Shown: positions 1 to 64,000 of the stretch, piece by piece
Numbering within the stretch: the stretch's first letter is position 1
How the letters are laid out: the number at the start of each line of letters is the position of its first letter
Assembly (NCBI RefSeq): GCF_004293625.1
Contig: NZ_CP033040.1
Coordinates: 2,681,001-2,745,000, forward strand
From: Thiomicrorhabdus indica
GTDB taxonomy: Bacteria; Pseudomonadota; Gammaproteobacteria; Thiomicrospirales; Thiomicrospiraceae
Length of the DNA: 64,000 nucleotides
Direction of reading: 5' to 3'
Translations under genes and position numbers: made by a program
Notes under the pieces: model-generated
The model's input: the letters and a program-made list of their open reading frames with translations, nothing else
What the model was told of the DNA's origin: nothing
The model's database searches: none

Positions 1-1
1 T

Positions 2-250
2 GATGACGATTTGGACTGGGATGACGAGTTCGATAAGATTGATGCGCAAATGAATCAACTTGAGCAAGAATACAAAGAGCGAACTAAAGCCGAAAAAGAA
101 GTGGAAAGAAAAGCTCAAGAAAAAGCCCAGGCTCAGGCGGATGGACTGGATGATGACGATGATTTTGAAGAAAAACCATCGAAAACAACCGAAGAAAAAT
201 CTTCTAATTCTGCAGAAGATTCTGAAGAATCTACCAAGTCCAAAAATTAA
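2..250 (+). CDS. C-terminal end of a charged, acidic protein (5' end outside window)
   Basis: The frame is open from the first bases of the window (first codons read DDDLDWDDEF) and ends with TAA at 248-250, so this is the 3' part of a gene that begins upstream; the TTG at 11 need not be a start. What is visible is a Lys/Glu/Gln-rich stretch that looks helical or coiled-coil, then an Asp run and a Ser/Glu/Lys tail. I see no catalytic motif, membrane segment or known domain, and such tails are low-complexity and poorly diagnostic. Function unknown; that it is a real coding end is likely, because an intergenic hairpin follows directly. Confidence 0.55.
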   Translation, partial: DDDLDWDDEFDKIDAQMNQLEQEYKERTKAEKEVERKAQEKAQAQADGLDDDDDFEEKPSKTTEEKSSNSAEDSEESTKSKN

Positions 251-262
251 ATTAGTTCTTCC

Positions 263-292
263 ATCCTTTTCTCGCGTGCCCGAGAAAAGGAT
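263..292. terminator. 12-bp perfect stem-loop after the first gene
   Basis: ATCCTTTTCTCG (263-274) and CGAGAAAAGGAT (281-292) are perfect inverted repeats around a 6-nt loop, 13 bp after the stop codon at 250. The position suits a transcription end for that gene. No clear T-run follows the stem, so a processing or mRNA-stabilising hairpin is equally possible. Confidence 0.4.
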
Positions 293-722
293 CAAAAGAG
301 GGGCACCCTTCTACGTTCTTGGAATTCACTAAGCTTGCACTGCTATGACTCACAACTCGCTTGCAAGCAAGCTCAAACAAGTTCATCATCAAACGCAGTG
401 CGGCCGCTAAGTGAATTAACCAATCTCTTCGAAAAGGGTAAATACCTCACCTTTCATTTCAAAAGTAAAAGTTTGTCATAACCTTAAATCTCAATATAAA
501 ATTAAGGCTAAGGCCTTTTAACTCCTTGTGCAGAGAACAGTTGTGGCGCTTAACGAAGCCAAAAGTTAAGTAAGCCCGCTGTTTGAGTTCGCTTGGGAAC
601 GAGTTCGGGCTTACCTTTTGGCAAGTTTAGCAACACTCTGTAAACGTAACAGGAGCTGTTTTCTTTGGTTCGTTTCTTTGCCAGCGCAAAGAAATGAACA
701 AGAAAAAATTGAAAAATAATTT
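293..722. other. Non-coding region with two structured inverted repeats
   Basis: About 430 bp without a convincing gene. It holds an imperfect long hairpin, GCCAAAAG at 558-565 with CTTTTGGC at 615-622 enclosing TAAGCCCG at 571-578 with CGGGCTTA at 606-613, and a second hairpin just before the next gene (668-699). Nothing else recognisable is seen. Confidence 0.5.
668..699. repeat. 14-bp stem-loop just upstream of the DUF255 gene
   Basis: GTTCGTTTCTTTGC (668-681) pairs with GCAAAGAAATGAAC (686-699) around a CAGC loop, with a single G-T wobble. It ends 23 bp before the ATG at 723. It resembles dispersed intergenic hairpins seen in many proteobacteria (memory, not checked). It could be a mobile hairpin remnant or a leader structure for the downstream gene. 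Confidence 0.5.
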
Positions 723-2453
723 ATGTTTATCCGCCTAAGTATTTTCTTGGTTTTCGCAAAACTTAGTATTTCGTTAAGTTTCGCTCAAAGCCCTTTGCAA
801 AATCACCCCAGTGAATATCTGGCGATGCACGCCAAAGACCCAGTTCAATGGCACCTGTGGAACACTGAAACCCTAATCAAAGCCCAACAACAAAACAAAC
901 TCATTCTCGTCTCAAGTGGCTATTTTTCTTGTCATTGGTGTCATGTCACCCAAAAAGAGCTTTATCAAAACTCTGAAATTGCCAACAAGATGAATCAACT
1001 TTTCATCAATATCAAAGTTGATCGTGAGTTAACACCCGAAATTGACCGGCAAATGATTGATTTTGCGAAACGCATTGTTGGTGCGGCTGGCTGGCCACAA
1101 CACGTCATTTATACACCGGCCGGTAAACCTTTCGCCGCCTTTACCTATCTTCCCAAAGACGACTTTACAAACTATTTGCAAAACCTTGAAAACCTCTGGA
1201 AAACAGAGCAATCGAAGATTGAGCAACTGGCGAGCCGTCAAAATTCCACAAAAACGACAATTCAACCCAATGCCGCCCAATCAATTACCAACCTATCGGC
1301 ACAAATCACCGATTCGGTAAAAAAGCATATGGATGATTTCAGTGGTGGAATCAAAGGCTCACATAAATTCCCCAACAGCCCGTTGTTATTAAGCTTACTC
1401 AAACAAAAAAACTTACCGGCCGGTATCAAAGAATGGCTCAAACTCACACTCAAACAAATGCAATCTCAACATTTGTTTGATCATGTGTATGGCGGATTTT
1501 ATCGATATACCGTGGACCCTGAATGGCAAACACCGCACTTTGAAAAAATGCTGTATGACAATGCGCAACTCTTGGAAGTGTATCTACGTGCCGCGATGAA
1601 ATGGCCTGAAAGTGATTTTTTACAAACTGCAGAAAACACTTTGAATTTTCTTCGCAAACATCTGTTTGATGACAGGCTCAAGCTTTATCTAGGCAGCCAA
1701 TCTGCCTTGGATCAATTTGGCCAAGAAGGTGGCGACTATCTCTGGACCCAAAATGCCCTTAAAAACCAATTATCGATAGCTGAGTTCGAACTGGTTGAAG
1801 CTGAATGGAATCTCAACCACACACCGCCCTATGAACTTGGCTTCCATCCCAAACCGACATCAAAGTATTGGTCATCAATTCAGGCAAAACTTCAGAAACG
1901 AAATCATAAACAACCGATACCCACTGACAGCAAGGCGATTGTCGCTTGGAACGCACTGTTACTCTCTGCGCTCAATGTCGCAACGGAAATTTCTCAATCA
2001 CAAAGCTTACCGGCTGGTGAGTTTCCTAACCTTTCAAAAAGCGCACAATTGACCGAGCAATTAGCCAATCGCTTAGCCGAAATCATTCTCGAATCCAATA
2101 TTCCACGCGCCCTTGCTTGGCAAAATAAACAAGTTATGTCACTTGCCACCGTAACACTAGAGGAAGTCGCTTATGGTTTAAAAGCATTGGCCAAGCTTCC
2201 AGAAAACATTACAAGCCCAGTTCATCAGCAAGCAATACAACAACTGTTACAACAAGCACAGAGCTTTTCAGCAAAAACAGGCTGGCGATTTACAACAACT
2301 TCACCCCATTATGAATGGCACATTGCCGACAATGAACTTCCCAGCCCAACCGCAATTCTGAACTGTTATCAAGCCCAATCGCCGGCCCTTAAAACCTTAC
2401 CGGCCGGCAAAGAAATCTGGCAATTTTCTAGCTACCTTAATCATTACAAATAA
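723..2453 (+). CDS. DUF255 (Thioredox_DsbH) thioredoxin-fold protein with signal peptide
   Basis: The 576-residue protein starts with a hydrophobic signal peptide (about residues 1-22, cleavage near AQS). The opening HPSEYLAMHAKDPVQW and the CHWCH motif (Cys70, Cys73) are the signature of the DUF255 family, also called YyaL or SPATA20-like: an N-terminal thioredoxin fold followed by an alpha/alpha barrel. The family usually has 600-700 residues, so the C-terminal part is a little short. A thiol redox role outside the cytoplasm is plausible from the CxxC and the signal peptide, but no substrate is known. Residues encoded by the ACCGGCCGGT repeat give Pro-Ala-Gly in at least three places (codons at 1116, 1416, 2400). 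Confidence 0.85.
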   Translation: MFIRLSIFLVFAKLSISLSFAQSPLQNHPSEYLAMHAKDPVQWHLWNTETLIKAQQQNKLILVSSGYFSCHWCHVTQKELYQNSEIANKMNQLFINIKVDRELTPEIDRQMIDFAKRIVGAAGWPQHVIYTPAGKPFAAFTYLPKDDFTNYLQNLENLWKTEQSKIEQLASRQNSTKTTIQPNAAQSITNLSAQITDSVKKHMDDFSGGIKGSHKFPNSPLLLSLLKQKNLPAGIKEWLKLTLKQMQSQHLFDHVYGGFYRYTVDPEWQTPHFEKMLYDNAQLLEVYLRAAMKWPESDFLQTAENTLNFLRKHLFDDRLKLYLGSQSALDQFGQEGGDYLWTQNALKNQLSIAEFELVEAEWNLNHTPPYELGFHPKPTSKYWSSIQAKLQKRNHKQPIPTDSKAIVAWNALLLSALNVATEISQSQSLPAGEFPNLSKSAQLTEQLANRLAEIILESNIPRALAWQNKQVMSLATVTLEEVAYGLKALAKLPENITSPVHQQAIQQLLQQAQSFSAKTGWRFTTTSPHYEWHIADNELPSPTAILNCYQAQSPALKTLPAGKEIWQFSSYLNHYK

Positions 2454-2559
2454 CAAAACCCTGCTACTTTATCCTATCCCGCCTCTTTAAACGAACCTCA
2501 GCTTGGTCATAACAACTCAGTCCATTACAATAAACTTTTCTCAAATTTAGAGCGGTTTT

Positions 2560-3243
2560 ATGGGCTTTTTAATTATTGGTTTTGTGTTGTTGTTTGTGCT
2601 CACGACCCTACCAAGTATTTGGACCAAATATATCCTCAACAAGCACCGAAAACCTCACCCAGATATTCCAGGAACAGGTCTACAGTTTGCCGATCATTTG
2701 GTAAACAAATTCAACTTGGACGTCAAAGTCGAAGAGACCGATCAAGGCGACCATTATGATCCGATTGATAAAGCGGTTCGAATCTCCAGCGCCAATGCAC
2801 ACTCCAACTCACTTACCGCAATCACTACCGTCGCTCATGAAATCGGCCACGCCTTGCAGCACCAAGAAGGCTACGAACCGCTTATGGAAAGAACCGCACT
2901 GGTCGAACGCGCGGCCATTATGCAAAAATTCGCTAGCGGTGCCTTATTGGTCACACCGGTTTTAATCGCCGTGGTTCACACACCTTTGATTGGAATTATC
3001 ACTTTTGGTGCTGGATTCATTGCGATGGGCGTCCCCGTGATTATTCATCTGAGTACATTGAAAGTAGAGTTTGATGCCAGCTTTGAGCGAGCTTTGCCGC
3101 TATTAAAGAAAGGAGAGTATTTAAACCATAGCGATCAACGCAAAGCCAAAAAAATTCTCTTTGCTTGCGCCATGACTTATGTTGCTGCGTCTCTATCGAG
3201 CTTATTTAACCTATGGAAATGGCTTAAAGCGATTAAGCGATAG
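2560..3243 (+). CDS. YugP-family zinc metallopeptidase (membrane)
   Basis: A 227-residue protein with an N-terminal membrane helix (about 1-20), a cytoplasmic HExxH zinc motif HEIGHALQHQ (His93, Glu94, His97) and further hydrophobic segments around 125-165 and 195-215. Length, motif context and topology match the Zn_peptidase_2/YugP family of uncharacterised neutral zinc peptidases. No substrate is known for the family. The gene stands alone, 106 bp after the DUF255 gene and convergent with the receiver-domain gene. A perfect copy of the ACCGGCCGGT palindrome lies in the gap that follows. Confidence 0.88.
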   Translation: MGFLIIGFVLLFVLTTLPSIWTKYILNKHRKPHPDIPGTGLQFADHLVNKFNLDVKVEETDQGDHYDPIDKAVRISSANAHSNSLTAITTVAHEIGHALQHQEGYEPLMERTALVERAAIMQKFASGALLVTPVLIAVVHTPLIGIITFGAGFIAMGVPVIIHLSTLKVEFDASFERALPLLKKGEYLNHSDQRKAKKILFACAMTYVAASLSSLFNLWKWLKAIKR

Positions 3244-3262
3244 CCTCTAACTGCCAAAGTTT

Positions 3263-3272
3263 ACCGGCCGGT
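3263..3272. repeat. Intergenic ACCGGCCGGT palindrome (extended TTTACCGGCCGGTAAA)
   Basis: Perfect palindrome over 16 bp (3260-3275) in the gap between two convergent genes. Its flanks are the same as those of the copy at 20193 for about 20 bp (AAGTTTACC...GGTAAACA). It may fold as a hairpin on either strand. Confidence 0.95.
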
Positions 3273-3310
3273 AAACATTGTTGGGATATCATTTAGCGAC
3301 GTTCAACACC

Positions 3311-4093
3311 TTAATCCAGTTGAGATAGGTTTTTATCAATACGGATGTAGAACTCTTCAGGCGTAAAATGCAGATTATAAAAATCATTCACACCATACTT
3401 CAGTAGCTTCATGGTCACGCGCAGATCCGTTGGACGACCACATAACATAACAGGAAGATAATGACTCGGATAACTTTGACGTAAAACGTCTAGCCACTCA
3501 ATAAGTCCATGACAATTGGACAAAGTTGCCCCCGTAATCAAAATTAATCTTGGCAAGATTGGCTCAATAAAGCTGTCTTGAAATCCAGAAAGCCCCAGCT
3601 CTTGACCAATATTCGAAGTTTTATCAAACACTCGAACTGGAAAACGTTGAGATACAAGTAACGACTTTAGCTTCATTTCACTGAAATGATCATCCAGAGA
3701 CAAAATCCAAATCGGGCGATCACTATTTTTAACCAAACGACTCGTGACTCTTACCGCGTGCTCAATGGCAGCAGCGGAATCCTGAACAATATATTCTGCA
3801 ACTGACATATTTCCAATATGTGCATCCACTTCCTCAAGATAACTCTCAGTCATGACTAACACACTAATGGATAAATTCGATAAGAAATTTAAGGTTTCAT
3901 CTTGGAAGGCATCAGGCAAATTCAAACTACACAATACAATATCGAAGTCTTCCGCTTGCAAACGTAAATGCATTTGCTCAATCGACCCCACCACCTCTAA
4001 TTCACAATCAACGACTCGGAACAACCCTTGTCGAAACGTATCAATAAAGGCGTGGTTTTGGTCGACTAACAATAGTTTGGCTTTTGGCTGCAT
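3311..4093 (-). CDS. Tandem degenerate receiver-domain protein
   Basis: The 260-residue protein begins with a response-regulator receiver fold: KLLLVDQNH supplies an acidic-pocket Asp, but the phosphoacceptor strand reads IVLCSLNLPD, with Ser where the phosphorylated Asp normally sits. A second receiver-like segment starts near residue 128 (WILSLDDHF) and its equivalent strand reads LILITGATLS, also without the Asp, and ends in a helix typical of PleD-type regulators. There is no GGDEF, EAL or DNA-binding output. It may be a pseudo-receiver adaptor or the remnant of a longer two-receiver regulator. No kinase gene is adjacent. Confidence 0.65.
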   Translation of the reverse strand: MQPKAKLLLVDQNHAFIDTFRQGLFRVVDCELEVVGSIEQMHLRLQAEDFDIVLCSLNLPDAFQDETLNFLSNLSISVLVMTESYLEEVDAHIGNMSVAEYIVQDSAAAIEHAVRVTSRLVKNSDRPIWILSLDDHFSEMKLKSLLVSQRFPVRVFDKTSNIGQELGLSGFQDSFIEPILPRLILITGATLSNCHGLIEWLDVLRQSYPSHYLPVMLCGRPTDLRVTMKLLKYGVNDFYNLHFTPEEFYIRIDKNLSQLD

Positions 4094-4156
4094 CCAAAAT
4101 TTCCTTAGTTCTCTCTGATTTCTGTGTGATTAACGATAGACTAGCACACTCGTTGC

Positions 4157-5113
4157 TTAAACATCACCGACTATATTGTCACCATAGGTTTCTAGTTGCA
4201 AGGTGACGTGGTGTACCCGATGGGCACTCAGCAGATAATCTTTAATTTCACATAAAGTTTGATCATTAATATGCGACAAATCAGTTTTAGCATGCAACGT
4301 CATCATCACCTGATCTTCTGCAATCGCCCATAAATGAACATGGTGAACATCAGCAATGTAAGCAAAATTGGCTTCTAAATCTTGTTTAATTGCTTGGATT
4401 TCGTAACCGGCCGGTACACCTTCAAGCAAAATATGCGCAGACTCTCGCATTAATCGATAAGCGCCAATTCCAATAATGATAGCAATTGCTATCGACAAAA
4501 TCGGATCGATAACAAACCAGCCCGTGTAATAAATAATTATCGCACCCGCAATTACGCCGATTGATGCTAAGGTATCACCCAGGAAATGAAGCGTTGCACC
4601 GCGCATATTCATATTGTGTTGATCGCCCGAATGCAAAATCCAAAACACAATCAAATTATTTAACAAACCAATTACCGCAATAATAAACATCTCTTTGCCC
4701 ATAATGGGTTGCGGTTCCAAAAAACGCTGTACCGCCATAATGACAATTCCACCGACAATCAGTAGCAAAGTAAATCCATTCACAAACGCAGTTAAAATTT
4801 GAAACCGCTGAAAACCAAATGTCATTCTTTCGGTCGCGCTTTTCTGGCTCATATGGAAACCCCACCAAGCCACCAACAAAGCCATGGCATCGGTCAACAT
4901 ATGGACACCGTCTGCAACCAATGCGACAGAATTTACCCAGAGCCCACCAATGATTTCCACCAGCATATAAGAGGCGGTCAAGACCGCAGCAATCAGCACT
5001 TTTTTCTGATTATTCTTGTTGGGTTTTGAAATATGAGAATGATGATAAGCCACCGGCTGGACCGTTTTGGACTCCACATTCTCTTTAGCTGCCTGAATGG
5101 ATAACTTTGTCAC
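4157..5113 (-). CDS. Cation diffusion facilitator (CDF) heavy-metal exporter
   Basis: A 318-residue inner-membrane antiporter of the CDF family (ZitB/CzcD type) exporting Zn2+ or related divalent metals against protons. Six membrane helices are visible from about residue 38 to 215. The transport site is present as the HxxxD pair in TM2 (His71, Asp75, after VALVADG with Asp68) and the second pair in TM5 (HFLGD). The C-terminal cytoplasmic domain (LLEGVPAGY onward) has the His residues of the regulatory site (HHVHLWAI). The N-terminus carries a short His-rich patch AYHHSHISK. Pro-Ala-Gly in VPAGYE is encoded by a copy of the ACCGGCCGGT repeat (4406-4415). Metal specificity cannot be read from sequence alone. 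Confidence 0.92.
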   Translation of the reverse strand: MTKLSIQAAKENVESKTVQPVAYHHSHISKPNKNNQKKVLIAAVLTASYMLVEIIGGLWVNSVALVADGVHMLTDAMALLVAWWGFHMSQKSATERMTFGFQRFQILTAFVNGFTLLLIVGGIVIMAVQRFLEPQPIMGKEMFIIAVIGLLNNLIVFWILHSGDQHNMNMRGATLHFLGDTLASIGVIAGAIIIYYTGWFVIDPILSIAIAIIIGIGAYRLMRESAHILLEGVPAGYEIQAIKQDLEANFAYIADVHHVHLWAIAEDQVMMTLHAKTDLSHINDQTLCEIKDYLLSAHRVHHVTLQLETYGDNIVGDV

Positions 5114-5131
5114 AATGTTTTCCTCAAAATA

Positions 5132-5881
5132 CTACTCAACTTGAGTTTGTGCAATCGCCCAAACTTCGATCCATTTAATATTGGTCTGTTGACGGATTTG
5201 TCGAACCAATTCATTCATAGTCGCACCGGTTGTCACCACATCATCCACCAGAGCGATCCGCTCAAATGATTCCAATAACGAAATATCAATCGCAAAGGCA
5301 TCTTGTAGATTCTGTTTTCGCTGTTTTGCATCCAGTTGCGCCTGTGGCGGTGTATGGCGAATTCGCCACACAGCCTTATCAATCATTGGAATATCAGACC
5401 AATCACTCAACCGTTTTGCCAAACGCTGAGATTGGTTAAACCCTCTTTCTCTATAACGCTGTAAATGAACCGGTACCGGAATCAAAGCCTGCACCCTTTC
5501 ACTCGACTCGGACATAAACTGCAATTCAAATTTTTGCGTAAACAAATCGGCTAACAATCGGCCTCGTTCAATTTTCGCATAATATTTAAACTCTTGAATC
5601 CAATGACTCACCGGCATTTCATAATCAAATGCAATTTTTTGCGCATCCCAATTTTCGGCTAATGTAGCAATGCTTACTTGATGACTATCTTTACCGGCCA
5701 GTGCGGCATCTGTTTTTCGCCAATCCACTTCTTCAGATGTCTGCCTCCAAGGCAAAGCCTGTTGTTCAGCAGGCGTTAATTCCAAGTCCTGACAGGCTTT
5801 GCCTGACAAAATAGAATCAATTTGAAACACACATTGAATTAACTGAGCAGAGATGGATTGCAAAACATTCACTCGCTTCAT
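5132..5881 (-). CDS. comF: ComF-family phosphoribosyltransferase-like protein
   Basis: The 249-residue protein ends with the ComF/GntX hallmark: a phosphoribosyltransferase core with VPVHLQRYRERGFNQS (about residues 135-150) and the PRPP-binding loop ALVDDVVTTGAT (about 210-221). In other bacteria ComF proteins support DNA uptake in competent cells (ComF, with ComFA and PriA). The usual N-terminal zinc ribbon with two CxxC pairs is degenerate: only scattered Cys are seen near residues 17 and 30. It lies head-to-head with bioB, 63 bp apart; in E. coli the homologue gntX neighbours another biotin gene, bioH. A competence role is relevant to the dispersed palindrome but is only an inference. Confidence 0.85.
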   Translation of the reverse strand: MKRVNVLQSISAQLIQCVFQIDSILSGKACQDLELTPAEQQALPWRQTSEEVDWRKTDAALAGKDSHQVSIATLAENWDAQKIAFDYEMPVSHWIQEFKYYAKIERGRLLADLFTQKFELQFMSESSERVQALIPVPVHLQRYRERGFNQSQRLAKRLSDWSDIPMIDKAVWRIRHTPPQAQLDAKQRKQNLQDAFAIDISLLESFERIALVDDVVTTGATMNELVRQIRQQTNIKWIEVWAIAQTQVE

Positions 5882-5902
5882 CCTGTTTAATTTCTTATGA
5901 GC

Positions 5903-5945
5903 TATAATACGCCTTCACTCACAGGATAGGCATGGAAATTTACAA
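5903..5945 (+). promoter_or_regulatory. Putative bioB promoter -10 and leader
   Basis: A consensus TATAAT lies at 5903-5908 in the 63-bp gap between comF and bioB, about 36 bp before the bioB ATG. The matching -35 is poor (region near 5880), so an activator or extended -10 would be needed. No biotin-repressor (BirA) operator can be named with confidence. Confidence 0.4.
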
Positions 5946-6946
5946 TGTCAGAAAACGCCCAAACCTCCCAAATCGGACAAATTCGCCATGACTGGTCAGT
6001 AGAAGAAATTCGCGCCATTATGGATCAACCTTTTAACGATTTAATGTTTCAGGCACAAACTATCCATCGTGAGAACTTTAATCCTAATGAAGTCCAAACC
6101 AGCACCTTAGTCAACATCAAATCCGGTGGTTGCGCAGAAGACTGCTCTTACTGCTCACAAAGTTCACGCTACAACACTGGGCTTGAAAAAGAGAAAATGA
6201 TGGCGTTGCAAGAAGTGGTCGATAAAGCCGTCGCTGCCAAAGAAAAAGGCGCAACACGTTTGTGTATGGGAGCTGCTTGGCGCAACCCAAACAAAAAAGA
6301 TTTTCCTCTGGTTTTAGACATGGTCAAAATGGTCAAAGGCTTAGGCATGGAGACTTGCCTGACACTTGGAATGCTGGACGATGAACAAGTCAAAATGCTC
6401 AAAGACGCTGGCTTAGACTACTACAACCACAATTTAGACACGTCAGAAGCCTACTACCCGAAAGTCATTACCACTCGTACCTTCCAAGACCGACTGGATA
6501 CCATCGACAAAGTGCAAAAAGCTGGTATCAATGTATGTTCGGGCGGAATTATCGGCATGGGTGAAGCGCATACCGATCGCGCCGAACTGCTTCGCACCTT
6601 TGCAAATATGCACCATCATCCAAGCTCAGTGCCAATCAACCTTTTGGTTCCGGTAGAAGGCACACCGCTTGCCCACATGCGAGGCAAAACCGACTCATTT
6701 GAATTCATTCGAGTTATTGCAACCGCACGTATCTTAATGCCCCAGTCTTATGTGCGCTTATCCGCCGGCCGAATGGAACTGACCGATGAAGCACAAGCCT
6801 TATGTTTCTTAGCCGGCGCAAACTCGATTTTCTATGGTGATAAACTGCTGACCACTGACAACCCAGAATCGGATCATGATGCTGAACTGTTTGCAAAACT
6901 TGGCATTAATATGCAAGTGACAAAAGACGCAGTGAAGTCAGCCTAA
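5945..6946 (+). CDS. bioB: Biotin synthase
   Basis: BioB is the radical-SAM enzyme that inserts sulfur into dethiobiotin, the last step of biotin synthesis. The 333-residue protein has the radical-SAM cluster motif CAEDCSYC (Cys63, Cys67, Cys70) and further BioB signatures: [17 protein letters not shown] and the C-terminal [13 protein letters not shown], which supply ligands of the auxiliary [2Fe-2S] sulfur source. Length and start are typical of the family. It precedes bioF by about 90 bp on the same strand, so the two may be co-transcribed. Confidence 0.98.
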
Positions 6947-6962
6947 CCCTATAAATGGCGAA

Positions 6963-7004
6963 GTGCAAAGTGGTAAAAAAGCATCTTTTTCAAGCGCTTT
7001 GCAC
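6963..7004. repeat. Hairpin in the bioB-bioF gap
   Basis: GTGCAAAG (6963-6970) and CTTTGCAC (6997-7004) are perfect inverted repeats around 26 nt. There is no T-run after the stem, so it is more likely an mRNA processing or stability element than a full terminator. Confidence 0.4.
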
Positions 7005-7033
7005 AAATAGCTCCATGCAACTAATGCTTTTTT

Positions 7034-8254
7034 ATGCCCATTGAATCCATTGAACAAAGATTTACCGGCCGGTTAAAACAACGTCAAGACGAACATTTGT
7101 ATCGTCATAGACCTTTGAGTTTTTCCCCACAACAGCCGCACATGCAAATCAATGGCGTGCACTGTATCAACTTCTGTTCCAACGACTATCTGGGGCTGGC
7201 CAATCATCCAAAAATTCAACAACGACTGATTGAAGTTCTACAAAATCAAGAAGTAAGTTACGGTTCTGGTGCTGCTCACTTAGTAACGGGACACCACCTA
7301 CAACACCATTTGCTGGAAGACGAAATTGCGGATTGGTTAGGCGTCGAACGCGTCCTCTTGTTTTCCACAGGCTTTATGGCAAATTTAGCGGTACTTCAAA
7401 CCTTTGCACAAAAAGGCGATGTAATTCTTGGCGACAAGCTCAACCATGCTTCATTAATTGATGGCGCTTTACAATCTGAAGCCGATTTCAAACGTTATCC
7501 GCATCTTGATACAAAAGGCTTAGAAAAGCGCTTAAAAGCCGCTAAAAGTGCCAAACAACAAGCCATTATTGTCACCGATGGCGTTTTTAGTATGGATGGT
7601 GATTTAGCACCGCTGGATAAAATTCAAGAATTAGCCGGCCGGTATAATGCCTGGCTAATTGTCGATGATGCTCATGGATTTGGTGTACTTGGAGAACAAG
7701 GTCGAGGCACCTTAAGCCACTTTAAATTAACGCCTGATTTGAACACTTTACAAATCGGTACACTCGGCAAGGCCTTTGGTTGCGGTGGAGCCTTTATTGC
7801 AGGTTCCAACACCGCCATTGAAGCTCTTATTCAATTTGCTCGCCCATACATTTACACCACCGCCAGCCCACAACTGAATGCTGTTGCTGTACGCGAAGCA
7901 TTAAAAATTATTAAACAGGCTGACAATAGCCGTCAAAAGCTGCAAATGCTCATAAAACAGTTCCGAAAAGGCGTAAAAAACTTAGGATTATCGCTCTGGG
8001 ATTCTCCGACAGCGATTCAGCCAATTCTTCTAGAAAACTCTGAAAAGGCCATTCAATGGTCTGAAGCTCTTAAAAAACAAGGTTTTTGGGTCGCGGCCAT
8101 TCGCCCACCAACCGTCCCTCAAAACCAAGCGCGGTTGCGAATCACACTCAGTGCAAGCCATACACCTAAACATGTCGAAGCACTTATAGAAGCTTTGAAA
8201 AGCTTGGCGAACCAGCTCCCATGCACCTCAACACAACCTGCACCAAAAAAATAA
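7034..8254 (+). CDS. bioF: 8-amino-7-oxononanoate synthase
   Basis: BioF is a PLP enzyme that condenses pimeloyl-ACP (or CoA) with alanine in biotin synthesis. The 406-residue protein shows the AOS-family fold: YGSGAAHLVTG substrate region (near 76-86), IVDDAHGFGVLG with the PLP-stacking Asp/His (211-214) and the Schiff-base Lys246 in GTLGKAFGCGG. Two ACCGGCCGGT-type sites fall in it: a perfect one at 7064 read as Thr-Gly-Arg in the variable N-terminus, and a one-mismatch one at 7634. No bioH, bioC or bioD follows; the rest of the pathway must lie elsewhere. Confidence 0.96.
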   Translation: MPIESIEQRFTGRLKQRQDEHLYRHRPLSFSPQQPHMQINGVHCINFCSNDYLGLANHPKIQQRLIEVLQNQEVSYGSGAAHLVTGHHLQHHLLEDEIADWLGVERVLLFSTGFMANLAVLQTFAQKGDVILGDKLNHASLIDGALQSEADFKRYPHLDTKGLEKRLKAAKSAKQQAIIVTDGVFSMDGDLAPLDKIQELAGRYNAWLIVDDAHGFGVLGEQGRGTLSHFKLTPDLNTLQIGTLGKAFGCGGAFIAGSNTAIEALIQFARPYIYTTASPQLNAVAVREALKIIKQADNSRQKLQMLIKQFRKGVKNLGLSLWDSPTAIQPILLENSEKAIQWSEALKKQGFWVAAIRPPTVPQNQARLRITLSASHTPKHVEALIEALKSLANQLPCTSTQPAPKK

Positions 8255-8407
8255 AAAAGCACCAAATAATTCCATATTTTTTCTATAAAAATTTAATGTT
8301 TTCTCAAAAATTATCTAAGCAACTGTTTTTAAAATCAAAAAATAAAGTCTCATCAATAATTGCTTACCAATAAGCCACTAGACATCAATCAAGTGGTGAG
8401 TAAGCCC

Positions 8408-9862
8408 ATGTTAAAAACACTCGATAACTACTCGGTCAATGGCTTCTTTGATGAAGCAATCATTGACTCTAATCACTCTCGTCCAGCGGCTAAGCCACTG
8501 TTTTCACAATTGAAAGATACCCCTTTTAACTCCTTTCAAGAAATGCAAAAAAGTGCGGAGATGGCGATTGCACAAATGGGTATTTCCTTTACGGTCTACA
8601 GTGACAAAGGAAATATTGACCGCTTATGGCCATTTGATGCTTTCCCTCGCACAATCGAAGCTGAGGAGTGGAATAGCATCACTAAAGGTTTAAAGCAACG
8701 CCTCCAAGCGCTAAACCGCTTTATTGAAGATGTCTATAACGAACAAGAAATTTTTAAGGCAGGCATTGTGCCATTGGAAGTGATTACTTCCTCTAAAGAT
8801 TTCCGGCCAGAATGTATTGGCATGAAACTTAAGCATAACTCATGGGCTAACATTTGCGGCTCTGATTTGGTGCGCGATGCAGAAGGCAAAGTCTATGTTC
8901 TAGAAGACAACCTTCGCGTCCCTTCCGGTGTTTCCTATATGTTAGAAAACCGAGCCGTCATGAAACAGGTCATGCCAGAAGTCTTCAGGGACATGAACAT
9001 CCTTCCTGTTGACCAATATCCATTACAGTTATTGTCTATGTTGCGTTCACTCTGTCCACAAAATTGCGACAATCCAGAAGTAGTGGTTCTGACACCGGGA
9101 ATTTACAACTCTGCTTATTACGAACACGCCTACCTTGCCCACGAGATGGGCGCTGAACTAGTGGAAGGCTCAGACTTGGTTGTACTGGAGGACGACTGCG
9201 TCTATATGCGAAACATCGAAGGCTTAAAACAGGTTGATGTAATCTATCGTCGAATTGACGATGCCTTCATGGACCCAGAAGTCTTTCGAGCAGATTCAGC
9301 GTTAGGTGTTCCGGGATTAATACGCGCTTGGAAAGCTGGAAATGTCGCGATAGCCAATGCGCCCGGTTGTGGAGTCGCAGACGATAAAGTCGTCTATGCT
9401 TATGTTCCAGAAATGATTCGCTTCTATCTTGACGAGGAGCCTTTAATTGACAATGTACCGACCTATTTATGTGACCGAGAAGAAGATCGAAACTATGTAC
9501 TCGACCATTTAAATGAGCTCGTGGTAAAACCGGCGAATGAATCAGGAGGCTATGGACTATTAATCGGCCCCAGAGCCAGCGAAGAAGAGTTGGCCGAATT
9601 CCGTGCCCTAATTCTTGACAATCCACGTAATTACATTGCTCAGCCAACCCTTAACTTATCGACTGTTCCTACCGTTTGTGAGGAAACACTCGAACCTCGC
9701 CATGTCGATTTACGCCCTTTTATTTTGCAAGGTGAAAAATCCTATGTCACCGCTGGCGGGCTCACGCGCGTTGCGTTAACAAAAGGTTCTCTCGTTGTAA
9801 ATTCATCACAAGGAGGCGGATCAAAAGACACATGGATCGTTGTAACAGAGGAGAATACCTAA
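8408..9862 (+). CDS. Circularly permuted ATP-grasp (type 2) protein
   Basis: The protein belongs to the circularly permuted ATP-grasp family (DUF404/DUF407), predicted ATP-dependent carboxylate-amine or peptide ligases. I start at the ATG at 8408 (484 residues), because it has a GGTGAG-like ribosome site 8 bp upstream and matches the family N-terminus (LDNYSVNGFFDEA); the longer frame from a TTG at 8360 has no such site. Visible motifs are LEDNLRVPSGVSYMLENR, VDVIYRRIDDAFMDP, VKPANESGGYGLLIG (nucleotide-binding region) and the C-terminal DLRPFILQG. The stop codon overlaps the next start (TAATG), which implies translational coupling with the alpha-E gene. Confidence 0.9.
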   Translation: MLKTLDNYSVNGFFDEAIIDSNHSRPAAKPLFSQLKDTPFNSFQEMQKSAEMAIAQMGISFTVYSDKGNIDRLWPFDAFPRTIEAEEWNSITKGLKQRLQALNRFIEDVYNEQEIFKAGIVPLEVITSSKDFRPECIGMKLKHNSWANICGSDLVRDAEGKVYVLEDNLRVPSGVSYMLENRAVMKQVMPEVFRDMNILPVDQYPLQLLSMLRSLCPQNCDNPEVVVLTPGIYNSAYYEHAYLAHEMGAELVEGSDLVVLEDDCVYMRNIEGLKQVDVIYRRIDDAFMDPEVFRADSALGVPGLIRAWKAGNVAIANAPGCGVADDKVVYAYVPEMIRFYLDEEPLIDNVPTYLCDREEDRNYVLDHLNELVVKPANESGGYGLLIGPRASEEELAEFRALILDNPRNYIAQPTLNLSTVPTVCEETLEPRHVDLRPFILQGEKSYVTAGGLTRVALTKGSLVVNSSQGGGSKDTWIVVTEENT

Positions 9863-10809
9863 TGTTATCTAGAGTTGCCGAACGCGTTTACTGGTTAGCA
9901 CGCTATATCGAACGCGTTGAAAATACTGCACGGCTCGCAAAAGTTCATTCCCAGCTCATGTTCGATCTCCCCAAATCGATACCTTTTAGTTGGTATGGAT
10001 TGGTGCAGATCACCAGCAATGAAGAATATTTCAAAGAGACCTATGCCGATATCCGCACCGAGCAAAACTGCATGGCCATGCTGTTAACTGATCGTGACAA
10101 TGCGGCGTCACTGTTCACCTCTCTTTGGTGGGCTCGAGAAAATATCCGGACAACCAGAGATATCTTACCTCGCGAAGCTTGGGTGCATATCAATGAGCTA
10201 TACCTCATGGTAAAAGAACAACAACAAGACTTTAATGACCGTACCAAGCGCAATGCCTTATTGTCGAAAATCATCCGCTCTTGCCAAGCCTTCAACGGAA
10301 TGCTTTCAGGAACTATGAGCCATAATGATACATACCGTTTTTTAAAACTAGGCATGTTGATTGAACGCGCGGATATGACAACCCGGCTCATTGACGAAGG
10401 AGGTCTCTATGTTTCCCAGCAAGCCTTCGTAAATGAAGAAGAAGCCCACTTCCACTCTATTCTGTGGGCACACTTACTACGCTCGATTAGTGCCTATTTC
10501 ATGTACCGCTTAGAATACCAAACCGAAATTTCTGGCCAAGAAGTTCTACAATTCCTCACCCAAGACCAAGCCTTTGCCCGCTCAGTCAGCTACTGCTTAA
10601 ATGAAATGGATTCACTGGCAAAACAACTGCCCAATGCAAATGCACTGCAAGCTGCAACCCACAGCTTACTTGCTAAAATTCAAGCATCGCACACTTTGGA
10701 CATTGGTAGCGAGCAACTACACGAGCATTTGGATTGGATTCAAGGTGAACTCTCAGCCATTAATGAGTTACTCTATGACATCTGGTTTAATCCTAAACAG
10801 GTTGCCTAA
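9862..10809 (+). CDS. Alpha-E domain protein (DUF403)
   Basis: The protein is 315 residues from the ATG at 9862. That start is chosen because it overlaps the previous stop, has GAGGAG upstream, and yields MLSRVAERVYWLARYIERVENTARL, the near-invariant opening of the alpha-E family. The rest is helical, with the conserved LWWARENIRTTRDILPREAW and the C-terminal IQGELSAINELLYDIWF. Alpha-E proteins are almost always next to a circularly permuted ATP-grasp and are predicted partners in a peptide-ligase or peptide-modification system; no biochemical role is established. Confidence 0.92.
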   Translation: MLSRVAERVYWLARYIERVENTARLAKVHSQLMFDLPKSIPFSWYGLVQITSNEEYFKETYADIRTEQNCMAMLLTDRDNAASLFTSLWWARENIRTTRDILPREAWVHINELYLMVKEQQQDFNDRTKRNALLSKIIRSCQAFNGMLSGTMSHNDTYRFLKLGMLIERADMTTRLIDEGGLYVSQQAFVNEEEAHFHSILWAHLLRSISAYFMYRLEYQTEISGQEVLQFLTQDQAFARSVSYCLNEMDSLAKQLPNANALQAATHSLLAKIQASHTLDIGSEQLHEHLDWIQGELSAINELLYDIWFNPKQVA

Positions 10810-10826
10810 GGAACCACTAATTACCT

Positions 10827-11867
10827 ATGAGACGTTTTTATTGCCACTGCGGTCATGAAATCAATTTTCATGAGCATTTTTGTAAAGCTTGTGGCCGAGA
10901 TTTAGCCTACGATCCGAAAATTGGTACTCTATGGAGTGGAGAGCTTCGAGACAGCAATCAGTTCTTTGCCCACAGTCAAGGTCATCAAAAAAACCTCTTA
11001 TTTCAAACCTGCAGCCATCGCCATCATGACGTAGGCTGTAATTGGCTACTCATCCAAGGTGACGACAACTGCCAATGCATTGCCTGCCGAACAACCCGCG
11101 TCATTCCAGACCAAACGCATGAAAAAAATGCCAACCGCTGGTTTCGACTAGAACGTTCCAAACGTCAGTTATTTCAAACCTTAATCGATTTACAACTAAT
11201 TAAAGCCAACCGGCCGGTTGAGTTTTCAGATTTACAATTCGACTTTCTCGAAGATAAACGTAGTAACCCAAATTTAGACTTAGACCACGTTCTCAGTGGC
11301 CACTGTGACGGCTTAATCACCATTAATGCGGCAGAAGCCGATGAAAGCTTTTTGCACACCATGAAAGAACAAATGCAAGAACTGTATCGCTCGCTTCTTG
11401 GCCACTTTCGCCATGAAATTGGCCATTACTTTTGGCTAAAATTCTTTAATTCGGAAGAAAAAATACAACAATTCCGTGAAGTCTTTGGCGACGAACGCCA
11501 AGACTATGCCCAAGCTTTACAAGGCTATTATGATGCCAACAATCAATCCCATTGGCGCAGTCGCTATATCACCCCTTATGCCAGCAGCCACCCTCATGAA
11601 GACTGGGCCGAGACTTGGGCCCACTATTTACACATTGTTGACACCCTGCAAACCGCTCAAAGCTTTGGCTTAAGCATTTACGAACCTCAAGCACACAACT
11701 TTGATCATTGGTTTAATGAATGGCGACGAGTCTCTCAAGTGATGAATGCTCTGAACCGCAGCATGGGACTCGCGGAGCCTTACCCATTTCGAGTATCTGA
11801 AATGGTCGAAGGAAAACTCCGTTTTATTGACGAAACCATTGCTCGCCATACCAAAGAACACAATTAA
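10827..11867 (+). CDS. Zinc-ribbon Peptidase_Mx-type putative metallopeptidase
   Basis: The 346-residue protein opens with a zinc ribbon (Cys6, Cys8, Cys19, Cys22 in FYCHCGH...FCKACGRD), has a second Cys cluster (CQCIAC near 82-87), and carries an HExxH catalytic motif in GHFRHEIGHYFWLKFF (His196, Glu197, His200). Further family features are YASSHPHEDWAETWAHYLHI, which supplies the downstream third ligand region. This matches the Peptidase_Mx family (PF15887). It follows the alpha-E gene by 17 bp and forms one transcription unit with it and the ATP-grasp. The Arg-Pro-Val at 129-131 is encoded by an ACCGGCCGGT copy. Confidence 0.88.
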   Translation: MRRFYCHCGHEINFHEHFCKACGRDLAYDPKIGTLWSGELRDSNQFFAHSQGHQKNLLFQTCSHRHHDVGCNWLLIQGDDNCQCIACRTTRVIPDQTHEKNANRWFRLERSKRQLFQTLIDLQLIKANRPVEFSDLQFDFLEDKRSNPNLDLDHVLSGHCDGLITINAAEADESFLHTMKEQMQELYRSLLGHFRHEIGHYFWLKFFNSEEKIQQFREVFGDERQDYAQALQGYYDANNQSHWRSRYITPYASSHPHEDWAETWAHYLHIVDTLQTAQSFGLSIYEPQAHNFDHWFNEWRRVSQVMNALNRSMGLAEPYPFRVSEMVEGKLRFIDETIARHTKEHN

Positions 11868-11868
11868 T

Positions 11869-11878
11869 ACCGGCCGGT
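11869..11878. repeat. Intergenic ACCGGCCGGT palindrome (AATACCGGCCGGTATT)
   Basis: It starts 2 bp after the peptidase stop codon and extends to a 16-bp perfect palindrome (11866-11881), followed by a T-rich run (TATTTTTTAAA). In this position it could fold and act as a terminator for the three-gene module on the + strand. Confidence 0.9.
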
Positions 11879-11971
11879 ATTTTTTAAATGCATCCATCAA
11901 ATCCTTTTGAATCTCAGAGAAAAAGTCTTTGTTAAAATAATTACAATTCAATACCCCTTAGGTATTCATCT

Positions 11972-12823
11972 ATGCCGATTAGTATGCAAACAGGACTGCA
12001 CAATGCACAAACGATTTTGCACTCCCTTAAATTGGAGAATCTCCCACAAGAAATCTTTGAGCTCCAAGAAGCCATGCTGGTTCTTCATCCTAATTTAGTC
12101 ACGATTTCAAAAATTATTTCCAAAAACCCAGAGCTTCTTGGAGACTTCCTCGCATTATGCAATCAAATTCTCTATCGAGACGAAACCAATAAAATCCTTG
12201 ATGCAAAAACGGCTATCAGCCTAATAGGCCTTAAAGAAGTCGAACAACTATTTCTGGCTTGCTACTTAGAAAAAAACTTACCTAAAGCGCCCAGCGACTA
12301 CAACATCATCAAACGCTGTAAATTCTCAGCCTCCGTTGCATCAGAACTCTCTCACTGGATTACAAACTTAAATCGCACCGAAACTTACCTGATTACCTTT
12401 ATGCAAGATGTCGGAGCCATTTACCTTAGCCGCTACCACGACCCTTATATTAGCGAACATCTTGGAGAACAGTGCGCCATGCCTTTTAGCGCCTACCATC
12501 GAGAGCTTATGCACTACCAAACCGCCCACACTTATCTCGGTAGCTTGATTGCCCATCACTGGAAATTGGGTGATTTAATGAATAAGAGCATTCTTCTGCA
12601 CCATTCAAAAAACTTGAACGACCTAGAGGCTTATGACACACGATTATCAAACATGGTCGCCCTGATTCAACTATCAAACGCAATGGTCACCGAAGTATTT
12701 GCCGATCATTACCAATCTCCAGAGCTCGCCCAAGCAAAAAACAATGCAGAGAGCTTCCTTAAACTCCCTAAAAAGGCCATTCAATCAGGCTATCAAACCT
12801 TAAGACAATTCAATAAATCTTAG
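11972..12823 (+). CDS. HDOD domain signalling protein
   Basis: The 283-residue cytoplasmic protein is a single HDOD domain, a non-catalytic relative of the HD phosphohydrolase fold used as a signalling scaffold. Landmarks: NLPQEIFELQEAMLVLHPNLVTISKIISKNPEL, LLGDFLALCNQILY, ISLIGLKEVEQLFLACYLEK, SASVASELSHWI, FMQDVGAIYL and LIAHHWKL. The HD metal pair needed for catalysis is not evident. The gene is alone between the peptidase and an HbpS-like gene. HDOD proteins often serve chemotaxis or c-di-GMP signalling, consistent with the signalling cluster at the other end of the window. Confidence 0.8.
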   Translation: MPISMQTGLHNAQTILHSLKLENLPQEIFELQEAMLVLHPNLVTISKIISKNPELLGDFLALCNQILYRDETNKILDAKTAISLIGLKEVEQLFLACYLEKNLPKAPSDYNIIKRCKFSASVASELSHWITNLNRTETYLITFMQDVGAIYLSRYHDPYISEHLGEQCAMPFSAYHRELMHYQTAHTYLGSLIAHHWKLGDLMNKSILLHHSKNLNDLEAYDTRLSNMVALIQLSNAMVTEVFADHYQSPELAQAKNNAESFLKLPKKAIQSGYQTLRQFNKS

Positions 12824-12852
12824 CTCAAAATCACCGACAAAGGAGTGCTTCA

Positions 12853-13377
12853 ATGTCACCTTCAAAACAACCGTTCTTTAAATCCATCCTTACAAACCTT
12901 ATCCTAAGCTCAGCCGCGATTGCAACCCTCTCACCAACCGCAAGCCTAGCTGAAGATGTGATTGAAGAAAAAACGATTGGCATGGAACTCGCACGCGATT
13001 TAGCAACCGAAGCCATTAAGGCTTGTCGAGAAAAAGGCTATTCAGTAAGTGCAGTAATCGTAGACCGACATGGAAATCAACGAGTGGCCATTCGAGATGA
13101 CTATGCTTCACGCTTTACCTTGCAAATTGCCGAAGAAAAAGCCAACTCCACCATTATGTCCGGTCTAAAATCAGGGGATTTTCGGGCACAACGCGGTGAT
13201 ATTCGTCCAGAGCTCAACCACGTTAATGGCGTACTCATTATGGTCGGTGCTGTTCCGATTATTCAAGGTGGCATTCGCATTGGCGCTTTAGGTGTAAGCG
13301 GAGCTCCAGGAGGAGAAAAAGATGAAGCCTGCGCGCAAGTTGCTTTAGAAAAGCTTGAAGACCGCTTATTATTCTAA
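12853..13377 (+). CDS. HbpS/GlcG-family secreted haem-binding-like protein
   Basis: The 174-residue protein has a signal peptide (about 1-33, ending TASLAED) and one GlcG/HbpS domain (PF03928): ARDLATEAIKACREKGYSVSAVIVDRHGNQRVAIRDDYAS, then NHVNGVLIMVGAVPIIQGGIRIGALGVSGAPGGEKDEACA. In Streptomyces the HbpS member binds haem and senses redox stress; elsewhere the role is unknown. A ribosome site AAGGAG lies 9 bp upstream of the ATG. Periplasmic location is inferred from the signal peptide. Confidence 0.88.
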   Translation: MSPSKQPFFKSILTNLILSSAAIATLSPTASLAEDVIEEKTIGMELARDLATEAIKACREKGYSVSAVIVDRHGNQRVAIRDDYASRFTLQIAEEKANSTIMSGLKSGDFRAQRGDIRPELNHVNGVLIMVGAVPIIQGGIRIGALGVSGAPGGEKDEACAQVALEKLEDRLLF

Positions 13378-13408
13378 GAACCCTCCTGATTCAATCAGAG
13401 GTTCCCTA
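13378..13408. terminator. Hairpin after the HbpS-like gene
   Basis: GAACC and GGTTC flank CTGAT-TCA-ATCAG directly after the stop codon at 13377, giving an interrupted stem. The following CCTAAAATAG lacks a strong T-run, so efficiency is uncertain. Confidence 0.4.
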
Positions 13409-13428
13409 AAATAGATTTACCAATTGTT

Positions 13429-13438
13429 ACCGGCCGGT
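13429..13438. repeat. Intergenic ACCGGCCGGT palindrome (GTTACCGGCCGGTAAAC)
   Basis: Perfect copy in the 83-bp gap between two convergent genes (13377 end, 13461 end). Palindromic flanks extend it to 14 bp with further symmetry beyond. Confidence 0.95.
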
Positions 13439-13460
13439 AAACCTTCAAACTGGCCAGTAT

Positions 13461-14633
13461 TTACCACTTGGAAATGGATTGCGAGGCTTTCAACAAAGCC
13501 TCAGTCTCTTGATAAGGCACCGATTGCCAAACCTCTTGGCAATAGGATTGAATCATTCGCTTTTCTTCAGCTAAAAACCCCTGAATCCCCTGCTCAAATG
13601 GATTCACACTCAACCAGTGGCTAGACTGCATTTTCACTGGAACAAATCCTCGTGCAACCTTATGCTCACCGCCTGCACCGGGTTCAAACCGTTCCAATCC
13701 GTTAGCAATAGCGTAATCAATCCCTTGATAAAAACAGGTTTCAAAATGTAAATGTTTGACCTGCTCAATCGCACCCCAATGACGGCCATACAACACCTTA
13801 TCCGAACGAAACATTAAAGCCCCTGCAATCGCTTGAGCTTTACGCCTAACCATAACCAATACCAATGATTCAGGCATGGTTTTGGCAATTTCTAAAAAGA
13901 AATCCAGATTCAGGGTTGGAGTGGAGAATTTATCCAGAAAAGTTTTGTGATAAAACACATTAAAATCATGCCAATCGTCTTCCGTCGCACTATGTCCATT
14001 TAACACATCAAACGTCAAATCCTGCTCGGCAATTGCGCGGCGTTCCTGACGAATATTCTTGCGTTTTTTTGGCTTTAAAGCCGCCAGAAAATCCTCAAAA
14101 CCCTCATAGCCTTGATTGAACCATTGAAACTGAACATCATGCCGACACAAAATTTCACGATCGTTTACATAATCACTTTGTGCATCATCAAACAAGATAT
14201 GAAAACCACTGTAACCTTGTTCATCAGTAAAATCTTTTAAGGCCTCTAGGATGGGTTGAATTGTTACCGGCCGGTCGGAAAAATCTGAACGTACAAACAG
14301 CCGAGGGCCAACTGCAGGTGTGTATGGCGCAGCACTAACTAACTTTGGATAGTAATTGAGCCCCACACTTTGCCACGCTTGATGCCATGCATGGTCAAAT
14401 ACAAACTCGCCGTAATTGTTATGCTTCTCATACAACGGCATAGCAGCGACCGGCTGCCCTGCCTCAAACGCCACAAAATGCTTCGGAAACCATCCAAAAC
14501 GCTCAGAAACGCAACCATGTTTTTCTAAAGCGGCCAGAAAAGCATGTTGAACAAAAGGGTTTTTAGAGTGATGTAAGTTATTCCAAACGCTTTCATCAAT
14601 CTCCAGAATCGAGTCCAGAACTTTAAAATCCAT
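13461..14633 (-). CDS. GNAT/FemAB-like acyltransferase (DUF482 family)
   Basis: The 390-residue protein belongs to PF04339 (peptidoglycan biosynthesis/recognition, FemAB-like), with the GNAT fold twice over. Landmarks: NPFVQHAFLAALEKHGCV, SAAPYTPAVGPRLF, GFHILFDDA, FQWFNQGYEGFEDFLAALKPKKRKNIRQERR, LYGRHWGAIEQVKHLHFETCFYQGIDYAI and FEPGAGGEHKVARGF. These are typical for the family, whose substrate is not known. An ACCGGCCGGT copy at 14266 encodes Arg-Pro-Val. The gene is monocistronic on the minus strand. Confidence 0.88.
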   Translation of the reverse strand: MDFKVLDSILEIDESVWNNLHHSKNPFVQHAFLAALEKHGCVSERFGWFPKHFVAFEAGQPVAAMPLYEKHNNYGEFVFDHAWHQAWQSVGLNYYPKLVSAAPYTPAVGPRLFVRSDFSDRPVTIQPILEALKDFTDEQGYSGFHILFDDAQSDYVNDREILCRHDVQFQWFNQGYEGFEDFLAALKPKKRKNIRQERRAIAEQDLTFDVLNGHSATEDDWHDFNVFYHKTFLDKFSTPTLNLDFFLEIAKTMPESLVLVMVRRKAQAIAGALMFRSDKVLYGRHWGAIEQVKHLHFETCFYQGIDYAIANGLERFEPGAGGEHKVARGFVPVKMQSSHWLSVNPFEQGIQGFLAEEKRMIQSYCQEVWQSVPYQETEALLKASQSISKW

Positions 14634-14684
14634 AACGAAATTAACCTCTAAAAACTCTTTCTACAGGCTTATTTAGAAACGCTT

Positions 14685-15176
14685 TTAAGAAAGTTTTTCC
14701 TGCAAAAAGTTATCCACTCGCACACTTTCAATATAACCAGGCAAACGATAATAAGCCTGCATACCCAAAGCATCGCGCTTTTCAATGAAGGCTTGCGGAC
14801 TCATGCCATCAATGCCATCAGTCGGCATTTCAAAGAAATCTTTGTCAGATTGCTCATCAAACATCGCAGCAATCTCCATCCCCTCTAACTCAAAAAAGCT
14901 TTGCGTATGAATATCCCAGGATATCAGTTGAATATCATCCGTAATCACAATGCCGTCCAAGTGTGAATGCATTGGATCGACCCATTCAAATAAATCATTT
15001 TTGATTTCCGATAAACCTTGATACTCCGATCTCGGCAAAACGACCAACTTTTGATCATAATTAATTGCATAACGAAACACGTCACTCAAAATTCCCATGG
15101 CTTCGAGCAACTCAACACCCTTTTGCATGTGCTCTTCATCTTCGAATACAAAAATTCCTTCAAAAGTTTCTGACAT
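14685..15176 (-). CDS. Hypothetical acidic protein, 163 residues
   Basis: The start at 15176 (MSETFEGIFVFEDEEHMQ) is preferred over an ATG 30 bp upstream because AAGGGG lies 6 bp before it. The protein is acidic and soluble, with no signal peptide, no membrane helix and no Cys. An N-terminal segment FVFEDEEHMQKGVELLEAMGIL looks like a small alpha/beta (ferredoxin-like) unit; the C-terminal part (MSPQAFIEKRDALGMQAYYRL) is helical. I do not recognise a family. It lies 51 bp beyond the DUF482 start on the same strand. Confidence 0.65.
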   Translation of the reverse strand: MSETFEGIFVFEDEEHMQKGVELLEAMGILSDVFRYAINYDQKLVVLPRSEYQGLSEIKNDLFEWVDPMHSHLDGIVITDDIQLISWDIHTQSFFELEGMEIAAMFDEQSDKDFFEMPTDGIDGMSPQAFIEKRDALGMQAYYRLPGYIESVRVDNFLQEKLS

Positions 15177-15210
15177 GATTGACCCCTTATCAGCATTCAA
15201 ATTCACTAGA

Positions 15211-15477
15211 TAGTCGATTCTGAATAACTCGTTTAATTTATGACAAAGCCAGTTTTTAACTCAACAAGGCAGAATGCAGAAATGCTATCTAGATAACATG
15301 AGGCATTCTAACGCAGTAGAGTGAAAACTGGCGCAGCCCCTTCGGGTGGGCGTTTAAGCAGATATTCTCGTTGTTGTGAATCTCAATAATGGAATAACCA
15401 TTATCTTCAATCCACGCCTAGAGCCTATCCACTTAAACATCCCACATAAATCTAAACCAGTTATTCAGAGTCGACTA
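15211..15477. mobile_element. Putative MITE-like element bounded by 19-bp inverted repeats
   Basis: TAGTCGATTCTGAATAACT at 15211-15229 and its inverted copy AGTTATTCAGAGTCGACTA at 15459-15477 differ at one position. Between them, 230 bp contain no gene but a nested cruciform: GCCAGTTTT (15248-15256) with AAAACTGGC (15324-15332), enclosing AGAATGC (15271-15277) with GCATTCT (15303-15309) and the palindrome TATCTAGATA. Terminal inverted repeats around structured non-coding DNA are the layout of a MITE, but I could not see a convincing target duplication. A third copy of the 19-mer (17 of 19) lies at 16123-16141. Confidence 0.4.
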
Positions 15478-15637
15478 GATAAGAAAGCATAGCATTTTCT
15501 TGAGAATAGGTAAGCATTCAGTGCAATACACTGAGTTAATAGAAATGATTTTTCAGGGCGTTTCATACACCCAAAACAGATAGTAAACCTCTTAAAGACG
15601 AGGCTTTTTAGAAAGCAATCAATTTGTAAGATTAGGC
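15478..15637. other. Non-coding remainder of the 430-bp gap
   Basis: No gene is seen. Near its right end AACCTC (15593-15598) and GAGGCTTTTTAG form a weak stem with a T-run, readable as a minor terminator on the + strand. Confidence 0.35.
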
Positions 15638-16045
15638 TTAATGAGAAGCTTCATTAACAACCGAAATCACTTTTGACAAGACATCTTGTAAACGAGTAAC
15701 CGACTCATCAACCTCGACATTATGCAATTTCGCTAACTGGGAAATATTGGGGTAACTCAACCAACTCTGACCCGACTCATCTTGCCAAGCCAAAATTTTC
15801 AACGGCAATTCAAGACCAATGGTTTGCTGTGCCTGCATCAGCGGCGTCCCCCCTAAAGGGTGACCAAACAAAATTAATTGAGTTGGACGCAAAGGCATAT
15901 CCACACTCTCAGCACCAGCAGAATGATTAATCCTTGCAAATACATGCATCCCCATATTTTGCACAGCCTGCTCAACGCGATCAATAGCTTCCGTCACAGG
16001 TAAATTCGTAACGTGATTAATAAAATGAGAACTTGAACGATTCAT
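15638..16045 (-). CDS. DUF302 domain protein
   Basis: The 135-residue protein is a single DUF302 domain: TNLPVTEAIDRVEQAVQNMGMHVFARINHSAGAESV, LRPTQLILFGHPLGGTPLMQ, LPLKILAWQDESGQSWLSYPN. The function of the domain is unknown; it frequently neighbours redox or sulfur-metabolism genes. It lies between the putative MITE and cyanase on the minus strand and is bracketed by two direct copies of the 19-mer (15459-15477 and 16123-16141). Confidence 0.9.
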   Translation of the reverse strand: MNRSSSHFINHVTNLPVTEAIDRVEQAVQNMGMHVFARINHSAGAESVDMPLRPTQLILFGHPLGGTPLMQAQQTIGLELPLKILAWQDESGQSWLSYPNISQLAKLHNVEVDESVTRLQDVLSKVISVVNEASH

Positions 16046-16122
16046 GAAGACTCCTAAAATTCAAACCAAATAATTATTGGTACGTAAAAAATCGACCCTA
16101 AATATTCAACAGAACCTGCTTG

Positions 16123-16141
16123 AATTATTCAGAGTCGACTT
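16123..16141. repeat. Third copy of the TTATTCAGAGTCGACT repeat
   Basis: AATTATTCAGAGTCGACTT matches the right-hand terminal repeat at 15459-15477 in 17 of 19 positions and in the same orientation, upstream of the DUF302 gene and downstream of cynS. Confidence 0.75.
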
Positions 16142-16162
16142 AACACCTTAGCAAAAGGTGTT
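16142..16162 (-). terminator. Hairpin after cynS
   Basis: AACACCTT (16142-16149) and AAGGTGTT (16155-16162) form an 8-bp stem with a 5-nt loop 19 bp after the cyanase stop codon. No long T-run follows on the minus strand. Confidence 0.5.
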
Positions 16163-16180
16163 TATGGAATTTTCAAAAAA

Positions 16181-16624
16181 TTACCAAGATTTATAAGGAA
16201 GAAACTTACCGTTCATCGTAATCACCACACGATCACCGGCTGGGTTTTCTTCTTTTTCAACATGCATTGAATAGTCAATTGCACTCATAATTCCATCACC
16301 AAATTTTTCATGGATCACTTCTTTTAACGTTGGCCCATAAACACCAACAATCTCATACAGACGATAAATCAATGGATCTGTTGGTACTAATTTATCCCAT
16401 GACTTATGAGGAAATGCTTGCAGTGCCTCCGACACATCGGACCCTAACCCCAAAAATTCAGCAACTTTATCCGCAGCGTCTTTATCTAAGTGGTTCATTC
16501 CTAAACAGGCCGACGTGGTATACACCTCACTCAAACCAGAAACTTCCGCAATATCTGCCCAACCCACACCTTTTTCACTTTTTGCCAACACAATACTTTC
16601 TGTCATAGCTACTTTTGTCAACAT
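16181..16624 (-). CDS. cynS: Cyanase (cyanate hydratase)
   Basis: CynS converts cyanate plus bicarbonate to ammonia and CO2 as a homodecamer in the cytoplasm. The 147-residue protein has normal length, an N-terminal helix-turn-helix-like domain and the catalytic triad at the correct spacing: Arg88 and Glu91 in YRLYEIVGVYG and Ser114 in GIMSAIDYSMHVEK (Arg96, Glu99, Ser122 in E. coli). It is divergent from the osmC-like gene, and a good sigma-54 promoter sits 52 bp upstream of its start. In cyanobacteria cynS sits with a cognate ABC cyanate importer; here a related importer lies 6 kb away in the same block. It can serve nitrogen supply or cyanate detoxification. Confidence 0.97.
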   Translation of the reverse strand: MLTKVAMTESIVLAKSEKGVGWADIAEVSGLSEVYTTSACLGMNHLDKDAADKVAEFLGLGSDVSEALQAFPHKSWDKLVPTDPLIYRLYEIVGVYGPTLKEVIHEKFGDGIMSAIDYSMHVEKEENPAGDRVVITMNGKFLPYKSW

Positions 16625-16675
16625 ATCTTTCTCCTAGTCATAGATAACAATTTAAATTTGTTGCAAATCTCTTAT

Positions 16676-16692
16676 TGCAGTTTCTATGCCAA
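16676..16692 (-). promoter_or_regulatory. Sigma-54 promoter for cynS
   Basis: On the minus strand TTGGCATAGAAACTGCA has the invariant GG and GC separated by exactly 10 nt and matches YTGGCACGRNNNTTGCW at 11 of 14 informative positions. Predicted start of transcription is near 16665, giving a leader of about 40 nt before the cynS ATG. Confidence 0.7.
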
Positions 16693-16771
16693 AAAAACAG
16701 AAAAACATATCCTATTGAAATTAAAGGGAATTTATTAAACCCGATTAAACTAAAAACCAAACAAACCTGAC

Positions 16772-16864
16772 AATTTGTGACAAATTAAATAAAAATGGTA
16801 AGTTAAAAGCTTAAATGTAATTATTTGTACATATTTGTTAACCTGTAAAACACCATATTTTACA
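16772..16864. promoter_or_regulatory. Candidate activator-binding sites between cynS and the osmC-like gene
   Basis: The 350-bp divergent gap holds three symmetric elements: AATTTG-TGA-CAAATT (16772-16786), TGT-N10-ACA (16816-16831), which has the form of a NifA-type upstream activator sequence, and TGTAAAA-N7-TTTTACA (16844-16864). All lie 35-125 bp upstream of the + strand promoter and 80-190 bp upstream of the minus-strand one, as enhancer sites should. Which is used, and by which activator, is unknown. Confidence 0.45.
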
Positions 16865-16896
16865 TAACACATTGTTTTTAATATCTTTTTTAAATT

Positions 16897-16913
16897 TTGG
16901 TATTCACGACGCT
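16897..16913 (+). promoter_or_regulatory. Possible sigma-54 promoter for the osmC-ACAD-rubredoxin operon
   Basis: TTGGTATTCACGACGCT keeps the GG-N10-GC spacing but matches only 8 of 14 informative consensus positions. It would start transcription near 16924, about 50 nt before the ATG at 16975. Weaker than the cynS promoter; support comes mainly from position. Confidence 0.4.
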
Positions 16914-16974
16914 ATAAGCACAACATATTTCAAAACACGAAATATCAATAATTGTTAATTTTAGGAGTAATACC

Positions 16975-17526
16975 ATGTCTGAAGTAGTTATCCCATCTTG
17001 CATCCGTCCAATCGATACTGACGGCTTAAACAAACTAGGTGAAGCAGGGAAAGCCGATCCAAATGCGATTAAAACAATTAAATCTAAAACCGTTTTAGAA
17101 GGTCAATTCAAGAACTATAACTATGTTCGCGACCTACCTGCAATTGTCGTTGATGAGCCACCAGGTCTTTTGGGTGAAGATACCGCACCAAACCCATCAG
17201 AAATGGCACTACTTTCTCTTGGTTCTTGTCTATCTGTTGGTGTTCAAGCCAATGCAACGAATCAAGGTATTCCACTTACAAAATTGGAAGTTTCTCTTGA
17301 AGCAGACCTAAACATCACTGCAGTCTGGGGAACAGGCGATCTAGATCCTAACAAACCACTTGGTGTGACAGATGTTCGCGCATATTTCACTATTGAATCT
17401 CCAGGAACACCAAAAGAGAAATTGGAAGAGCTAGTTGCTCATGCAATGAAATGGTCACCCGTTGCCAACACCTACTTAAACAAAGTAAACATGCTTGGCG
17501 AATTGGTTGAAGACACCAAACAATAA
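16975..17526 (+). CDS. OsmC-like protein lacking the second catalytic cysteine
   Basis: The 183-residue protein has the OsmC/YhfA fold signature PNPSEMALLSLGSCLSVGVQANATNQGI with Cys85 where the first thiol of OsmC peroxidases lies. The second site, normally CPVxNT, reads SPVANTY, with Ser161 instead of Cys. OsmC and Ohr reduce organic hydroperoxides with the Cys pair, so this protein is probably not a classical peroxidase; a binding or single-Cys role is possible. A strong ribosome site (TTAGGAGTAATACC) precedes the ATG. It is the first gene of an operon with an ACAD-fold enzyme (56 bp) and a rubredoxin reductase (38 bp). Confidence 0.85.
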   Translation: MSEVVIPSCIRPIDTDGLNKLGEAGKADPNAIKTIKSKTVLEGQFKNYNYVRDLPAIVVDEPPGLLGEDTAPNPSEMALLSLGSCLSVGVQANATNQGIPLTKLEVSLEADLNITAVWGTGDLDPNKPLGVTDVRAYFTIESPGTPKEKLEELVAHAMKWSPVANTYLNKVNMLGELVEDTKQ

Positions 17527-17582
17527 ACAGCAAATTTACAAAGAGTATCTGTAATGGATACTCTTTCTATGAGGAAAATGTA

Positions 17583-18677
17583 ATGATTGAACAAGTAATT
17601 CAAAACACACTCAAACCTCTGACCATTGACATTGATCACGGCACATACACCACCGAAGTTTTGGCGGAATTAGGGAAAGCCGGAGCCTATACGGAAATCG
17701 CACCTTCGGTAAGTGGCGGTGATTTGGACTTATTCAAAATCATTCAAAACATGGCGCAAGTTTCTGAAGAGTGCATGTCAACTGGTTTCATGATGTGGGC
17801 ACATGTTGTTTGCTGCTGGTACATCGAAAACTCGCAGAATGATTGGTTAAAGCAAAACATCCTGCCTAAGATGATTTCAGGCGAAGCCTTTGGGGCAACC
17901 TCGCTATCAAATCCTATGAAATATTTTGCAGGCATTGAGCCTCTTAAACTCAACGCAGTCGAAACAGAAGATGGCTATATTATCAACGGTACCTTACCTT
18001 GGGTTTCAAACTTGGCTCCAGATTCCTCTGAACACTTTTTTGGCTCCGTTTTCCATGTGGCTAATGAACAAGGTGAAACCCTACGCGATGTCATGGCCAT
18101 CATCCCATGTGACCTTGAAGGATTCAGCCTAAAACAACAGGTCGAATTTGTCGGTATGGAAGGAACCGGAACTTACGCAATGTTCTTTAAGGATGCGTTT
18201 CTACCTAAGAAGTATTTACTCGCTGACCCAGTTCAACCTTACTTGCAAAAAATTAAATCAGGGTTTGTGTTGTTACAAACAGGAATGGCAGCAGGCGTGA
18301 TTCAAGGCATGATTAACGACATGCACAAATCGAACCTATCACTTAGTGCAATTAACCAATTTTTGGACAACAAACCTGAAGAGTTGCAAGAAGAACTCGA
18401 TGACGCACTGGCAATGATTGCTAAGCAGTCCTCAGAAATTTACACCCCTGGAGACGATTTCTTCAGAGGTATTTTAGAAGCACGATTACTCGGAGCAGAA
18501 ATTTGCAAACGCGCAGCCGATTCAGTCATGCAACACGCAGGAGCCAAAGGCTACATCGTCGATGCTGCTGCACAACGTAAATGGCGTGAAGCCTATTTTG
18601 TAATTTTGGTTACGCCATCCATCAAACATTTACGCAAAGAAATTCAACGTCTGGAAGTAGGACTGGCTGCCGCTTAA
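17583..18677 (+). CDS. Acyl-CoA-dehydrogenase-fold flavoprotein (possibly monooxygenase)
   Basis: A 364-residue member of the acyl-CoA dehydrogenase superfamily: N-terminal helices, [21 protein letters not shown] (middle beta domain, FAD side), [35 protein letters not shown], and a C-terminal helical domain ending [36 protein letters not shown]. The classical catalytic Glu region near the C-terminus is not evident, and the ending resembles the flavin-dependent oxygenase branch (DszC, SfnC-like). It is followed by its likely electron donor, a rubredoxin-reductase fusion, which favours an oxygenase or a rubredoxin-linked oxidoreductase over beta-oxidation. Substrate unknown. Confidence 0.8.
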
Positions 18678-18715
18678 ATAAAAAGTCAGCACCAGACGAT
18701 TTAAGGAGAATCATC

Positions 18716-20104
18716 ATGAGTAACAATAGTCAGGAATATCGAAAATACATCTGCAAAGTCTGTGGACTTATCTACGATGAAGCTGAAGGAGACCTCGATT
18801 CAGGTCTAGCCCCTGGAACACGCTTTGAAGATATTCCAGATGATTGGTATTGCCCTCTATGTTTGGTCACAAAAGCAGACTTTATTCCACTAGAAGAAAT
18901 GACGCATGCCGCTCCCGTTGATGCACAAGCCACCCATAAAGTCAGCGACAAATCCGATGTACTGATTATTGGCTCAGGCTACGCCGGTTGGCAAGTTGCT
19001 GAAGCCGTTCGCCAGGAAATGCCCGAGGCTGAAATCACATTGATTACAGCTGATGATGGCATCGTCTATCCAAAACCCTCCTTGTCGATGGCATTGAGAC
19101 AAGACCGAACCGCTGAAGATTTGAAAGAACTTAGTGCAGCGCAAAAATCGGCTGAACTTAATATTGGTGTCAAAACCCTTACTCGCGTGATGTCTGTCAG
19201 TCAGACCTATAAAAAAGTACTGACCACCCGAGGGAATTTTTACTATGACAAATTAATCATTGCCACCGGAGCCAAAGCACTTAAACCGCAAATAGCCGGA
19301 GACAGCGCTCACGAAATGGTGACACTCAACGACTTGCCAAGTTATCGTCGTTTCCGCGAAACCATTGAAACCATTGACCACATCACAATTATCGGCGGTG
19401 GATTAATTGGAACAGAAATGGCAGAAGATATTGCAGCGGCTGGCAAATCGGTCACACTCATGGTTCGAGAAGACCAATTAATGCCGGGAATGCTCCCTGA
19501 ACCGATTGCTGAAGATTTAGCCGACAAAATCCGTAAACAAGGTGTCGATATTCAATTTGGTCAGACCGTTGAAATAATGAATGGCTCTCAGGGAGACTAC
19601 CAATTAACGCTCGGCAACTCAGAAACGATGCAAACCGGAATGGTTTTATCCGCAATCGGGATTGCACCCAACACAGGGCTGGCTGAAAAGCTTGAATTGG
19701 AAATTGGACGAGGCATCAAGATTAATGAATTTTGCCAAACCTCAAACCCAGATGTGTATGCGATTGGTGACTGCGCTGAATCCTCGGCAGGCGTTCAAGC
19801 CTTTTTAGAACCGATTCGCCGACAAGCCAAAACGATTGCAGCACACCTAAAAGGTCGTAAAGATTTACCTTTCCATGCCGTGTCACCATTGATCAAAACC
19901 AAAACATCGACCCTTTCGATTATGTTGAGTTTACCGCTTGGTGCAAACGACCAAGAGTCTTGGGTGACTGAAACGGATATTGGTGAAAACCACAAACTGG
20001 TTTACAAAGATAATGAAGATCACTTATTAGGTTTTGCAGTGAGTGGCGCTTTAGTCAATCAAGCAAACAACCTTTATAAAGAAGTCACCGAAAATGCTGC
20101 CTAG
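18716..20104 (+). CDS. Rubredoxin-fused FAD/NAD(P)-dependent reductase
   Basis: A 462-residue fusion. Residues 1-55 are a full rubredoxin (Cys13, Cys16 in [14 protein letters not shown]; Cys46, Cys49 in WYCPLC) binding one Fe. The rest is a pyridine-nucleotide-disulfide-type flavoprotein: FAD motif IIGSGYAG (86-91), NAD(P) motif [14 protein letters not shown] (about 223-236) and the C-terminal FAD motif [12 protein letters not shown]. It would pass electrons from NAD(P)H via FAD to its own rubredoxin and on to an acceptor, most simply the ACAD-fold enzyme encoded just upstream. It ends the three-gene operon and is followed by a strong terminator. Confidence 0.93.
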
Positions 20105-20128
20105 CATTGACTAAACCCCCTTCAAACA

Positions 20129-20160
20129 AAAAAGCCCCAGAAATACTCTGGGGCTTTTTA
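20129..20160. terminator. Strong Rho-independent terminator
   Basis: AAAAAGCCCCAG (20129-20140) and CTGGGGCTTTTT (20148-20159) form a perfect 12-bp GC-rich stem with a 7-nt loop and a T-run on the + strand and an A-run 5' of the stem, so it can also act on the minus strand. It ends the osmC-like operon. Confidence 0.92.
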
Positions 20161-20192
20161 CATTATCCATTACTCATTTGAATCACAAGTTT

Positions 20193-20202
20193 ACCGGCCG
20201 GT
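20193..20202. repeat. Intergenic ACCGGCCGGT palindrome (TTTACCGGCCGGTAAA)
   Basis: Between convergent genes, 33 bp after the terminator. Shares about 20 bp of flanking identity with the copy at 3263. Confidence 0.95.
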
Positions 20203-20220
20203 AAACAATCTTAGACTTAT

Positions 20221-21960
20221 TTAAGTTTTATCTAAGCCCAATTTTTTAAAGCGATAATTAAACTGCCTTGGCGTCATGTTTAACATTCTAGCCGCATGGC
20301 TTTTATTTCCATGCGCTCGCTCCAATGTCTGCAACAATATGTCCACCTCATTTTCACTGACTTTCCAATAACTTCGTTTCGCGTCTTCTGCAGACCTAGA
20401 AACAGTGGCAACTTGACCGGCCGGTAATTGTGCAGCAGGAACCGCTTGCGGCGGCAAAAAACCACTTTCAGGCGCAAATGCTTGCGCACCCGTTTCTTGA
20501 GCTGAATTAGCATTAGCAAAACGATTGGCCACATATGGTGGCTCTTGCACCTCTTGCGAATTCAACATCGGTGCAGTCCGAGACTCTCCCGTAAACTGAA
20601 TCCCACTCTCTTCCGTTAGAATTTTTTGCATTAAAGTTTCATTAATCAAACGGCCATCATCGGCTAACAACACTGCTCGTTTAATGACATTCTCCAACTG
20701 ACGAATGTTTCCAGGCCACTCGTAGGTTTCTAAAAATGCTAAAGCGCCACGATCAAAAATAACATTCGAACCATACTCTTGGTTCGCTTGGTTTAAGAAA
20801 TGACGCGCCAATAAACGAATATCACCATCACGATCTCGCAAAGGCGGAAGCTCAATCGGAAACACATTCAAACGATAAAACAAATCCAAACGGAAGTTAC
20901 CTTCATTGACAGATGTTTGCAGATTTTTATGCGAAGCCACCACAATTCGAACATCTACCGGAATTGGCTTATTAGAGCCCACTCGAGTAATAGAGCGCTC
21001 TTCCAATACACGTAACAGCTTAGCCTGCAAGCCCAAATCCAAATCCCCGATTTCATCTAAAAACAGCGTTCCGTGATGAGCCATTTCAAGCTTTCCGATC
21101 TTGGTCGCTGTTGCGCCGGTAAACGCACCTTTTTCATGACCAAAAAGTTCTGACTCCAAAAGCTCCAATGGGATTGCGGCACAGTTTATGGCAATAAAAG
21201 GGCCATCCTGTCGATTCGATGCCATATGCAACATACGAGAGAACTTCTCTTTACCTGTTCCCGACTCACCTTTTAGCAACACCGTTACAGAAACATTGGC
21301 GGCACGCGCCGCTTTATTTAAAGAAGCCATAACCGCAGGGCTCTCACCAATAATTCCGTATTGACTCCCCTGACTTAAAGCAACTGCGCGTAACTGCTCA
21401 TTCTCCTCCTTCAGGATTTGTGTTTGCTTTTCCAACATGGCATTCACAGACAGAATCTCACTGACAAACAGAGCCATCAACTTCAGCACACTCAAGTCTC
21501 GATCCAATGAACGACTACGGTTTTTCAGGCGGTTCACCGCCATCACCCCCACCGCTTTTCCTTTTCGAAGAATCGGTGTAGCAATAAAGGCAACTGGCTC
21601 TTGAGGCAATGTGGCACGATCAACCGTTCGACAAAGATAATCATCTTCTAAATCAATATTAGGAATAATCACTGGGGTGGCCATTCGCATGACTTTACCC
21701 GTAATCCCTTCATTTACTGCAAATCGACTGCGCGCAATTTCAAGCTCGGTCAACCCAAAGGAATAGGCTGTCGACAATACGGAACTCCCAGGCTCTTTCA
21801 ATAAAACACGCCCACGATTCAACCCCATTTGTCGAGAGATCAAACTCAAAATTCGACTAATCGCCTCATCAGGTTTATGCGACAATTCAATCTGTTCCGC
21901 CGCTTCTTTAATGACGCTATATTCCGAATAATCCGCAATATCCAGTGTGTCTTTTGACAT
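20221..21960 (-). CDS. GAF-domain sigma-54-dependent activator (NifA-like)
   Basis: The 579-residue enhancer-binding protein has an N-terminal GAF sensor (about 25-175), an AAA+ ATPase (about 203-435) with Walker A GESGTGKE (231-238), the sigma-54 contact loop GAFTGA (278-283) and Walker [10 protein letters not shown] (299-307), a 90-residue low-complexity linker, and a C-terminal Fis-type helix-turn-helix ([23 protein letters not shown]). The architecture is that of NifA and AnfA-type regulators. Its gene lies between the oxidoreductase operon and the ABC importer, and TGT-N10-ACA and sigma-54 promoters exist nearby, so it is the natural regulator of the block. What the GAF senses is unknown. 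A Pro-Ala-Gly in the linker comes from an ACCGGCCGGT copy (20416). Confidence 0.93.
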
Positions 21961-22013
21961 ACGCTTTCCTTGTTATGTATGCTTCAGGTTTACCACCAAG
22001 AGAGAATTAAATT

Positions 22014-22229
22014 ATGCCCATTGCCTGCGAACTCTATAGCCAACTTGAATTGGCGGCTATGCGCCAAACGTCTATTTTACTCTATTCAAATGACACCTTA
22101 GTTTACCAAGGAAAAGTCATTGATCTAGTCTGCTCTCAAGGGGAAGAATACTTAGTCACCCCTGAAAAGCAAAACATCCCATTAAAGGGCGCAAATCGAA
22201 TTGAGTTTGAACAAGATAGTCAATCTTAA
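22014..22229 (+). CDS. Rof (YaeO)-like Rho-binding antiterminator
   Basis: The 71-residue protein matches the Rof/YaeO pattern: an early Cys-x-x-x-x-x-LELA stretch (IACELYSQLELAAMRQ), a beta-rich core with a G-x-x-x-D-L-V turn (KVIDLVCSQGEEYLV) and a final IPLKGANRIEFE. Rof inhibits Rho by blocking RNA entry. It is divergent from the sigma-54 activator, 53 bp apart, and 10-12 residues shorter than E. coli Rof. Assignment rests on pattern recognition; no catalytic residues exist to test. A structured 92-bp inverted-repeat element follows its stop codon. Confidence 0.65.
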   Translation: MPIACELYSQLELAAMRQTSILLYSNDTLVYQGKVIDLVCSQGEEYLVTPEKQNIPLKGANRIEFEQDSQS

Positions 22230-22321
22230 TTATCGGTATAGGCACAAAAAAGACCCTCTCTGGCCGCCCTTAGCTTTATACCCGAATGGGTGAAAAGAAG
22301 CTTTTTTACCTATACCGATAA
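22230..22321. repeat. 92-bp hairpin element with perfect 13-bp ends
   Basis: TTATCGGTATAGG (22230-22242) and CCTATACCGATAA (22309-22321) are perfect inverted repeats, extended inward by A6G with CT6. The middle contains CCC-GAAT-GGG and no ORF. It begins at the last base of the Rof-like stop codon. It may be a miniature hairpin mobile element or an RNA structure at the transcript end. Confidence 0.6.
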
Positions 22322-22351
22322 CTCATTAAATCTATACACCGTAATAAACGA

Positions 22352-22390
22352 CAAAAGGCCTACCTTAATTAAATTAAGATAAGCCTTTGT
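22352..22390. terminator. Bidirectional terminator between Rof-like gene and ABC operon
   Basis: AAAGGC and GCCTTT with CTTAATT and AATTAAG inside form a long AT-rich stem in the convergent gap. T-tracts exist on both strands, so it can end both the + strand rof-like transcript and the minus-strand ABC operon. Confidence 0.7.
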
Positions 22391-22415
22391 ATTTAAAATA
22401 CTTTTTGACAATTAA

Positions 22416-23249
22416 TTAACTTGCATGCCATGAGTAACGTTTAATTAAGAACACAGCAATTGCATCCAATAAATAACCAATAACACCAATCACCACAACA
22501 ATAGCTGCCAAAGTATCGTATTCCAAAACATCGCGCGCATCATTGATGGCATAACCTAGGCCTGAAGTCACCCCCAGATATTCCGCTGGAACTAAGACCA
22601 CCCAAGCGACACCAATTGCTAAGCGAATTCCCGCAAAAACATCTTGTGCAATTGCCGGCATAATCACTCGACGTAACATTTGAAAACCATCTGCACCCAG
22701 ATTGCGAGCAACTCGGAACCAGTTTGGATCAATACGTTGCACACCATGTGCCGTACCGAAAACAATTGGCCAAACCGTTGCCATAACAATCAAGAAGATA
22801 ATCGCAGCATCCCAAGTTTCAAATGCCAGTACCGCAATTGGCATCCAAGCAAGTGGACTAACCATACGCAAAAACTGGAAAGGCATATTTGCTACTTGGC
22901 GAACTGCTAGGAAATACCCCATCATCACACCAACAGGAACCCCGATAACAATCCCCCAAAACAGCCCAATCGCTATACGGTACAGACTTGAGTAAATGGT
23001 TTCCCAGAGACTACCCGTTTCCAACATATAACCCAGTGCCGAGAACGTTGGACCTGGGGCGAAATCTGCAAATGCCGCCGTATCAGGATTACTGGCAATC
23101 GCCAGACCACCAAGCCACCAAAGAAGCAATAAAATCGACATACCCAGCACAGCGTTGGTAAAACTCTGTGCCCACATAGGAAGTTTTTTAAAGTTTTGCG
23201 AAAGGCTAGAGAAAAACTCTGCCCCCGCACTCATTTGTGCAGTGCTCAT
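22416..23249 (-). CDS. ABC importer permease (NrtB/SsuC/TauC type), cluster 1
   Basis: The 277-residue permease has six predicted membrane helices and the conserved cytoplasmic EAA loop for ATPase coupling (ARNLGADGFQMLRRVIMPAIAQDVFAGIRLAIGVAWVVLVPAE). It belongs to the nitrate/sulfonate/taurine/cyanate importer family. It overlaps the binding-protein gene by 4 bp (ATGA), so it is translationally coupled to it. An ortholog-like paralog lies at 35083-35913. Substrate cannot be read from the permease. Confidence 0.93.
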   Translation of the reverse strand: MSTAQMSAGAEFFSSLSQNFKKLPMWAQSFTNAVLGMSILLLLWWLGGLAIASNPDTAAFADFAPGPTFSALGYMLETGSLWETIYSSLYRIAIGLFWGIVIGVPVGVMMGYFLAVRQVANMPFQFLRMVSPLAWMPIAVLAFETWDAAIIFLIVMATVWPIVFGTAHGVQRIDPNWFRVARNLGADGFQMLRRVIMPAIAQDVFAGIRLAIGVAWVVLVPAEYLGVTSGLGYAINDARDVLEYDTLAAIVVVIGVIGYLLDAIAVFLIKRYSWHAS

Positions 23250-24505
23250 AGCTTAAACACCTCTTCACGAATTGTTGGGTTAGCTGGATCCACACCTTTG
23301 ACCTTATCCCAAACCTTGTATTTATCCATCGCGTTCTTAACGAACTCATAATCTACTAAATCATTCACCACAAAGTCAGTATCCAGTTCTTTCAAGAAGG
23401 TGGTATCACCGGTTACCAATGTCTCTTTTAACTGGTCAATGATAAATTTCGTTGCCGAAGGGTATGGATAAGGGTTGAAATCGATACGACCAACATCCCA
23501 ATCTTCATGCTTGATCGCATCCGGAGTTTCATAATTCGCCGGGCTATAATCAGTCATTGCTTTTAAGACAACTTTTGCTTTCATCGGCAAGTAGCGCTTG
23601 CCTTCACGAGAAAGCATTTTCGCAACCTCTTCTTTGTTCTCTTGTGCATAAACCGCACCGCGAACTACCGCATTCATGACTTTTTGTGACCACGCTTTGC
23701 GTTTCTCGGTATGCTCATCATGCATACAAACAACACAACAAGGATGGTTTTTCCAAATATCACCGGTAAAGCGAAGCATCTTACCACCCGCTAAAACCTC
23801 ACCTGCCGCATTGAATGGCTCCGCAACAATGTATGCATCGATTTTTTTAGCAGCCAATGCAGGAGGCATATCTGGTGGAGGCATAATCTGTAGATTGACT
23901 TGATTCGGTTTTAGCGGATCGGTCTGATCTTGAATCACCGGCTCCAAACCTGCGTCTTTCAACGCCATCTGTAGCACGATATTGTGCATTGAATACCAAT
24001 ATGGAACGGCCAACTGCTTTCCACCTAAATCGGCAAACGAATCCGCTTTAACGTGACGACCAACTACAACACCTGAACCGTTGGTATGCGCCCAACCTGT
24101 AATTTTTACTGGGAAGTTATTGTTGTAACGCATCCAAACAGGAATAGGCTTTAAGAAGTGCACCAAATTGAATTTATGTGCAGCAAAACCTTCGATTAAT
24201 GGCGACCAACCGCGAATCAACGTCGGCTTCTCGACTTTAAGCCCTTCATCTTCAAAAAAGCCCATCGCATGCGCAACAAGTAAAGCACTAGCATCAGTGA
24301 TTGGCAGATAACCGATACGCACCACTTCATCAAACGGCTCATCGGCGGCCATCGCTTGATTAGGCAGAGTTAAACCACCCAACGCTGCAGATAAACCACC
24401 AGCAGCAGCCATGGAATCTAAAATAAATTCACGACGGCCTTTTTTCGGGTTAAAAACATAATCGTGGTGAGCTAAAGGATTATCAGGACTACAGTATTGA
24501 CACAT
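23246..24505 (-). CDS. NrtA/CynA-type substrate-binding protein with Tat signal and Cys motifs, cluster 1
   Basis: A 419-residue periplasmic binding protein of the nitrate/cyanate/bicarbonate (NrtA, CynA, CmpA) family. I start at 24505 rather than the ATG 6 bp earlier since GGAG is 7 bp upstream. Tat-type signal: RREFI near residue 25 and AMAADE cleavage near 54. Before the twin Arg lies MCQYC, a Cys pair that would stay with the signal peptide. The mature protein has YSMHN, PPPDMPPAL and a Cys cluster DIWKNHPCCVVCMHDE (HPCC near 255). The same features recur in the paralog at 35932. Substrate likely a small anion; cyanate is suggested by nearby cynS but not proven. Confidence 0.88.
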   Translation of the reverse strand: MCQYCSPDNPLAHHDYVFNPKKGRREFILDSMAAAGGLSAALGGLTLPNQAMAADEPFDEVVRIGYLPITDASALLVAHAMGFFEDEGLKVEKPTLIRGWSPLIEGFAAHKFNLVHFLKPIPVWMRYNNNFPVKITGWAHTNGSGVVVGRHVKADSFADLGGKQLAVPYWYSMHNIVLQMALKDAGLEPVIQDQTDPLKPNQVNLQIMPPPDMPPALAAKKIDAYIVAEPFNAAGEVLAGGKMLRFTGDIWKNHPCCVVCMHDEHTEKRKAWSQKVMNAVVRGAVYAQENKEEVAKMLSREGKRYLPMKAKVVLKAMTDYSPANYETPDAIKHEDWDVGRIDFNPYPYPSATKFIIDQLKETLVTGDTTFLKELDTDFVVNDLVDYEFVKNAMDKYKVWDKVKGVDPANPTIREEVFKL

Positions 24506-24648
24506 ATTCATTCTCCAAAATTTTTAAAGCTGAACATTTATGCGTAACCGGTGACGATATAACAAATGGAGATTCGGCGGCGTTACTTAAAAGTTCAGTT
24601 AAAGTTGTATGATTAAAATTAAATAAAAAAGTAGTAATCAAAGAGGGA

Positions 24649-25491
24649 CTAAGATGCTTTGACCGCTTCGGTCAAAACAGGCGGTTCAACCTTAGGTCTA
24701 ACCACTTCCAAGCGCTCAAAAGGCTTATCTTGTTTGGCTTGGTCGATTTTTTCGAACTCAGCAAACAATTCGTCTTTCAAAACTGTAAATTCAGGGGTAT
24801 TACGATCTCGTGGATAATCTAAAGGAATCGATTTTTCGCCAACAATTTGGCCTGGGTTATGACTCATAATGACCACTTGATCCGCCATGGCAACTGCCTC
24901 TTCAATATCATGCGTAACCAACACCATGGTGATGTTTTGATCATGACAAATTTGAGCCACTTCCGTCTGCAGAGCAGTACGAGTAAAGGCATCCAGAGCT
25001 GAAAAAGGCTCATCCAACAACAAAACCTCTGGCTCTGTTGCTAACGAACGCGCCAGAGCAACACGTTGCTGCTGACCACCGGACAAATCTTGAACATTTT
25101 TATCTTTATGCTCACTTAAACCGACCATATCCAATAACTCTTCAACACGGTCATACTTTTCTTTGTAAGTCCCTGCAAACACCAAGCCTAAAGCAGCGTT
25201 TTCTCTCACCGTCATCCAAGGATAAAGTGAAGGTTTTTGAAACATCATGTTCCATTTCGCACTTGGCTTGGTTACCGTATGAGCTCTTATACGAACAGCT
25301 CCCTCGGTTGGTTTCAATAAACCTGCAACCATTTGCAGTAACGTCGATTTACCACAACCACTTCGACCAATTAAGGCAGTGAGCTGACCTTGAGGAATAG
25401 ATAAGTTAATATCATCCAATGTCGGCATTGTTTGTTGGCGGTTGTAATAATGGGTTAGATCTGTAATCCAAATCGGTGATGCGGTAGACAT
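24649..25491 (-). CDS. ABC importer ATPase (NrtD/SsuB/TauB type), cluster 1
   Basis: The 280-residue ATPase has Walker A GRSGCGKST (about 42-50), Q-loop FQKPSLYPW, signature LSGGQQQRVALARSLA, Walker B VLLLDEPFSALD and switch His in LVTHDIEEAV. First gene of the importer operon; AGGAGAG lies 6-9 bp before its ATG. A 143-bp gap separates it from the binding-protein gene, with no terminator obvious. Drives import through the permease at 22416. Confidence 0.94.
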   Translation of the reverse strand: MSTASPIWITDLTHYYNRQQTMPTLDDINLSIPQGQLTALIGRSGCGKSTLLQMVAGLLKPTEGAVRIRAHTVTKPSAKWNMMFQKPSLYPWMTVRENAALGLVFAGTYKEKYDRVEELLDMVGLSEHKDKNVQDLSGGQQQRVALARSLATEPEVLLLDEPFSALDAFTRTALQTEVAQICHDQNITMVLVTHDIEEAVAMADQVVIMSHNPGQIVGEKSIPLDYPRDRNTPEFTVLKDELFAEFEKIDQAKQDKPFERLEVVRPKVEPPVLTEAVKAS

Positions 25492-25887
25492 GAAACTCTC
25501 CTAAATTCCGTAACACCTGAGCTATAACACCAATTCAACCAACAACAAATAACCCTTAATTTTCAATAACTTATGAAAAAACATAAAAACATTTAGTTGA
25601 TAATATTACAAAAACAGTGCAATTCGCACCAAAACACCACCCATTTGTTGCTTTTTGAAGAGTTTTGTTTCTAATTGTTAAACAATGTAAAAAAAGAAGC
25701 CAATCATTCGACCTTTTCACGCTCCCACTTATCGGAACAATCAATGGCTTCCAATTCGTTTTACGAAAACACGCGAAAACATTACCGGCCGGTAAAAAAC
25801 ATAGAACCGAGCTTTGCATTAAATTTGCCACGGGCTGTGACTATAATAGTTTCCTGTTGAAATTCTTCTGATAGGATCTGTGTTCAC
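25492..25887. promoter_or_regulatory. Divergent regulatory gap, ABC cluster 1 / recC
   Basis: About 396 bp without a gene. It contains TATG-N6-CATA at 25572-25585, the same form as the activator-site array of cluster 2, and GTGC-AATTC-GCAC at 25615-25627. I found no GG-N10-GC sigma-54 promoter for the ABC operon here; the nearest candidate has a spacing of 8 and is rejected. A copy of the ACCGGCCGGT palindrome lies at 25784-25793, about 95 bp before recC. Confidence 0.4.
25784..25793. repeat. Intergenic ACCGGCCGGT palindrome upstream of recC
   Basis: Perfect 10-mer within ATTACCGGCCGGTAAA, in the divergent gap between the ABC operon and recC. Confidence 0.95.
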
Positions 25888-28800
25888 ATGTTGACACTCC
25901 ATACCTCCCACAAAACCGAGTACCTTTTAGCCCATTTAATTCAAGTGATTCACTCTCAACCCTTGCCATCTGCATTTGATCGCGAGGTGTTTTTGATTCA
26001 ATCTCAAGGTATGGAGCGCTGGCTTTCTCAGGAGCTGGCAAATGAATTTGGCGTGTGGGCAAACGCAGATTTTCTATTTCCATCCAAATTCTTCAACTCG
26101 ATGGCAAATCTTGTGGATGTCTCCTTGGATGCAGGCCCCTTTGAACGAAACAACCTGATTTGGCAAATTGATGCCTTGCTTCGCAACATAGATAACCAGC
26201 CAGTTTTTGCGCCCTTACAAAACTATTTAGAAAAGAACCATGAGAGCAGTGCAGGAAATAGCGCTCTCAGACGCTATGAATTAGCCGAGCAAATTGCGCG
26301 TGTTTTCGATGAATACCAGATCATGCGTCCAGATATGCTGGACTTGTGGGCAAGACAGCAACTCGTCACCAACAATTCAGCTGAAACATGGCAAATGGCG
26401 CTCTGGAACCAGCTACTGGACAAACTGCAAGACCACACCCAGAAGCTCCGACACCGCGGGCAGATTTGGCAAGCAGCGATTGAACAGCTGACAAATCCTT
26501 CAAACCCAAACCTCATTGATCGCCTTCCAAAACGCATCTCGGTATTTGGGATTAGCAGCATGCCACCGCTATTTTTAGAATTTCTGCACGCTTTGGCCAC
26601 ACAAACCGACGTACAACTGTTTTTAATGCAGCCCTGTAAAGACTACTGGGCGGACATTCCTGGGATTCAAGAAACACGTCTAGCCAAACTCACTCGCAAC
26701 ACATTCACTGAAACAGATTTATCACTGGATGAAGCCATTCAAAATCCTTTGCTATCTCTGCTTGGACAACAAGGGCGAGAGTTTCATCAAATGCTTTTGG
26801 AACGTGGAGACATTGCATGGACAGTCGACAGTTTCGAGGACTTCTCCTCCGAGGAAAACAGTTCGACCTTAACGCAGTTGCAAGACAGCATTCTGAACAA
26901 TATTGACCGGCCGGTAAGAGCTCAAGATAATTCCATTAAAGTCGTTGCTTGCCATTCACCCATGCGTGAAATTCAAGTTCTCAAAGATTATTTACTGGAA
27001 CGACTCAATCAAGATGCACAACTTGAGTTGCGAGACATTGTGGTCATGGCACCCGACATTTCAAACTACGAGCCATTTATTTCCGCTGTGTTTGACGACC
27101 CTCGCTTTGCTTATTCGGTTGCTGACCGAAGTATTCGCTCTGCCAATGAAATTCTCGACAGATTCATTGAGCTGTTACAGTTACTTTCAAGTCGCTTCGA
27201 ATGGGATCGAGTACTGGATTTATTAGAGCAACCAGTGATTTATCAAAAACTCGGACTAGATGAGGAAGCCCTTGATTGGATTCGTACGTGGGTTGCCCAA
27301 ACACACATTCGCTGGGGAAAAAATGCCGACCACAAATCACAAATGAATTTGCCAGCGCTGGAGCAAAACACTTGGGATGCTGGTTTAAAACGCATGATGG
27401 AAGCCTTTATCCAGCGAGGAACCGGCTTTGATATCGAAGGATCAATCACACAAGCCTTAGGCGCATTAGACCATTTTGTTCGCAACATTCTGTTCCGGTT
27501 CTCCAAACTCACCACTCAAGAGCGCACCCTCGGGCAATGGCAAAAATCTTTGCTGGCAATTCTTGAAAGCACGTTTGAAGAAAATGCCTTCGGGCATCTG
27601 GTGCAGCTGCGTGAATTAATCGGTGACTTACAAACACTTCCTCAAACTCAAAGCTATCCATTAGACGTCATCATTCACTGGCTGGAGTCAAGTGTCGGTG
27701 AACAAAAAAGTTCGCAAGGCTTCTTATCGGGACAACTGACTTTTTGCTCAATTCTGCCCATGCGCTCAATTCCCTTCAAAGTGATTTGCCTGATTGGCTT
27801 AAACGAAAACGACTTTCCGAAACTTGACCGCAAACCGAGCTTCGACTTAATGGGAGGCCGTGACAATTTCCGAACTGGAGACCGTTCCAACCGAATGGAT
27901 GACCGTTATCAGTTTTTAGATGCCCTCCTTTCCAGTCGTGATGCTTTCTACTTAAGCTATGTCGGACAATCCATTCAATCCAATCGAGAAATTCCACCTT
28001 CCGTGGTCATTAGCGAAGTATTGGACGCTCTTCAACAAGATGAAAAACCAACCCATAAGCATCCCTCTTTGATTGAAGTCCATCCTTTACAACCGTTCTC
28101 ACAAAAGTATTTCTCTCAACTACAGACTTTCGATGCCATGGCGGCCGAGACAGCCAAAGCGTTTACCAATGGGAAAGTAAAAAATAACATCTGGTGGGAC
28201 TGGGAAAATCAAACCGCTGAGATTGCATTGAGTGAAACCATTGCGCTACCAGAATTGGTCAGCTTTTTCAAAGACCCACAAAAAACCTTTGTGCAAAAAG
28301 TGGCTGAATTACGTTTTGAATCACTGGAAGAAACCGCAGACAATGCCGAGATTTTCACACTGGATGCGCTAGAGAACTTCACCATCAACCACCAAATTTT
28401 ACATGCCATGTTGGAGAACAGTGAACACTCTCTAATGGAACAATTGAAAACCAATGGTGAATGGATGCAAGGAACTTTGGGAGATGTAAATTTTGCGGCC
28501 AAAACCAATGAAATTCGCCCACTGGCTAATCTTATCCAACAGCAACAATCGCAACTCGGCGCACAATTAGACGAGCGATTTATTGAACTCAAATTAAATA
28601 GCCATACTCTAGAAGGCTGGCATCGTCATGAATATGAATCTGGCAACCTTTTCTACCGGCCGGGTAAATTGAAGACGAAATATTTACTCGAATTTTGGAT
28701 TTATCATTTAGTGAATGAAAAACCGACTGTCATAATTGGCTTGAACGAAAAACGACAACCAACAGCTTATCAATTCCCAGTTCTGCCGGAGTTAACACGC

Positions 28801-29094
28801 ATCGAATATCTCAATCGAATGCTTTCGGTTTACATTGATGGGCACAGCCAACCCTCTAACCTTTGGATTGATGCCGCGTGGCAATACCTGAATGCCAAAG
28901 AAGATAAACAAATTTCCAACGCACGAACCGCTCTCGACACCACGATTAATGGCGACCATGCGAGCGAAGAAGTTCAACTGCTCACCAGAGGCTATGCCAT
29001 CGAACATTTCTTAAACGACGAGTTTATTCAGTTAGCGACCGAGATTCTTCGACCAGTAAAAGAAAACCTCATTTTGGTTCAGGAGGCCAAGTAA
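25888..29094 (+). CDS. recC: RecBCD exonuclease V, gamma subunit RecC
   Basis: RecC is the Chi-recognising, helicase-dead subunit of RecBCD, which repairs double-strand breaks and degrades foreign linear DNA. The 1068-residue protein starts MLTLHTSHKTEYLLAHLI, shows SQGMERWLSQELANEFG, PFKVICLIGLNENDFPKLDRKPSFDLM and DDRYQFLDALLSSRDAFYLSYVGQ, all family landmarks, and has a length near E. coli RecC (1122). A perfect ACCGGCCGGT copy (26906) gives Arg-Pro-Val and a one-mismatch copy (28655) gives Arg-Pro-Gly. Its stop overlaps recB (TAATG). RecC determines the Chi sequence, so its presence beside a dispersed repeat is worth noting. Confidence 0.96.
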   Translation: MLTLHTSHKTEYLLAHLIQVIHSQPLPSAFDREVFLIQSQGMERWLSQELANEFGVWANADFLFPSKFFNSMANLVDVSLDAGPFERNNLIWQIDALLRNIDNQPVFAPLQNYLEKNHESSAGNSALRRYELAEQIARVFDEYQIMRPDMLDLWARQQLVTNNSAETWQMALWNQLLDKLQDHTQKLRHRGQIWQAAIEQLTNPSNPNLIDRLPKRISVFGISSMPPLFLEFLHALATQTDVQLFLMQPCKDYWADIPGIQETRLAKLTRNTFTETDLSLDEAIQNPLLSLLGQQGREFHQMLLERGDIAWTVDSFEDFSSEENSSTLTQLQDSILNNIDRPVRAQDNSIKVVACHSPMREIQVLKDYLLERLNQDAQLELRDIVVMAPDISNYEPFISAVFDDPRFAYSVADRSIRSANEILDRFIELLQLLSSRFEWDRVLDLLEQPVIYQKLGLDEEALDWIRTWVAQTHIRWGKNADHKSQMNLPALEQNTWDAGLKRMMEAFIQRGTGFDIEGSITQALGALDHFVRNILFRFSKLTTQERTLGQWQKSLLAILESTFEENAFGHLVQLRELIGDLQTLPQTQSYPLDVIIHWLESSVGEQKSSQGFLSGQLTFCSILPMRSIPFKVICLIGLNENDFPKLDRKPSFDLMGGRDNFRTGDRSNRMDDRYQFLDALLSSRDAFYLSYVGQSIQSNREIPPSVVISEVLDALQQDEKPTHKHPSLIEVHPLQPFSQKYFSQLQTFDAMAAETAKAFTNGKVKNNIWWDWENQTAEIALSETIALPELVSFFKDPQKTFVQKVAELRFESLEETADNAEIFTLDALENFTINHQILHAMLENSEHSLMEQLKTNGEWMQGTLGDVNFAAKTNEIRPLANLIQQQQSQLGAQLDERFIELKLNSHTLEGWHRHEYESGNLFYRPGKLKTKYLLEFWIYHLVNEKPTVIIGLNEKRQPTAYQFPVLPELTRIEYLNRMLSVYIDGHSQPSNLWIDAAWQYLNAKEDKQISNARTALDTTINGDHASEEVQLLTRGYAIEHFLNDEFIQLATEILRPVKENLILVQEAK

Positions 29095-32000
29095 TGGAAA
29101 ACCTATCCCTGCCAAGCGCTCCAAAAACGCCTGTTAAACCAGAAACATTCGATCTGCTAACGCACACCTTTCAAACAGGAGCTGCTCTGATTGAAGCCAG
29201 TGCCGGAACCGGAAAAACCTATTCCATTGCCATGCTCGTTGTACGCTTAGTGGTTGAAAAAGGCATCGCCATTGATGAAACACTGGTTGTCACCTTCACC
29301 AAAGCCGCGACCGAAGAACTCAAAGACCGTATCCGTGCCCGTTTCGTTGAAGCGAAAGAACATTTGCAAGGCAAAACTACTGACGATTTACTGGTGCAAT
29401 GGACGCAAACACTATCAGACAAGGACGAAGCTTTAAAACGCATCGCAGCAGCGCTCGCGAATATCGACCAAGCCGGAATTTTTACTATCCACTCGTTCTG
29501 CCAGCGTATTTTGATGGAATACCCTCTAGAAAGTGGACAATCGTTTTCAGGTGAACTCAGTACCAATATCGACCAATACAAAGACCGTGTGTTGCGCGAC
29601 TTCTGGCGTAGAAACGTTTATTTACGCCCAGCGGAAGAAGTCAACGCTATCTTATACGCGATTAATCAGATGTCGGTGAATGCCACCGTATTCAACCCTC
29701 GCTATAAAAATGCACTGCAAAAGCATGGAAGCCACCTTGGAAAACTTGGTTATCTTTTATCTATGGCATCCTCAGAAACTCGACTCGAACCGGAAACCGT
29801 GCCGCTTGATGAAATCGTGCAAACCTTTCTCAAAGCGCAAAATGCCATTCATACCTTTTTCGCTGAATTAGAACCAGAATTGTTCAACCTGCTCGACAAA
29901 GCCAAAAGCAGTGAATGGATCGCAAAAAACAAAATTGTAAAATGCTTCCGGCTCTATGAAAATCGTCATGTCGAACCGAAAGAGTTTTTTGACTACCTAC
30001 CTTCTGCGTTTAAAAAAGCGCATATCAGTGAACTGGACCTGTTTTTAGAGGATATCGACACGCCTTTTTCTCTATTTGAGCAAATGAAAACTCTCTCACA
30101 GCAACTGCCGGTCGCCATTATTCAAGCGTTGTTGAAAGATTATTTCACCGAACTCTCCTCTCAACTACAAAGCGAAAACGAGATGAGTTTTGACGACTTG
30201 ATTTTGCAGCTGGCTTTTGCACTCAATCAAGGTGAAAAAAGTCAGTTTTTGCAACGACAAATCAGTGCTCGATTCAAAGCCGCTTTTATTGATGAATTTC
30301 AAGACACCGACCGCCATCAATGGCAAATTTTCTCGACGCTGTTCAACCAAAATACGACGTATCTCTATTTGATCGGCGACCCAAAACAAGCGATTTACAA
30401 ATTTCGAGGTGCCGACATCTATGCCTATCTGCAAGCGAAAAAGGATTGCCAATTTCACTACACACTCGACACAAACTGGCGTTCTACACCACAACTGGTA
30501 GAAGCGGTCAACACACTATTCAGTCAAGCTGAAGACCCTTTTTTAACCAAGCCAATCGAGGAGATTGGTGACTTTCCATTTCATCCGGTAAATGCCGGCC
30601 GGTCACAAATCGAAAAGCATGCCGCCTTTCATTTCTGGCAAATGCCAGCCGCACCTGAGGAGCTTGGTAAATCAGTCGGTCGAGGAAACGAAAAGCAGAT
30701 TGTCTGGAAAGCAGACAATGCAGAACAGGTGATTCGACAAAACATCCTGTCACATATCAGCGAGCAACTTCAAAACGGGGAAAAACCCGAATCTTTTGCA
30801 ATTCTGGTCAGAGGTAACAAAACCGCGGCAAGCTATCAAACCGAATGTCTACGCCATGGAATTCCGGCGGTCATTAACGCCAAAACTTCCGTTTTTGAAA
30901 CGCCACAAGCCACAGAATTACTCTATGTCATGCGCGCTTTAAGTGAGCCCAGTGATTTGCGAAAAGCGAAACAGGCACTAGCGACAACATGGTTTGGTTT
31001 TAATGCTGAAAAGCTCATCGCCTCAGCAGATTCAGGTGAGTTGGAAAATTGGCTGGAAAGTCTGTTTGAGCATCATCAAACTTGGGTAAAAAAAGGTTTT
31101 ATGGCTGCCATTTACGGTTTGATTGATGACTGGCAAGTGCGAGAAATTCTTGCGCAAACGGAGCATGGCGAGCGCAGCTTGACGAATATTTTTCATATGA
31201 TGGAGTTGGTTCAAGCCGCCAGCTTAAATGACCACTTAAACATCACCAAAACCATCGCATTTCTGGAACAGCAAATCTTAAATCCACCGGCCGGTGAAGA
31301 TGAAGTATTGCGCCTAGAAACGGATGAAAACGCCGTGCAGATTGTCACGCTGCACTCCTCCAAAGGCTTGCAGTACAAAACCGTCTATTGTCCCGACTTA
31401 TGGCGTTTTAAAAGTGATCGAGCAAATCATTTGCTGAGCGTCCATGAATTAGGCGAGACGATCATTGATATGGGCTCCGAAAAGTTTGAGGCACGAGCTA
31501 AGCGCATTGAAAACGAAATGCGAGCTGAAGATATGCGCCTCATTTATGTCGCACTGACACGTGCCGAAGAGGAGCTTCATGTGGTGTTTGGCCCTGCTTT
31601 GGAAAACTATCTAAAATCTCCGTTTTATGAACTCTTAAAACCTGGACTACCCGATTCAGAAGCGTTTGCAATAACTGAACTCGATATAGCACCTGCTATC
31701 CAAAACTATCAAGCTGACCGGCCGGTCATAAATTTTGAAACGGCCGACTTTACGCGCCAAGCAATTAATACTCGTCGGCGGGTCTTTAGCTTTTCAGGAT
31801 TAGTCAAAAACCGTGCGATTGAAGCGCCCACAGACAAAGGTCAAGAACTTGAAGAGAACCATTCCGCTCTGCAAACCTTAAAGAGCGAAATCTCATTACT
31901 TCCCAAAGGTGCAGAATTCGGAAACCTTGTGCATGACCTTTTGGAGAAATGCTCCTTTTCAGGCTTGGCCAAGGGCGTGGATTCGGATATGCGCCAAACC

Positions 32001-32624
32001 CTATCCGATCAATACGGCGTTAAATGGAGTGAAGCGATTGAACAACAAACTCAGCTGTTTGATGCATTAATTCAAAAGGTTGTCACGACCCCTTTAGACA
32101 CAGTACAAAGCGACTTTACACTCGCTAATTTGCCAGAACACAAAGTGCTCAAAGAAATGGCTTTTTTCTACGCAATTCATCCAACCCAAACACAACAACT
32201 GAATCAAATATTGAGCCAAACCGATATTCCTTATTCTCCGATTGGAGCAGACGCAATTGAAGGGTATTTAAATGGGTTCATTGACTTGGTGGCCGAACAT
32301 CAAGGTAAGTTTTATGTCATGGATTACAAAACCAACTATTTAGGCAACGATTGTGAGAACTATAGCTTTGAGAACATGCATCAAGAAATGACGCACCATT
32401 CTTATGGCTTACAATTCACGCTCTATTCACTTGCACTCCACCAATACCTTAAAAACCGGGTCGTTGAGTATGATTACCAACAACACTTCGGTGGCATAAA
32501 ATACTTATTTGTTCGAGGAATGAATGGCAAAGACGCGAATTTTGGTGTCTATGATTACCGGCCAAGCTTGGAATTGATTGAATCACTGGAAGCATTAATT
32601 AGAGGGGCGAAAGATGCCGCATAA
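29094..32624 (+). CDS. recB: RecBCD exonuclease V, beta subunit RecB
   Basis: RecB is the 3'-5' helicase and the nuclease of RecBCD. The 1176-residue protein has Walker A EASAGTGKT (34-42), helicase motifs AAFIDEFQDTDRHQWQIF, YLIGDPKQAIYKFRGADI, VTLHSSKGLQYKTVYCP, LIYVALTRAEEELHV, and the C-terminal nuclease motif INGF-like GFIDLVAEHQGKFYVMDYKTNYLG with the catalytic Asp-x-Lys. Length equals E. coli RecB. Overlaps recD by 11 bp. Two perfect repeats (31286, 31717) and one near-match (30594) lie in it. Confidence 0.97.
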   Translation: MENLSLPSAPKTPVKPETFDLLTHTFQTGAALIEASAGTGKTYSIAMLVVRLVVEKGIAIDETLVVTFTKAATEELKDRIRARFVEAKEHLQGKTTDDLLVQWTQTLSDKDEALKRIAAALANIDQAGIFTIHSFCQRILMEYPLESGQSFSGELSTNIDQYKDRVLRDFWRRNVYLRPAEEVNAILYAINQMSVNATVFNPRYKNALQKHGSHLGKLGYLLSMASSETRLEPETVPLDEIVQTFLKAQNAIHTFFAELEPELFNLLDKAKSSEWIAKNKIVKCFRLYENRHVEPKEFFDYLPSAFKKAHISELDLFLEDIDTPFSLFEQMKTLSQQLPVAIIQALLKDYFTELSSQLQSENEMSFDDLILQLAFALNQGEKSQFLQRQISARFKAAFIDEFQDTDRHQWQIFSTLFNQNTTYLYLIGDPKQAIYKFRGADIYAYLQAKKDCQFHYTLDTNWRSTPQLVEAVNTLFSQAEDPFLTKPIEEIGDFPFHPVNAGRSQIEKHAAFHFWQMPAAPEELGKSVGRGNEKQIVWKADNAEQVIRQNILSHISEQLQNGEKPESFAILVRGNKTAASYQTECLRHGIPAVINAKTSVFETPQATELLYVMRALSEPSDLRKAKQALATTWFGFNAEKLIASADSGELENWLESLFEHHQTWVKKGFMAAIYGLIDDWQVREILAQTEHGERSLTNIFHMMELVQAASLNDHLNITKTIAFLEQQILNPPAGEDEVLRLETDENAVQIVTLHSSKGLQYKTVYCPDLWRFKSDRANHLLSVHELGETIIDMGSEKFEARAKRIENEMRAEDMRLIYVALTRAEEELHVVFGPALENYLKSPFYELLKPGLPDSEAFAITELDIAPAIQNYQADRPVINFETADFTRQAINTRRRVFSFSGLVKNRAIEAPTDKGQELEENHSALQTLKSEISLLPKGAEFGNLVHDLLEKCSFSGLAKGVDSDMRQTLSDQYGVKWSEAIEQQTQLFDALIQKVVTTPLDTVQSDFTLANLPEHKVLKEMAFFYAIHPTQTQQLNQILSQTDIPYSPIGADAIEGYLNGFIDLVAEHQGKFYVMDYKTNYLGNDCENYSFENMHQEMTHHSYGLQFTLYSLALHQYLKNRVVEYDYQQHFGGIKYLFVRGMNGKDANFGVYDYRPSLELIESLEALIRGAKDAA

Positions 32625-34206
32625 TTTTTTAGATCAACAGTTGGCGCAGCACATTGCACCGGAAAACCCAGCCATGCAAACGATTGTCATGCAACTTTCC
32701 AATGAACTATCCAAAGGCCATACCTGCATTCAAATAGATGACGAACAGATGCAAGCGGTTCAGTCATTCCAATCACCGGCTTTAGTGCTTGAAGATAACC
32801 TGTTATACCTGAAACGCTATGCACAATATGAAACACAATTAGCCATACTTCTCAAAACCATGGCCAAACGTCACACGCCCGATTTAATTGAGGAAGCAGC
32901 CCTAAAAAATCATTTTAATGATGATTACCAAGCGCAAGCTGCACAACTTGCATTGCAAAATGATTTAGCCATTATTACCGGCGGCCCTGGGACTGGAAAA
33001 ACCACCACCGTCGTAAAAATATTGGGGCTACTTAAACAGACAAATCCAAGTCTTACAATTTCACTCTGCGCCCCAACAGGAAAGGCTGCCATGCGGCTGC
33101 AAGAATCGATTTCAGGCAGCAAATCCTTTCTAACAGAATTTTCAGATGAAGTCGTTGCACAAATTCCAGAAAACGTCATGACCATTCACCGTTTACTCGG
33201 AGCAAGACCTTTTACCACCGATTTTCGCCACGACACAGAAAACCCTTTGCTATCAGACGTGGTGGTAGTCGATGAAGCCTCAATGATTGATTTGGCATTA
33301 ATGGTGAAGCTGGTCGAAGCACTGAAACCATCTGCCAAATTAATTTTACTTGGGGATAAAGACCAACTGGCCTCAGTGGAATCAGGATCAGTCCTTGCAG
33401 ATTGCTACCAAGCCTTGCAACAAAACCGAGTGGAATTGCAAAATACTTATCGTTTTAGCGGAAAAATTAAAACCCTCGCCGTCGCAGTGAACCAGCAACA
33501 AGAAACTGAGGCCTTATCTGTTTTGAATGAGAGTACAGCAGACGACCCTATTGAGTGGTTTAATCTAGAAAACACTTCCTTAAAAACCTTTACGATAAAA
33601 CATTACCAGCCTTACTTTGAACAGTTGCAATCCTATAATGAACAAGACAATGCCATGGATCATCACAGATGGATTTCCAACTGTTTTAAATGTTTTAATC
33701 AATTCCAAATCTTAGCTGCAACCCGACAGGATGACAAAGGCGTAGAACATTTAAATGAGATGTGTGAAAGTACACTTAGAAAAAACACAGAGCGCTGGTA
33801 TCTTGGCCGGCCGGTAATGATTTTACGCAACGACAGCAACACCCAATTGTTTAACGGTGACATTGGCCTTTGTTTACCATCACCATTACACAAAAATAAA
33901 TTGAGAGTCTTTTTTCCAGACGGTAACAATTTCAGAAGTTTTGCCCCAACGCGCCTGCCAGAACATGAAACAGCCTTTGCAATGACGATTCATAAAAGCC
34001 AAGGATCAGAATTCAATCATGTATTAATTGTGTTACCAGACACTCTGGATGAACACAATCAACTTGTGACAAAAGAACTACTCTACACCGCCATTACCCG
34101 TGGAAAATCCCGAGTCAGCATTCAATCGAATCCAGCCGTCTTGACCGATTGTATCAACACAAAAGTGACTCGTCTTAGTGGTCTTCAGAAAAAGCTCGCT
34201 GACTAG
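32614..34206 (+). CDS. recD: RecBCD exonuclease V, alpha subunit RecD
   Basis: RecD is the 5'-3' helicase of RecBCD. The 530-residue protein has Walker A TGGPGTGKTTTV (about 122-133), CAPTGKAAMRLQES, DVVVVDEASMIDLALM, LGDKDQLASVESG, and the C-terminal FAMTIHKSQGSEFNHVLIVLP plus LLYTAITRGKSRV. It is about 80 residues shorter than the E. coli protein, mostly in the N-terminal region. A one-mismatch palindrome copy (33806) encodes Arg-Pro-Val. Last gene of recCBD; the protease gene ptrA that sits between recC and recB in E. coli is absent. Confidence 0.95.
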   Translation: MPHNFLDQQLAQHIAPENPAMQTIVMQLSNELSKGHTCIQIDDEQMQAVQSFQSPALVLEDNLLYLKRYAQYETQLAILLKTMAKRHTPDLIEEAALKNHFNDDYQAQAAQLALQNDLAIITGGPGTGKTTTVVKILGLLKQTNPSLTISLCAPTGKAAMRLQESISGSKSFLTEFSDEVVAQIPENVMTIHRLLGARPFTTDFRHDTENPLLSDVVVVDEASMIDLALMVKLVEALKPSAKLILLGDKDQLASVESGSVLADCYQALQQNRVELQNTYRFSGKIKTLAVAVNQQQETEALSVLNESTADDPIEWFNLENTSLKTFTIKHYQPYFEQLQSYNEQDNAMDHHRWISNCFKCFNQFQILAATRQDDKGVEHLNEMCESTLRKNTERWYLGRPVMILRNDSNTQLFNGDIGLCLPSPLHKNKLRVFFPDGNNFRSFAPTRLPEHETAFAMTIHKSQGSEFNHVLIVLPDTLDEHNQLVTKELLYTAITRGKSRVSIQSNPAVLTDCINTKVTRLSGLQKKLAD

Positions 34207-34211
34207 CGAGC
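34188..34211 (-). terminator. Terminator of ABC cluster 2, embedded in the recD 3' end
   Basis: GCTCGCT (34194-34200) and AGCGAGC (34205-34211) form a 7-bp stem; on the minus strand it is followed by TTTTTCTG. It spans the recD stop codon, only 13 bp from the end of the convergent ABC ATPase gene. Confidence 0.7.
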
Positions 34212-34223
34212 ATACCGTAAAAA

Positions 34224-35072
34224 TCAACTGGCTAAATTGACCTCTAAAGGCGATTGATCGCTTGGTTTCAAAGCCACCGTTTTATCCTCATTCGAGCGGT
34301 TCACCAAAAAATCAACCAGATGGTTACGAATCTTGTAGTAATCCTCGTGGTGAACAATATCACTACGCTTACGTGGCCGATCAATGGTAACATTGACCGA
34401 CTCGGCAACTCGAGCATGTGGACCATTCGTCATTAATAAGATGCGATCTGAAAGCAGTATCGCTTCATCAACATCATGGGTAATCATAAACACGGTCTGT
34501 TTAGTTTCCCCCCAAATCTTGATTAACTCTTCTTGAATCACGCCACGAGTCAATGCATCCAATGCACCGAAAGGCTCATCCATTAACAAAAGCTGTGGCT
34601 GAGTGGCAAAAGCACGTGCAATACTCACCCTTTGCCGCATACCACCCGAAAGCTGAGACGGCTTTCGATGCTCAGCATCTTTCAATCCGACTAGCTCCAG
34701 ATACTTCAAACTATGCTCAATGACTTTTTCCTTACTCCACTCTGGCCAGCGAGCCTTAACCCCGAAAGCAACATTTTGTAAGGCCGTTTTCCAAGGTAAC
34801 AAACTGTAATTCTGGAAGACTACACCCCGCTCTAGGCTTGGACCAGAAATCTCTTTACCATTCATAAAGACAAACCCGTCAGAGGCTTCATCTAATCCAG
34901 CAAGTATATTCAAAATCGTTGATTTACCACACCCAGAGTGGCCAATGACGCAAACAAACTCTCCTTTATCAATTGTAAAATTCGCGCCTTCAAAAACTAC
35001 AAACTCTTGGCCTTTTTCTTTGCCCGGATAACTCTTTTTTAAATTTTCAATTTCGAGAAACGGATGACTCAT
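34224..35072 (-). CDS. ABC importer ATPase (NrtC/D, SsuB type), cluster 2
   Basis: I start at 35072 (282 residues, MSHPFLEIENLKKSYPG) since GGAG lies 5 bp upstream; the longer frame would overlap the permease gene. Motifs: Walker A GHSGCGKST, Q-loop FQNYSLLPW, signature LSGGMRQRVSIARAFA, Walker B LLLMDEPFGALDALTRG, switch MITHDVDEAI. Paralog of the ATPase at 24649 but closer to NrtD/SsuB by eye. Third gene of the operon after binding protein and permease; gene order differs from cluster 1, where the ATPase is first. Confidence 0.93.
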   Translation of the reverse strand: MSHPFLEIENLKKSYPGKEKGQEFVVFEGANFTIDKGEFVCVIGHSGCGKSTILNILAGLDEASDGFVFMNGKEISGPSLERGVVFQNYSLLPWKTALQNVAFGVKARWPEWSKEKVIEHSLKYLELVGLKDAEHRKPSQLSGGMRQRVSIARAFATQPQLLLMDEPFGALDALTRGVIQEELIKIWGETKQTVFMITHDVDEAILLSDRILLMTNGPHARVAESVNVTIDRPRKRSDIVHHEDYYKIRNHLVDFLVNRSNEDKTVALKPSDQSPLEVNLAS

Positions 35073-35082
35073 CATCACTCCT

Positions 35083-35913
35083 TTATTCTTGATACTCGAC
35101 CCAGCGTGCCGCATAAGCCAGTAATAAATCCAGAATCATGCCGATAACCCCAATCATGAAAATTGAGAAAATAACACTCGACAGATCTAAATTGTTCCAT
35201 TCATTCCAGACGTAATAACCAATTCCGGTCCCCCCTACTAACATTTCTGCCGCAACAATCACTAACCACGCAATACCAATGGAAATACGCATGCCAGTCA
35301 AGATAGTCGGCGCAGCCGCTGGCAGAATGACTTGCAAAGCAGTTTGAATAGGCGTCAACTGATGCGTTCGAGCAACATTAATCCAATCCTTGCGAACATT
35401 GGCGACACCAAATGCCGTATTAATTAACATCGGCCAAATTGAGCAGATAAAAATAACGAAAATCGCCGAAACCTCTGAATCTTTAATGATAAAGAGAGCC
35501 AAAGGCATCCAAGCCAACGGTGAAATTGGTCGCAACACCTGAATAAACGGATTCAGAGCGTTGTACATTAACGGCGACATACCAATCAAAAAACCGACTG
35601 GAATCGCAATCAATGCGGCTAGAAAAAAGCCGACCAAGACTCGATAAATCGAATAACCAAGCTGAATGCCAATCCCCTTGTCATTCGGCCCAGCATCGTA
35701 AAAAGGATTACTCAGCTCTTCCCAGCCCAAAGCAATCACATCAGAAGGCGGCGGTACACGCGCTTCCTGAGAGGCACCCCCCATCAACAATTCATATTCT
35801 GTTAGTGGTTTAGTATCAGAAGGCGGTTGATTCGCGCCTTCCCAAATCCCCAATAACAAAACTAGAAGAATGATGGAAAGCAGCGTTGACTTAACTCTAA
35901 GTGAATTCAACAT
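35083..35913 (-). CDS. ABC importer permease (NrtB/SsuC type), cluster 2
   Basis: A 276-residue permease with an N-terminal helix, a soluble loop rich in Pro (residues 28-75), five further helices and the EAA coupling loop (ARTHQLTPIQTALQVILPAAAPTILTGMRISIGIAWLVIVAAEML). Similar in length and family to the permease at 22416 but with a longer periplasmic segment after the first helix. AGGGA lies 9 bp upstream of its ATG. It follows the binding-protein gene by 18 bp. Confidence 0.93.
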   Translation of the reverse strand: MLNSLRVKSTLLSIILLVLLLGIWEGANQPPSDTKPLTEYELLMGGASQEARVPPPSDVIALGWEELSNPFYDAGPNDKGIGIQLGYSIYRVLVGFFLAALIAIPVGFLIGMSPLMYNALNPFIQVLRPISPLAWMPLALFIIKDSEVSAIFVIFICSIWPMLINTAFGVANVRKDWINVARTHQLTPIQTALQVILPAAAPTILTGMRISIGIAWLVIVAAEMLVGGTGIGYYVWNEWNNLDLSSVIFSIFMIGVIGMILDLLLAYAARWVEYQE

Positions 35914-35931
35914 AGTGCTTCCCTTCTATTC

Positions 35932-37416
35932 TCAAGTGCGCTTGATTGCAAAACTTTCAACGTAAGCTTCTGGCTTCGTGTAATCAAACTCTTTGCCCAT
36001 AATCGTATAGTTTTCATAGGTTTTCGCTGGCGGTTCATAGCCAAGTTCCTTCATGACACGACCCGTCTCTGCCGCGGTATAAACCTCCTCAGCAATCTTC
36101 TGATAATCAATATCACCTTTGATGTAGCCCCAACGTTTCATCTGCGTCAGAATCCACACACCCATTGAATGCCAAGGGAACGGGTCAAAGTCAATACGAT
36201 CCGGAACATCCATAACGCTGCCAAGTCCATCCGCATAACGACCAGTCAAAACTTGTTGTACAACCGGCACAGGCTGGTTCAGATAGTTTTTTGGAGAAAT
36301 AGCTTCGGCAATCTCTTTACGGTTTTCCGACTTGGCTGAATACTCGGTAGCATCAATAATCGAACGAAGCAGTGCACCATAGGTATTTGGATTTTGAACC
36401 GCAAACTCTTTCGAACATGCGAAAGCACAACAAGGATGACCTTCCCAAATATCTTTAGTCAGGGTATGAATAAAACCAACTTTTTCCCAAACTGCTCGTT
36501 GATTGAATGGGTCAGGAGACAAATAACCGTCTAAGTTACCGGCACGTAGATTCGCTACCATTTCAGGGGGTGGCACAACTCGAATTTGAATATCCTTATC
36601 TGGGTCTAAGCCATGTTCAGCAACATAATAACGAAGCAGGAAGTTATGCATGGAATACTCGAACGGCACACCGAATTTAAAGCCTTTCCAATCTTTTGGA
36701 TCACGCTTATCTTTGTGATCATTATGAAGAACGATTGCCTGACCATTGATGTTTTCGACTGTTGGCATAATGAAGGGCTTAGCGGTTGAACCCGCTCCCA
36801 TTGACATTGCCAGCGGCATCGGTGTCAACATGTGTGATGCGTCATACTCTTTAGCTAAAGACTTATCACGTGCCACCGCCCAACCTGCGGTTTTAATTAC
36901 ATCAACATCTAAACCGTTTTTCTCATAAAATCCCATTGGGTGAGCCATAATAATGGGTGTCGCACAGGTAATCGGTACAAAACCAATATTCAGTTTTTTC
37001 TTTTCCAAAGGCCCTAACCCCATCGTTTCCTTAATGGCGGCTTTAGCCTCTTCCATAGGGAAAACCGATCCCAACACTGCAGCAGTTGTACCTGCACCAA
37101 TCATGCTCAAAAACGATCGTCGACTCATATCATTGTGGCCAAATACCGAACGCACCACCGCACTTTCAACCGCACGATCAATGATCTCCTCTTGGCTCTG
37201 TAGTGCTGCCTCAGCAGGTGAAATGATTTTTTTCGAGTGCGGTTCGCTTTGTTGGTCTAATTTTTGTTGTAGTGTTTGCTCTATGGACTCTTGCTTATCA
37301 CGTGCGCTCAAATGTGGCTGATTTTTTTCCAGCAGACACATCGGGCAGTCACAATCAGATTTATGGAGCAAGCTTTTACTGGCATCGAATGGATCACTAA
37401 GACTTTTAAATGACAT
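35932..37416 (-). CDS. NrtA/CynA-type binding protein with N-terminal Cys extension and Tat signal, cluster 2
   Basis: The start at 37416 is favoured because AAGGGG lies 6 bp upstream of that ATG (an alternative ATG 6 bp earlier has no spacing). The 494-residue protein has an unusual 97-residue leader before a clear twin-arginine signal SRRSFLSMIG (RR at 99-100) and AKA cleavage near 126. In the leader DCDCPMC (Cys22, 24, 27) resembles a small metal-binding knuckle. The mature part carries YSMHN, PPPEM and DIWEGHPCCAFACSKEF (HPCC near 327), all shared with the cluster 1 protein. No ribosome site precedes the internal ATG at the twin-Arg motif, so the extension is probably translated. Substrate unknown. 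Confidence 0.87.
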   Translation of the reverse strand: MSFKSLSDPFDASKSLLHKSDCDCPMCLLEKNQPHLSARDKQESIEQTLQQKLDQQSEPHSKKIISPAEAALQSQEEIIDRAVESAVVRSVFGHNDMSRRSFLSMIGAGTTAAVLGSVFPMEEAKAAIKETMGLGPLEKKKLNIGFVPITCATPIIMAHPMGFYEKNGLDVDVIKTAGWAVARDKSLAKEYDASHMLTPMPLAMSMGAGSTAKPFIMPTVENINGQAIVLHNDHKDKRDPKDWKGFKFGVPFEYSMHNFLLRYYVAEHGLDPDKDIQIRVVPPPEMVANLRAGNLDGYLSPDPFNQRAVWEKVGFIHTLTKDIWEGHPCCAFACSKEFAVQNPNTYGALLRSIIDATEYSAKSENRKEIAEAISPKNYLNQPVPVVQQVLTGRYADGLGSVMDVPDRIDFDPFPWHSMGVWILTQMKRWGYIKGDIDYQKIAEEVYTAAETGRVMKELGYEPPAKTYENYTIMGKEFDYTKPEAYVESFAIKRT

Positions 37417-37504
37417 TGGCATCCCCTTTGGATTTAACTTAATGACAAAAATAACTTGATAGGTGAGTTATTCATGCAATAAAAACAGTAATCAAAGTTA
37501 ATTC

Positions 37505-37521
37505 AGCAGAGCACATGCCAA
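37505..37521 (-). promoter_or_regulatory. Sigma-54 promoter for ABC cluster 2
   Basis: On the minus strand TTGGCATGTGCTCTGCT has GG-N10-GC and matches YTGGCACGRNNNTTGCW at 11 of 14 informative positions. The start of transcription would fall near 37494, about 75 nt before the binding-protein ATG. The divergent gene encodes a sigma-54 activator, and a site array lies directly upstream. Confidence 0.8.
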
Positions 37522-37525
37522 ACAC

Positions 37526-37641
37526 TATGAAAACCATAACTATATGATTTTCATAAATAAAAAATACAAACCAATACACGCTACGCCTATGAAATTTCGT
37601 AATTTCTTTAAATTTCCAAAAAGACGTTATGAAATTTCATA
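37526..37641. promoter_or_regulatory. Array of TATGA-N3/4-TCATA activator sites
   Basis: Four related palindromes lie upstream of the sigma-54 promoter: TATGAAAACCATA (37526-37538, one mismatch), TATGATTTTCATA (37543-37555), TATGAAATTTCGTA (37588-37601, one mismatch) and the perfect TATGAAATTTCATA (37628-37641). Two are 40 bp apart centre to centre. They lie in the gap between the divergent regulator gene and the ABC operon and are the likely binding sites of that regulator, which may also control itself. Confidence 0.65.
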
Positions 37642-37692
37642 GTTTTGCAAAAAGAAGTTCCATATATCTCTCAACCTTCAAAATTGGACTTT

Positions 37693-39597
37693 ATGATGAA
37701 AGACTCAGAAGCTTTATTGTTTTCCCATAGCCCCGAAGCAATAGTTGTTATCGATACGATTAATGGCCAAATTCTGCACATCAATCAAAAAGCCTGTGAA
37801 CTTTTACAAATAGACAAAAAGAAACATTCTGTTGCAAACACAGACATTAAGAATTTATTTGTAAAAAGTTGGTCAAACTTTGTCACATTCACAGAAGAGG
37901 TTTTGCACAAAGGCGAGGCTTGGAGCCATGAGTTAATTCTGAAAACTGCAACCGAAAACATTAAAGTTCGCGCTTCAGGGAAACGAGTACCGAATAAACC
38001 ACAAATAGTTGTCTTAGAGTTCATACCCCTTAGACAACTAAATTGGCAACAATCGATCAGTGAAATCGATTATTTACAGCGCCAAGGTTTAGCTCACTGG
38101 CAAAAAATCCAAATCTTCTTTCGTGAATTTGAACAAACCAATAGTTTAATCTTGAATGCCGTGGGTGAAGGCATATATGGCGTAGATACTAAAGGTATGA
38201 CAACCTTTATAAACCCTAAAGCTGAGGCGATTCTTGGATGGGAGGCCAGTGAACTCATTGGTCAAAGAATGCATGAACTCATTCATCACAGCCATCAAGA
38301 CGGGAGCCATTACCACACGAAAGAATGTCACATCTATTCGGCATTTCATGATGGGAAAACCAAACGCGTGACAGATGAGTACTTCTGGCATAAAGATGGA
38401 TCATCTATTCCCGTTGAATATACAAGCACACCTATTTTTGAGAATGACCAAATTCTTGGAGCAGTTATAGTCTTTCGCGATATTAGCGAACGAAAGCAGT
38501 CACAGGAAGCTATGCAAAACGCACTGAACGAGATTAAACAACTTAAGAAAAAACTGGAACAAGAAAACCAATATCTTATCGAGAGTTACAAACAAGAACA
38601 CCACTTCAATAAAATTATTGGTAAAAGCACAGCCATTAATAAAATCATCCACCAAATAGAAATGGTCGGCTCTACCAATGCGAATGTATTAATAACCGGT
38701 GAATCTGGAACCGGCAAAGAACTCATCGCTCAGGCAATTCATGAATGCAGTGACAGAAGAGAGCGAACATTAATCCGTGTGAATTGCGCATCCATTCCTA
38801 AAGACCTTTTTGAAAGTGAATTCTTTGGCCACACGAAAGGCGCATTTACGGGTGCGATTAACGATAGAGTTGGAAGGTTTGAATTAGCAGATGGCGGCAC
38901 CCTATTTTTGGATGAAGTTGGAGAAATCCCAATCGAACTCCAAAGCAAGTTGCTTCGTGTTTTACAAGAACAGCAATTTGAACGAATTGGTGATACAAAA
39001 ACTCGTAACGTTGACGTGCGAATTATCGCCGCAACCAACCGAAACTTAGAAGATGAAATCAAGAATAAACGTTTTCGTGAAGATCTATATTTCCGATTAA
39101 ATGTCTTTCCAATTGAGTCACCACCTCTGCGTGAACGCCTTGAAGATGTCCCAATACTTGCAAAACATTTTTTAACCCGATTATGTCAAAAACATAATAA
39201 ACCACAGCTACAACTAAAGATTAAACACATACAAGCATTGCAAGCTTATCATTGGCCAGGGAATATAAGAGAGCTAGTCCATGTCATAGAACGAGCAGTC
39301 ATCACCTCAGAAGGTCAACTTTGCTTGGAACTCAACAGTTATAGGCAGAATGGCTTTGAAGAAACAGACAGACAAATTAATGATGAGTCAAAAGTAATAC
39401 TTAGCTATCCCGAGTTAAAAAATCTAGAACGCCAAAACGTGATTAACGCACTCAAACTCTCAGGAGGAAAAATTTTCGGTGAATCCAGCGCCAGTAAAAT
39501 ACTTCAAATCAACCCAACGACACTTAATTCTAAATTGAAAAAATTGAAGATTAATAAATACGAGTTCAAAGACGGCTCTGAATTTAGCAATACCTAA
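37693..39597 (+). CDS. PAS-domain sigma-54-dependent activator
   Basis: The 634-residue regulator has two PAS domains (about 5-115 and 135-265), a short coiled coil (NALNEIKQLKKKLEQENQYL, about 275-295), an AAA+ domain with Walker A GESGTGKE, sigma-54 loop GAFTGA, Walker B LFLDEVGEI and RRLNVFPIE-like [19 protein letters not shown], and a C-terminal Fis-type HTH (SGGKIFGESSASKILQINPTTLNSKLKKLKI). The start at 37693 is preferred to a TTG at 37645 because TTGGA is upstream and the operator palindrome abuts the TTG. Divergent from ABC cluster 2 and its obvious regulator. The PAS ligand is unknown. Confidence 0.92.
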   Translation: MMKDSEALLFSHSPEAIVVIDTINGQILHINQKACELLQIDKKKHSVANTDIKNLFVKSWSNFVTFTEEVLHKGEAWSHELILKTATENIKVRASGKRVPNKPQIVVLEFIPLRQLNWQQSISEIDYLQRQGLAHWQKIQIFFREFEQTNSLILNAVGEGIYGVDTKGMTTFINPKAEAILGWEASELIGQRMHELIHHSHQDGSHYHTKECHIYSAFHDGKTKRVTDEYFWHKDGSSIPVEYTSTPIFENDQILGAVIVFRDISERKQSQEAMQNALNEIKQLKKKLEQENQYLIESYKQEHHFNKIIGKSTAINKIIHQIEMVGSTNANVLITGESGTGKELIAQAIHECSDRRERTLIRVNCASIPKDLFESEFFGHTKGAFTGAINDRVGRFELADGGTLFLDEVGEIPIELQSKLLRVLQEQQFERIGDTKTRNVDVRIIAATNRNLEDEIKNKRFREDLYFRLNVFPIESPPLRERLEDVPILAKHFLTRLCQKHNKPQLQLKIKHIQALQAYHWPGNIRELVHVIERAVITSEGQLCLELNSYRQNGFEETDRQINDESKVILSYPELKNLERQNVINALKLSGGKIFGESSASKILQINPTTLNSKLKKLKINKYEFKDGSEFSNT

Positions 39598-39713
39598 CAA
39601 CCCTAGGAGGGCAAAATGGGAATATTATGTGTTTTGGCTTAGTGACGTTTTATTTAAATATGTATTAAAGTAAACAAATACAAAACTATATTTACACTAT
39701 TGCAAATTTCAGG
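39598..39713. other. Short non-coding gap before the tRNA pair
   Basis: Nothing recognisable is seen; the right end runs into the tRNA operon terminator. Confidence 0.3.
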
Positions 39714-39750
39714 TAATAAAAAACCCCAAGCATATCAATAGCTTAGGGTT
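39714..39750 (-). terminator. Terminator of the tRNA operon
   Basis: On the minus strand AAACCCTAAGC, a 9-nt loop and GCTTGGGGTTT form a stem with one bulge/mismatch, followed by a T6-A-TT run, about 7 nt after the tRNA-Leu CCA end. Confidence 0.85.
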
Positions 39751-39756
39751 TAAATG

Positions 39757-39840
<84 letters not shown>

Positions 39841-39842
39841 AG

Positions 39843-39918
39843 TGGTGGCCACACCTGGAATCGAACCAGGGACACAAGGATTTTCAATCCTTTGCTCTAC
39901 CAACTGAGCTATGTGGCC
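39843..39918 (-). tRNA. tRNA-Phe (anticodon GAA)
   Basis: 76 nt including CCA. Acceptor GGCCACA with TGTGGCC, D-loop AGCTCAGTTGGTAGAGC, anticodon loop TTGAAAA with GAA, T-arm GGTTCGATTCC. First tRNA of the pair. Confidence 0.98.
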
Positions 39919-39935
39919 TCCGTGATGTGCGGCGT

Positions 39936-39964
39936 ATTGTATAGACGGGCTTAAAGGCTGTCAA
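39936..39964 (-). promoter_or_regulatory. Sigma-70 promoter of the tRNA pair
   Basis: On the minus strand TTGACA (39959-39964), a 17-bp spacer and TACAAT (39936-39941) form a near-consensus promoter, followed by a GC-rich discriminator (ACGCCGC) as expected for stringently controlled stable-RNA genes. Confidence 0.9.
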
Positions 39965-40416
39965 ATCTTTTTTTGAAAAAATTAAAAATATTCATGAAAG
40001 TCGTGAACACCTCTTTTATTAAGCTGTCGAGAACAATTTAGTGACATCATCTCAGTATCATTTCATTTAGATCGACTCACTTGAAAATGAAAACTCAAGC
40101 GAGATACTGATAGATCTATTTTTCTCATCCATTAACTACTCTCCTCGCTGCCCGTCGCAGGATAAAAACACACATCACAACCACTGTATCTTGTATCAAG
40201 ACATAGATCATTAACGTCAATAAGTCCTTAGCGTTTGACCTTTTGCCAAACCAAGTAATTAAGACTTACCTTTTTACTCATTAAACCCTTTTAGCTTAAA
40301 AATGTAAAAAAATCACATTTTTTATTGTGAGTTTGCTTTTTCAGGCGTATGATCTATTCAAGTCAAAAATGTAAAATTATTACATTTTATAGATACAGTG
40401 AATTGGGAGAAATCAT
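39965..40416 (+). promoter_or_regulatory. Upstream region of the DUF2202 lipoprotein with paired operator-like sites
   Basis: Non-coding, AT-rich. Two 25-bp inverted repeats of the form AAAAATGT-N9-ACATTTT lie at 40298-40322 and 40365-40389, 67 bp apart. The second is close to TGTAA-AATTA-TTACA, a perfect 15-bp palindrome. They sit 28 and 95 bp upstream of the ATG and look like repressor or activator sites for a dimeric regulator. A weaker inverted repeat TCAGTATC/GATACTGA spans about 40050-40110. Confidence 0.5.
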
Positions 40417-41781
40417 ATGCAAATAAAAAAACGTTTTGAATTGGCTGTTTTAACTACAGCAATTGCACTTTCTTTAAGTGGCTGCGGAGGCTCTTCAACC
40501 ACTGACTCCATAAATCCGATGGATACTCTAACAACTTCTGAACAAGCCTATGAAATCACAATAGAGCGTGGGCCAGTGCTTTATGCACATGTTATTGACT
40601 CATCCGGAATAAAAGCTACCCCTGTTCAAGATGAGAATGGAAAACCAACGAATCGCTATCGGTTCAATCTGACGCCAAACTATCCAATCTCAACTTCCGG
40701 TGGTTATATTGACTTAGATACATCTGGAAACTTAAGCGCAGGCGATTTAAAAATGGGAGATCTTCGACTGCAAACATACAATGGCTCAACATTAACCATT
40801 GCCAGCACCCTAGCGGATAAACAATTAGATGTGCTTGCGTCTTTAGGATTTAATTACGAACAGCTTACTTCCAAAACACCTTCTACAGACTTAATGATTG
40901 CCGCGTTAAGTGATGAAGTGTTTGCCTACGCACTTCGGAATCAAATCACCGACTTATCGCAAATTGATTTGAATCTAATTCGAGATCAAATTGCCACACG
41001 CATCAGTCTCTATCAAAGCTCAGGATTATCCGCTATTGAGCAAGAACAAAACTTGATTGATGAGTTGGCTGCAGAATCTATTGTGAAACCAATTGATGCC
41101 ATAACTGCTGAGACTTTAATCGCTGATGGTAGCTTGGATATTACGCAACAAGGTTTTACTGAAATGACGATTGTTCCTGAGACTCAAGAACTGATTGCCT
41201 TCTCATGGAATGAAGAAAAAATGGCCAAGGAATTATACTTAAATATGTATAACGACTTGTTAGCTCGTGGTGTAGAAATCAAATCACTTTACAATGTGGC
41301 AACAAATTCTGAAACTAAGCACCAAGAAACAATGCAAAATTTGGCCGAAAAATACGATTTAGATTTAATTACGTTTGCCAATTCTGATGCATCAAGTGTG
41401 ATCTATGGATATGATGCCGTAGCACTAGCTGCCGTTGAAAACGCCGAATTTATATTGCCCGAAGTGCAAAGCCTGTATGACGGTTTGTGGGCGCACTATC
41501 AAGAAGGTAATGCGACCGCAATCAGTGCACTTGAAGCAGCTTGCATGGTCGAAGTGGTCGATGTAAATGACCTGAATACCAGCATTGATGAAGCGAATGC
41601 ATTGGGTGCTTATGAACTGGAGGCTGCTCTTGAGAGCTTACGCTCAGGAAGCTATAACCATTATTGGGCTTTTGATGGTGCTCTTATTGCGCAAGGCATT
41701 CAACAAGGCTGTGGTATTTTAGGTGCTGAGTATGATCAAGATTATCCTCAAGTGACCAAGGGTAATGGTCAAGGGAATTAA
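40417..41781 (+). CDS. DUF2202 ferritin-like lipoprotein
   Basis: A 454-residue protein with a lipoprotein signal (lipobox LSGC, Cys at 23) followed by a Ser/Thr linker. Residues to about 240 form an uncharacterised domain (ITIERGPVLYAHVIDSSG, LDTSGNLSAGDLKMG). The C-terminal part, from LIAFSWNEEKMAKELYLNMY, is the DUF2202 ferritin-like four-helix bundle, with Glu/His-rich helices (SETKHQETMQNL, ALEAACMVEVVDVNDLN, SYNHYWAFDGAL) that could bind a di-iron site. It likely sits in the outer or inner membrane facing the periplasm. Role unknown. First of a same-strand group with DUF6502, DUF5666 and a LuxR-type gene. Confidence 0.85.
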   Translation: MQIKKRFELAVLTTAIALSLSGCGGSSTTDSINPMDTLTTSEQAYEITIERGPVLYAHVIDSSGIKATPVQDENGKPTNRYRFNLTPNYPISTSGGYIDLDTSGNLSAGDLKMGDLRLQTYNGSTLTIASTLADKQLDVLASLGFNYEQLTSKTPSTDLMIAALSDEVFAYALRNQITDLSQIDLNLIRDQIATRISLYQSSGLSAIEQEQNLIDELAAESIVKPIDAITAETLIADGSLDITQQGFTEMTIVPETQELIAFSWNEEKMAKELYLNMYNDLLARGVEIKSLYNVATNSETKHQETMQNLAEKYDLDLITFANSDASSVIYGYDAVALAAVENAEFILPEVQSLYDGLWAHYQEGNATAISALEAACMVEVVDVNDLNTSIDEANALGAYELEAALESLRSGSYNHYWAFDGALIAQGIQQGCGILGAEYDQDYPQVTKGNGQGN

Positions 41782-41835
41782 GCGTTACAATATCGCGTTG
41801 TAATGAAAGATGAACTTTAAGGTTGTATTGGTTTT

Positions 41836-42705
41836 ATGAAAAATGAAGTTTCCAACAATCGCTTTGAGCGAATGCTGAAACGCGTGTTAAAACCATTGGT
41901 TAAATTTCTGCTCAAACATGGAATTACTTACACCGCTCTGCAAGAAGCCTTAAAGTCACTTTATGTTGAAGTAACGATTGAGTCAGGTCAACTCGAAACC
42001 AAACGGATGACAGACAGTCGTATCAGCTTACTGACAGGCATCCATCGTAAAGAAGTCAAACGTTTACGTGAATATCTGCAACAAGGTGATACACCGTCAT
42101 TAGGCGAACTACAAGCCAGCTTAAGCGCAGCGGTTATGGCGAAATGGTTATCGTCGCCTGACTATTTAGAGGATACCGGATATCCTCGTCAAATCCCTCG
42201 AGCCGGAAAAGCGCCCTCTTTTGAGGCGCTTGTATATAGCGTATCTAAAGACAAACATTATCGAAGCCTTTTAGATGATTGGCTAGCCCAGGAAATTGTC
42301 GCCCTTGAAGGTAATGTTCTAATGTTGCAACAACAAGGATTTGTGCCTTCGGAAGACGAAGCCGAAAAGCTTTATTTTGCCGGCAAAAACCTCGGAGCGC
42401 ATATTGAAACGGTGACGCAAAACTTGCAAACCGATTCATTTCCAATGTTTGAAAGAGCAGTATTCTATCGAGGCTTATCCCAAGAATCTGTCTCAGAAAT
42501 TGAACAAGAAGCAAAGCGTCGAAATCTTGAAACCTTAACCAAGATTAATGACATGGCAGCAAACGCCAAACAAGCCTTACCGGCCGGTAAAGATTCCAAT
42601 AATATCTATGGTTTCCACTTAGGCGTTTACTTTCTAAGAGAACTCCAAGAGCCTTCAAAAAACGACCTTAAAATACCTGACGATGCCAATGGAGTCTTAA
42701 AATGA
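41836..42705 (+). CDS. DUF6502 family protein
   Basis: The 289-residue cytoplasmic protein opens with RVLKPLVKFLLKHGITYTALQEALKSLYVEVT and RISLLTGIHRKEVKRLREYL, the DUF6502 pattern, a winged-helix-like N-terminal domain that may bind DNA. The C-terminal half is helical. No function is established. Its stop overlaps the start of the DUF5666 gene by 4 bp (ATGA), and DUF6502/DUF5666 pairs recur in proteobacteria. A Pro-Ala-Gly (ALPAGKD) comes from a perfect palindrome copy at 42589. Confidence 0.87.
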   Translation: MKNEVSNNRFERMLKRVLKPLVKFLLKHGITYTALQEALKSLYVEVTIESGQLETKRMTDSRISLLTGIHRKEVKRLREYLQQGDTPSLGELQASLSAAVMAKWLSSPDYLEDTGYPRQIPRAGKAPSFEALVYSVSKDKHYRSLLDDWLAQEIVALEGNVLMLQQQGFVPSEDEAEKLYFAGKNLGAHIETVTQNLQTDSFPMFERAVFYRGLSQESVSEIEQEAKRRNLETLTKINDMAANAKQALPAGKDSNNIYGFHLGVYFLRELQEPSKNDLKIPDDANGVLK

Positions 42706-43553
42706 AAAGCTTCCTACTTCTTTTAATTTTTGCATTTGGCGCAACTGCCTGTTCAACACCAACCTCAAATACTGCGAAGATAGAAAACCCAATCGAAAAT
42801 ATCGATAATGGATTCGGGGGCACAGGCAAGTCGCTAGCTTATGAAGAAGAATCAGGATTCGGTGGAACCGGCGTTATTGGCACAGTGGAGGCTTTTGGCA
42901 GCATTTGGGTGAATGGGCTTCACATCCAATTTGACCATCAACGAAAGGTTACCGCCAATTTATCTGGAAAATTTCCCATTGCGATTGGTCATCAAGTCTT
43001 ACTCCGAGCCGAGCAAACAGGGCAAACAATCCAAAGCCATGAGTTAGTCCTACACTTCCCTCTGGCAGGAAAAGTCACAGACATCAAACGACAACATTTG
43101 TTAGTTAATAACCACTGGGTTCGCTGGAATACAAAAACACAGTTCGATAAAAACTGGCAAGATCCAGAGAAAATTAGGCTTGGAGAATTTGTCATTGTCA
43201 GCGGCTATCAATTAGACAGTGGCACTTGGGTCGCAACACGTTTATCTGCAAACCCTCAAAAAACTCAGCATTTTGCACCAGAAATCATTTGGCCATTTCA
43301 CCAGCGCCCAAACCGGTTTATCATAGAAAATGCGTTAACATCACGCCTATCCCCCAGCTTAAAACAACTTGCTCCGAACCAGCGAATTATGCGCTCAGGT
43401 CGTTTTAGCTCAATGGGGCAGCAAAACCAAATACCTTCTACTGCAAATAAAAATATGCACAAAAGCTCAAATGGACACTTCCAAAGCCCGGCTCGACATG
43501 GCTCACCAACCATGCAATCGCCAATGATGGGGAGACAAACAGGAAGGTATTAA
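42702..43553 (+). CDS. DUF5666 lipoprotein
   Basis: The 283-residue protein has a lipobox (ATAC, Cys17), two GFGGTG repeats (about 38-58) and a DUF5666 beta-domain (GTVEAFGSIWVNGLHIQFD, GKVTDIKRQHLLVNNHWVRWN, LGEFVIVSGYQLDSGTWVATRL). The C-terminal 60 residues are Gln/Ser/Pro-rich and disordered. Secreted and membrane-anchored by inference. It overlaps the DUF6502 gene and is probably co-translated. Function unknown. Confidence 0.87.
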   Translation: MKSFLLLLIFAFGATACSTPTSNTAKIENPIENIDNGFGGTGKSLAYEEESGFGGTGVIGTVEAFGSIWVNGLHIQFDHQRKVTANLSGKFPIAIGHQVLLRAEQTGQTIQSHELVLHFPLAGKVTDIKRQHLLVNNHWVRWNTKTQFDKNWQDPEKIRLGEFVIVSGYQLDSGTWVATRLSANPQKTQHFAPEIIWPFHQRPNRFIIENALTSRLSPSLKQLAPNQRIMRSGRFSSMGQQNQIPSTANKNMHKSSNGHFQSPARHGSPTMQSPMMGRQTGRY

Positions 43554-43632
43554 ATAATGAATTGTGCCCGAATAAAAATTTAACCTAGCTCTGTTACACA
43601 ACAGTTGCTGCAAATAACTCTGGATAAGATTT

Positions 43633-44142
43633 GTGAAAAAACTCTCAATGACACATTTGACCTTGGTCATTCTACTTTTCGTTTTAGTAACATCGATATT
43701 TAATATTGTTGAAGACATCCACGATATGGGCGGCCATTGGAGTGACCATGTGTCTATTGAAGCTTTTCTGGCGATTTTGTGTTTGATTGCTTTAGTGGTT
43801 TTATTGAAGTCTGCACGAAACCAAGACGAACACCTCTCTGAAACCTTAGTAAGACTGCATCACACCACTGAAAAGCTCGATGAATATGAATCACGCACTT
43901 CTGTTTTGATGCACGAATTCTCACAAATCATTCAACAGCAATTCACAGAATGGAAATTCACTCCGAGCGAGAAAGAAGTCGCGCTACTTTTACTTAAAGG
44001 GTTGAGTTTGGATGAAATTGCGGAAGTTCGTGAAACCAAATCGAAAACTGTACGACAGCAAGCATCTAGTTGCTATAAGAAAGCGAATGTTAGTGGGCGC
44101 CATGAATTAGCTGCATTTTTCTTTGAAGATTTACTGCTCTAA
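43633..44142 (+). CDS. Membrane-anchored LuxR-type regulator
   Basis: The 169-residue protein starts at a GTG (43633), has two membrane helices (about 7-25 and 45-62), a coiled-coil linker (85-110) and a LuxR/GerE-type helix-turn-helix at the C-terminus (FTPSEKEVALLLLKGLSLDEIAEVRETKSKTVRQQASSCYKKANVSGRHELAAFFFEDLLL). A transcription factor tethered to the membrane would sense an envelope or redox cue. It ends the DUF2202 group and is convergent with the EptA-like gene. The AAAAATGT-N9-ACATTTT sites upstream of the group are candidate targets. Confidence 0.82.
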   Translation: MKKLSMTHLTLVILLFVLVTSIFNIVEDIHDMGGHWSDHVSIEAFLAILCLIALVVLLKSARNQDEHLSETLVRLHHTTEKLDEYESRTSVLMHEFSQIIQQQFTEWKFTPSEKEVALLLLKGLSLDEIAEVRETKSKTVRQQASSCYKKANVSGRHELAAFFFEDLLL

Positions 44143-44166
44143 CAATAATGACCTTATTTTCACGGC

Positions 44167-45807
44167 TTAACGCCCTGTTGGATTGGCAAACCAATCAAGC
44201 TCAGCTTGATAGAGTTGCGTATCGACGTCCATAAAACTCAAAATTGAGTGGAACAATGCATCATGATTTGTTGCTAACGCTTGTTTTTGTTGAGCGTTGG
44301 CAAACTTTGCATTATTGGTATCGTTCATCCAAACGAGCATTGGGATATCTCTTTGCTCTTGCGGTGCCATAAAGTTAGGTAAACCGTGCAAGTAAATACC
44401 ATTTTCTCCCAAAGATTCGCCATGATCACTGGCATAAATCATCGCGGTCTCATACTGAGAATAGTTTTTTAGCCAATCAATCGTTTTTTGAAGAAATTCA
44501 TCTGTGTACAGAATCGCATTATCATAGGTATTCTTTAACTCATCTTGAGTACATTCAGATAACTCGTTCGTATCACATGTAGGAGTAAATCGCCGAAAAC
44601 TTTCTGGAACACGTTTAAAATATGCCGGCCCATGATTCCCCATTTGGTGAAGCACAACCACCATATCTTTTTGTGGATATTGACCGACAAATTCATCTAG
44701 ATTGGCAAGCATGCCCTCATCTCGACATTCAACATCGCAGACTGGGTTGATGTCAGAGTTTTTATAAGACTGATAAGCCACCCTATCTGCAACCCCTTTG
44801 GAATCCGAATTATTATCAAGCCAAAGCACTTCAATCCCTACCCGTTTAAGCACATCCAAAACATTTTCTTGCTGTTTGGCTTTAGTGGGTGAATAGTCGT
44901 CTTCCCCCAAAGCGGAAAACATACAGGGAACAGAATAGGCGGTTGAAGTACCGCAACTGGTCGCCTGTTGAAAACTGATTAAATTTCCAGACTGCATCAA
45001 CCTTTCAAGGTTTGGAGTAGTAGGCTGAGAGTAACCATTGATTTGCAAGTGATCACCACGAGCGGTTTCTCCAACCACCATGACTAACAATTTAGGCTTG
45101 TGAGAGTCAATTGAGGGAATTTTCTTGGCATCCATTGCAATACTTTGAAATGGTGCCGCCTCCGCCTCAAAAGATTGCCCAATAAATTTGGCGCTCGAAT
45201 AGAGATAAAAGCTTGGATTCGAGAAGTAACGAACCGATTTGTGTTCTCTTAAAAAGCTACTAAATTGCTCACTCGCACTGAAAACAGCAGTTAATGCAAT
45301 GATCAGACTCACAAAAAATAGACCCATTCTTTGTAATAACGCTTTTTTCCACCCAACAGGTTTGAGCTTCACTGCATAGAGTAAAAACACACTTGGAATA
45401 ATGCCTAAGAAAAACAGATATCCAAATAACTTCATGTTTAGCAAATCAAAAGCTTCGGCTTGATCCGTTTTAAGAATGTTAGTGATCATATCTTTATCAA
45501 TCACCGTATGATAACTATCCATAAAATAGGCAGAACTCGCGGTGACCATCAGCAATATGATGATGGTTGCTTTGGAAAACCGATGAAAAACAAACAGCGA
45601 TAACACCAAAACCAAACTCGCCCAAAGCAACAAACTAACGGCCGCTAAAAAAAGTCCTTCATCGACAGAAAGAGGATAAATTTTGAATAACGCTTGATAA
45701 AACGATTGATTGGCAAACATTACCCAGAAACCTGCTAACAAAATCAGAAGCATTGGGTAAGACAATTCAATCGAAAAATTAGAGAGACGTTTAGCAAAGA
45801 CAGTCAT
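44167..45807 (-). CDS. eptA: EptA-like phosphoethanolamine transferase
   Basis: The 546-residue inner-membrane enzyme has five N-terminal helices (about 15-165) and a periplasmic sulfatase-like domain (from about 235). Metal-site motif VMVVGETARGDHLQINGY (about 242-259), nucleophile region SCGTSTAYSVPCMF (Thr in CGTSTA near 287), YASDHGESLGENGIYLHG near the C-terminus. It transfers phosphoethanolamine to lipid A or another envelope glycan, reducing negative charge and polymyxin sensitivity in relatives. Length matches EptA (547). Start has GGAA 8 bp upstream. Glycan target is inferred from family only. Confidence 0.9.
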   Translation of the reverse strand: MTVFAKRLSNFSIELSYPMLLILLAGFWVMFANQSFYQALFKIYPLSVDEGLFLAAVSLLLWASLVLVLSLFVFHRFSKATIIILLMVTASSAYFMDSYHTVIDKDMITNILKTDQAEAFDLLNMKLFGYLFFLGIIPSVFLLYAVKLKPVGWKKALLQRMGLFFVSLIIALTAVFSASEQFSSFLREHKSVRYFSNPSFYLYSSAKFIGQSFEAEAAPFQSIAMDAKKIPSIDSHKPKLLVMVVGETARGDHLQINGYSQPTTPNLERLMQSGNLISFQQATSCGTSTAYSVPCMFSALGEDDYSPTKAKQQENVLDVLKRVGIEVLWLDNNSDSKGVADRVAYQSYKNSDINPVCDVECRDEGMLANLDEFVGQYPQKDMVVVLHQMGNHGPAYFKRVPESFRRFTPTCDTNELSECTQDELKNTYDNAILYTDEFLQKTIDWLKNYSQYETAMIYASDHGESLGENGIYLHGLPNFMAPQEQRDIPMLVWMNDTNNAKFANAQQKQALATNHDALFHSILSFMDVDTQLYQAELDWFANPTGR

Positions 45808-45845
45808 AGTGATTCCAAGAAAATATTAGCAGCGAGTTATTCATT

Positions 45846-46742
45846 TCACGCGTTTTGAACCCAGTGCAAAACATTTTGATCTTTAAGAAAAGAGGTCGCT
45901 TCGCCCCCTTTCAATAACGCAAGACTCGATAAAACGCCGGACAGTAAACATGTTGGCGCTGCAACAGTGGCGCTTCTAGGCGCATCAGGAATAGGCCAGC
46001 CTGTTTTTGGGTTAAGCAAATGGCCGTAACGTTTCCCTTGATATTCAATAAAACGATGTTCATCACCACTCGTCGCTATTCCGCCCTGAGAAAGCGCGAC
46101 TTGAACGGTTGAATTTTCCTTCAGAGGGTCTCGCACGCCGACGCTCCAAGGCTGCCGATTTTTGCGTGGCCCTGATACTCTTAAATCACCTCCGAGGTTA
46201 ATCAACACTGGTTCATTCAGACTGGCAGCTTGTAACATCGCCAAGGCTTTATCGGCTGCCCATTCTTTTACCAAGCCTCCTAAGTCGAGTTCAAAACCTT
46301 TTGGTAGTTTGATTTTGTCAGCCGTTCTTTTCACCTCTCTCCAACCAATAGAGGACAATAAAGGCTCAACTTCTGATTGATCAGGAATTGAATGTTGGCC
46401 ATCAAAGAGCCAAACACGTCGCAAAATGCCACTCGTGGGATCAAATAAACCATTGCTAAGATCATAAATTTGATCGATAAAATCGAACAGTCCAGCCGTT
46501 TCACTATCGAGTGAACACCACTGACCACTTGACTGATTCAGTTGAGACAGCCAAGATTCAGGCTGATAGCGTGAATACTTATCTTGCAAACGCCAGACCT
46601 CCTCTGCAACCAAACCACCGATTTGACTAGCAACGGCCCACGAATCGCTCTCAATCAAGACTTCACAATCACTCGCCATAGCAAAGAAACTGGCACGATA
46701 ACCGGTTTCTGTTTGAGATAGGCACAACTCACGCTTCAGCAT
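45846..46742 (-). CDS. apbE: FAD:protein FMN transferase (ApbE)
   Basis: ApbE attaches FMN covalently to Ser/Thr of target flavoproteins. The 298-residue protein has the family's ATSGD-type GGIATSGDEHRFIEYQGKRYGHLLNPKTGWPI (about 235-268) and FELDLGGLVKEWAADKA (about 147-163). It lacks a signal peptide or lipobox, so it would act in the cytoplasm, or its first residues are non-standard. Translationally coupled to DUF3570 upstream (1-bp overlap). Its target is not in view. Confidence 0.93.
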   Translation of the reverse strand: MLKRELCLSQTETGYRASFFAMASDCEVLIESDSWAVASQIGGLVAEEVWRLQDKYSRYQPESWLSQLNQSSGQWCSLDSETAGLFDFIDQIYDLSNGLFDPTSGILRRVWLFDGQHSIPDQSEVEPLLSSIGWREVKRTADKIKLPKGFELDLGGLVKEWAADKALAMLQAASLNEPVLINLGGDLRVSGPRKNRQPWSVGVRDPLKENSTVQVALSQGGIATSGDEHRFIEYQGKRYGHLLNPKTGWPIPDAPRSATVAAPTCLLSGVLSSLALLKGGEATSFLKDQNVLHWVQNA

Positions 46743-47977
46743 TAGAAAGTGAACTTATAACCAAATTGAACGATGGTAGCCGAGAGGTCGGAGCTTTGTG
46801 GCAAACTCTCTTGCACGCCCGGAAGGGCATGCTTATCATCCGAGCTTTGTTCGTATTGCTCTAAACGAAGACTGAATTCACTGCCACTTTCTGTTCTGTA
46901 AGCGAGCTTTGCTCCCACGGTGAAGGCTGAAAGCTCCGACAAGCGGCTGTCTGAACTTAAGTGATCACCAAATTCTGGCGACTCATCAAGGTGGTGCTGA
47001 TAAAAATCAGCGGCCGTTTGCTGGTAGTAGCGAACCTTTGGCGTTAGCGAGAATTTCTCATTCCAATTCCAACGATACTTGGTCTCTACGGTATGCGACG
47101 TAATCCCCCAGTCATCTGAGGTCAAACGATAAGACGCATCAAAGGTATCGCCCCAAGAAAGGTGACGACGGTAGTTAGTATGTAAGTAGGTTTTTAAACG
47201 ATTATCAGGCCGGTTTTCATAAAAATAAGCCACAGGACGTCCGTTATCATCCAACTGACTGACAAACTTGTAAGGGTCTGTGTGATAGCCTGAAGAGCTC
47301 GCAAGACCCACACTGGCCTGAATGAGACTTCTTTTATCCAATACTTGACTGATTCCAACTCTCGCCTCTGCAGTAGTTCTCTGCTCATCGCCGTCTTTAC
47401 GCTGTAGAGAGATATCACTGCTGCCAATTGGCGCACCACCCACCGGACGAATCATATCTTGGGTTAGAGAAACACCCCAATTCAAGGTGGTGTTTTTCTG
47501 ATTAAAATAATGTGTCATTCCGCCATTCAGTGATAAAGATGTAAAATCATATTCACTCGAAACACTGAGACCAAGGTTGTAACGATCACCGGAAGCAAGT
47601 GGTGCATCGTAGCTTGCACTGACTTGAGCACGCGTATCTTTGAAGGTGTCATCCAAAGGAATCTCACCGGCCGGTGTGGTATAGCTACCCTTGCCACTCG
47701 GTCGGGTGAAGGTTTGCGGCTGATCGGATGCGGTCGCACCATTCGGAGACGCGCCAGTAAGAGCGTCTACGACGACCTTCACACCAATCACAGAACCATC
47801 TTCTTGGGTTTTCTTTAAGCTTATCGCCGGCTCAACCGCTGAAACACGATCTTGTTCATCATAAATAAGCATCGCCGAGTCCACTTCCCACTCGGCTTGC
47901 ACAGCACCACTCGCCCCTAAACAAGTCATTGAAGCAATGGTCAATTGCGAGATAAGATTCGATTTTGTTAATTGCAT
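46742..47977 (-). CDS. DUF3570 outer-membrane beta-barrel protein
   Basis: A 411-residue protein with a signal peptide (cleavage about QAEW) and alternating beta strands ending in VQFGYKFTF-like C-terminal Phe (IVQFGYKFTF), the outer-membrane barrel signature. DUF3570 proteins keep WEVDSAMLIYDEQDRVSAVEP and TGASPNGATA near the N-terminus, as here. Always found with ApbE and DUF4266 genes. Role unknown; possibly metal or electron transfer linked. A copy of the palindrome (47666) gives Pro-Ala-Gly. Overlaps DUF4266 by 10 bp. Confidence 0.9.
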   Translation of the reverse strand: MQLTKSNLISQLTIASMTCLGASGAVQAEWEVDSAMLIYDEQDRVSAVEPAISLKKTQEDGSVIGVKVVVDALTGASPNGATASDQPQTFTRPSGKGSYTTPAGEIPLDDTFKDTRAQVSASYDAPLASGDRYNLGLSVSSEYDFTSLSLNGGMTHYFNQKNTTLNWGVSLTQDMIRPVGGAPIGSSDISLQRKDGDEQRTTAEARVGISQVLDKRSLIQASVGLASSSGYHTDPYKFVSQLDDNGRPVAYFYENRPDNRLKTYLHTNYRRHLSWGDTFDASYRLTSDDWGITSHTVETKYRWNWNEKFSLTPKVRYYQQTAADFYQHHLDESPEFGDHLSSDSRLSELSAFTVGAKLAYRTESGSEFSLRLEQYEQSSDDKHALPGVQESLPQSSDLSATIVQFGYKFTF

Positions 47978-48201
47978 CCGCAGCCTCCTGCCGCAAAGCC
48001 AGAGCCACCACTCGCGGCTTCTTTCGAAAAATAGATATGGTCGTCAAACGCCTGATCCATACTGTTTTCTTGCATTTCAGGTTTCGCCAAAATACCTCTT
48101 TCCCAAGGCTTTACGCCAATTTCACTCAGCGCACTACACCCATTTAATGAAAATAGACTTGCAAGCAAAGCCCCGAAGGCAAGGTTTCTTTTCCAGTTCA
48201 T
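47968..48201 (-). CDS. DUF4266 lipoprotein
   Basis: A 77-residue lipoprotein (lipobox LNGC, Cys22) with the family's VKPWERGILAKPEM core and the C-terminal GGSGFAAGGCGCN, where two Cys near the end could bind a metal. Small size and the overlap with DUF3570 support co-translation. The family has no known activity. Confidence 0.9.
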   Translation of the reverse strand: MNWKRNLAFGALLASLFSLNGCSALSEIGVKPWERGILAKPEMQENSMDQAFDDHIYFSKEAASGGSGFAAGGCGCN

Positions 48202-48207
48202 AGTGAG

Positions 48208-48696
48208 TCAATTTCCTTGAATTTTTTGTTGGATAAGTTGCTGGATACTTTCAGCGTCTTTCTTTAAGAACCCCTGATGCTGCCAAACAATTTGTCCTTC
48301 CGGATTAATCAAATAAGACGTCGGCATGGCTTGGACTTGCAGAGCGCTTGGCAAGGTGCCTTGAGCATCAAAAAGAATTGGGAAACTAGCGGGAGTGGTT
48401 TGCAAAAAAATGTCGGCATCTTGCCGGTTTTCATCGACATTAACGGCAACCACAGTAAAATTTTTTGATTGCATTTGTTGATGCAACTGATTCATAAAAG
48501 GAAAAGAAGCTTGGCAAGGCGCACACCAAGAAGCCCAAAAATCCAAGTAAATCCACCGGCCGGTATAGTTTTGTAATTCTGGAGAAAGTTTATGCAGTGT
48601 TAAGGTTTCAGCATAAGCAAAAGAATTTGGACTCACCCAAATCAGACTGCTGAAAATGACAAGCATTTGAATCAATTTGGTGAGCGTTGAATACAT
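48208..48696 (-). CDS. TlpA-like periplasmic thioredoxin
   Basis: A 162-residue protein with an N-terminal membrane/signal segment (LIQMLVIFSSLIWVSPNSFA) and a thioredoxin fold with FWASWCAPCQASFPF active site (CxxC near residue 55). The start at 48696 is preferred because GAGGA lies 6 bp upstream. TlpA/ResA-type proteins reduce disulfides in the periplasm, often for haem or metalloprotein maturation. It opens the operon with DUF4266, DUF3570 and ApbE. A TGR encoded by the palindrome copy at 48555 sits before the active site. Confidence 0.88.
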   Translation of the reverse strand: MYSTLTKLIQMLVIFSSLIWVSPNSFAYAETLTLHKLSPELQNYTGRWIYLDFWASWCAPCQASFPFMNQLHQQMQSKNFTVVAVNVDENRQDADIFLQTTPASFPILFDAQGTLPSALQVQAMPTSYLINPEGQIVWQHQGFLKKDAESIQQLIQQKIQGN

Positions 48697-48982
48697 ACAA
48701 ATCCTCATGAATCTCATTGATTGAGTGTTTGAGTAATGTAGCGCCCTAATTAAAAACCGCTATTGGGCATTCGTCGAAAAAACCTGGAAAAATGTCCACC
48801 GAACATCTGTACCATATCATTAAGTTACTATTTAACACAAAATAAGTATTCTTCGCATACATTCAAAATCGAATGATGTCTTTATTCGTCTAAAAGAGGA
48901 CAAGAAAAAAAGGGGTGAAACGACTCTTAAGACGGTAGTTGCCTTCAAACCGTTTTGTTTGATGAGAAAGCACTCAAGAAAA

Positions 48983-50239
48983 TTATCTTCGAGTAATAAA
49001 ACGCCACAACCAAATTACTGCCAATAACTTAATGATGGAAGGAACCAAAGCATACATCAACGTTAAAGGCTCTGTAGATGCACCACTTGCAACACCAGGT
49101 TGATAACCCAAAAACCCCAACACAGGCAAACTGATACCTGTGGCGAGTGCTAACGATGATTTTGTGAAAAAGTTCATGAGGGAAAAGGCTCTGCTCGACA
49201 GATTCTGAGTATTGGATTGATGAATATTATCTGCCAGAATCGCTGGCGGCAATGCCAAGTCTGCGCCGAGAGCCAAACCAGACAAAACACAAATAATGGC
49301 AAAAGGCACTACATCCCCTTCTTTTAAAGTAAACGCCCAACCAAACACCAAAACGGCAAGCAACATACTCCAAAACCAGACGACTGTTTTCCCATGCACT
49401 TTCGACAATCTTTGCCAAAGCGGCATTCCCAACACTCCGCTCATAAAATAGAGTAGTAAAAAGAGACCTATCCATTGTTCAGCCTGCAGATGATCTTTAA
49501 TAAAGAATAGCACCAAGACACCTGGAATCGCCGCTGCAACATTATTAATCAGATAAATCCCAAAGAAGCTTTTTGCCCAAGAAGTGTTTATGGATTGCCA
49601 ACTAGAGGGTAAGTTATCCGTATTGCTTACCGGAGAAAGCTTTACTTTGCGAAACCAAAGCCAAAAACTCAAAAAACCCAATGCGAGTAAGGGCAAAAAG
49701 ATTAGAGTTAACAGGTGAAATCCACCGGCCGGTGAATAATTTTGATTCAGCCAAGTCGGTAATGCGGCAGCAACGATCAATCCTAAAAGTCCAATACCTT
49801 CACGCCAACCTGTAATTCTTGTTCGTTCGGCAGGCGAACACTGCCAAAGCCCACCCAAAGATTGGAAATTTATACTCATTACACTAAAGCCTGTTGTGCT
49901 TAAAAACACAGCCAGACTGAAATGAAGCATAGGAGCACTTTCAGAAGGGTGAAACAGTAGCCAAAATCCAGCAGCTAATAACCCAGCACCCAAAAGCATA
50001 ATCGCCAATCTATTTTCAGAATAACGATCACTGAGTGAGCCAATCCAAGGGTCTTGTATGGCATCAATTAAGCGCAATACCAGTAACGCTGTTCCCAAAT
50101 TGACCAATGATAGCTGAAGTTCTGAAGCATAAAATTCAGGCGCATGCATATACAAAGGCAGACCGACAAAAGCTAAGGGAAAAGCCAATAAACCATATTG
50201 AATTAAATGCTTTGATCTTAGTACGTTCGTATCTTGCAT
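48983..50239 (-). CDS. MFS transporter (GPH/melibiose type)
   Basis: I start at 50239 (418 residues, MQDTNVLRSKHLIQYGL), with GGTGA 8 bp upstream, instead of a longer frame that adds a Cys-rich lead. Twelve membrane helices are predicted; the motif LRLIDAIQDPWIGSLSDRY resembles the GPH (sodium:melibiose) branch, which carries sugars or related substrates. Substrate cannot be inferred from context; the next upstream gene is a chalcone-isomerase-like protein. A palindrome copy at 49724 gives Pro-Ala-Gly. Confidence 0.85.
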   Translation of the reverse strand: MQDTNVLRSKHLIQYGLLAFPLAFVGLPLYMHAPEFYASELQLSLVNLGTALLVLRLIDAIQDPWIGSLSDRYSENRLAIMLLGAGLLAAGFWLLFHPSESAPMLHFSLAVFLSTTGFSVMSINFQSLGGLWQCSPAERTRITGWREGIGLLGLIVAAALPTWLNQNYSPAGGFHLLTLIFLPLLALGFLSFWLWFRKVKLSPVSNTDNLPSSWQSINTSWAKSFFGIYLINNVAAAIPGVLVLFFIKDHLQAEQWIGLFLLLYFMSGVLGMPLWQRLSKVHGKTVVWFWSMLLAVLVFGWAFTLKEGDVVPFAIICVLSGLALGADLALPPAILADNIHQSNTQNLSSRAFSLMNFFTKSSLALATGISLPVLGFLGYQPGVASGASTEPLTLMYALVPSIIKLLAVIWLWRFITRR

Positions 50240-50304
50240 GGGAATATCACCAATCAAAGAAGAATTGGCAACGACTGAACAGTGAAGGCACCATAACTCC
50301 ACAT

Positions 50305-50832
50305 TTAGGATTGTCCCAAAAGTTGTAAGCGCAGCTGAGGAGCCGAAGTATTTTCATCGAGCCAAATCCCAAAAAACCAACGGCTAAACTCAGGATCTTC
50401 AATCCTACCAATCGCCTCTCCATCTTTAAAAAAGGCCGTCGAACCTGAGGCCTGTCGAACCCCGGTCAAAGACTCTCCTTCTACCACATCTGGAAATATC
50501 TCTAGCATGACTTCCAACCAACTTTTCAGCTTTTGTTCATCTTTAAAACCTAACCCTCGGATTTCCTCTACTGAACGCTGTGCAATCGCTTTGCCTTCAA
50601 ATTTTCTTAAATAGGTTAAGGTTAATGAATACTCCTGGTTACTCTGCCAAGGACGGCTTGCGGCGAATAGTTCCGCTTGATAAATCTCCCAAAACAGTAC
50701 GGTGTAAACCCCCTTGCCAACCAAAACCTGATTGGCTGGAACAGCAGACGAACTCCATGAAACCGGAATCAAGGCTAACCAAACCAATCCAACCTTTAGA
50801 ATTTTCTGAAAAAGATTCACAATTTCCTCCAA
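50305..50832 (-). CDS. Chalcone-isomerase-like periplasmic protein
   Basis: The 175-residue protein has a signal peptide (about 1-30, ending SSSAVPA) and a chalcone-isomerase-like fold (PF16036): VLVGKGVYTVLFWEIYQAELFAA, YSLTLTYLRKFEGKAIAQRSVEEIRGLGF, FFKDGEAIGRIEDPEFSRWFFGIWLDENTSAP. In bacteria these are not flavonoid enzymes; function is unknown. Same strand as the MFS gene, 65 bp upstream of its start. Confidence 0.85.
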   Translation of the reverse strand: MEEIVNLFQKILKVGLVWLALIPVSWSSSAVPANQVLVGKGVYTVLFWEIYQAELFAASRPWQSNQEYSLTLTYLRKFEGKAIAQRSVEEIRGLGFKDEQKLKSWLEVMLEIFPDVVEGESLTGVRQASGSTAFFKDGEAIGRIEDPEFSRWFFGIWLDENTSAPQLRLQLLGQS

Positions 50833-51133
50833 TTTACCGGCCGATTCTATTTAGTCGACTATTTAATTTAAAGGAAATTCGTCTAACCAAAACCAGAGTT
50901 TGATTTTCAAACGGTAACTGACAGGATTGCTTCAGAGTTAGTGTCGAAAGGATGAATCACACCTATCAAATCCACAATATGGCTTTAAGAAAAACTGGTA
51001 CGAATCTTGTTATAGAGTTTTGTTAATTAGCATCAATAAATTATCTGATAACATAGCCACATGCTGTTTTTCGTATAAAAATGTAAAAATTGCTAAGATA
51101 AAAACAATTTCAGGTGTGACCGGGGACAAGCTC
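50833..51133. other. Divergent intergenic region
   Basis: About 300 bp between divergent genes. It contains a truncated palindrome ACCGGCCGAT (about 50836) and an AT-rich stretch before the chemoreceptor gene. No other structure is seen. Confidence 0.4.
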
Positions 51134-54121
51134 ATGCGTAATAATCAACCAGTTTCCAACAATGAATACTTGTTAAGTGATGGACTCGTCTTGGTCTCTA
51201 AAACCGACCTTCAAGGAACCATCATCTATGCAAATGAAGATTTCATTGAAGCCAGTGGATATAGTTATGACGAAATAATCGGTCAACCCCATAACATCCT
51301 GCGCCACCCTGATGTCCCTGAAGCAGTATTTGCCGACCTTTGGGCAACCATTCAAAAAGGACGACCATGGCGACAAGTGGTCAAAAATCGACGCAAAAAC
51401 GGAGATCATTACTGGGTAATCGCAAATACCTCTCCGATTTATGAAAATGGCAAAATCATTGGTTATTTGAGTGTTCGAAAAGCGGCTTCTGATGAACAAA
51501 AGGTAGCCGCCGCAGAAGCTTACAAAGCCATTTCCGAAGAAAAACTTTCTCTTACACACGGTCAAGTCGATAGCTTATGGCGTCGACTAAATCCTTTTGC
51601 ACACTGGAACCCTTTAGTCACAGTCATCCCAGCGACCTTAGTTGCTATTCTTGCCGGTTTTTCGGTTTTTATATGGGAAGAAATCCCATCATGGTTAAAT
51701 GCAATCACCGTATTCTTAACCGTCCTATCCACCATTCACATTTTGTATTACCTGCATCGTATTCAAGATGCAATTGGCGCTATCCGCAGTATTCGAGACG
51801 GCAATTTTTTCAGCTTTATTGATATTCACGGTGAAAACACTTCTGGTGTCATCAATCGCCAAGTACAAAACCTACAAACGCGCCTAGGCGCTCAAATGAA
51901 TGAGATCGGCATCAACCTCAAAAGCGCTCAACGACTATCCGCAGGCCTTGATAACCAACAATCCATGATGATGCTCGCCGACCAAAACGGTACGATTACC
52001 TACATGAACCAATCTCTAAAAGATTTCTTACTGCCTTTAGAAGAAAACATTCGCCAAGAAGTGCCAGATTTCCAAACTGAAAGTCTAATCAATAAGTCTA
52101 CCGGCTGCTTGTTTAAACATGACTTGAACCTACTCAATGAAATTCTCACACTTACAGCTCCCAAAAATTTTGAGTTTGAATTTTTTGGCGCCAATGTCGG
52201 CCTAACCGTCAGTCCCATTAATATTGATAATCAAAAGCTTGGAACCGCGTTGGAATGGGAAGATATTTACCAAAAACAACATGTTCAAGAAGGTTTTAAA
52301 AACATTGTCGCCGATGCTCGCACCGGCCGGTTACATTCTCGAATGAACCCTGAAGGTTTGGATGGCTTTTTCTTAGAGATGGCGGAAGGCATTAATCTAT
52401 TGATGGACAACCTGCAAGCCACGATGAAAGACATCAGCATCATGATTAATGGCCTCTCTGAAAAAGATTTAAGCATGCAGCCAAAGTTTACGCATTCAGG
52501 TCAATTTGACTGGACAGTCAAAAACCTCGTTGATGGCTTTGAATCACTCAGAGCCTCATTTTGTGGTGCATCGGATTTGGCACAAGAAGTCTACCAATCA
52601 GCAGAAAGTGTCTCTGCGAGTAATGAAGAACTGTCCGAATCGATTCGTAATCAAGTGAAGGAACTTCAATTAACCACTCAAGCCATGAATGCAATTACTG
52701 AGAAAGTTGAAGGTACCTCTCAAGAAGCACATCAAGCAAATGAATTGGCCATAAACACTCAAAAACAGATTGAAACCGGCAATCAGAATATGGCTCAAGC
52801 CGTTCAAGCGATGAATGAAATTGAAAAAGTTAGTGAAGAAATTACCGGCATTGTCAGCCTCATTGACAGCATCGCCTTCCAAACTAACCTGTTAGCATTG
52901 AATGCTGCGGTTGAAGCCGCTCGTGCGGGTGAGCATGGTAGAGGCTTTGCAGTGGTAGCTGGCGAGGTTCGAAGTCTTGCTCAACGCTCAGCCGATGCCG
53001 CTCGAGAAATCAAATCTTTGATAGATCAAACGGCTGAAAAAATCTCATCCGGAACCGAAAAAGTTGTCCGAACCAGTGAAAACCTGTCTGAAATCATTCA
53101 GCACGTTCAGGAAATGGCGACACGCATCTCGACAATTTCCAATAATTCGCATGAACAATCCCAAGAAATTATCCAAATTAGTCGTTCTATTCAAGAAATT
53201 GACCAGTCGGCCGAAACCAGTGCCGCTCTGGTGATGGAAAATAGTTCACTGTCCAACTACTTACAAGAAGTGGCTGACACAATGGATGATTTGGTGTCAT
53301 CGTTTGAATTAGGAGATTGTGATCAACTGGTTTCTACTGGTAAGGCTGATCCTAAGAAACCTCGCGTTCTGGTTGTGGATGACAATCTCTCTAACCAAAA
53401 AGTCGCAGAGATGGTCTTGAAAAAATTTGGATACCGCGTTCTGAATGCCTCTGACGGCCAAAGCGCGGTTAATAAGGTTTCTCAATACAAACCGGATGCC
53501 ATCTTAATGGATATTGAAATGCCAAGAATGAATGGTATCGAAGCCACCAAACGTATTTTATCTAATGGAAATCGTACACCAATTTTCGCCTACACTGGCC
53601 ATAAAGATTCTGATGTTCAAGAGTGTCTAGATATTGGTATGCTTGGCATTCTACATAAACCTCTCAAACCGATGGAACTCAAGCAACTTCTTGAAAAAGC
53701 AGGCATTAAAGGGTACATGAGTGAAACTGAAATCTTAGCCGCTAAACGAAATAAAATCCTCAAAAATTCTGCACTTGCCCAGCGCTTTGATGAAATGATT
53801 AATGCACACTTGGCATGGAAAAAACGGATTCGTCAATTTATCAGTGGCGCTGAAATTGGCGTGACACAAGAAAATGCGGTTGATCATACCGCATGTGTTC
53901 TCGGTAAATGGCTCTACTCAGAAGGTCAAAACATGATAGATTCAAGCATTATGCAAACGCTTGAACCTGCACATGCAAAAATGCATAGTACGATTGGCGT
54001 CATCATGGATGCGTTTGAGCAAGACGATTATGACACACTTGAATCTAGCGTTAAGGATCTGGATGAATACAGCGATAAAGTTGTGAAGTTATTGAATCAA
54101 CTCATTTTGCAACAAGGCTAA
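51134..54121 (+). CDS. PAS-chemoreceptor (MCP) fused to a receiver and a CZB domain
   Basis: Starting at ATG 51134 (GGGG 8 bp upstream), the 995-residue protein combines an Aer-like PAS domain (about 15-115, with [38 protein letters not shown]), two membrane helices (about 165-205), a degenerate second PAS, a methyl-accepting signalling hairpin ([38 protein letters not shown], about 575-635), a receiver domain ([14 protein letters not shown] with Asp near 792 in [13 protein letters not shown]) and a C-terminal CZB zinc-binding domain ([33 protein letters not shown]). CZB domains bind zinc with one Cys and three His. Receptor and receiver in one chain is unusual. Confidence 0.9.
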
Positions 54122-54172
54122 GCTGAACTCGCTCAGACCTCCTCTGAGCTATTTCTTCCTAGAGTCAGGAGC

Positions 54173-54199
54173 TGGGGCTAGCTAAACTAAATAGCCCCA
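54173..54199. terminator. Hairpin between convergent signalling genes
   Basis: TGGGGCTA (54173-54180) and TAGCCCCA (54192-54199) form an 8-bp stem with an 11-nt loop after the chemoreceptor stop, followed by CTCTTT on the + strand. Confidence 0.6.
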
Positions 54200-54207
54200 C
54201 TCTTTCC

Positions 54208-54217
54208 ACCGGCCGGT
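54208..54217. repeat. Intergenic ACCGGCCGGT palindrome
   Basis: Perfect 10-mer between the hairpin at 54173 and the convergent histidine-kinase gene ending at 54227. Confidence 0.95.
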
Positions 54218-54226
54218 AAACTTTAC

Positions 54227-57200
54227 TCACAACTTCAACAAGTCTAATTTTACATTTCGAAGCGCTTTATAAAGGTGCTTGGGCACAACAGGCTTCGTGA
54301 CATAATCCTGCATACCCAATGTCAAACAACGCTCAATCTCATCCCCAAATGCATGAGCAGTCATGGCAATAATTGGCAATTGATCATACTGTATTTGCTT
54401 TCGAATTTTCTTGGTTGCCTCATCTCCACTCATCACCGGCATCTGAATATCCATAAGCACGACATCGAAAAAGTCATCTGGTTTGGACTGCAATACATCC
54501 AACGCCTCTTGACCATTCTCCGCCAAGAAGACCTCCGCACCTTTGGTGGTTAACAGCTCTGTCGTAATCTCTTGGTTAATAATATTGTCTTCTACCACCA
54601 ATAATCGCCAGTTGATAAACTCCTTAGAATCCCCTTCCAAGGTTTGAAGTTGCTCCATTGGCAGGCTAACCGGCTTACCAATCGGCAATTCAATCTCAAA
54701 CCAGAAGGTACTTCCCTGACCAACCTCACTCTCTAATTGAATTTCCCCCCCCATTAACCCAACAAAACGCTGTGAAATTGTTAAACCTAAACCCGTTCCA
54801 CCAAATTTCCGTGTTGTCGACTGATCGGCCTGAATAAACTCTTCAAATAAATTTTCTTGAATATCTTTAGTGATGCCAATCCCCGTGTCTTTGACCTCGA
54901 AACGTAAGACGCATTTTTGGTGTTCTACAACTTCCGCTACGTTGGAAACTTTTAGCTCTACAGACCCTTTTTCAGTAAACTTAATGGCATTTGAGAGCAG
55001 GTTCGTCAAAACTTGATTAAGCCGCAATTCATCTCCAAGAAATTCTCGATTATCAGGAATTACGTCATAACTTAACGACAAATCAATAGGTTTAACAACC
55101 GTTACTTTTAAAGTTTCAATTAAGTTCCGTACCATTTCTTCTAAATTGAAACTAATCGATTCCAATGCCAATTTACCTGATTCAATTTTCGAGAAATCGA
55201 GAATATCATTGATAATACCGAGCAAAGAATGACTGGCACGATCAATCTTTTCAACCTTATCTTTTTGTGTTGAGGTTAATTCTGTTTTCAATAACAGGTG
55301 TGTTAAGCCAATAACAGCATTCATTGGTGTGCGGATTTCATGACTCATATTCGCTAAAAAACTCGACTTGGCTTGCGCCGCAATTTCGGCATCTTTTTGA
55401 GCTTCTTCAGCTTGGTTTTTCCGTTCTTCCAGCTGCTCAATCAATTCATTCTGAAGTGCATGAAAATGCGCATTTGAAAGCAAAATATTGCAAGTTGATT
55501 CCAAAGGTTTTAAAAAACTTTCCAATTCTTGGCTAAAAGGTTCAATACCGGCAAACCCAACCAACCCAAAAACTTCTTGATTTTCACTCAATGGCAAGAT
55601 GATTTGATGCTCATATGGTAATGGACAAAGAAGTTCATCAAATATAGCTTTTACATAAGGATAATCTCGAGCATGACGAGGAGTGGTAAACAATTCATGT
55701 AAGTTAGGGCGGCTGCCTTTAAAAAGCTTTTGATTCCGAGTTTTATTCAGCAAGCTATCTGCAGACGCTTTATCTTTCTGGTGAACCAATCCTTCCAACG
55801 CCATATAAGTTTCTTTATCTTCATCCTCATACACTCGGGCAAAAAAACCAAATTCCGCATTCACCAAATCGGTTAAGCTCTCAGTCAATCTCTGCAAATT
55901 CTGCGACACTTCAGTCGGATGCGTCACACTGTATTCACTCACGCCTTTAAGCGTATCCAAAAACTGGTTATGCTCAGACACCGAACGACGAGCACGTTTT
56001 TGCTCGGTCAAATCGGTGATCAACAAAATAAATTGTTTTTTTGTCCCCACTTGTAACTCAGAAATTCTCATCTCAATTGGAACAGTACTCGCGTCTTTTC
56101 GTAGACCTTCAATCTCACGTATTTCAGAGAGTTGATGCGGCGTATCACCTTGCAAGTAAGGTTTCAAAGATTCCTCAATTTCCCGTCGATCAATCACAGG
56201 AATCAAGGTTAAAATCGACTGGTGCTCCAACTCCTCAGCAACATACCCAAAAATTTTCTCCGCCTGCCGATTTACCCTGAAAATCTTTCCTTTTCTATCC
56301 AATTGGATAATCCCGATAACCGCATCATTCAAAATGGCTTCATTCTGAGCCAACGGCAACAGAGCGGCGTTTCGAATGACAAAAATAACGAAAACTAAGA
56401 GAATCAATATCACAAAAGCAATCATCAATTCTGCGATAAAAAGAATCGAGTTCTGGTCATAGACCTGTTTAGATTGCGACTGTATTCTGTCAAATACAGT
56501 ATTACGAAGCTCATTGGCCATTCGGCTCAGTTGATTTAAAGTCGTTATAGAAACCGGCTTAAGCCAATCTTGACGATCAAATTGCAAAGGCACTACTATC
56601 TGCTGACTCAGCTCTTGATAAAGAGACGAAAACTCTAAAAGTTGCTTCCAAAAGACGGGAATCTTTTCAATTAATTTGGTATCGGAGTTAAGATAAATTG
56701 AGCTTTCACCAAGTACCAGAGAAAGGTCCAAAATCATTTTCCGCAATGGTTCGGTTGGCTCTTTTTGATAGAGCTCAATATAAGTAAGAAGACGGTGAAA
56801 TTGGCTTGTCCAGCGCGTTATTTGCTGACTTAAATCTTTTAAGCGTCCTAAATGAGAGTTGAAGGCATAAGATTCCTGATGCTTTTGCAGATCATTTTGC
56901 ATCATCACCTGTAAATTGTTTTGGCTAATCCCCCATTGCTGAATGTCATATCGACATTTAGGAAATGCTTGCATGCAGCGCTCAAAATCCTGCCTTTGCT
57001 GCTGTAGATCACGATACAGTTCTTGATAGATTTGCTGATTAGGAATCAACCCCATCAAGTCCATAAACGCTTTATCTGCCTGTAAAATTTGCAAACGCCT
57101 TACGTTTTCAGTCTCTTTTGAGACAACATGATTGAAACGCATGGTGGCAAAAATTTCCTGGTCAATTGAATCCAAAAGATCTAAATACGCATCTGTTTTC

Positions 57201-57355
57201 TCATTTTGGACAAACCATCGTTTCTGCTCAACTAAATCTTCAGCATCTGAATAAACAATCCAGCCAAATAACAGAACCAAGAAAAGAAGCAATGCACTTG
57301 ATAGAATATTAACTAGCTTATAAACATCCATCGTCATTCTCTTCTTAATTTGCAT
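54227..57355 (-). CDS. Hybrid sensor histidine kinase (PAS-GAF-HK-receiver)
   Basis: The 1042-residue protein has two membrane helices (about 13-33 and 300-325) around a periplasmic sensor, a PAS domain (about 340-455), a GAF domain (about 470-640), HisKA with the phosphorylated His in [15 protein letters not shown] (near 668), HATPase (N-box NLLSNAIKFTEKG, G-boxes DTGIGI, GTGLGLTIS) and a C-terminal receiver (LLVVEDNIINQEI, Asp in VVLMDIQMPVMSG). No HPt is present, so a phosphorelay would need the HPt of the next gene. It is the third gene of the operon, 38 bp after the larger kinase. Confidence 0.92.
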   Translation of the reverse strand: MQIKKRMTMDVYKLVNILSSALLLFLVLLFGWIVYSDAEDLVEQKRWFVQNEKTDAYLDLLDSIDQEIFATMRFNHVVSKETENVRRLQILQADKAFMDLMGLIPNQQIYQELYRDLQQQRQDFERCMQAFPKCRYDIQQWGISQNNLQVMMQNDLQKHQESYAFNSHLGRLKDLSQQITRWTSQFHRLLTYIELYQKEPTEPLRKMILDLSLVLGESSIYLNSDTKLIEKIPVFWKQLLEFSSLYQELSQQIVVPLQFDRQDWLKPVSITTLNQLSRMANELRNTVFDRIQSQSKQVYDQNSILFIAELMIAFVILILLVFVIFVIRNAALLPLAQNEAILNDAVIGIIQLDRKGKIFRVNRQAEKIFGYVAEELEHQSILTLIPVIDRREIEESLKPYLQGDTPHQLSEIREIEGLRKDASTVPIEMRISELQVGTKKQFILLITDLTEQKRARRSVSEHNQFLDTLKGVSEYSVTHPTEVSQNLQRLTESLTDLVNAEFGFFARVYEDEDKETYMALEGLVHQKDKASADSLLNKTRNQKLFKGSRPNLHELFTTPRHARDYPYVKAIFDELLCPLPYEHQIILPLSENQEVFGLVGFAGIEPFSQELESFLKPLESTCNILLSNAHFHALQNELIEQLEERKNQAEEAQKDAEIAAQAKSSFLANMSHEIRTPMNAVIGLTHLLLKTELTSTQKDKVEKIDRASHSLLGIINDILDFSKIESGKLALESISFNLEEMVRNLIETLKVTVVKPIDLSLSYDVIPDNREFLGDELRLNQVLTNLLSNAIKFTEKGSVELKVSNVAEVVEHQKCVLRFEVKDTGIGITKDIQENLFEEFIQADQSTTRKFGGTGLGLTISQRFVGLMGGEIQLESEVGQGSTFWFEIELPIGKPVSLPMEQLQTLEGDSKEFINWRLLVVEDNIINQEITTELLTTKGAEVFLAENGQEALDVLQSKPDDFFDVVLMDIQMPVMSGDEATKKIRKQIQYDQLPIIAMTAHAFGDEIERCLTLGMQDYVTKPVVPKHLYKALRNVKLDLLKL

Positions 57356-57363
57356 AAAACTTC

Positions 57364-57373
57364 ACCGGCCGGT
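57364..57373. repeat. Intergenic ACCGGCCGGT palindrome
   Basis: Perfect copy in the 38-bp gap between the two histidine kinase genes. Confidence 0.95.
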
Positions 57374-57393
57374 CAAAATTCTCAGCACACCGG

Positions 57394-60300
57394 CTAGAGA
57401 TCCTTTGTTGAACTTCCGGCAGAATGACTCTTAAGTTGTTCATCCACTTCTTCAAGTAGACTTTGCGCTTCCATAAAATCAAATTCATCCAGTGCCCGTT
57501 GAATTTTATTGAACGTAATTCGTGATAAATATTTTGTAAAAAGCGGTTTATTGTCTTTCCAAACATCCATTGTCTTACCATCAAACTCTGTCAATAACGT
57601 CATTAGCTGCTGATAAATTTCAGGCCATTCTGTGGAGTCCAAAATTTCAGTCGTAACCTCTTGCACATTCACATCCCCAGCTTGCTGACAGGCGACTTGT
57701 AAAGTTTGCCAAATCTGTTGGTGAAGGTTAACAAAACGTTTGAAAACAAAGTCTGTTGGAGTCGAACCTCTTTCCAGCGCTTTTTCTATTTCCAGCAGCT
57801 CTGTTTCCAATTCATAGAACCCCATTGTTCCTGAAAGCCCCTTGAAGGTATGAACATAACGCATCGCTTTTTCATTTTCATCGGTAGAGCCAATCAGTGG
57901 CAGCATCTCATCTACGGCATTCTGGTATGTTTCAAAAAATTCACACACCAATTTTTTAAATAATTCTTCATTTCCTGCTAGACGTTCAATCGCTAGATCA
58001 ATGTGTGCCCCTGAAATTTCACCTAAAACTGTCTTCCAGTCATTCACAGGGCCAGAGGCTTTTGGAAAAATAGTTTTTGGCTTTGTTTCGGTGCGATTCT
58101 GGCGACACATTTCGTCGACCTCAATAAAACTTGAAACCGCAAACAACTCTGACAACTTCTGGTAAAGGTTTTCCGGCAAAATAGGTTTGGAAATATGACC
58201 ATTCATACCGGCTTGCTGACACCGTTCAATTTCTTCTGTAAATGCATGCGCGGTCATGGCAATGATTGGCAACTTCTCAGCTCTATAGCCTTTTTCTTCT
58301 CGAAGCACCCTCGTCGCTTCCACACCGCCCATAATTGGCATTTGAAGGTCCATTAAAACCAAGTCAATTGAAGTTTCTGCCTGCTCGATCTGATAAATAG
58401 CCTGTTCACCATTCTCAGCAACAATCAATTTTGCATTCGTTGGTTTCAGCAACTCCATTGCAACTTGTTGATTAAGATAATTGTCTTCCACAATTAAAAG
58501 CGTTCGTCCTTGCAAGTTTGGAATTTTCAAAGACGGGTTACTGGCCAAGCGATCAATACCCTCTCCTCCTAATAATGCAACAATATGCTGCGGCAAAATC
58601 GGCTTGGATAAAAAACGGTCGATTCGATATTGCCCTGCCAACTGCTGAAGTCGACTCCAATCGTAAAAGGACATGAGGACAACTTTCTGAGCAAGCTTTG
58701 GATACTCTTTAGAGAGATATTCATAAAGCTCAATTCCATCCTCATCCGGCATCACTAAATCGATAAATACCCAGTCAATCTCTTGCGGATTTAAGGAATG
58801 AATTTGATACTTGAACAATTGAGCACTGCGAAAAGTCTGAGAAACAATGCCAAATTCTGATAATACTCCCGAAATCTGCGACACTGCCAAATCATTATCG
58901 TCAATCACAATTGCATTCATAGATGCTTCAGGACAGTGAGCTTGGGCTTCCGACAAATCAACTTTAAAGGGCAGACTTAGAGTAAATTCAGAACCCTGAC
59001 CATAAACACTGTTCACACCTATGTCGCCACCCATTTCTTGAGCCAATCCTTGAGAAATCGATAAACCCAGACCCGATCCGCTATGCTGACGAGTTGTCGA
59101 AGCATCTACCTGAGAAAAAGCCTGAAATAGCTTTGCTTGCTGTGCTTTTGTCAAACCAATTCCAGTATCTTGGACATGAAAATCAATCCACCAAACACCC
59201 TCGGCCTGTGCCGTAGCTTGTACATTCAACGCAACATAACCGGCTTCTGTAAACTTCACCGCATTCCCAAGTAAATTAATCAATATTTGACTAACACGAA
59301 CAGGATCTCCATAAATCAGAGGCTGTTGACAGTTGCGTAACTGTTTCGGCAGCTCAACAATCACTTCAAGATTTTTGCTTTGTGCTAAACCGCTGACTGA
59401 AACTAAACTGTTCTCAATTAACTCTTCAATCGACAAAGGTAAGTTTTCTAACTCAATCTTTCCAGACTCTACTTTTGAAAAGTCTAAAATGTCGTTGATA
59501 ATATTCAGGAGACTGTTGGCTGATCGGTGAATCTTTTCAACATAATCGTATTGCTTAGGGTTTAAATCTGAATTCAACGCCAGATATGCCATTCCCAAAA
59601 TAGCATTCATTGGCGTACGAATTTCATGGCTCATATTGGCGAGAAAATTCGATTTCATCTCAGTGGCTGCTTCGGCCTGTTGTCGGGCTGCCTCTAAATT
59701 CACTAAAAGTTTTTGCTGCTCATCTTGCTGACGTAAACCAGCAATCATAACCCCACAAGTGGCATGAAACGGTTCTAGGAATTGTGCTAAAGCTTCGCTA
59801 TAGCCCTCTTCTCGGTTGGCAATACCATAAACCCCCACCAATTCTGATCCTTGAAAAATCGGCACTCCCATGTATTTATTCAAATCTGGATGGCCTGGAG
59901 GCGTGTGTCCTCCTCTGGGGTCATTGTTCACATCATTACTAATGACCAAGCGTTCGGTGTACATAGCTCGACCAATTAATGTTTGATCGCTGCACAACAT
60001 CATGTCTTGATTTTTAAGTTTGGCAAACAGTTCTCTGGATTGATCATTCCAAGAGATATTCGTCAAAGCATGCAGCTTTAAACAGCGAGTTCCATCTTTA
60101 TGGTGCAGAACTTCTCCGATAAAGCCATACTCACTATCCGTAATATCTAATAGAGCTCCGAGTAAGTCATCCCAGACATTCTCAGCATTCTCTTCAACTA
60201 CAAATTTTGCAGTAGCATCTCGCACTGCGGCCAGCAATTTATTTTGTAGTTCAGTTTCTCTTTTCGCCTGTTCTAAATCGGATAAGTCAGAAACCACGCC

Positions 60301-61650
60301 AATAAAATTAATCTCCCCACCATTTTGCACGCGGCTAATCGCCAAATGCATCGGAAATTCCTGCCCATCAGATCGCAGACCTGTTACTTCCCTACCAGTA
60401 CCTATAATTCGGTTGATTCCTGTCTCAATTTGAGACTGTATATAGCTGTCATGATGTTGCGCATAAGATTCTGGCATCAGCTTGTTTACATTAAATCCGA
60501 TTAGATCCGATTCACTGTATTTAAAAATTTCGCTGGCTTTTTTATTAATACGGGTAATGATTCCAAACCGATTTATCTGAATAATTCCTGATGCAGCATT
60601 ATCCAAAATCGCCTGGTTTTCTTGCAATGGCAATACAATCTGATTGCGGATTCTTCGAAAGGCTAACACGACAACCACCCAAAAAACCAAAACGATTACC
60701 ATAATTAAGACAAAACTGATTTGAGCGTTTTGAAAATAAGAGCGATAACGCGCCTCAACTAATGCATAATTTTCGTTCAACAGGTTATTGTTTGCTTCCA
60801 ATAAAGGGAGTGCCACGGAAGAACGAAACGGGTATTCACTGAAAGCCGGAGTTTGTAGTTGTAAAATTGGCTGAATGTATCGCTCATCAAGCTCTTCAAA
60901 AGAAATCAACATATCGAATACTTGTTGACGAAACTCAATTGGAAATGAGGTTTCAAACTCGGTTAAAGACTGCTCTAAAACCTGTTTTTTCGCTTGAGTT
61001 TTGAAATAGGATTCATACAACAGAGGAATGATATCGGCATTACTGGTCTCTTGAAACGCACGAACCGTAATCAGCGTTTTATGCATAAAATAACGCCAAC
61101 GATATAATCGATCTAAAAACATCAGCGGACCATAAACTTCGGGGTCAACAACAGGAAGTTGTACAACAATACTTTCTAACCGGCTGGTTAAATCATTATG
61201 AATCCAGTCCTGAATCTGCCTTAATTGGCGGATTTCACGCAAGCAACCAGTCTGATCTAAACAGTGTGTTTGCGCATCTCTCAAAATAACAAACAGGTCT
61301 AAATTTCGTTCTAAATTTGCTAAAGTTTCAACAGTGTCTTGGCTGCGAAAGGCCTTAAAAAAAGATTCTATCGAACGGTTTGTCAGCTCTTCTAACTGTA
61401 TAACCTCTTGGTATTGAACAGGGTTTTTAGAAAAATGCAGAGCAACTCTGCGTGCCGTTTCATCAGACAGACGTTGATTCAATTCGATTAGATATGGTGT
61501 TTTCGAAAGTGCATTGACAAACTTCGCTTCCGTATAAAGCTTGCTTCCCAAATTAAAAAAGACAACTGCAGAAATCAGAAAGATGAGTAACAAAATCAAC
61601 CAAAAATCACGTTTCATCATGAAGCTATTTTCACCGCGAATCTTTTTCAT
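57394..61650 (-). CDS. Hybrid sensor kinase with two receivers and HPt
   Basis: The 1418-residue protein has two membrane helices (about 14-33, 315-340) bracketing a long sensor, PAS (about 350-465), GAF (about 475-650), HisKA with His near 673 ([15 protein letters not shown]), HATPase ([27 protein letters not shown]), a first receiver ([24 protein letters not shown]), a second receiver ([27 protein letters not shown]) and an HPt domain with the phosphorelay His in [14 protein letters not shown]. This is a complete BarA/ArcB-like phosphorelay in one chain. AGGAT lies 7 bp upstream of the ATG. Confidence 0.93.
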
Positions 61651-61665
61651 CAGCTATCCTTAGCG

Positions 61666-62775
61666 CTAAATACTATCTTTAAATTTTTCACTCAGCGCTT
61701 CAATGTTTTTCTCAATTTTCATAAATGAGTCAACAAGCAATGGGTCAAAATGACTGCCTTTACCTTCGCTGATAATGGCTAAAGATTTTTCATGAGTAAA
61801 TGATTTTTTATAGGTACGCTCAGACCTCAGAGCATCATAGACATCAACCAGTGCCATTAATCGAGCAGGTAGGGGAATCGCATCACCTGATAGATTCTCT
61901 GGATAGCCCTGACCATTCCATTTCTCATGGTGACTTAAAGCGATTTGCTGCGCAACGGATAAGAATTCACCGTAATGTCCCATTTGGTCGGCTGCACGTC
62001 GCAAAATGTCGTACCCTTTTTGGGTATGTTGTTTCATAATTTCAAATTCTTCTTCAGTCAACTTTCCAGGCTTGAGTAAAATTTCATCTGGTGTTGTGAT
62101 TTTGCCAACATCATGCAGTGGTGCACATTTGGAAATAATCGCAATTTGGTTTTCCGTAATGCCTAATTCTGGATAATCTTTTGAAGCCTGTTTAGCGAGA
62201 GCCTGTATGTAGAGTTGCGTGCGTTTGATGTGATACCCAGTCTCTTCATCACGAAACTCAGCTAAAGAGACCATTACCGACAAGGTTGCCTCTTGCAATT
62301 GAACGGCATCTAACAACGTTTGCTCAAGTTTGAATTCCAAAGCGGAGTTTTCCGAGCGTAAAAAAGCTTGATAATCTTCCAAATGAAGCTGAGTTGAAAT
62401 GCGAGATAGCAGAACTTCGGGGTTAATAGGCTTAGTAATAAAATCATTGCCACCTACACCTAATGCCATCTTTTCATCTTCAGGAGTGTTTTTTGCCGTA
62501 ATAAAAATAATAGGTAAAAATTCTGTATGAGGTTGGCTGCGAAGAATCCGACAAACCTCAAACCCATCCATACCGGGCATCATCACATCAAGCAAAACCA
62601 TGTGGATGTCTTTCGCTTGCTCAGAGGTTTGTAACAACTGTAATGCTTTCTCTCCACTATTAACTAATTTCACTCGGTAGCGTTCTTTAAGACATTCATT
62701 GAGCAACATCAAATTCGCGGGCGTGTCATCGACACATAAGATAGTTTTCTTGAATTTGGAATGTGATTCGCTCAT
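61666..62775 (-). CDS. Receiver-HD-GYP response regulator (c-di-GMP phosphodiesterase)
   Basis: The 369-residue protein has a receiver (ILCVDDTPANLMLL, MVLLDVMMPGMDG with the phospho-Asp) and an HD-GYP domain: LHDVGKITTPDEILLKPGKLTEEEFEIMKQHTQKG, HHEKWNGQGYP, LMALVDVYDAL. HD-GYP proteins hydrolyse cyclic di-GMP to pGpG or GMP. It is the first gene of the operon with the two kinases, 15 bp before the HPt-containing kinase, so that kinase probably phosphorylates it. Confidence 0.95.
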   Translation of the reverse strand: MSESHSKFKKTILCVDDTPANLMLLNECLKERYRVKLVNSGEKALQLLQTSEQAKDIHMVLLDVMMPGMDGFEVCRILRSQPHTEFLPIIFITAKNTPEDEKMALGVGGNDFITKPINPEVLLSRISTQLHLEDYQAFLRSENSALEFKLEQTLLDAVQLQEATLSVMVSLAEFRDEETGYHIKRTQLYIQALAKQASKDYPELGITENQIAIISKCAPLHDVGKITTPDEILLKPGKLTEEEFEIMKQHTQKGYDILRRAADQMGHYGEFLSVAQQIALSHHEKWNGQGYPENLSGDAIPLPARLMALVDVYDALRSERTYKKSFTHEKSLAIISEGKGSHFDPLLVDSFMKIEKNIEALSEKFKDSI

Positions 62776-63224
62776 AACAATTAAACCTACCGATTTTAGA
62801 GGAATAAGTAATAGTGCCCAAGTGTATCTTGTCTAACAAGGGTGGTAAAGAATTTTACTCATTTCGAAAGAATTAACCGGCCGGTAGGGACATTGAACTT
62901 ATCTTCTCTAATTAAAAACATTAATGGTTAGACTTTCTAAAAATGCCTATTTGATTGAGCAGTTTGTATCCCAATTAGTTGAAAACCATAAACACCTACT
63001 TTGATCAACTAAACGATAACTTTTTATGCCCAGTACGATCCGAATATTCAAAACATTCAACAGCTCACGGAAACCACTAAGTATCGTTTTTCATTGATCC
63101 CAAAAGAGACCTACGCCACAGCGTTGCAAAAGATGCATGTCCTGAATTCTCACTGTCAGAGCTTTTTTGTTTTTGTCGAAAAAACTATAATTCTCAGAAA
63201 ATTTTAGTGCTAAAGGGATAACCA
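62776..63224. other. Intergenic region upstream of the HD-GYP operon
   Basis: About 449 bp without a convincing gene. It contains a perfect ACCGGCCGGT copy at 62876-62885. Otherwise nothing recognisable. Confidence 0.4.
62876..62885. repeat. Intergenic ACCGGCCGGT palindrome
   Basis: Perfect 10-mer (TTAACCGGCCGGTAGG) about 100 bp upstream of the HD-GYP gene. Confidence 0.95.
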
Positions 63225-63719
63225 ATGTGTGGAGGAGTGGAATATCAATGGAATGATCAGGCAATGCGTATCTATTTCCCGACCCCCAATGCACAGTTAC
63301 CAGTCATTCGAAAAGATGGTCAATTAGAACTCGTGACCTGGGGTCGACGTACTGAGGAAAACACCCCAGAAGCAGAGGGCTTTCCCGTCAATGGCTGGGT
63401 TCGGTATGAAAGCTACCTAAACCCTCAATCTTCTTGGCGCAACTTTCGTCATAAAGAGGTAAAAATTGCCGTTCCACATTTTATGGAAAAAGATCAAAAT
63501 GGGAAGTCCCACTGGTTTAGTTTGCAGTCCAATGAGTATATTCGCGGGCTATTGCTCATTATAGAGAATCGCTGGCGAGTCTATGTTATGACATCGGAAC
63601 CGCCAGAAGAGGCAACACCTTACCTTCAAGAACAAAGCTTTCATGATGACTTATTCGGAGCGATTCCTACCCGGCCGGTTGAAATCCATCATCGCTGGCC
63701 AATGACTGGAAAACTCTAA
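63225..63719 (+). CDS. Divergent SRAP (HMCES/YedK)-like protein
   Basis: The 164-residue protein begins MCGG; in SRAP proteins the Met is removed and Cys2 forms a covalent link with abasic sites in single-stranded DNA. Segments that align by pattern are LELVTWGRR (family WGL-x-P), NGWVRYES (family NARxET) and a helix-strand with HWFSLQSNEYIRGLLLI and YVMTSEPPEEA. The final HHRWPM sits where the family has the catalytic His motif. It is about 60 residues shorter than typical SRAP, and the usual Arg-Phe after MCG is Gly-Val here, so catalytic competence is uncertain. A one-mismatch palindrome at 63670 encodes Arg-Pro-Val. Confidence 0.5.
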   Translation: MCGGVEYQWNDQAMRIYFPTPNAQLPVIRKDGQLELVTWGRRTEENTPEAEGFPVNGWVRYESYLNPQSSWRNFRHKEVKIAVPHFMEKDQNGKSHWFSLQSNEYIRGLLLIIENRWRVYVMTSEPPEEATPYLQEQSFHDDLFGAIPTRPVEIHHRWPMTGKL

Positions 63720-63743
63720 GAACTGGTATCAAGCCTAGCCTTC

Positions 63744-64000
63744 TCAGCTTTTAACGGCGGGATACCATACATCTAAATTAAAATTTTTGACCGCCATGTC
63801 GAATAGCGTATGAATCGAAGTCGCCTGTTTTGCAAAGGCCTCTGTCACTTCGGCTGGCATCACAAAACCTTGCACATCAAATTGTTCCATCATTGACCAA
63901 TCTAAGGCCCAAGGGGTTTCTAATTCGCAAATCAACACCAACCCCATTTGATTGAATGTATTTAATTTATCAAGGCCTTGATTTGTGAGAACCTCCCATT
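63744..64000 (-). CDS. C-terminal part of an unknown protein (5' end outside window)
   Basis: The frame is open from the window edge (64000) to the stop at 63744, so this gene starts beyond the window; the ATG at 63947 need not be its start. Visible are 85 residues ending NFNLDVWYPAVKS, with an amphipathic mix, no Cys pair and no motif I recognise. It is convergent with the SRAP-like gene. Function unknown. Confidence 0.5.
   Translation of the reverse strand, partial: WEVLTNQGLDKLNTFNQMGLVLICELETPWALDWSMMEQFDVQGFVMPAEVTEAFAKQATSIHTLFDMAVKNFNLDVWYPAVKS

What the first reader, a model, noticed from the sequence alone, without database searches (positions are those of the whole stretch)
1115..63679. 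Highly iterated palindrome ACCGGCCGGT, 23 perfect copies in 64 kb
A 10-bp palindrome of eight G/C bases should occur about 0.02 times in 64 kb at roughly 41-42% GC, yet I count 23 perfect copies and 6 more with one mismatch outside an intact CCGGCCGG. It is spread over both coding and non-coding DNA, on average one per 2-3 kb, like HIP1 (GCGATCGC) in cyanobacteria, or uptake sequences in Pasteurellaceae and Neisseriaceae, though those are not palindromic. Candidate roles: a methylation site, a DNA-uptake or self-recognition tag (a ComF gene is in the window), a Chi-like or chromosome-organising site, or a product of biased mismatch repair. I know of no description of this motif in such an organism.
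Basis: partly seen in the sequence, partly recalled or inferred. Interest (0 to 1): 0.88.

Follow-up and report, generated by a model that had tools for sequence, protein, structure and literature searches.

The report
Species-specific repeated DNA palindrome, family-wide
A ten-letter DNA palindrome is repeated about a thousand times in this bacterium, and many of its relatives carry their own version of it, as if each signs its DNA in a dialect; the best guess, not proven, is a self-recognition tag for taking up DNA.

Summary
The window has 23 perfect ACCGGCCGGT and six more intact CCGGCCGG; shuffles give 0.02 of the former. The whole 2,829,883-bp genome has 1025, with one for the reversed control, so the window is typical. 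None of the 61 other genomes held for the family exceeds 15 copies. Instead 27 of 62 carry 106-856 copies of a related palindrome, CCAGGCCTGG, of which this genome has none. Small samples show further variants centred on GGCC. In 365 sampled genomes of the class outside the family the maximum is 46. So the word is this species' dialect of a family-wide iterated palindrome. A/T tracts flank the core in several groups. Sites are densest between converging genes, form terminator-like pairs, and are nearly missing from an ICE and a Dnd island. No PF00145 or PF01555 methylase was found; phosphorothioation is unlikely. I judge a self-DNA uptake tag, like Neisseria's but palindromic, most likely (about 0.4). 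A site for a dimeric chromosome protein is close behind. Function is inferred; no receptor or competence was shown.

The parts
1115..1124 (.). ACCGGCCGGT
1415..1424 (.). ACCGGCCGGT
2400..2407 (.). CCGGCCGG core, right end base differs
3263..3272 (.). ACCGGCCGGT, between converging ORFs
4406..4415 (.). ACCGGCCGGT
7064..7073 (.). ACCGGCCGGT
7635..7642 (.). CCGGCCGG core, left end base differs
11209..11218 (.). ACCGGCCGGT
11869..11878 (.). ACCGGCCGGT
13429..13438 (.). ACCGGCCGGT, between converging ORFs
14266..14275 (.). ACCGGCCGGT
20193..20202 (.). ACCGGCCGGT, between converging ORFs
20416..20425 (.). ACCGGCCGGT
25784..25793 (.). ACCGGCCGGT
26906..26915 (.). ACCGGCCGGT, inside recC
28656..28663 (.). 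CCGGCCGG core, right end base differs, inside recC
30595..30602 (.). CCGGCCGG core, left end base differs, inside recB
31286..31295 (.). ACCGGCCGGT, inside recB
31717..31726 (.). ACCGGCCGGT, inside recB
33807..33814 (.). CCGGCCGG core, left end base differs, inside recD
42579..42588 (.). ACCGGCCGGT
47666..47675 (.). ACCGGCCGGT
48555..48564 (.). ACCGGCCGGT
49724..49733 (.). ACCGGCCGGT
52322..52331 (.). ACCGGCCGGT
54208..54217 (.). ACCGGCCGGT, between converging ORFs
57364..57373 (.). ACCGGCCGGT
62876..62885 (.). ACCGGCCGGT
63671..63678 (.). CCGGCCGG core, left end base differs

Best explanation
Shown: ACCGGCCGGT is this species' version of a highly iterated palindrome found in many genomes of its family, most often as CCAGGCCTGG, with GGCC at the centre and, in several groups, A/T tracts outside. 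Inferred: a DNA-uptake or pilus protein, acting as a dimer or on a sharply bent duplex, prefers DNA that carries the site; the core gives specificity and the A/T tracts help the DNA bend. Because tagged DNA is taken up and recombined back more often, sites accumulate in resident DNA and change together in each lineage, giving dialects. Places where they do little harm, such as gene ends and terminators, hold the most sites per base.
For: 1025 copies here, 0-15 in 61 other family genomes; CCAGGCCTGG at 106-856 copies in 27 of 62 family genomes, 0 here; variants AGCAGGCCTGCT, GCCAGGCCTGGC and ACAGGCCTGT in samples of 20-40 kb. A-rich positions about -8 to -6 from the core in own, genus-mates, g3, G024 and G041. 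Density in 60.2% of the genome: ORFs 0.25/kb, divergent gaps 0.66, tandem 1.35, convergent 2.43. 33 close pairs, 32 outside ORFs, like the inverted DUS pairs described in PMC3630211 (passages). Three sites in 60 kb of an ICE and none in 26.7 kb that includes the Dnd genes, where the mean is 7.39 per 20 kb. Over-representation falls about 97-fold from perfect to one-off words, near the 92- and 82-fold falls given for H. influenzae and N. gonorrhoeae (PMC1939737, one section read; their expectation was computed otherwise). ComEC is found in this genome and in 27 of the 28 bearers; the exception, G035, is 82% complete.
Against: The USS is not palindromic (PMC12616744, passage) and DUS is not either (recalled). 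In raw counts one-off words are few: 181 perfect, 59 one-off, 24 of them in the inner eight bases, whereas the two Neisseriaceae quoted in PMC3630211 have more one-off than perfect DUS. ComEC is also found in 29 of 34 non-bearers, so presence does not track it. The GspH/FimT profile matched 3 of 62 genomes and told nothing; no receptor was identified. No close pairs in the sister samples (102, 21 and 45 sites; 1.2, 0.2 and 0.5 expected by chance). The A/T tract is absent or weak in g6/g7. Two papers hold both 'natural transformation' and 'Hydrogenovibrio' (listing only, not read); I saw no evidence of competence in this family.
Confidence: 0.4

Rival explanations
1. The palindrome is the site of a dimeric chromosome-organising or gene-end protein (nucleoid protein, supercoiling or termination factor) that covers about 24 bp, and the dialects follow changes in its reading head.
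For: Perfect palindrome with A/T tracts outside and independent left and right flanks (221 sites with both flank bases, 214 expected); few inner one-off words; near-Poisson spread (variance 8.50, mean 7.39 per 20-kb tile); excess between converging genes.
Against: No candidate protein was found or sought beyond the families named. A change of word between related species is unusual for a general chromosome protein (inference). Several relatives show no similar word in their samples.
Confidence: 0.3
2. HIP1-type: a DNA methylase marks the site, and methylation-directed mismatch repair or selection accumulates it.
For: Palindromic; one-off words lie mostly at the ends and none was seen at the centre in this genome, as Elhai describes for HIP1 (PMC4390886, first part and passages). 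ACCGGCCGGT contains two overlapping RCCGGY, named there in connection with an alternate HIP.
Against: No PF00145 or PF01555 match in this genome, nor in bearers G022, G026, G048, G049. In the 60.2% fetched, 12 frames hold the NPPY-type motif; Pfam makes four of them methylases: an HsdM type, an Eco57I type, a PrmC-like one and RlmJ; the first two are adenine-methylase families (recalled). MethyltransfD12 was not searched genome-wide.
Confidence: 0.13
3. A Chi site for the RecBCD that this genome alone has among the genus genomes held.
For: RecC in this genome and in none of 31 genus-mates; full-length RecB likewise; copy density is of the order of E. coli Chi (recalled).
Against: Genus-mates without RecC carry the sister word at high copy. 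Of the 12 RecC carriers, the eight in g2, g4 and g5 have at most 9 copies of either word, and G052, G053, G060 have the sister word. Chi is read on one strand (recalled), so palindromic A/T-flanked sites are not expected.
Confidence: 0.04
4. Phosphorothioation site of the Dnd system present in this genome.
For: DndB and DndE match Pfam; DndC and DndD are named from a PAPS-reductase and an SMC-like match and gene order; GGCC is a known target in other species (PMC12193691, passages).
Against: The DndC loop reads GYPAPTRSFRW, the TRS type tied to GAAC/GTTC in PMC12193691. G036 also has DndE but 3 copies of the word. The stretch that holds the Dnd genes has no copy.
Confidence: 0.02

Closest known systems
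DNA uptake sequences (DUS) of Neisseriaceae and USS of Pasteurellaceae
   Same: About a thousand copies per genome, dialects in related species with a shared core, inverted pairs at gene ends, preference for permissive places
   Different: Palindromic; fewer one-off copies in raw counts; G053 and G060 samples mix two forms; receptor and competence unknown here; another bacterial family
HIP1 (GCGATCGC) and alternate HIPs of cyanobacteria
   Same: Short GC-rich palindrome, similar density, alternates in related species, one-off words mostly at the ends
   Different: No match in the two methylase families searched; A/T tracts outside the core; excess between converging genes (not compared with HIP1 data here)
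Chi sites
   Same: Density, possible tie to recombination
   Different: Palindromic with flanks on both sides; distribution does not follow RecBCD
REP/BIME elements
   Same: Gene-end preference, paired copies
   Different: 10-bp word without a longer element; 377 of 628 sites lie inside ORFs

Membership tests
DUS/USS uptake sequence | Genome-wide over-representation of one short word | tested here: met
DUS/USS uptake sequence | Dialects in related species with a common core | tested here: met
   minor dialects rest on 20-40 kb samples
DUS/USS uptake sequence | Inverted pairs at terminators | tested here: inconclusive
   33 pairs, 32 outside ORFs, 23 with a T-rich end but without a control for that; none in sister samples
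DUS/USS uptake sequence | Competence machinery present | tested here: inconclusive
   ComEC present; GspH/FimT profile uninformative
DUS/USS uptake sequence | Promotes uptake or transformation | not testable with these tools
   needs experiment
DUS/USS uptake sequence | Graded excess of one-off words | tested here: inconclusive
   59 one-off against 7.7 expected, a 97-fold fall from perfect, near the published falls; raw ratio far lower than in two Neisseriaceae
HIP1-type highly iterated palindrome | Short iterated palindrome with alternates in relatives | tested here: met
HIP1-type highly iterated palindrome | Methylase able to modify the word is present | tested here: inconclusive
   none in PF00145, PF01555; PF02086 not searched genome-wide; 60.2% scanned by motif
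Chi | Tracks the RecBCD/AddAB type | tested here: not met
Dnd phosphorothioation site | DndC loop of the GGCC type | tested here: not met
   TRS loop; rule from PMC12193691

The most novel reading that the evidence does not exclude
A palindromic self-DNA tag for natural transformation, a third lineage of uptake sequences besides Neisseriaceae and Pasteurellaceae, with at least four dialects in one family, read by an unknown dimeric or duplex-bending receptor.
Probability: 0.38. Interest if true: 0.87.

Novelty: new variant of a known kind. Interest (0 to 1): 0.74.

Why it matters
The papers seen here name two bacterial families with uptake sequences, and the USS receptor is still unknown (PMC12616744, abstract). 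A family with a palindromic word, clear dialects, and bearers and non-bearers within one genus would let the reader protein be sought by matching protein change to word change. If it is not an uptake tag, it is a highly iterated palindrome for which no methylase was found in the two families searched, which would not fit the methylase model of PMC4390886 in its simple form.

Tried and rejected
Phosphorothioation looked promising (GGCC core, Dnd genes present) and was dropped on the DndC loop. Chi looked promising when RecBCD proved unique among the genus genomes, and was dropped when genus-mates without RecC had the sister word. Methylases: two Pfam families negative; D12 left open. GspH/FimT presence: the profile matched 3 of 62, no use. 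Ortholog mapping: 56 ortholog-like pairs gave 11 mapped own coding sites, 0 at a sister word (0.02 expected), too few to judge. Viral contigs: 35 stretches with TTACCGGCCGGTAA, one site each, one contig listed twice; no motif-rich virus seen.

Literature, an open-licence library only: ACCGGCCGGT occurs in 9 papers, by their listed titles and abstract beginnings none on this subject; CCAGGCCTGG and related strings in 848, 30 listed, none of those on this subject. Searches (10 papers; 65, 20 listed; 2; 65, 15 listed; 18, 15 listed; 0) listed no title on such a motif in this family. One listed paper on Hydrogenovibrio holds 'palindrom' once (PMC6501319) and was not opened. Papers opened: PMC4390886 (first part and passages), PMC12193691, PMC6186775, PMC12616744, PMC3630211 (passages), PMC1939737 (outline with abstract, and one section).

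Full report
The observation. The window holds 23 perfect ACCGGCCGGT and 29 CCGGCCGG, six of them with one changed end base. Dinucleotide shuffles give means of 0.02 and 0.25. The genome has 1025 copies in 2,829,883 bp and 1 of the reversed control, so the density in the window equals that of the genome. An order-3 Markov model of DNA with the word masked expects 0.28 sites in 504 kb against 181.

Extent of the motif. In 504 kb, 217 CCGGCCGG cores have A just left of the core (T just right) in 91%, then T-rich positions -4 to -2 and A-rich positions -8 to -6; beyond that little or nothing. The profile pools both sides, so its symmetry is by construction. The two sides vary independently: 221 of 628 sites have both T on the left and A on the right of the 10-mer, 214 expected. 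The footprint is about AAAnTTTACCGGCCGGTAAAnTTT.

Relatives. The family search covered 62 genomes, and the order search returned the same 62. The 61 others have 0-15 copies. Samples of 20 or 40 kb were taken from 19 of 31 genus-mates. In the first 11, seven showed CCAGGCCTGG or its core CAGGCCTG, one (G024) ACAGGCCTGT, and three (G029, G030, G051) nothing similar. In the other eight (20 kb each) G041 showed AGCAGGCCTGCT, G046 a weak excess of CAGGCCTG, G023 a few similar non-palindromic words, and five nothing similar. Counted whole, CCAGGCCTGG has 106 copies or more in 27 of 62: 10 genus-mates, 7 of 11 in g3, 9 of 9 in g6 and 1 of 1 in g7; five more have 15-44 (G024, G033, G041, G046, G047); this genome has none. 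Samples of G052 favour AGCAGGCCTGCT, of G005 GCCAGGCCTGGC, and G053 and G060 mix two forms. In 369 genomes drawn from the class, 365 of them outside the family, the maximum outside is 46. The 16-base form TTTACCGGCCGGTAAA in a collection of 84,980 species gave 94 stretches, 80 listed, one site each except one stretch with two; the own genome and very near ones may be left out there. In 464 kb of this genome that form has 6 copies, so an equally rich genome should have shown dozens. g3 is probably Hydrogenovibrio, because G008 has a contig of 2,491,293 bases, the size given for H. marinus MH-110 in the abstract of PMC6797543 (listing); other names are not known.

An A-rich stretch near -8 to -6 recurs around the sister word in genus-mates (102 sites), g3 (21), G024 (12) and G041 (10), but not in g6/g7 (45). 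A different core inside a similar frame suggests one recognition system whose specificity has changed; that is inference.

Where the sites lie. ORFs were called crudely (80 codons or more). In 1,704,000 bases (60.2% of the genome) there are 628 sites: 377 in ORFs (0.25/kb), 143 in tandem gaps (1.35/kb), 72 in convergent gaps (2.43/kb), 31 in divergent gaps (0.66/kb), 5 at edges. All three frames are used: P-A-G 238, R-P-V 78, T-G-R 61 (offsets 2, 1, 0; labels as). In the first 504 kb they were 65, 23 and 17 against codon-usage expectations of 0.15, 0.01 and 0.02, so the pressure is on DNA rather than protein. In the sister samples convergent gaps are also rich in genus-mates (2.10 against 0.35/kb in ORFs, 11 sites) and g3 (4.52 against 0.27, 4 sites); g6/g7 had one such site. 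33 pairs lie 18-36 bp apart, 32 outside ORFs, and 23 have at least five T in nine bases after one arm; the T count has no control, and the flanks of the word are A/T-rich anyway. Three pairs are copies of one duplicated segment. In the first 504 kb 13 pairs within 30 bp compare with 1.95 expected for uniform sites. Inverted pairs tied to terminators are described for DUS (PMC3630211, passages). The sister samples have no such pair, with 1.2, 0.2 and 0.5 expected by chance.

Mobile DNA. 85 tiles of 20 kb average 7.39 sites, variance 8.50. Six have two or fewer. Three in a row at 1820001-1880000 have one each; they hold TrfA, TraG_N and ParA, TraC, TraU, TrbI-like and coupling-protein matches, and secretion ATPases, secretin, ArdC and a topoisomerase, and a phage-type integrase lies at 1889199-1890047, so this is an ICE. 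The tile at 2040001 has none and carries an integrase-like and a transposase-like frame (by eye); the motif-free stretch 2033670-2060404 includes the Dnd genes. The other two low tiles, 1580001 and 2580001, show signalling, metabolic and transport genes and no mobile marker among the ten frames examined in each, so low density is not confined to islands.

One-off words. Of 59 one-base variants in 504 kb, 35 are at the end base, 24 in the inner eight bases and none at the central pair; 7.7 were expected in all. Genus-mates have 36 of 43 at the end base and none at the centre; g3/g6/g7 have 23 of 31 at the end base and 3 at the centre. In raw counts this is sharper than DUS (943 perfect to 1372 one-off, 4265 to 4914; PMC3630211, passage) and resembles the description of HIP1 (PMC4390886, passage). 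Relative to expectation, however, the excess falls from about 645 to 6.7, 97-fold, close to the 92- and 82-fold falls in H. influenzae and N. gonorrhoeae (PMC1939737, one section), whose expectation was computed differently. So this point does not decide between the readings.

Methylation. PF00145 matched 16 of 32 genus genomes (15 over the cut-off) and PF01555 9 of 32, this genome in neither; bearers G022, G026, G048 and G049 also lack both. Elhai warns that a GGCC methylase of Anabaena belongs to MethyltransfD12 (PMC4390886, passage). The other 40% was not scanned.

Phosphorothioation. The genome has a Dnd cluster. The DndC loop is GYPAPTRSFRW, which PMC12193691 (passages) ties to GAAC/GTTC, not GGCC.

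Recombination. RecC is in 12 of 62 family genomes and, within the genus, only here; full-length RecB likewise within the genus. RecC here is about 50% identical to those of G052, G053 and G060 and 30-38% to the four other RecC loci compared. Neither word follows RecBCD.

Competence. ComEC is found in 56 of 62 genomes, in 27 of the 28 bearers and 29 of 34 non-bearers. This permits the tag but does not prove it.

Judgement. Shown: a real, genome-wide word, private to this species among the genomes searched, that belongs to a family-wide set of iterated palindromes with dialects. Inferred: what reads it. The dialects, A/T tracts, gene-end preference, pairs and absence from islands fit a self-DNA tag; palindromy and the sharp core fit a dimeric DNA-binding protein. 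Both can be true if the uptake receptor is dimeric.

Noticed in passing
25888-34206: RecC, RecB and RecD genes; RecC and full-length RecB are in none of 31 genus-mates. Genus-mates show ~1200-aa AddA-like frames instead, none of which appeared in this genome's hit list.
   Followed up: partly
L085:14335-19284 and L086: DndB, C, D, E genes with a GAAC/GTTC-type DndC loop, beside a stretch with integrase-like and transposase-like frames.
   Followed up: partly
L038, L282, L302, L322 (genome 1820001 to about 1890047): ICE with TrfA, TraG_N, TraC, TraU, coupling protein, ArdC, secretin, topoisomerase and integrase matches; three motif copies in its first 60 kb.
   Followed up: yes
genome 477742, 486530, 762290: Three near-identical segments that contain a motif pair; alike for about 100 bases in all three, longer in two.
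   Followed up: no
L216 (G055:C1:500001-520000): Many copies of CCGCTGGAGCC-type words, probably a local repeat.
   Followed up: no
L192, L193 (G030) and L210 (G008): Small excess of GGTTCGAACC and CGTATACG palindromes, possibly chance or other dialects.
   Followed up: no
genome 24352-41330 and 173114-189145: Two motif-free stretches of 16-17 kb; no Rfam match in L269 and L270, which cover most of them.
   Followed up: partly
L300:9116-11753: Two ankyrin-repeat proteins in a low-motif tile at genome 1580001.
   Followed up: no
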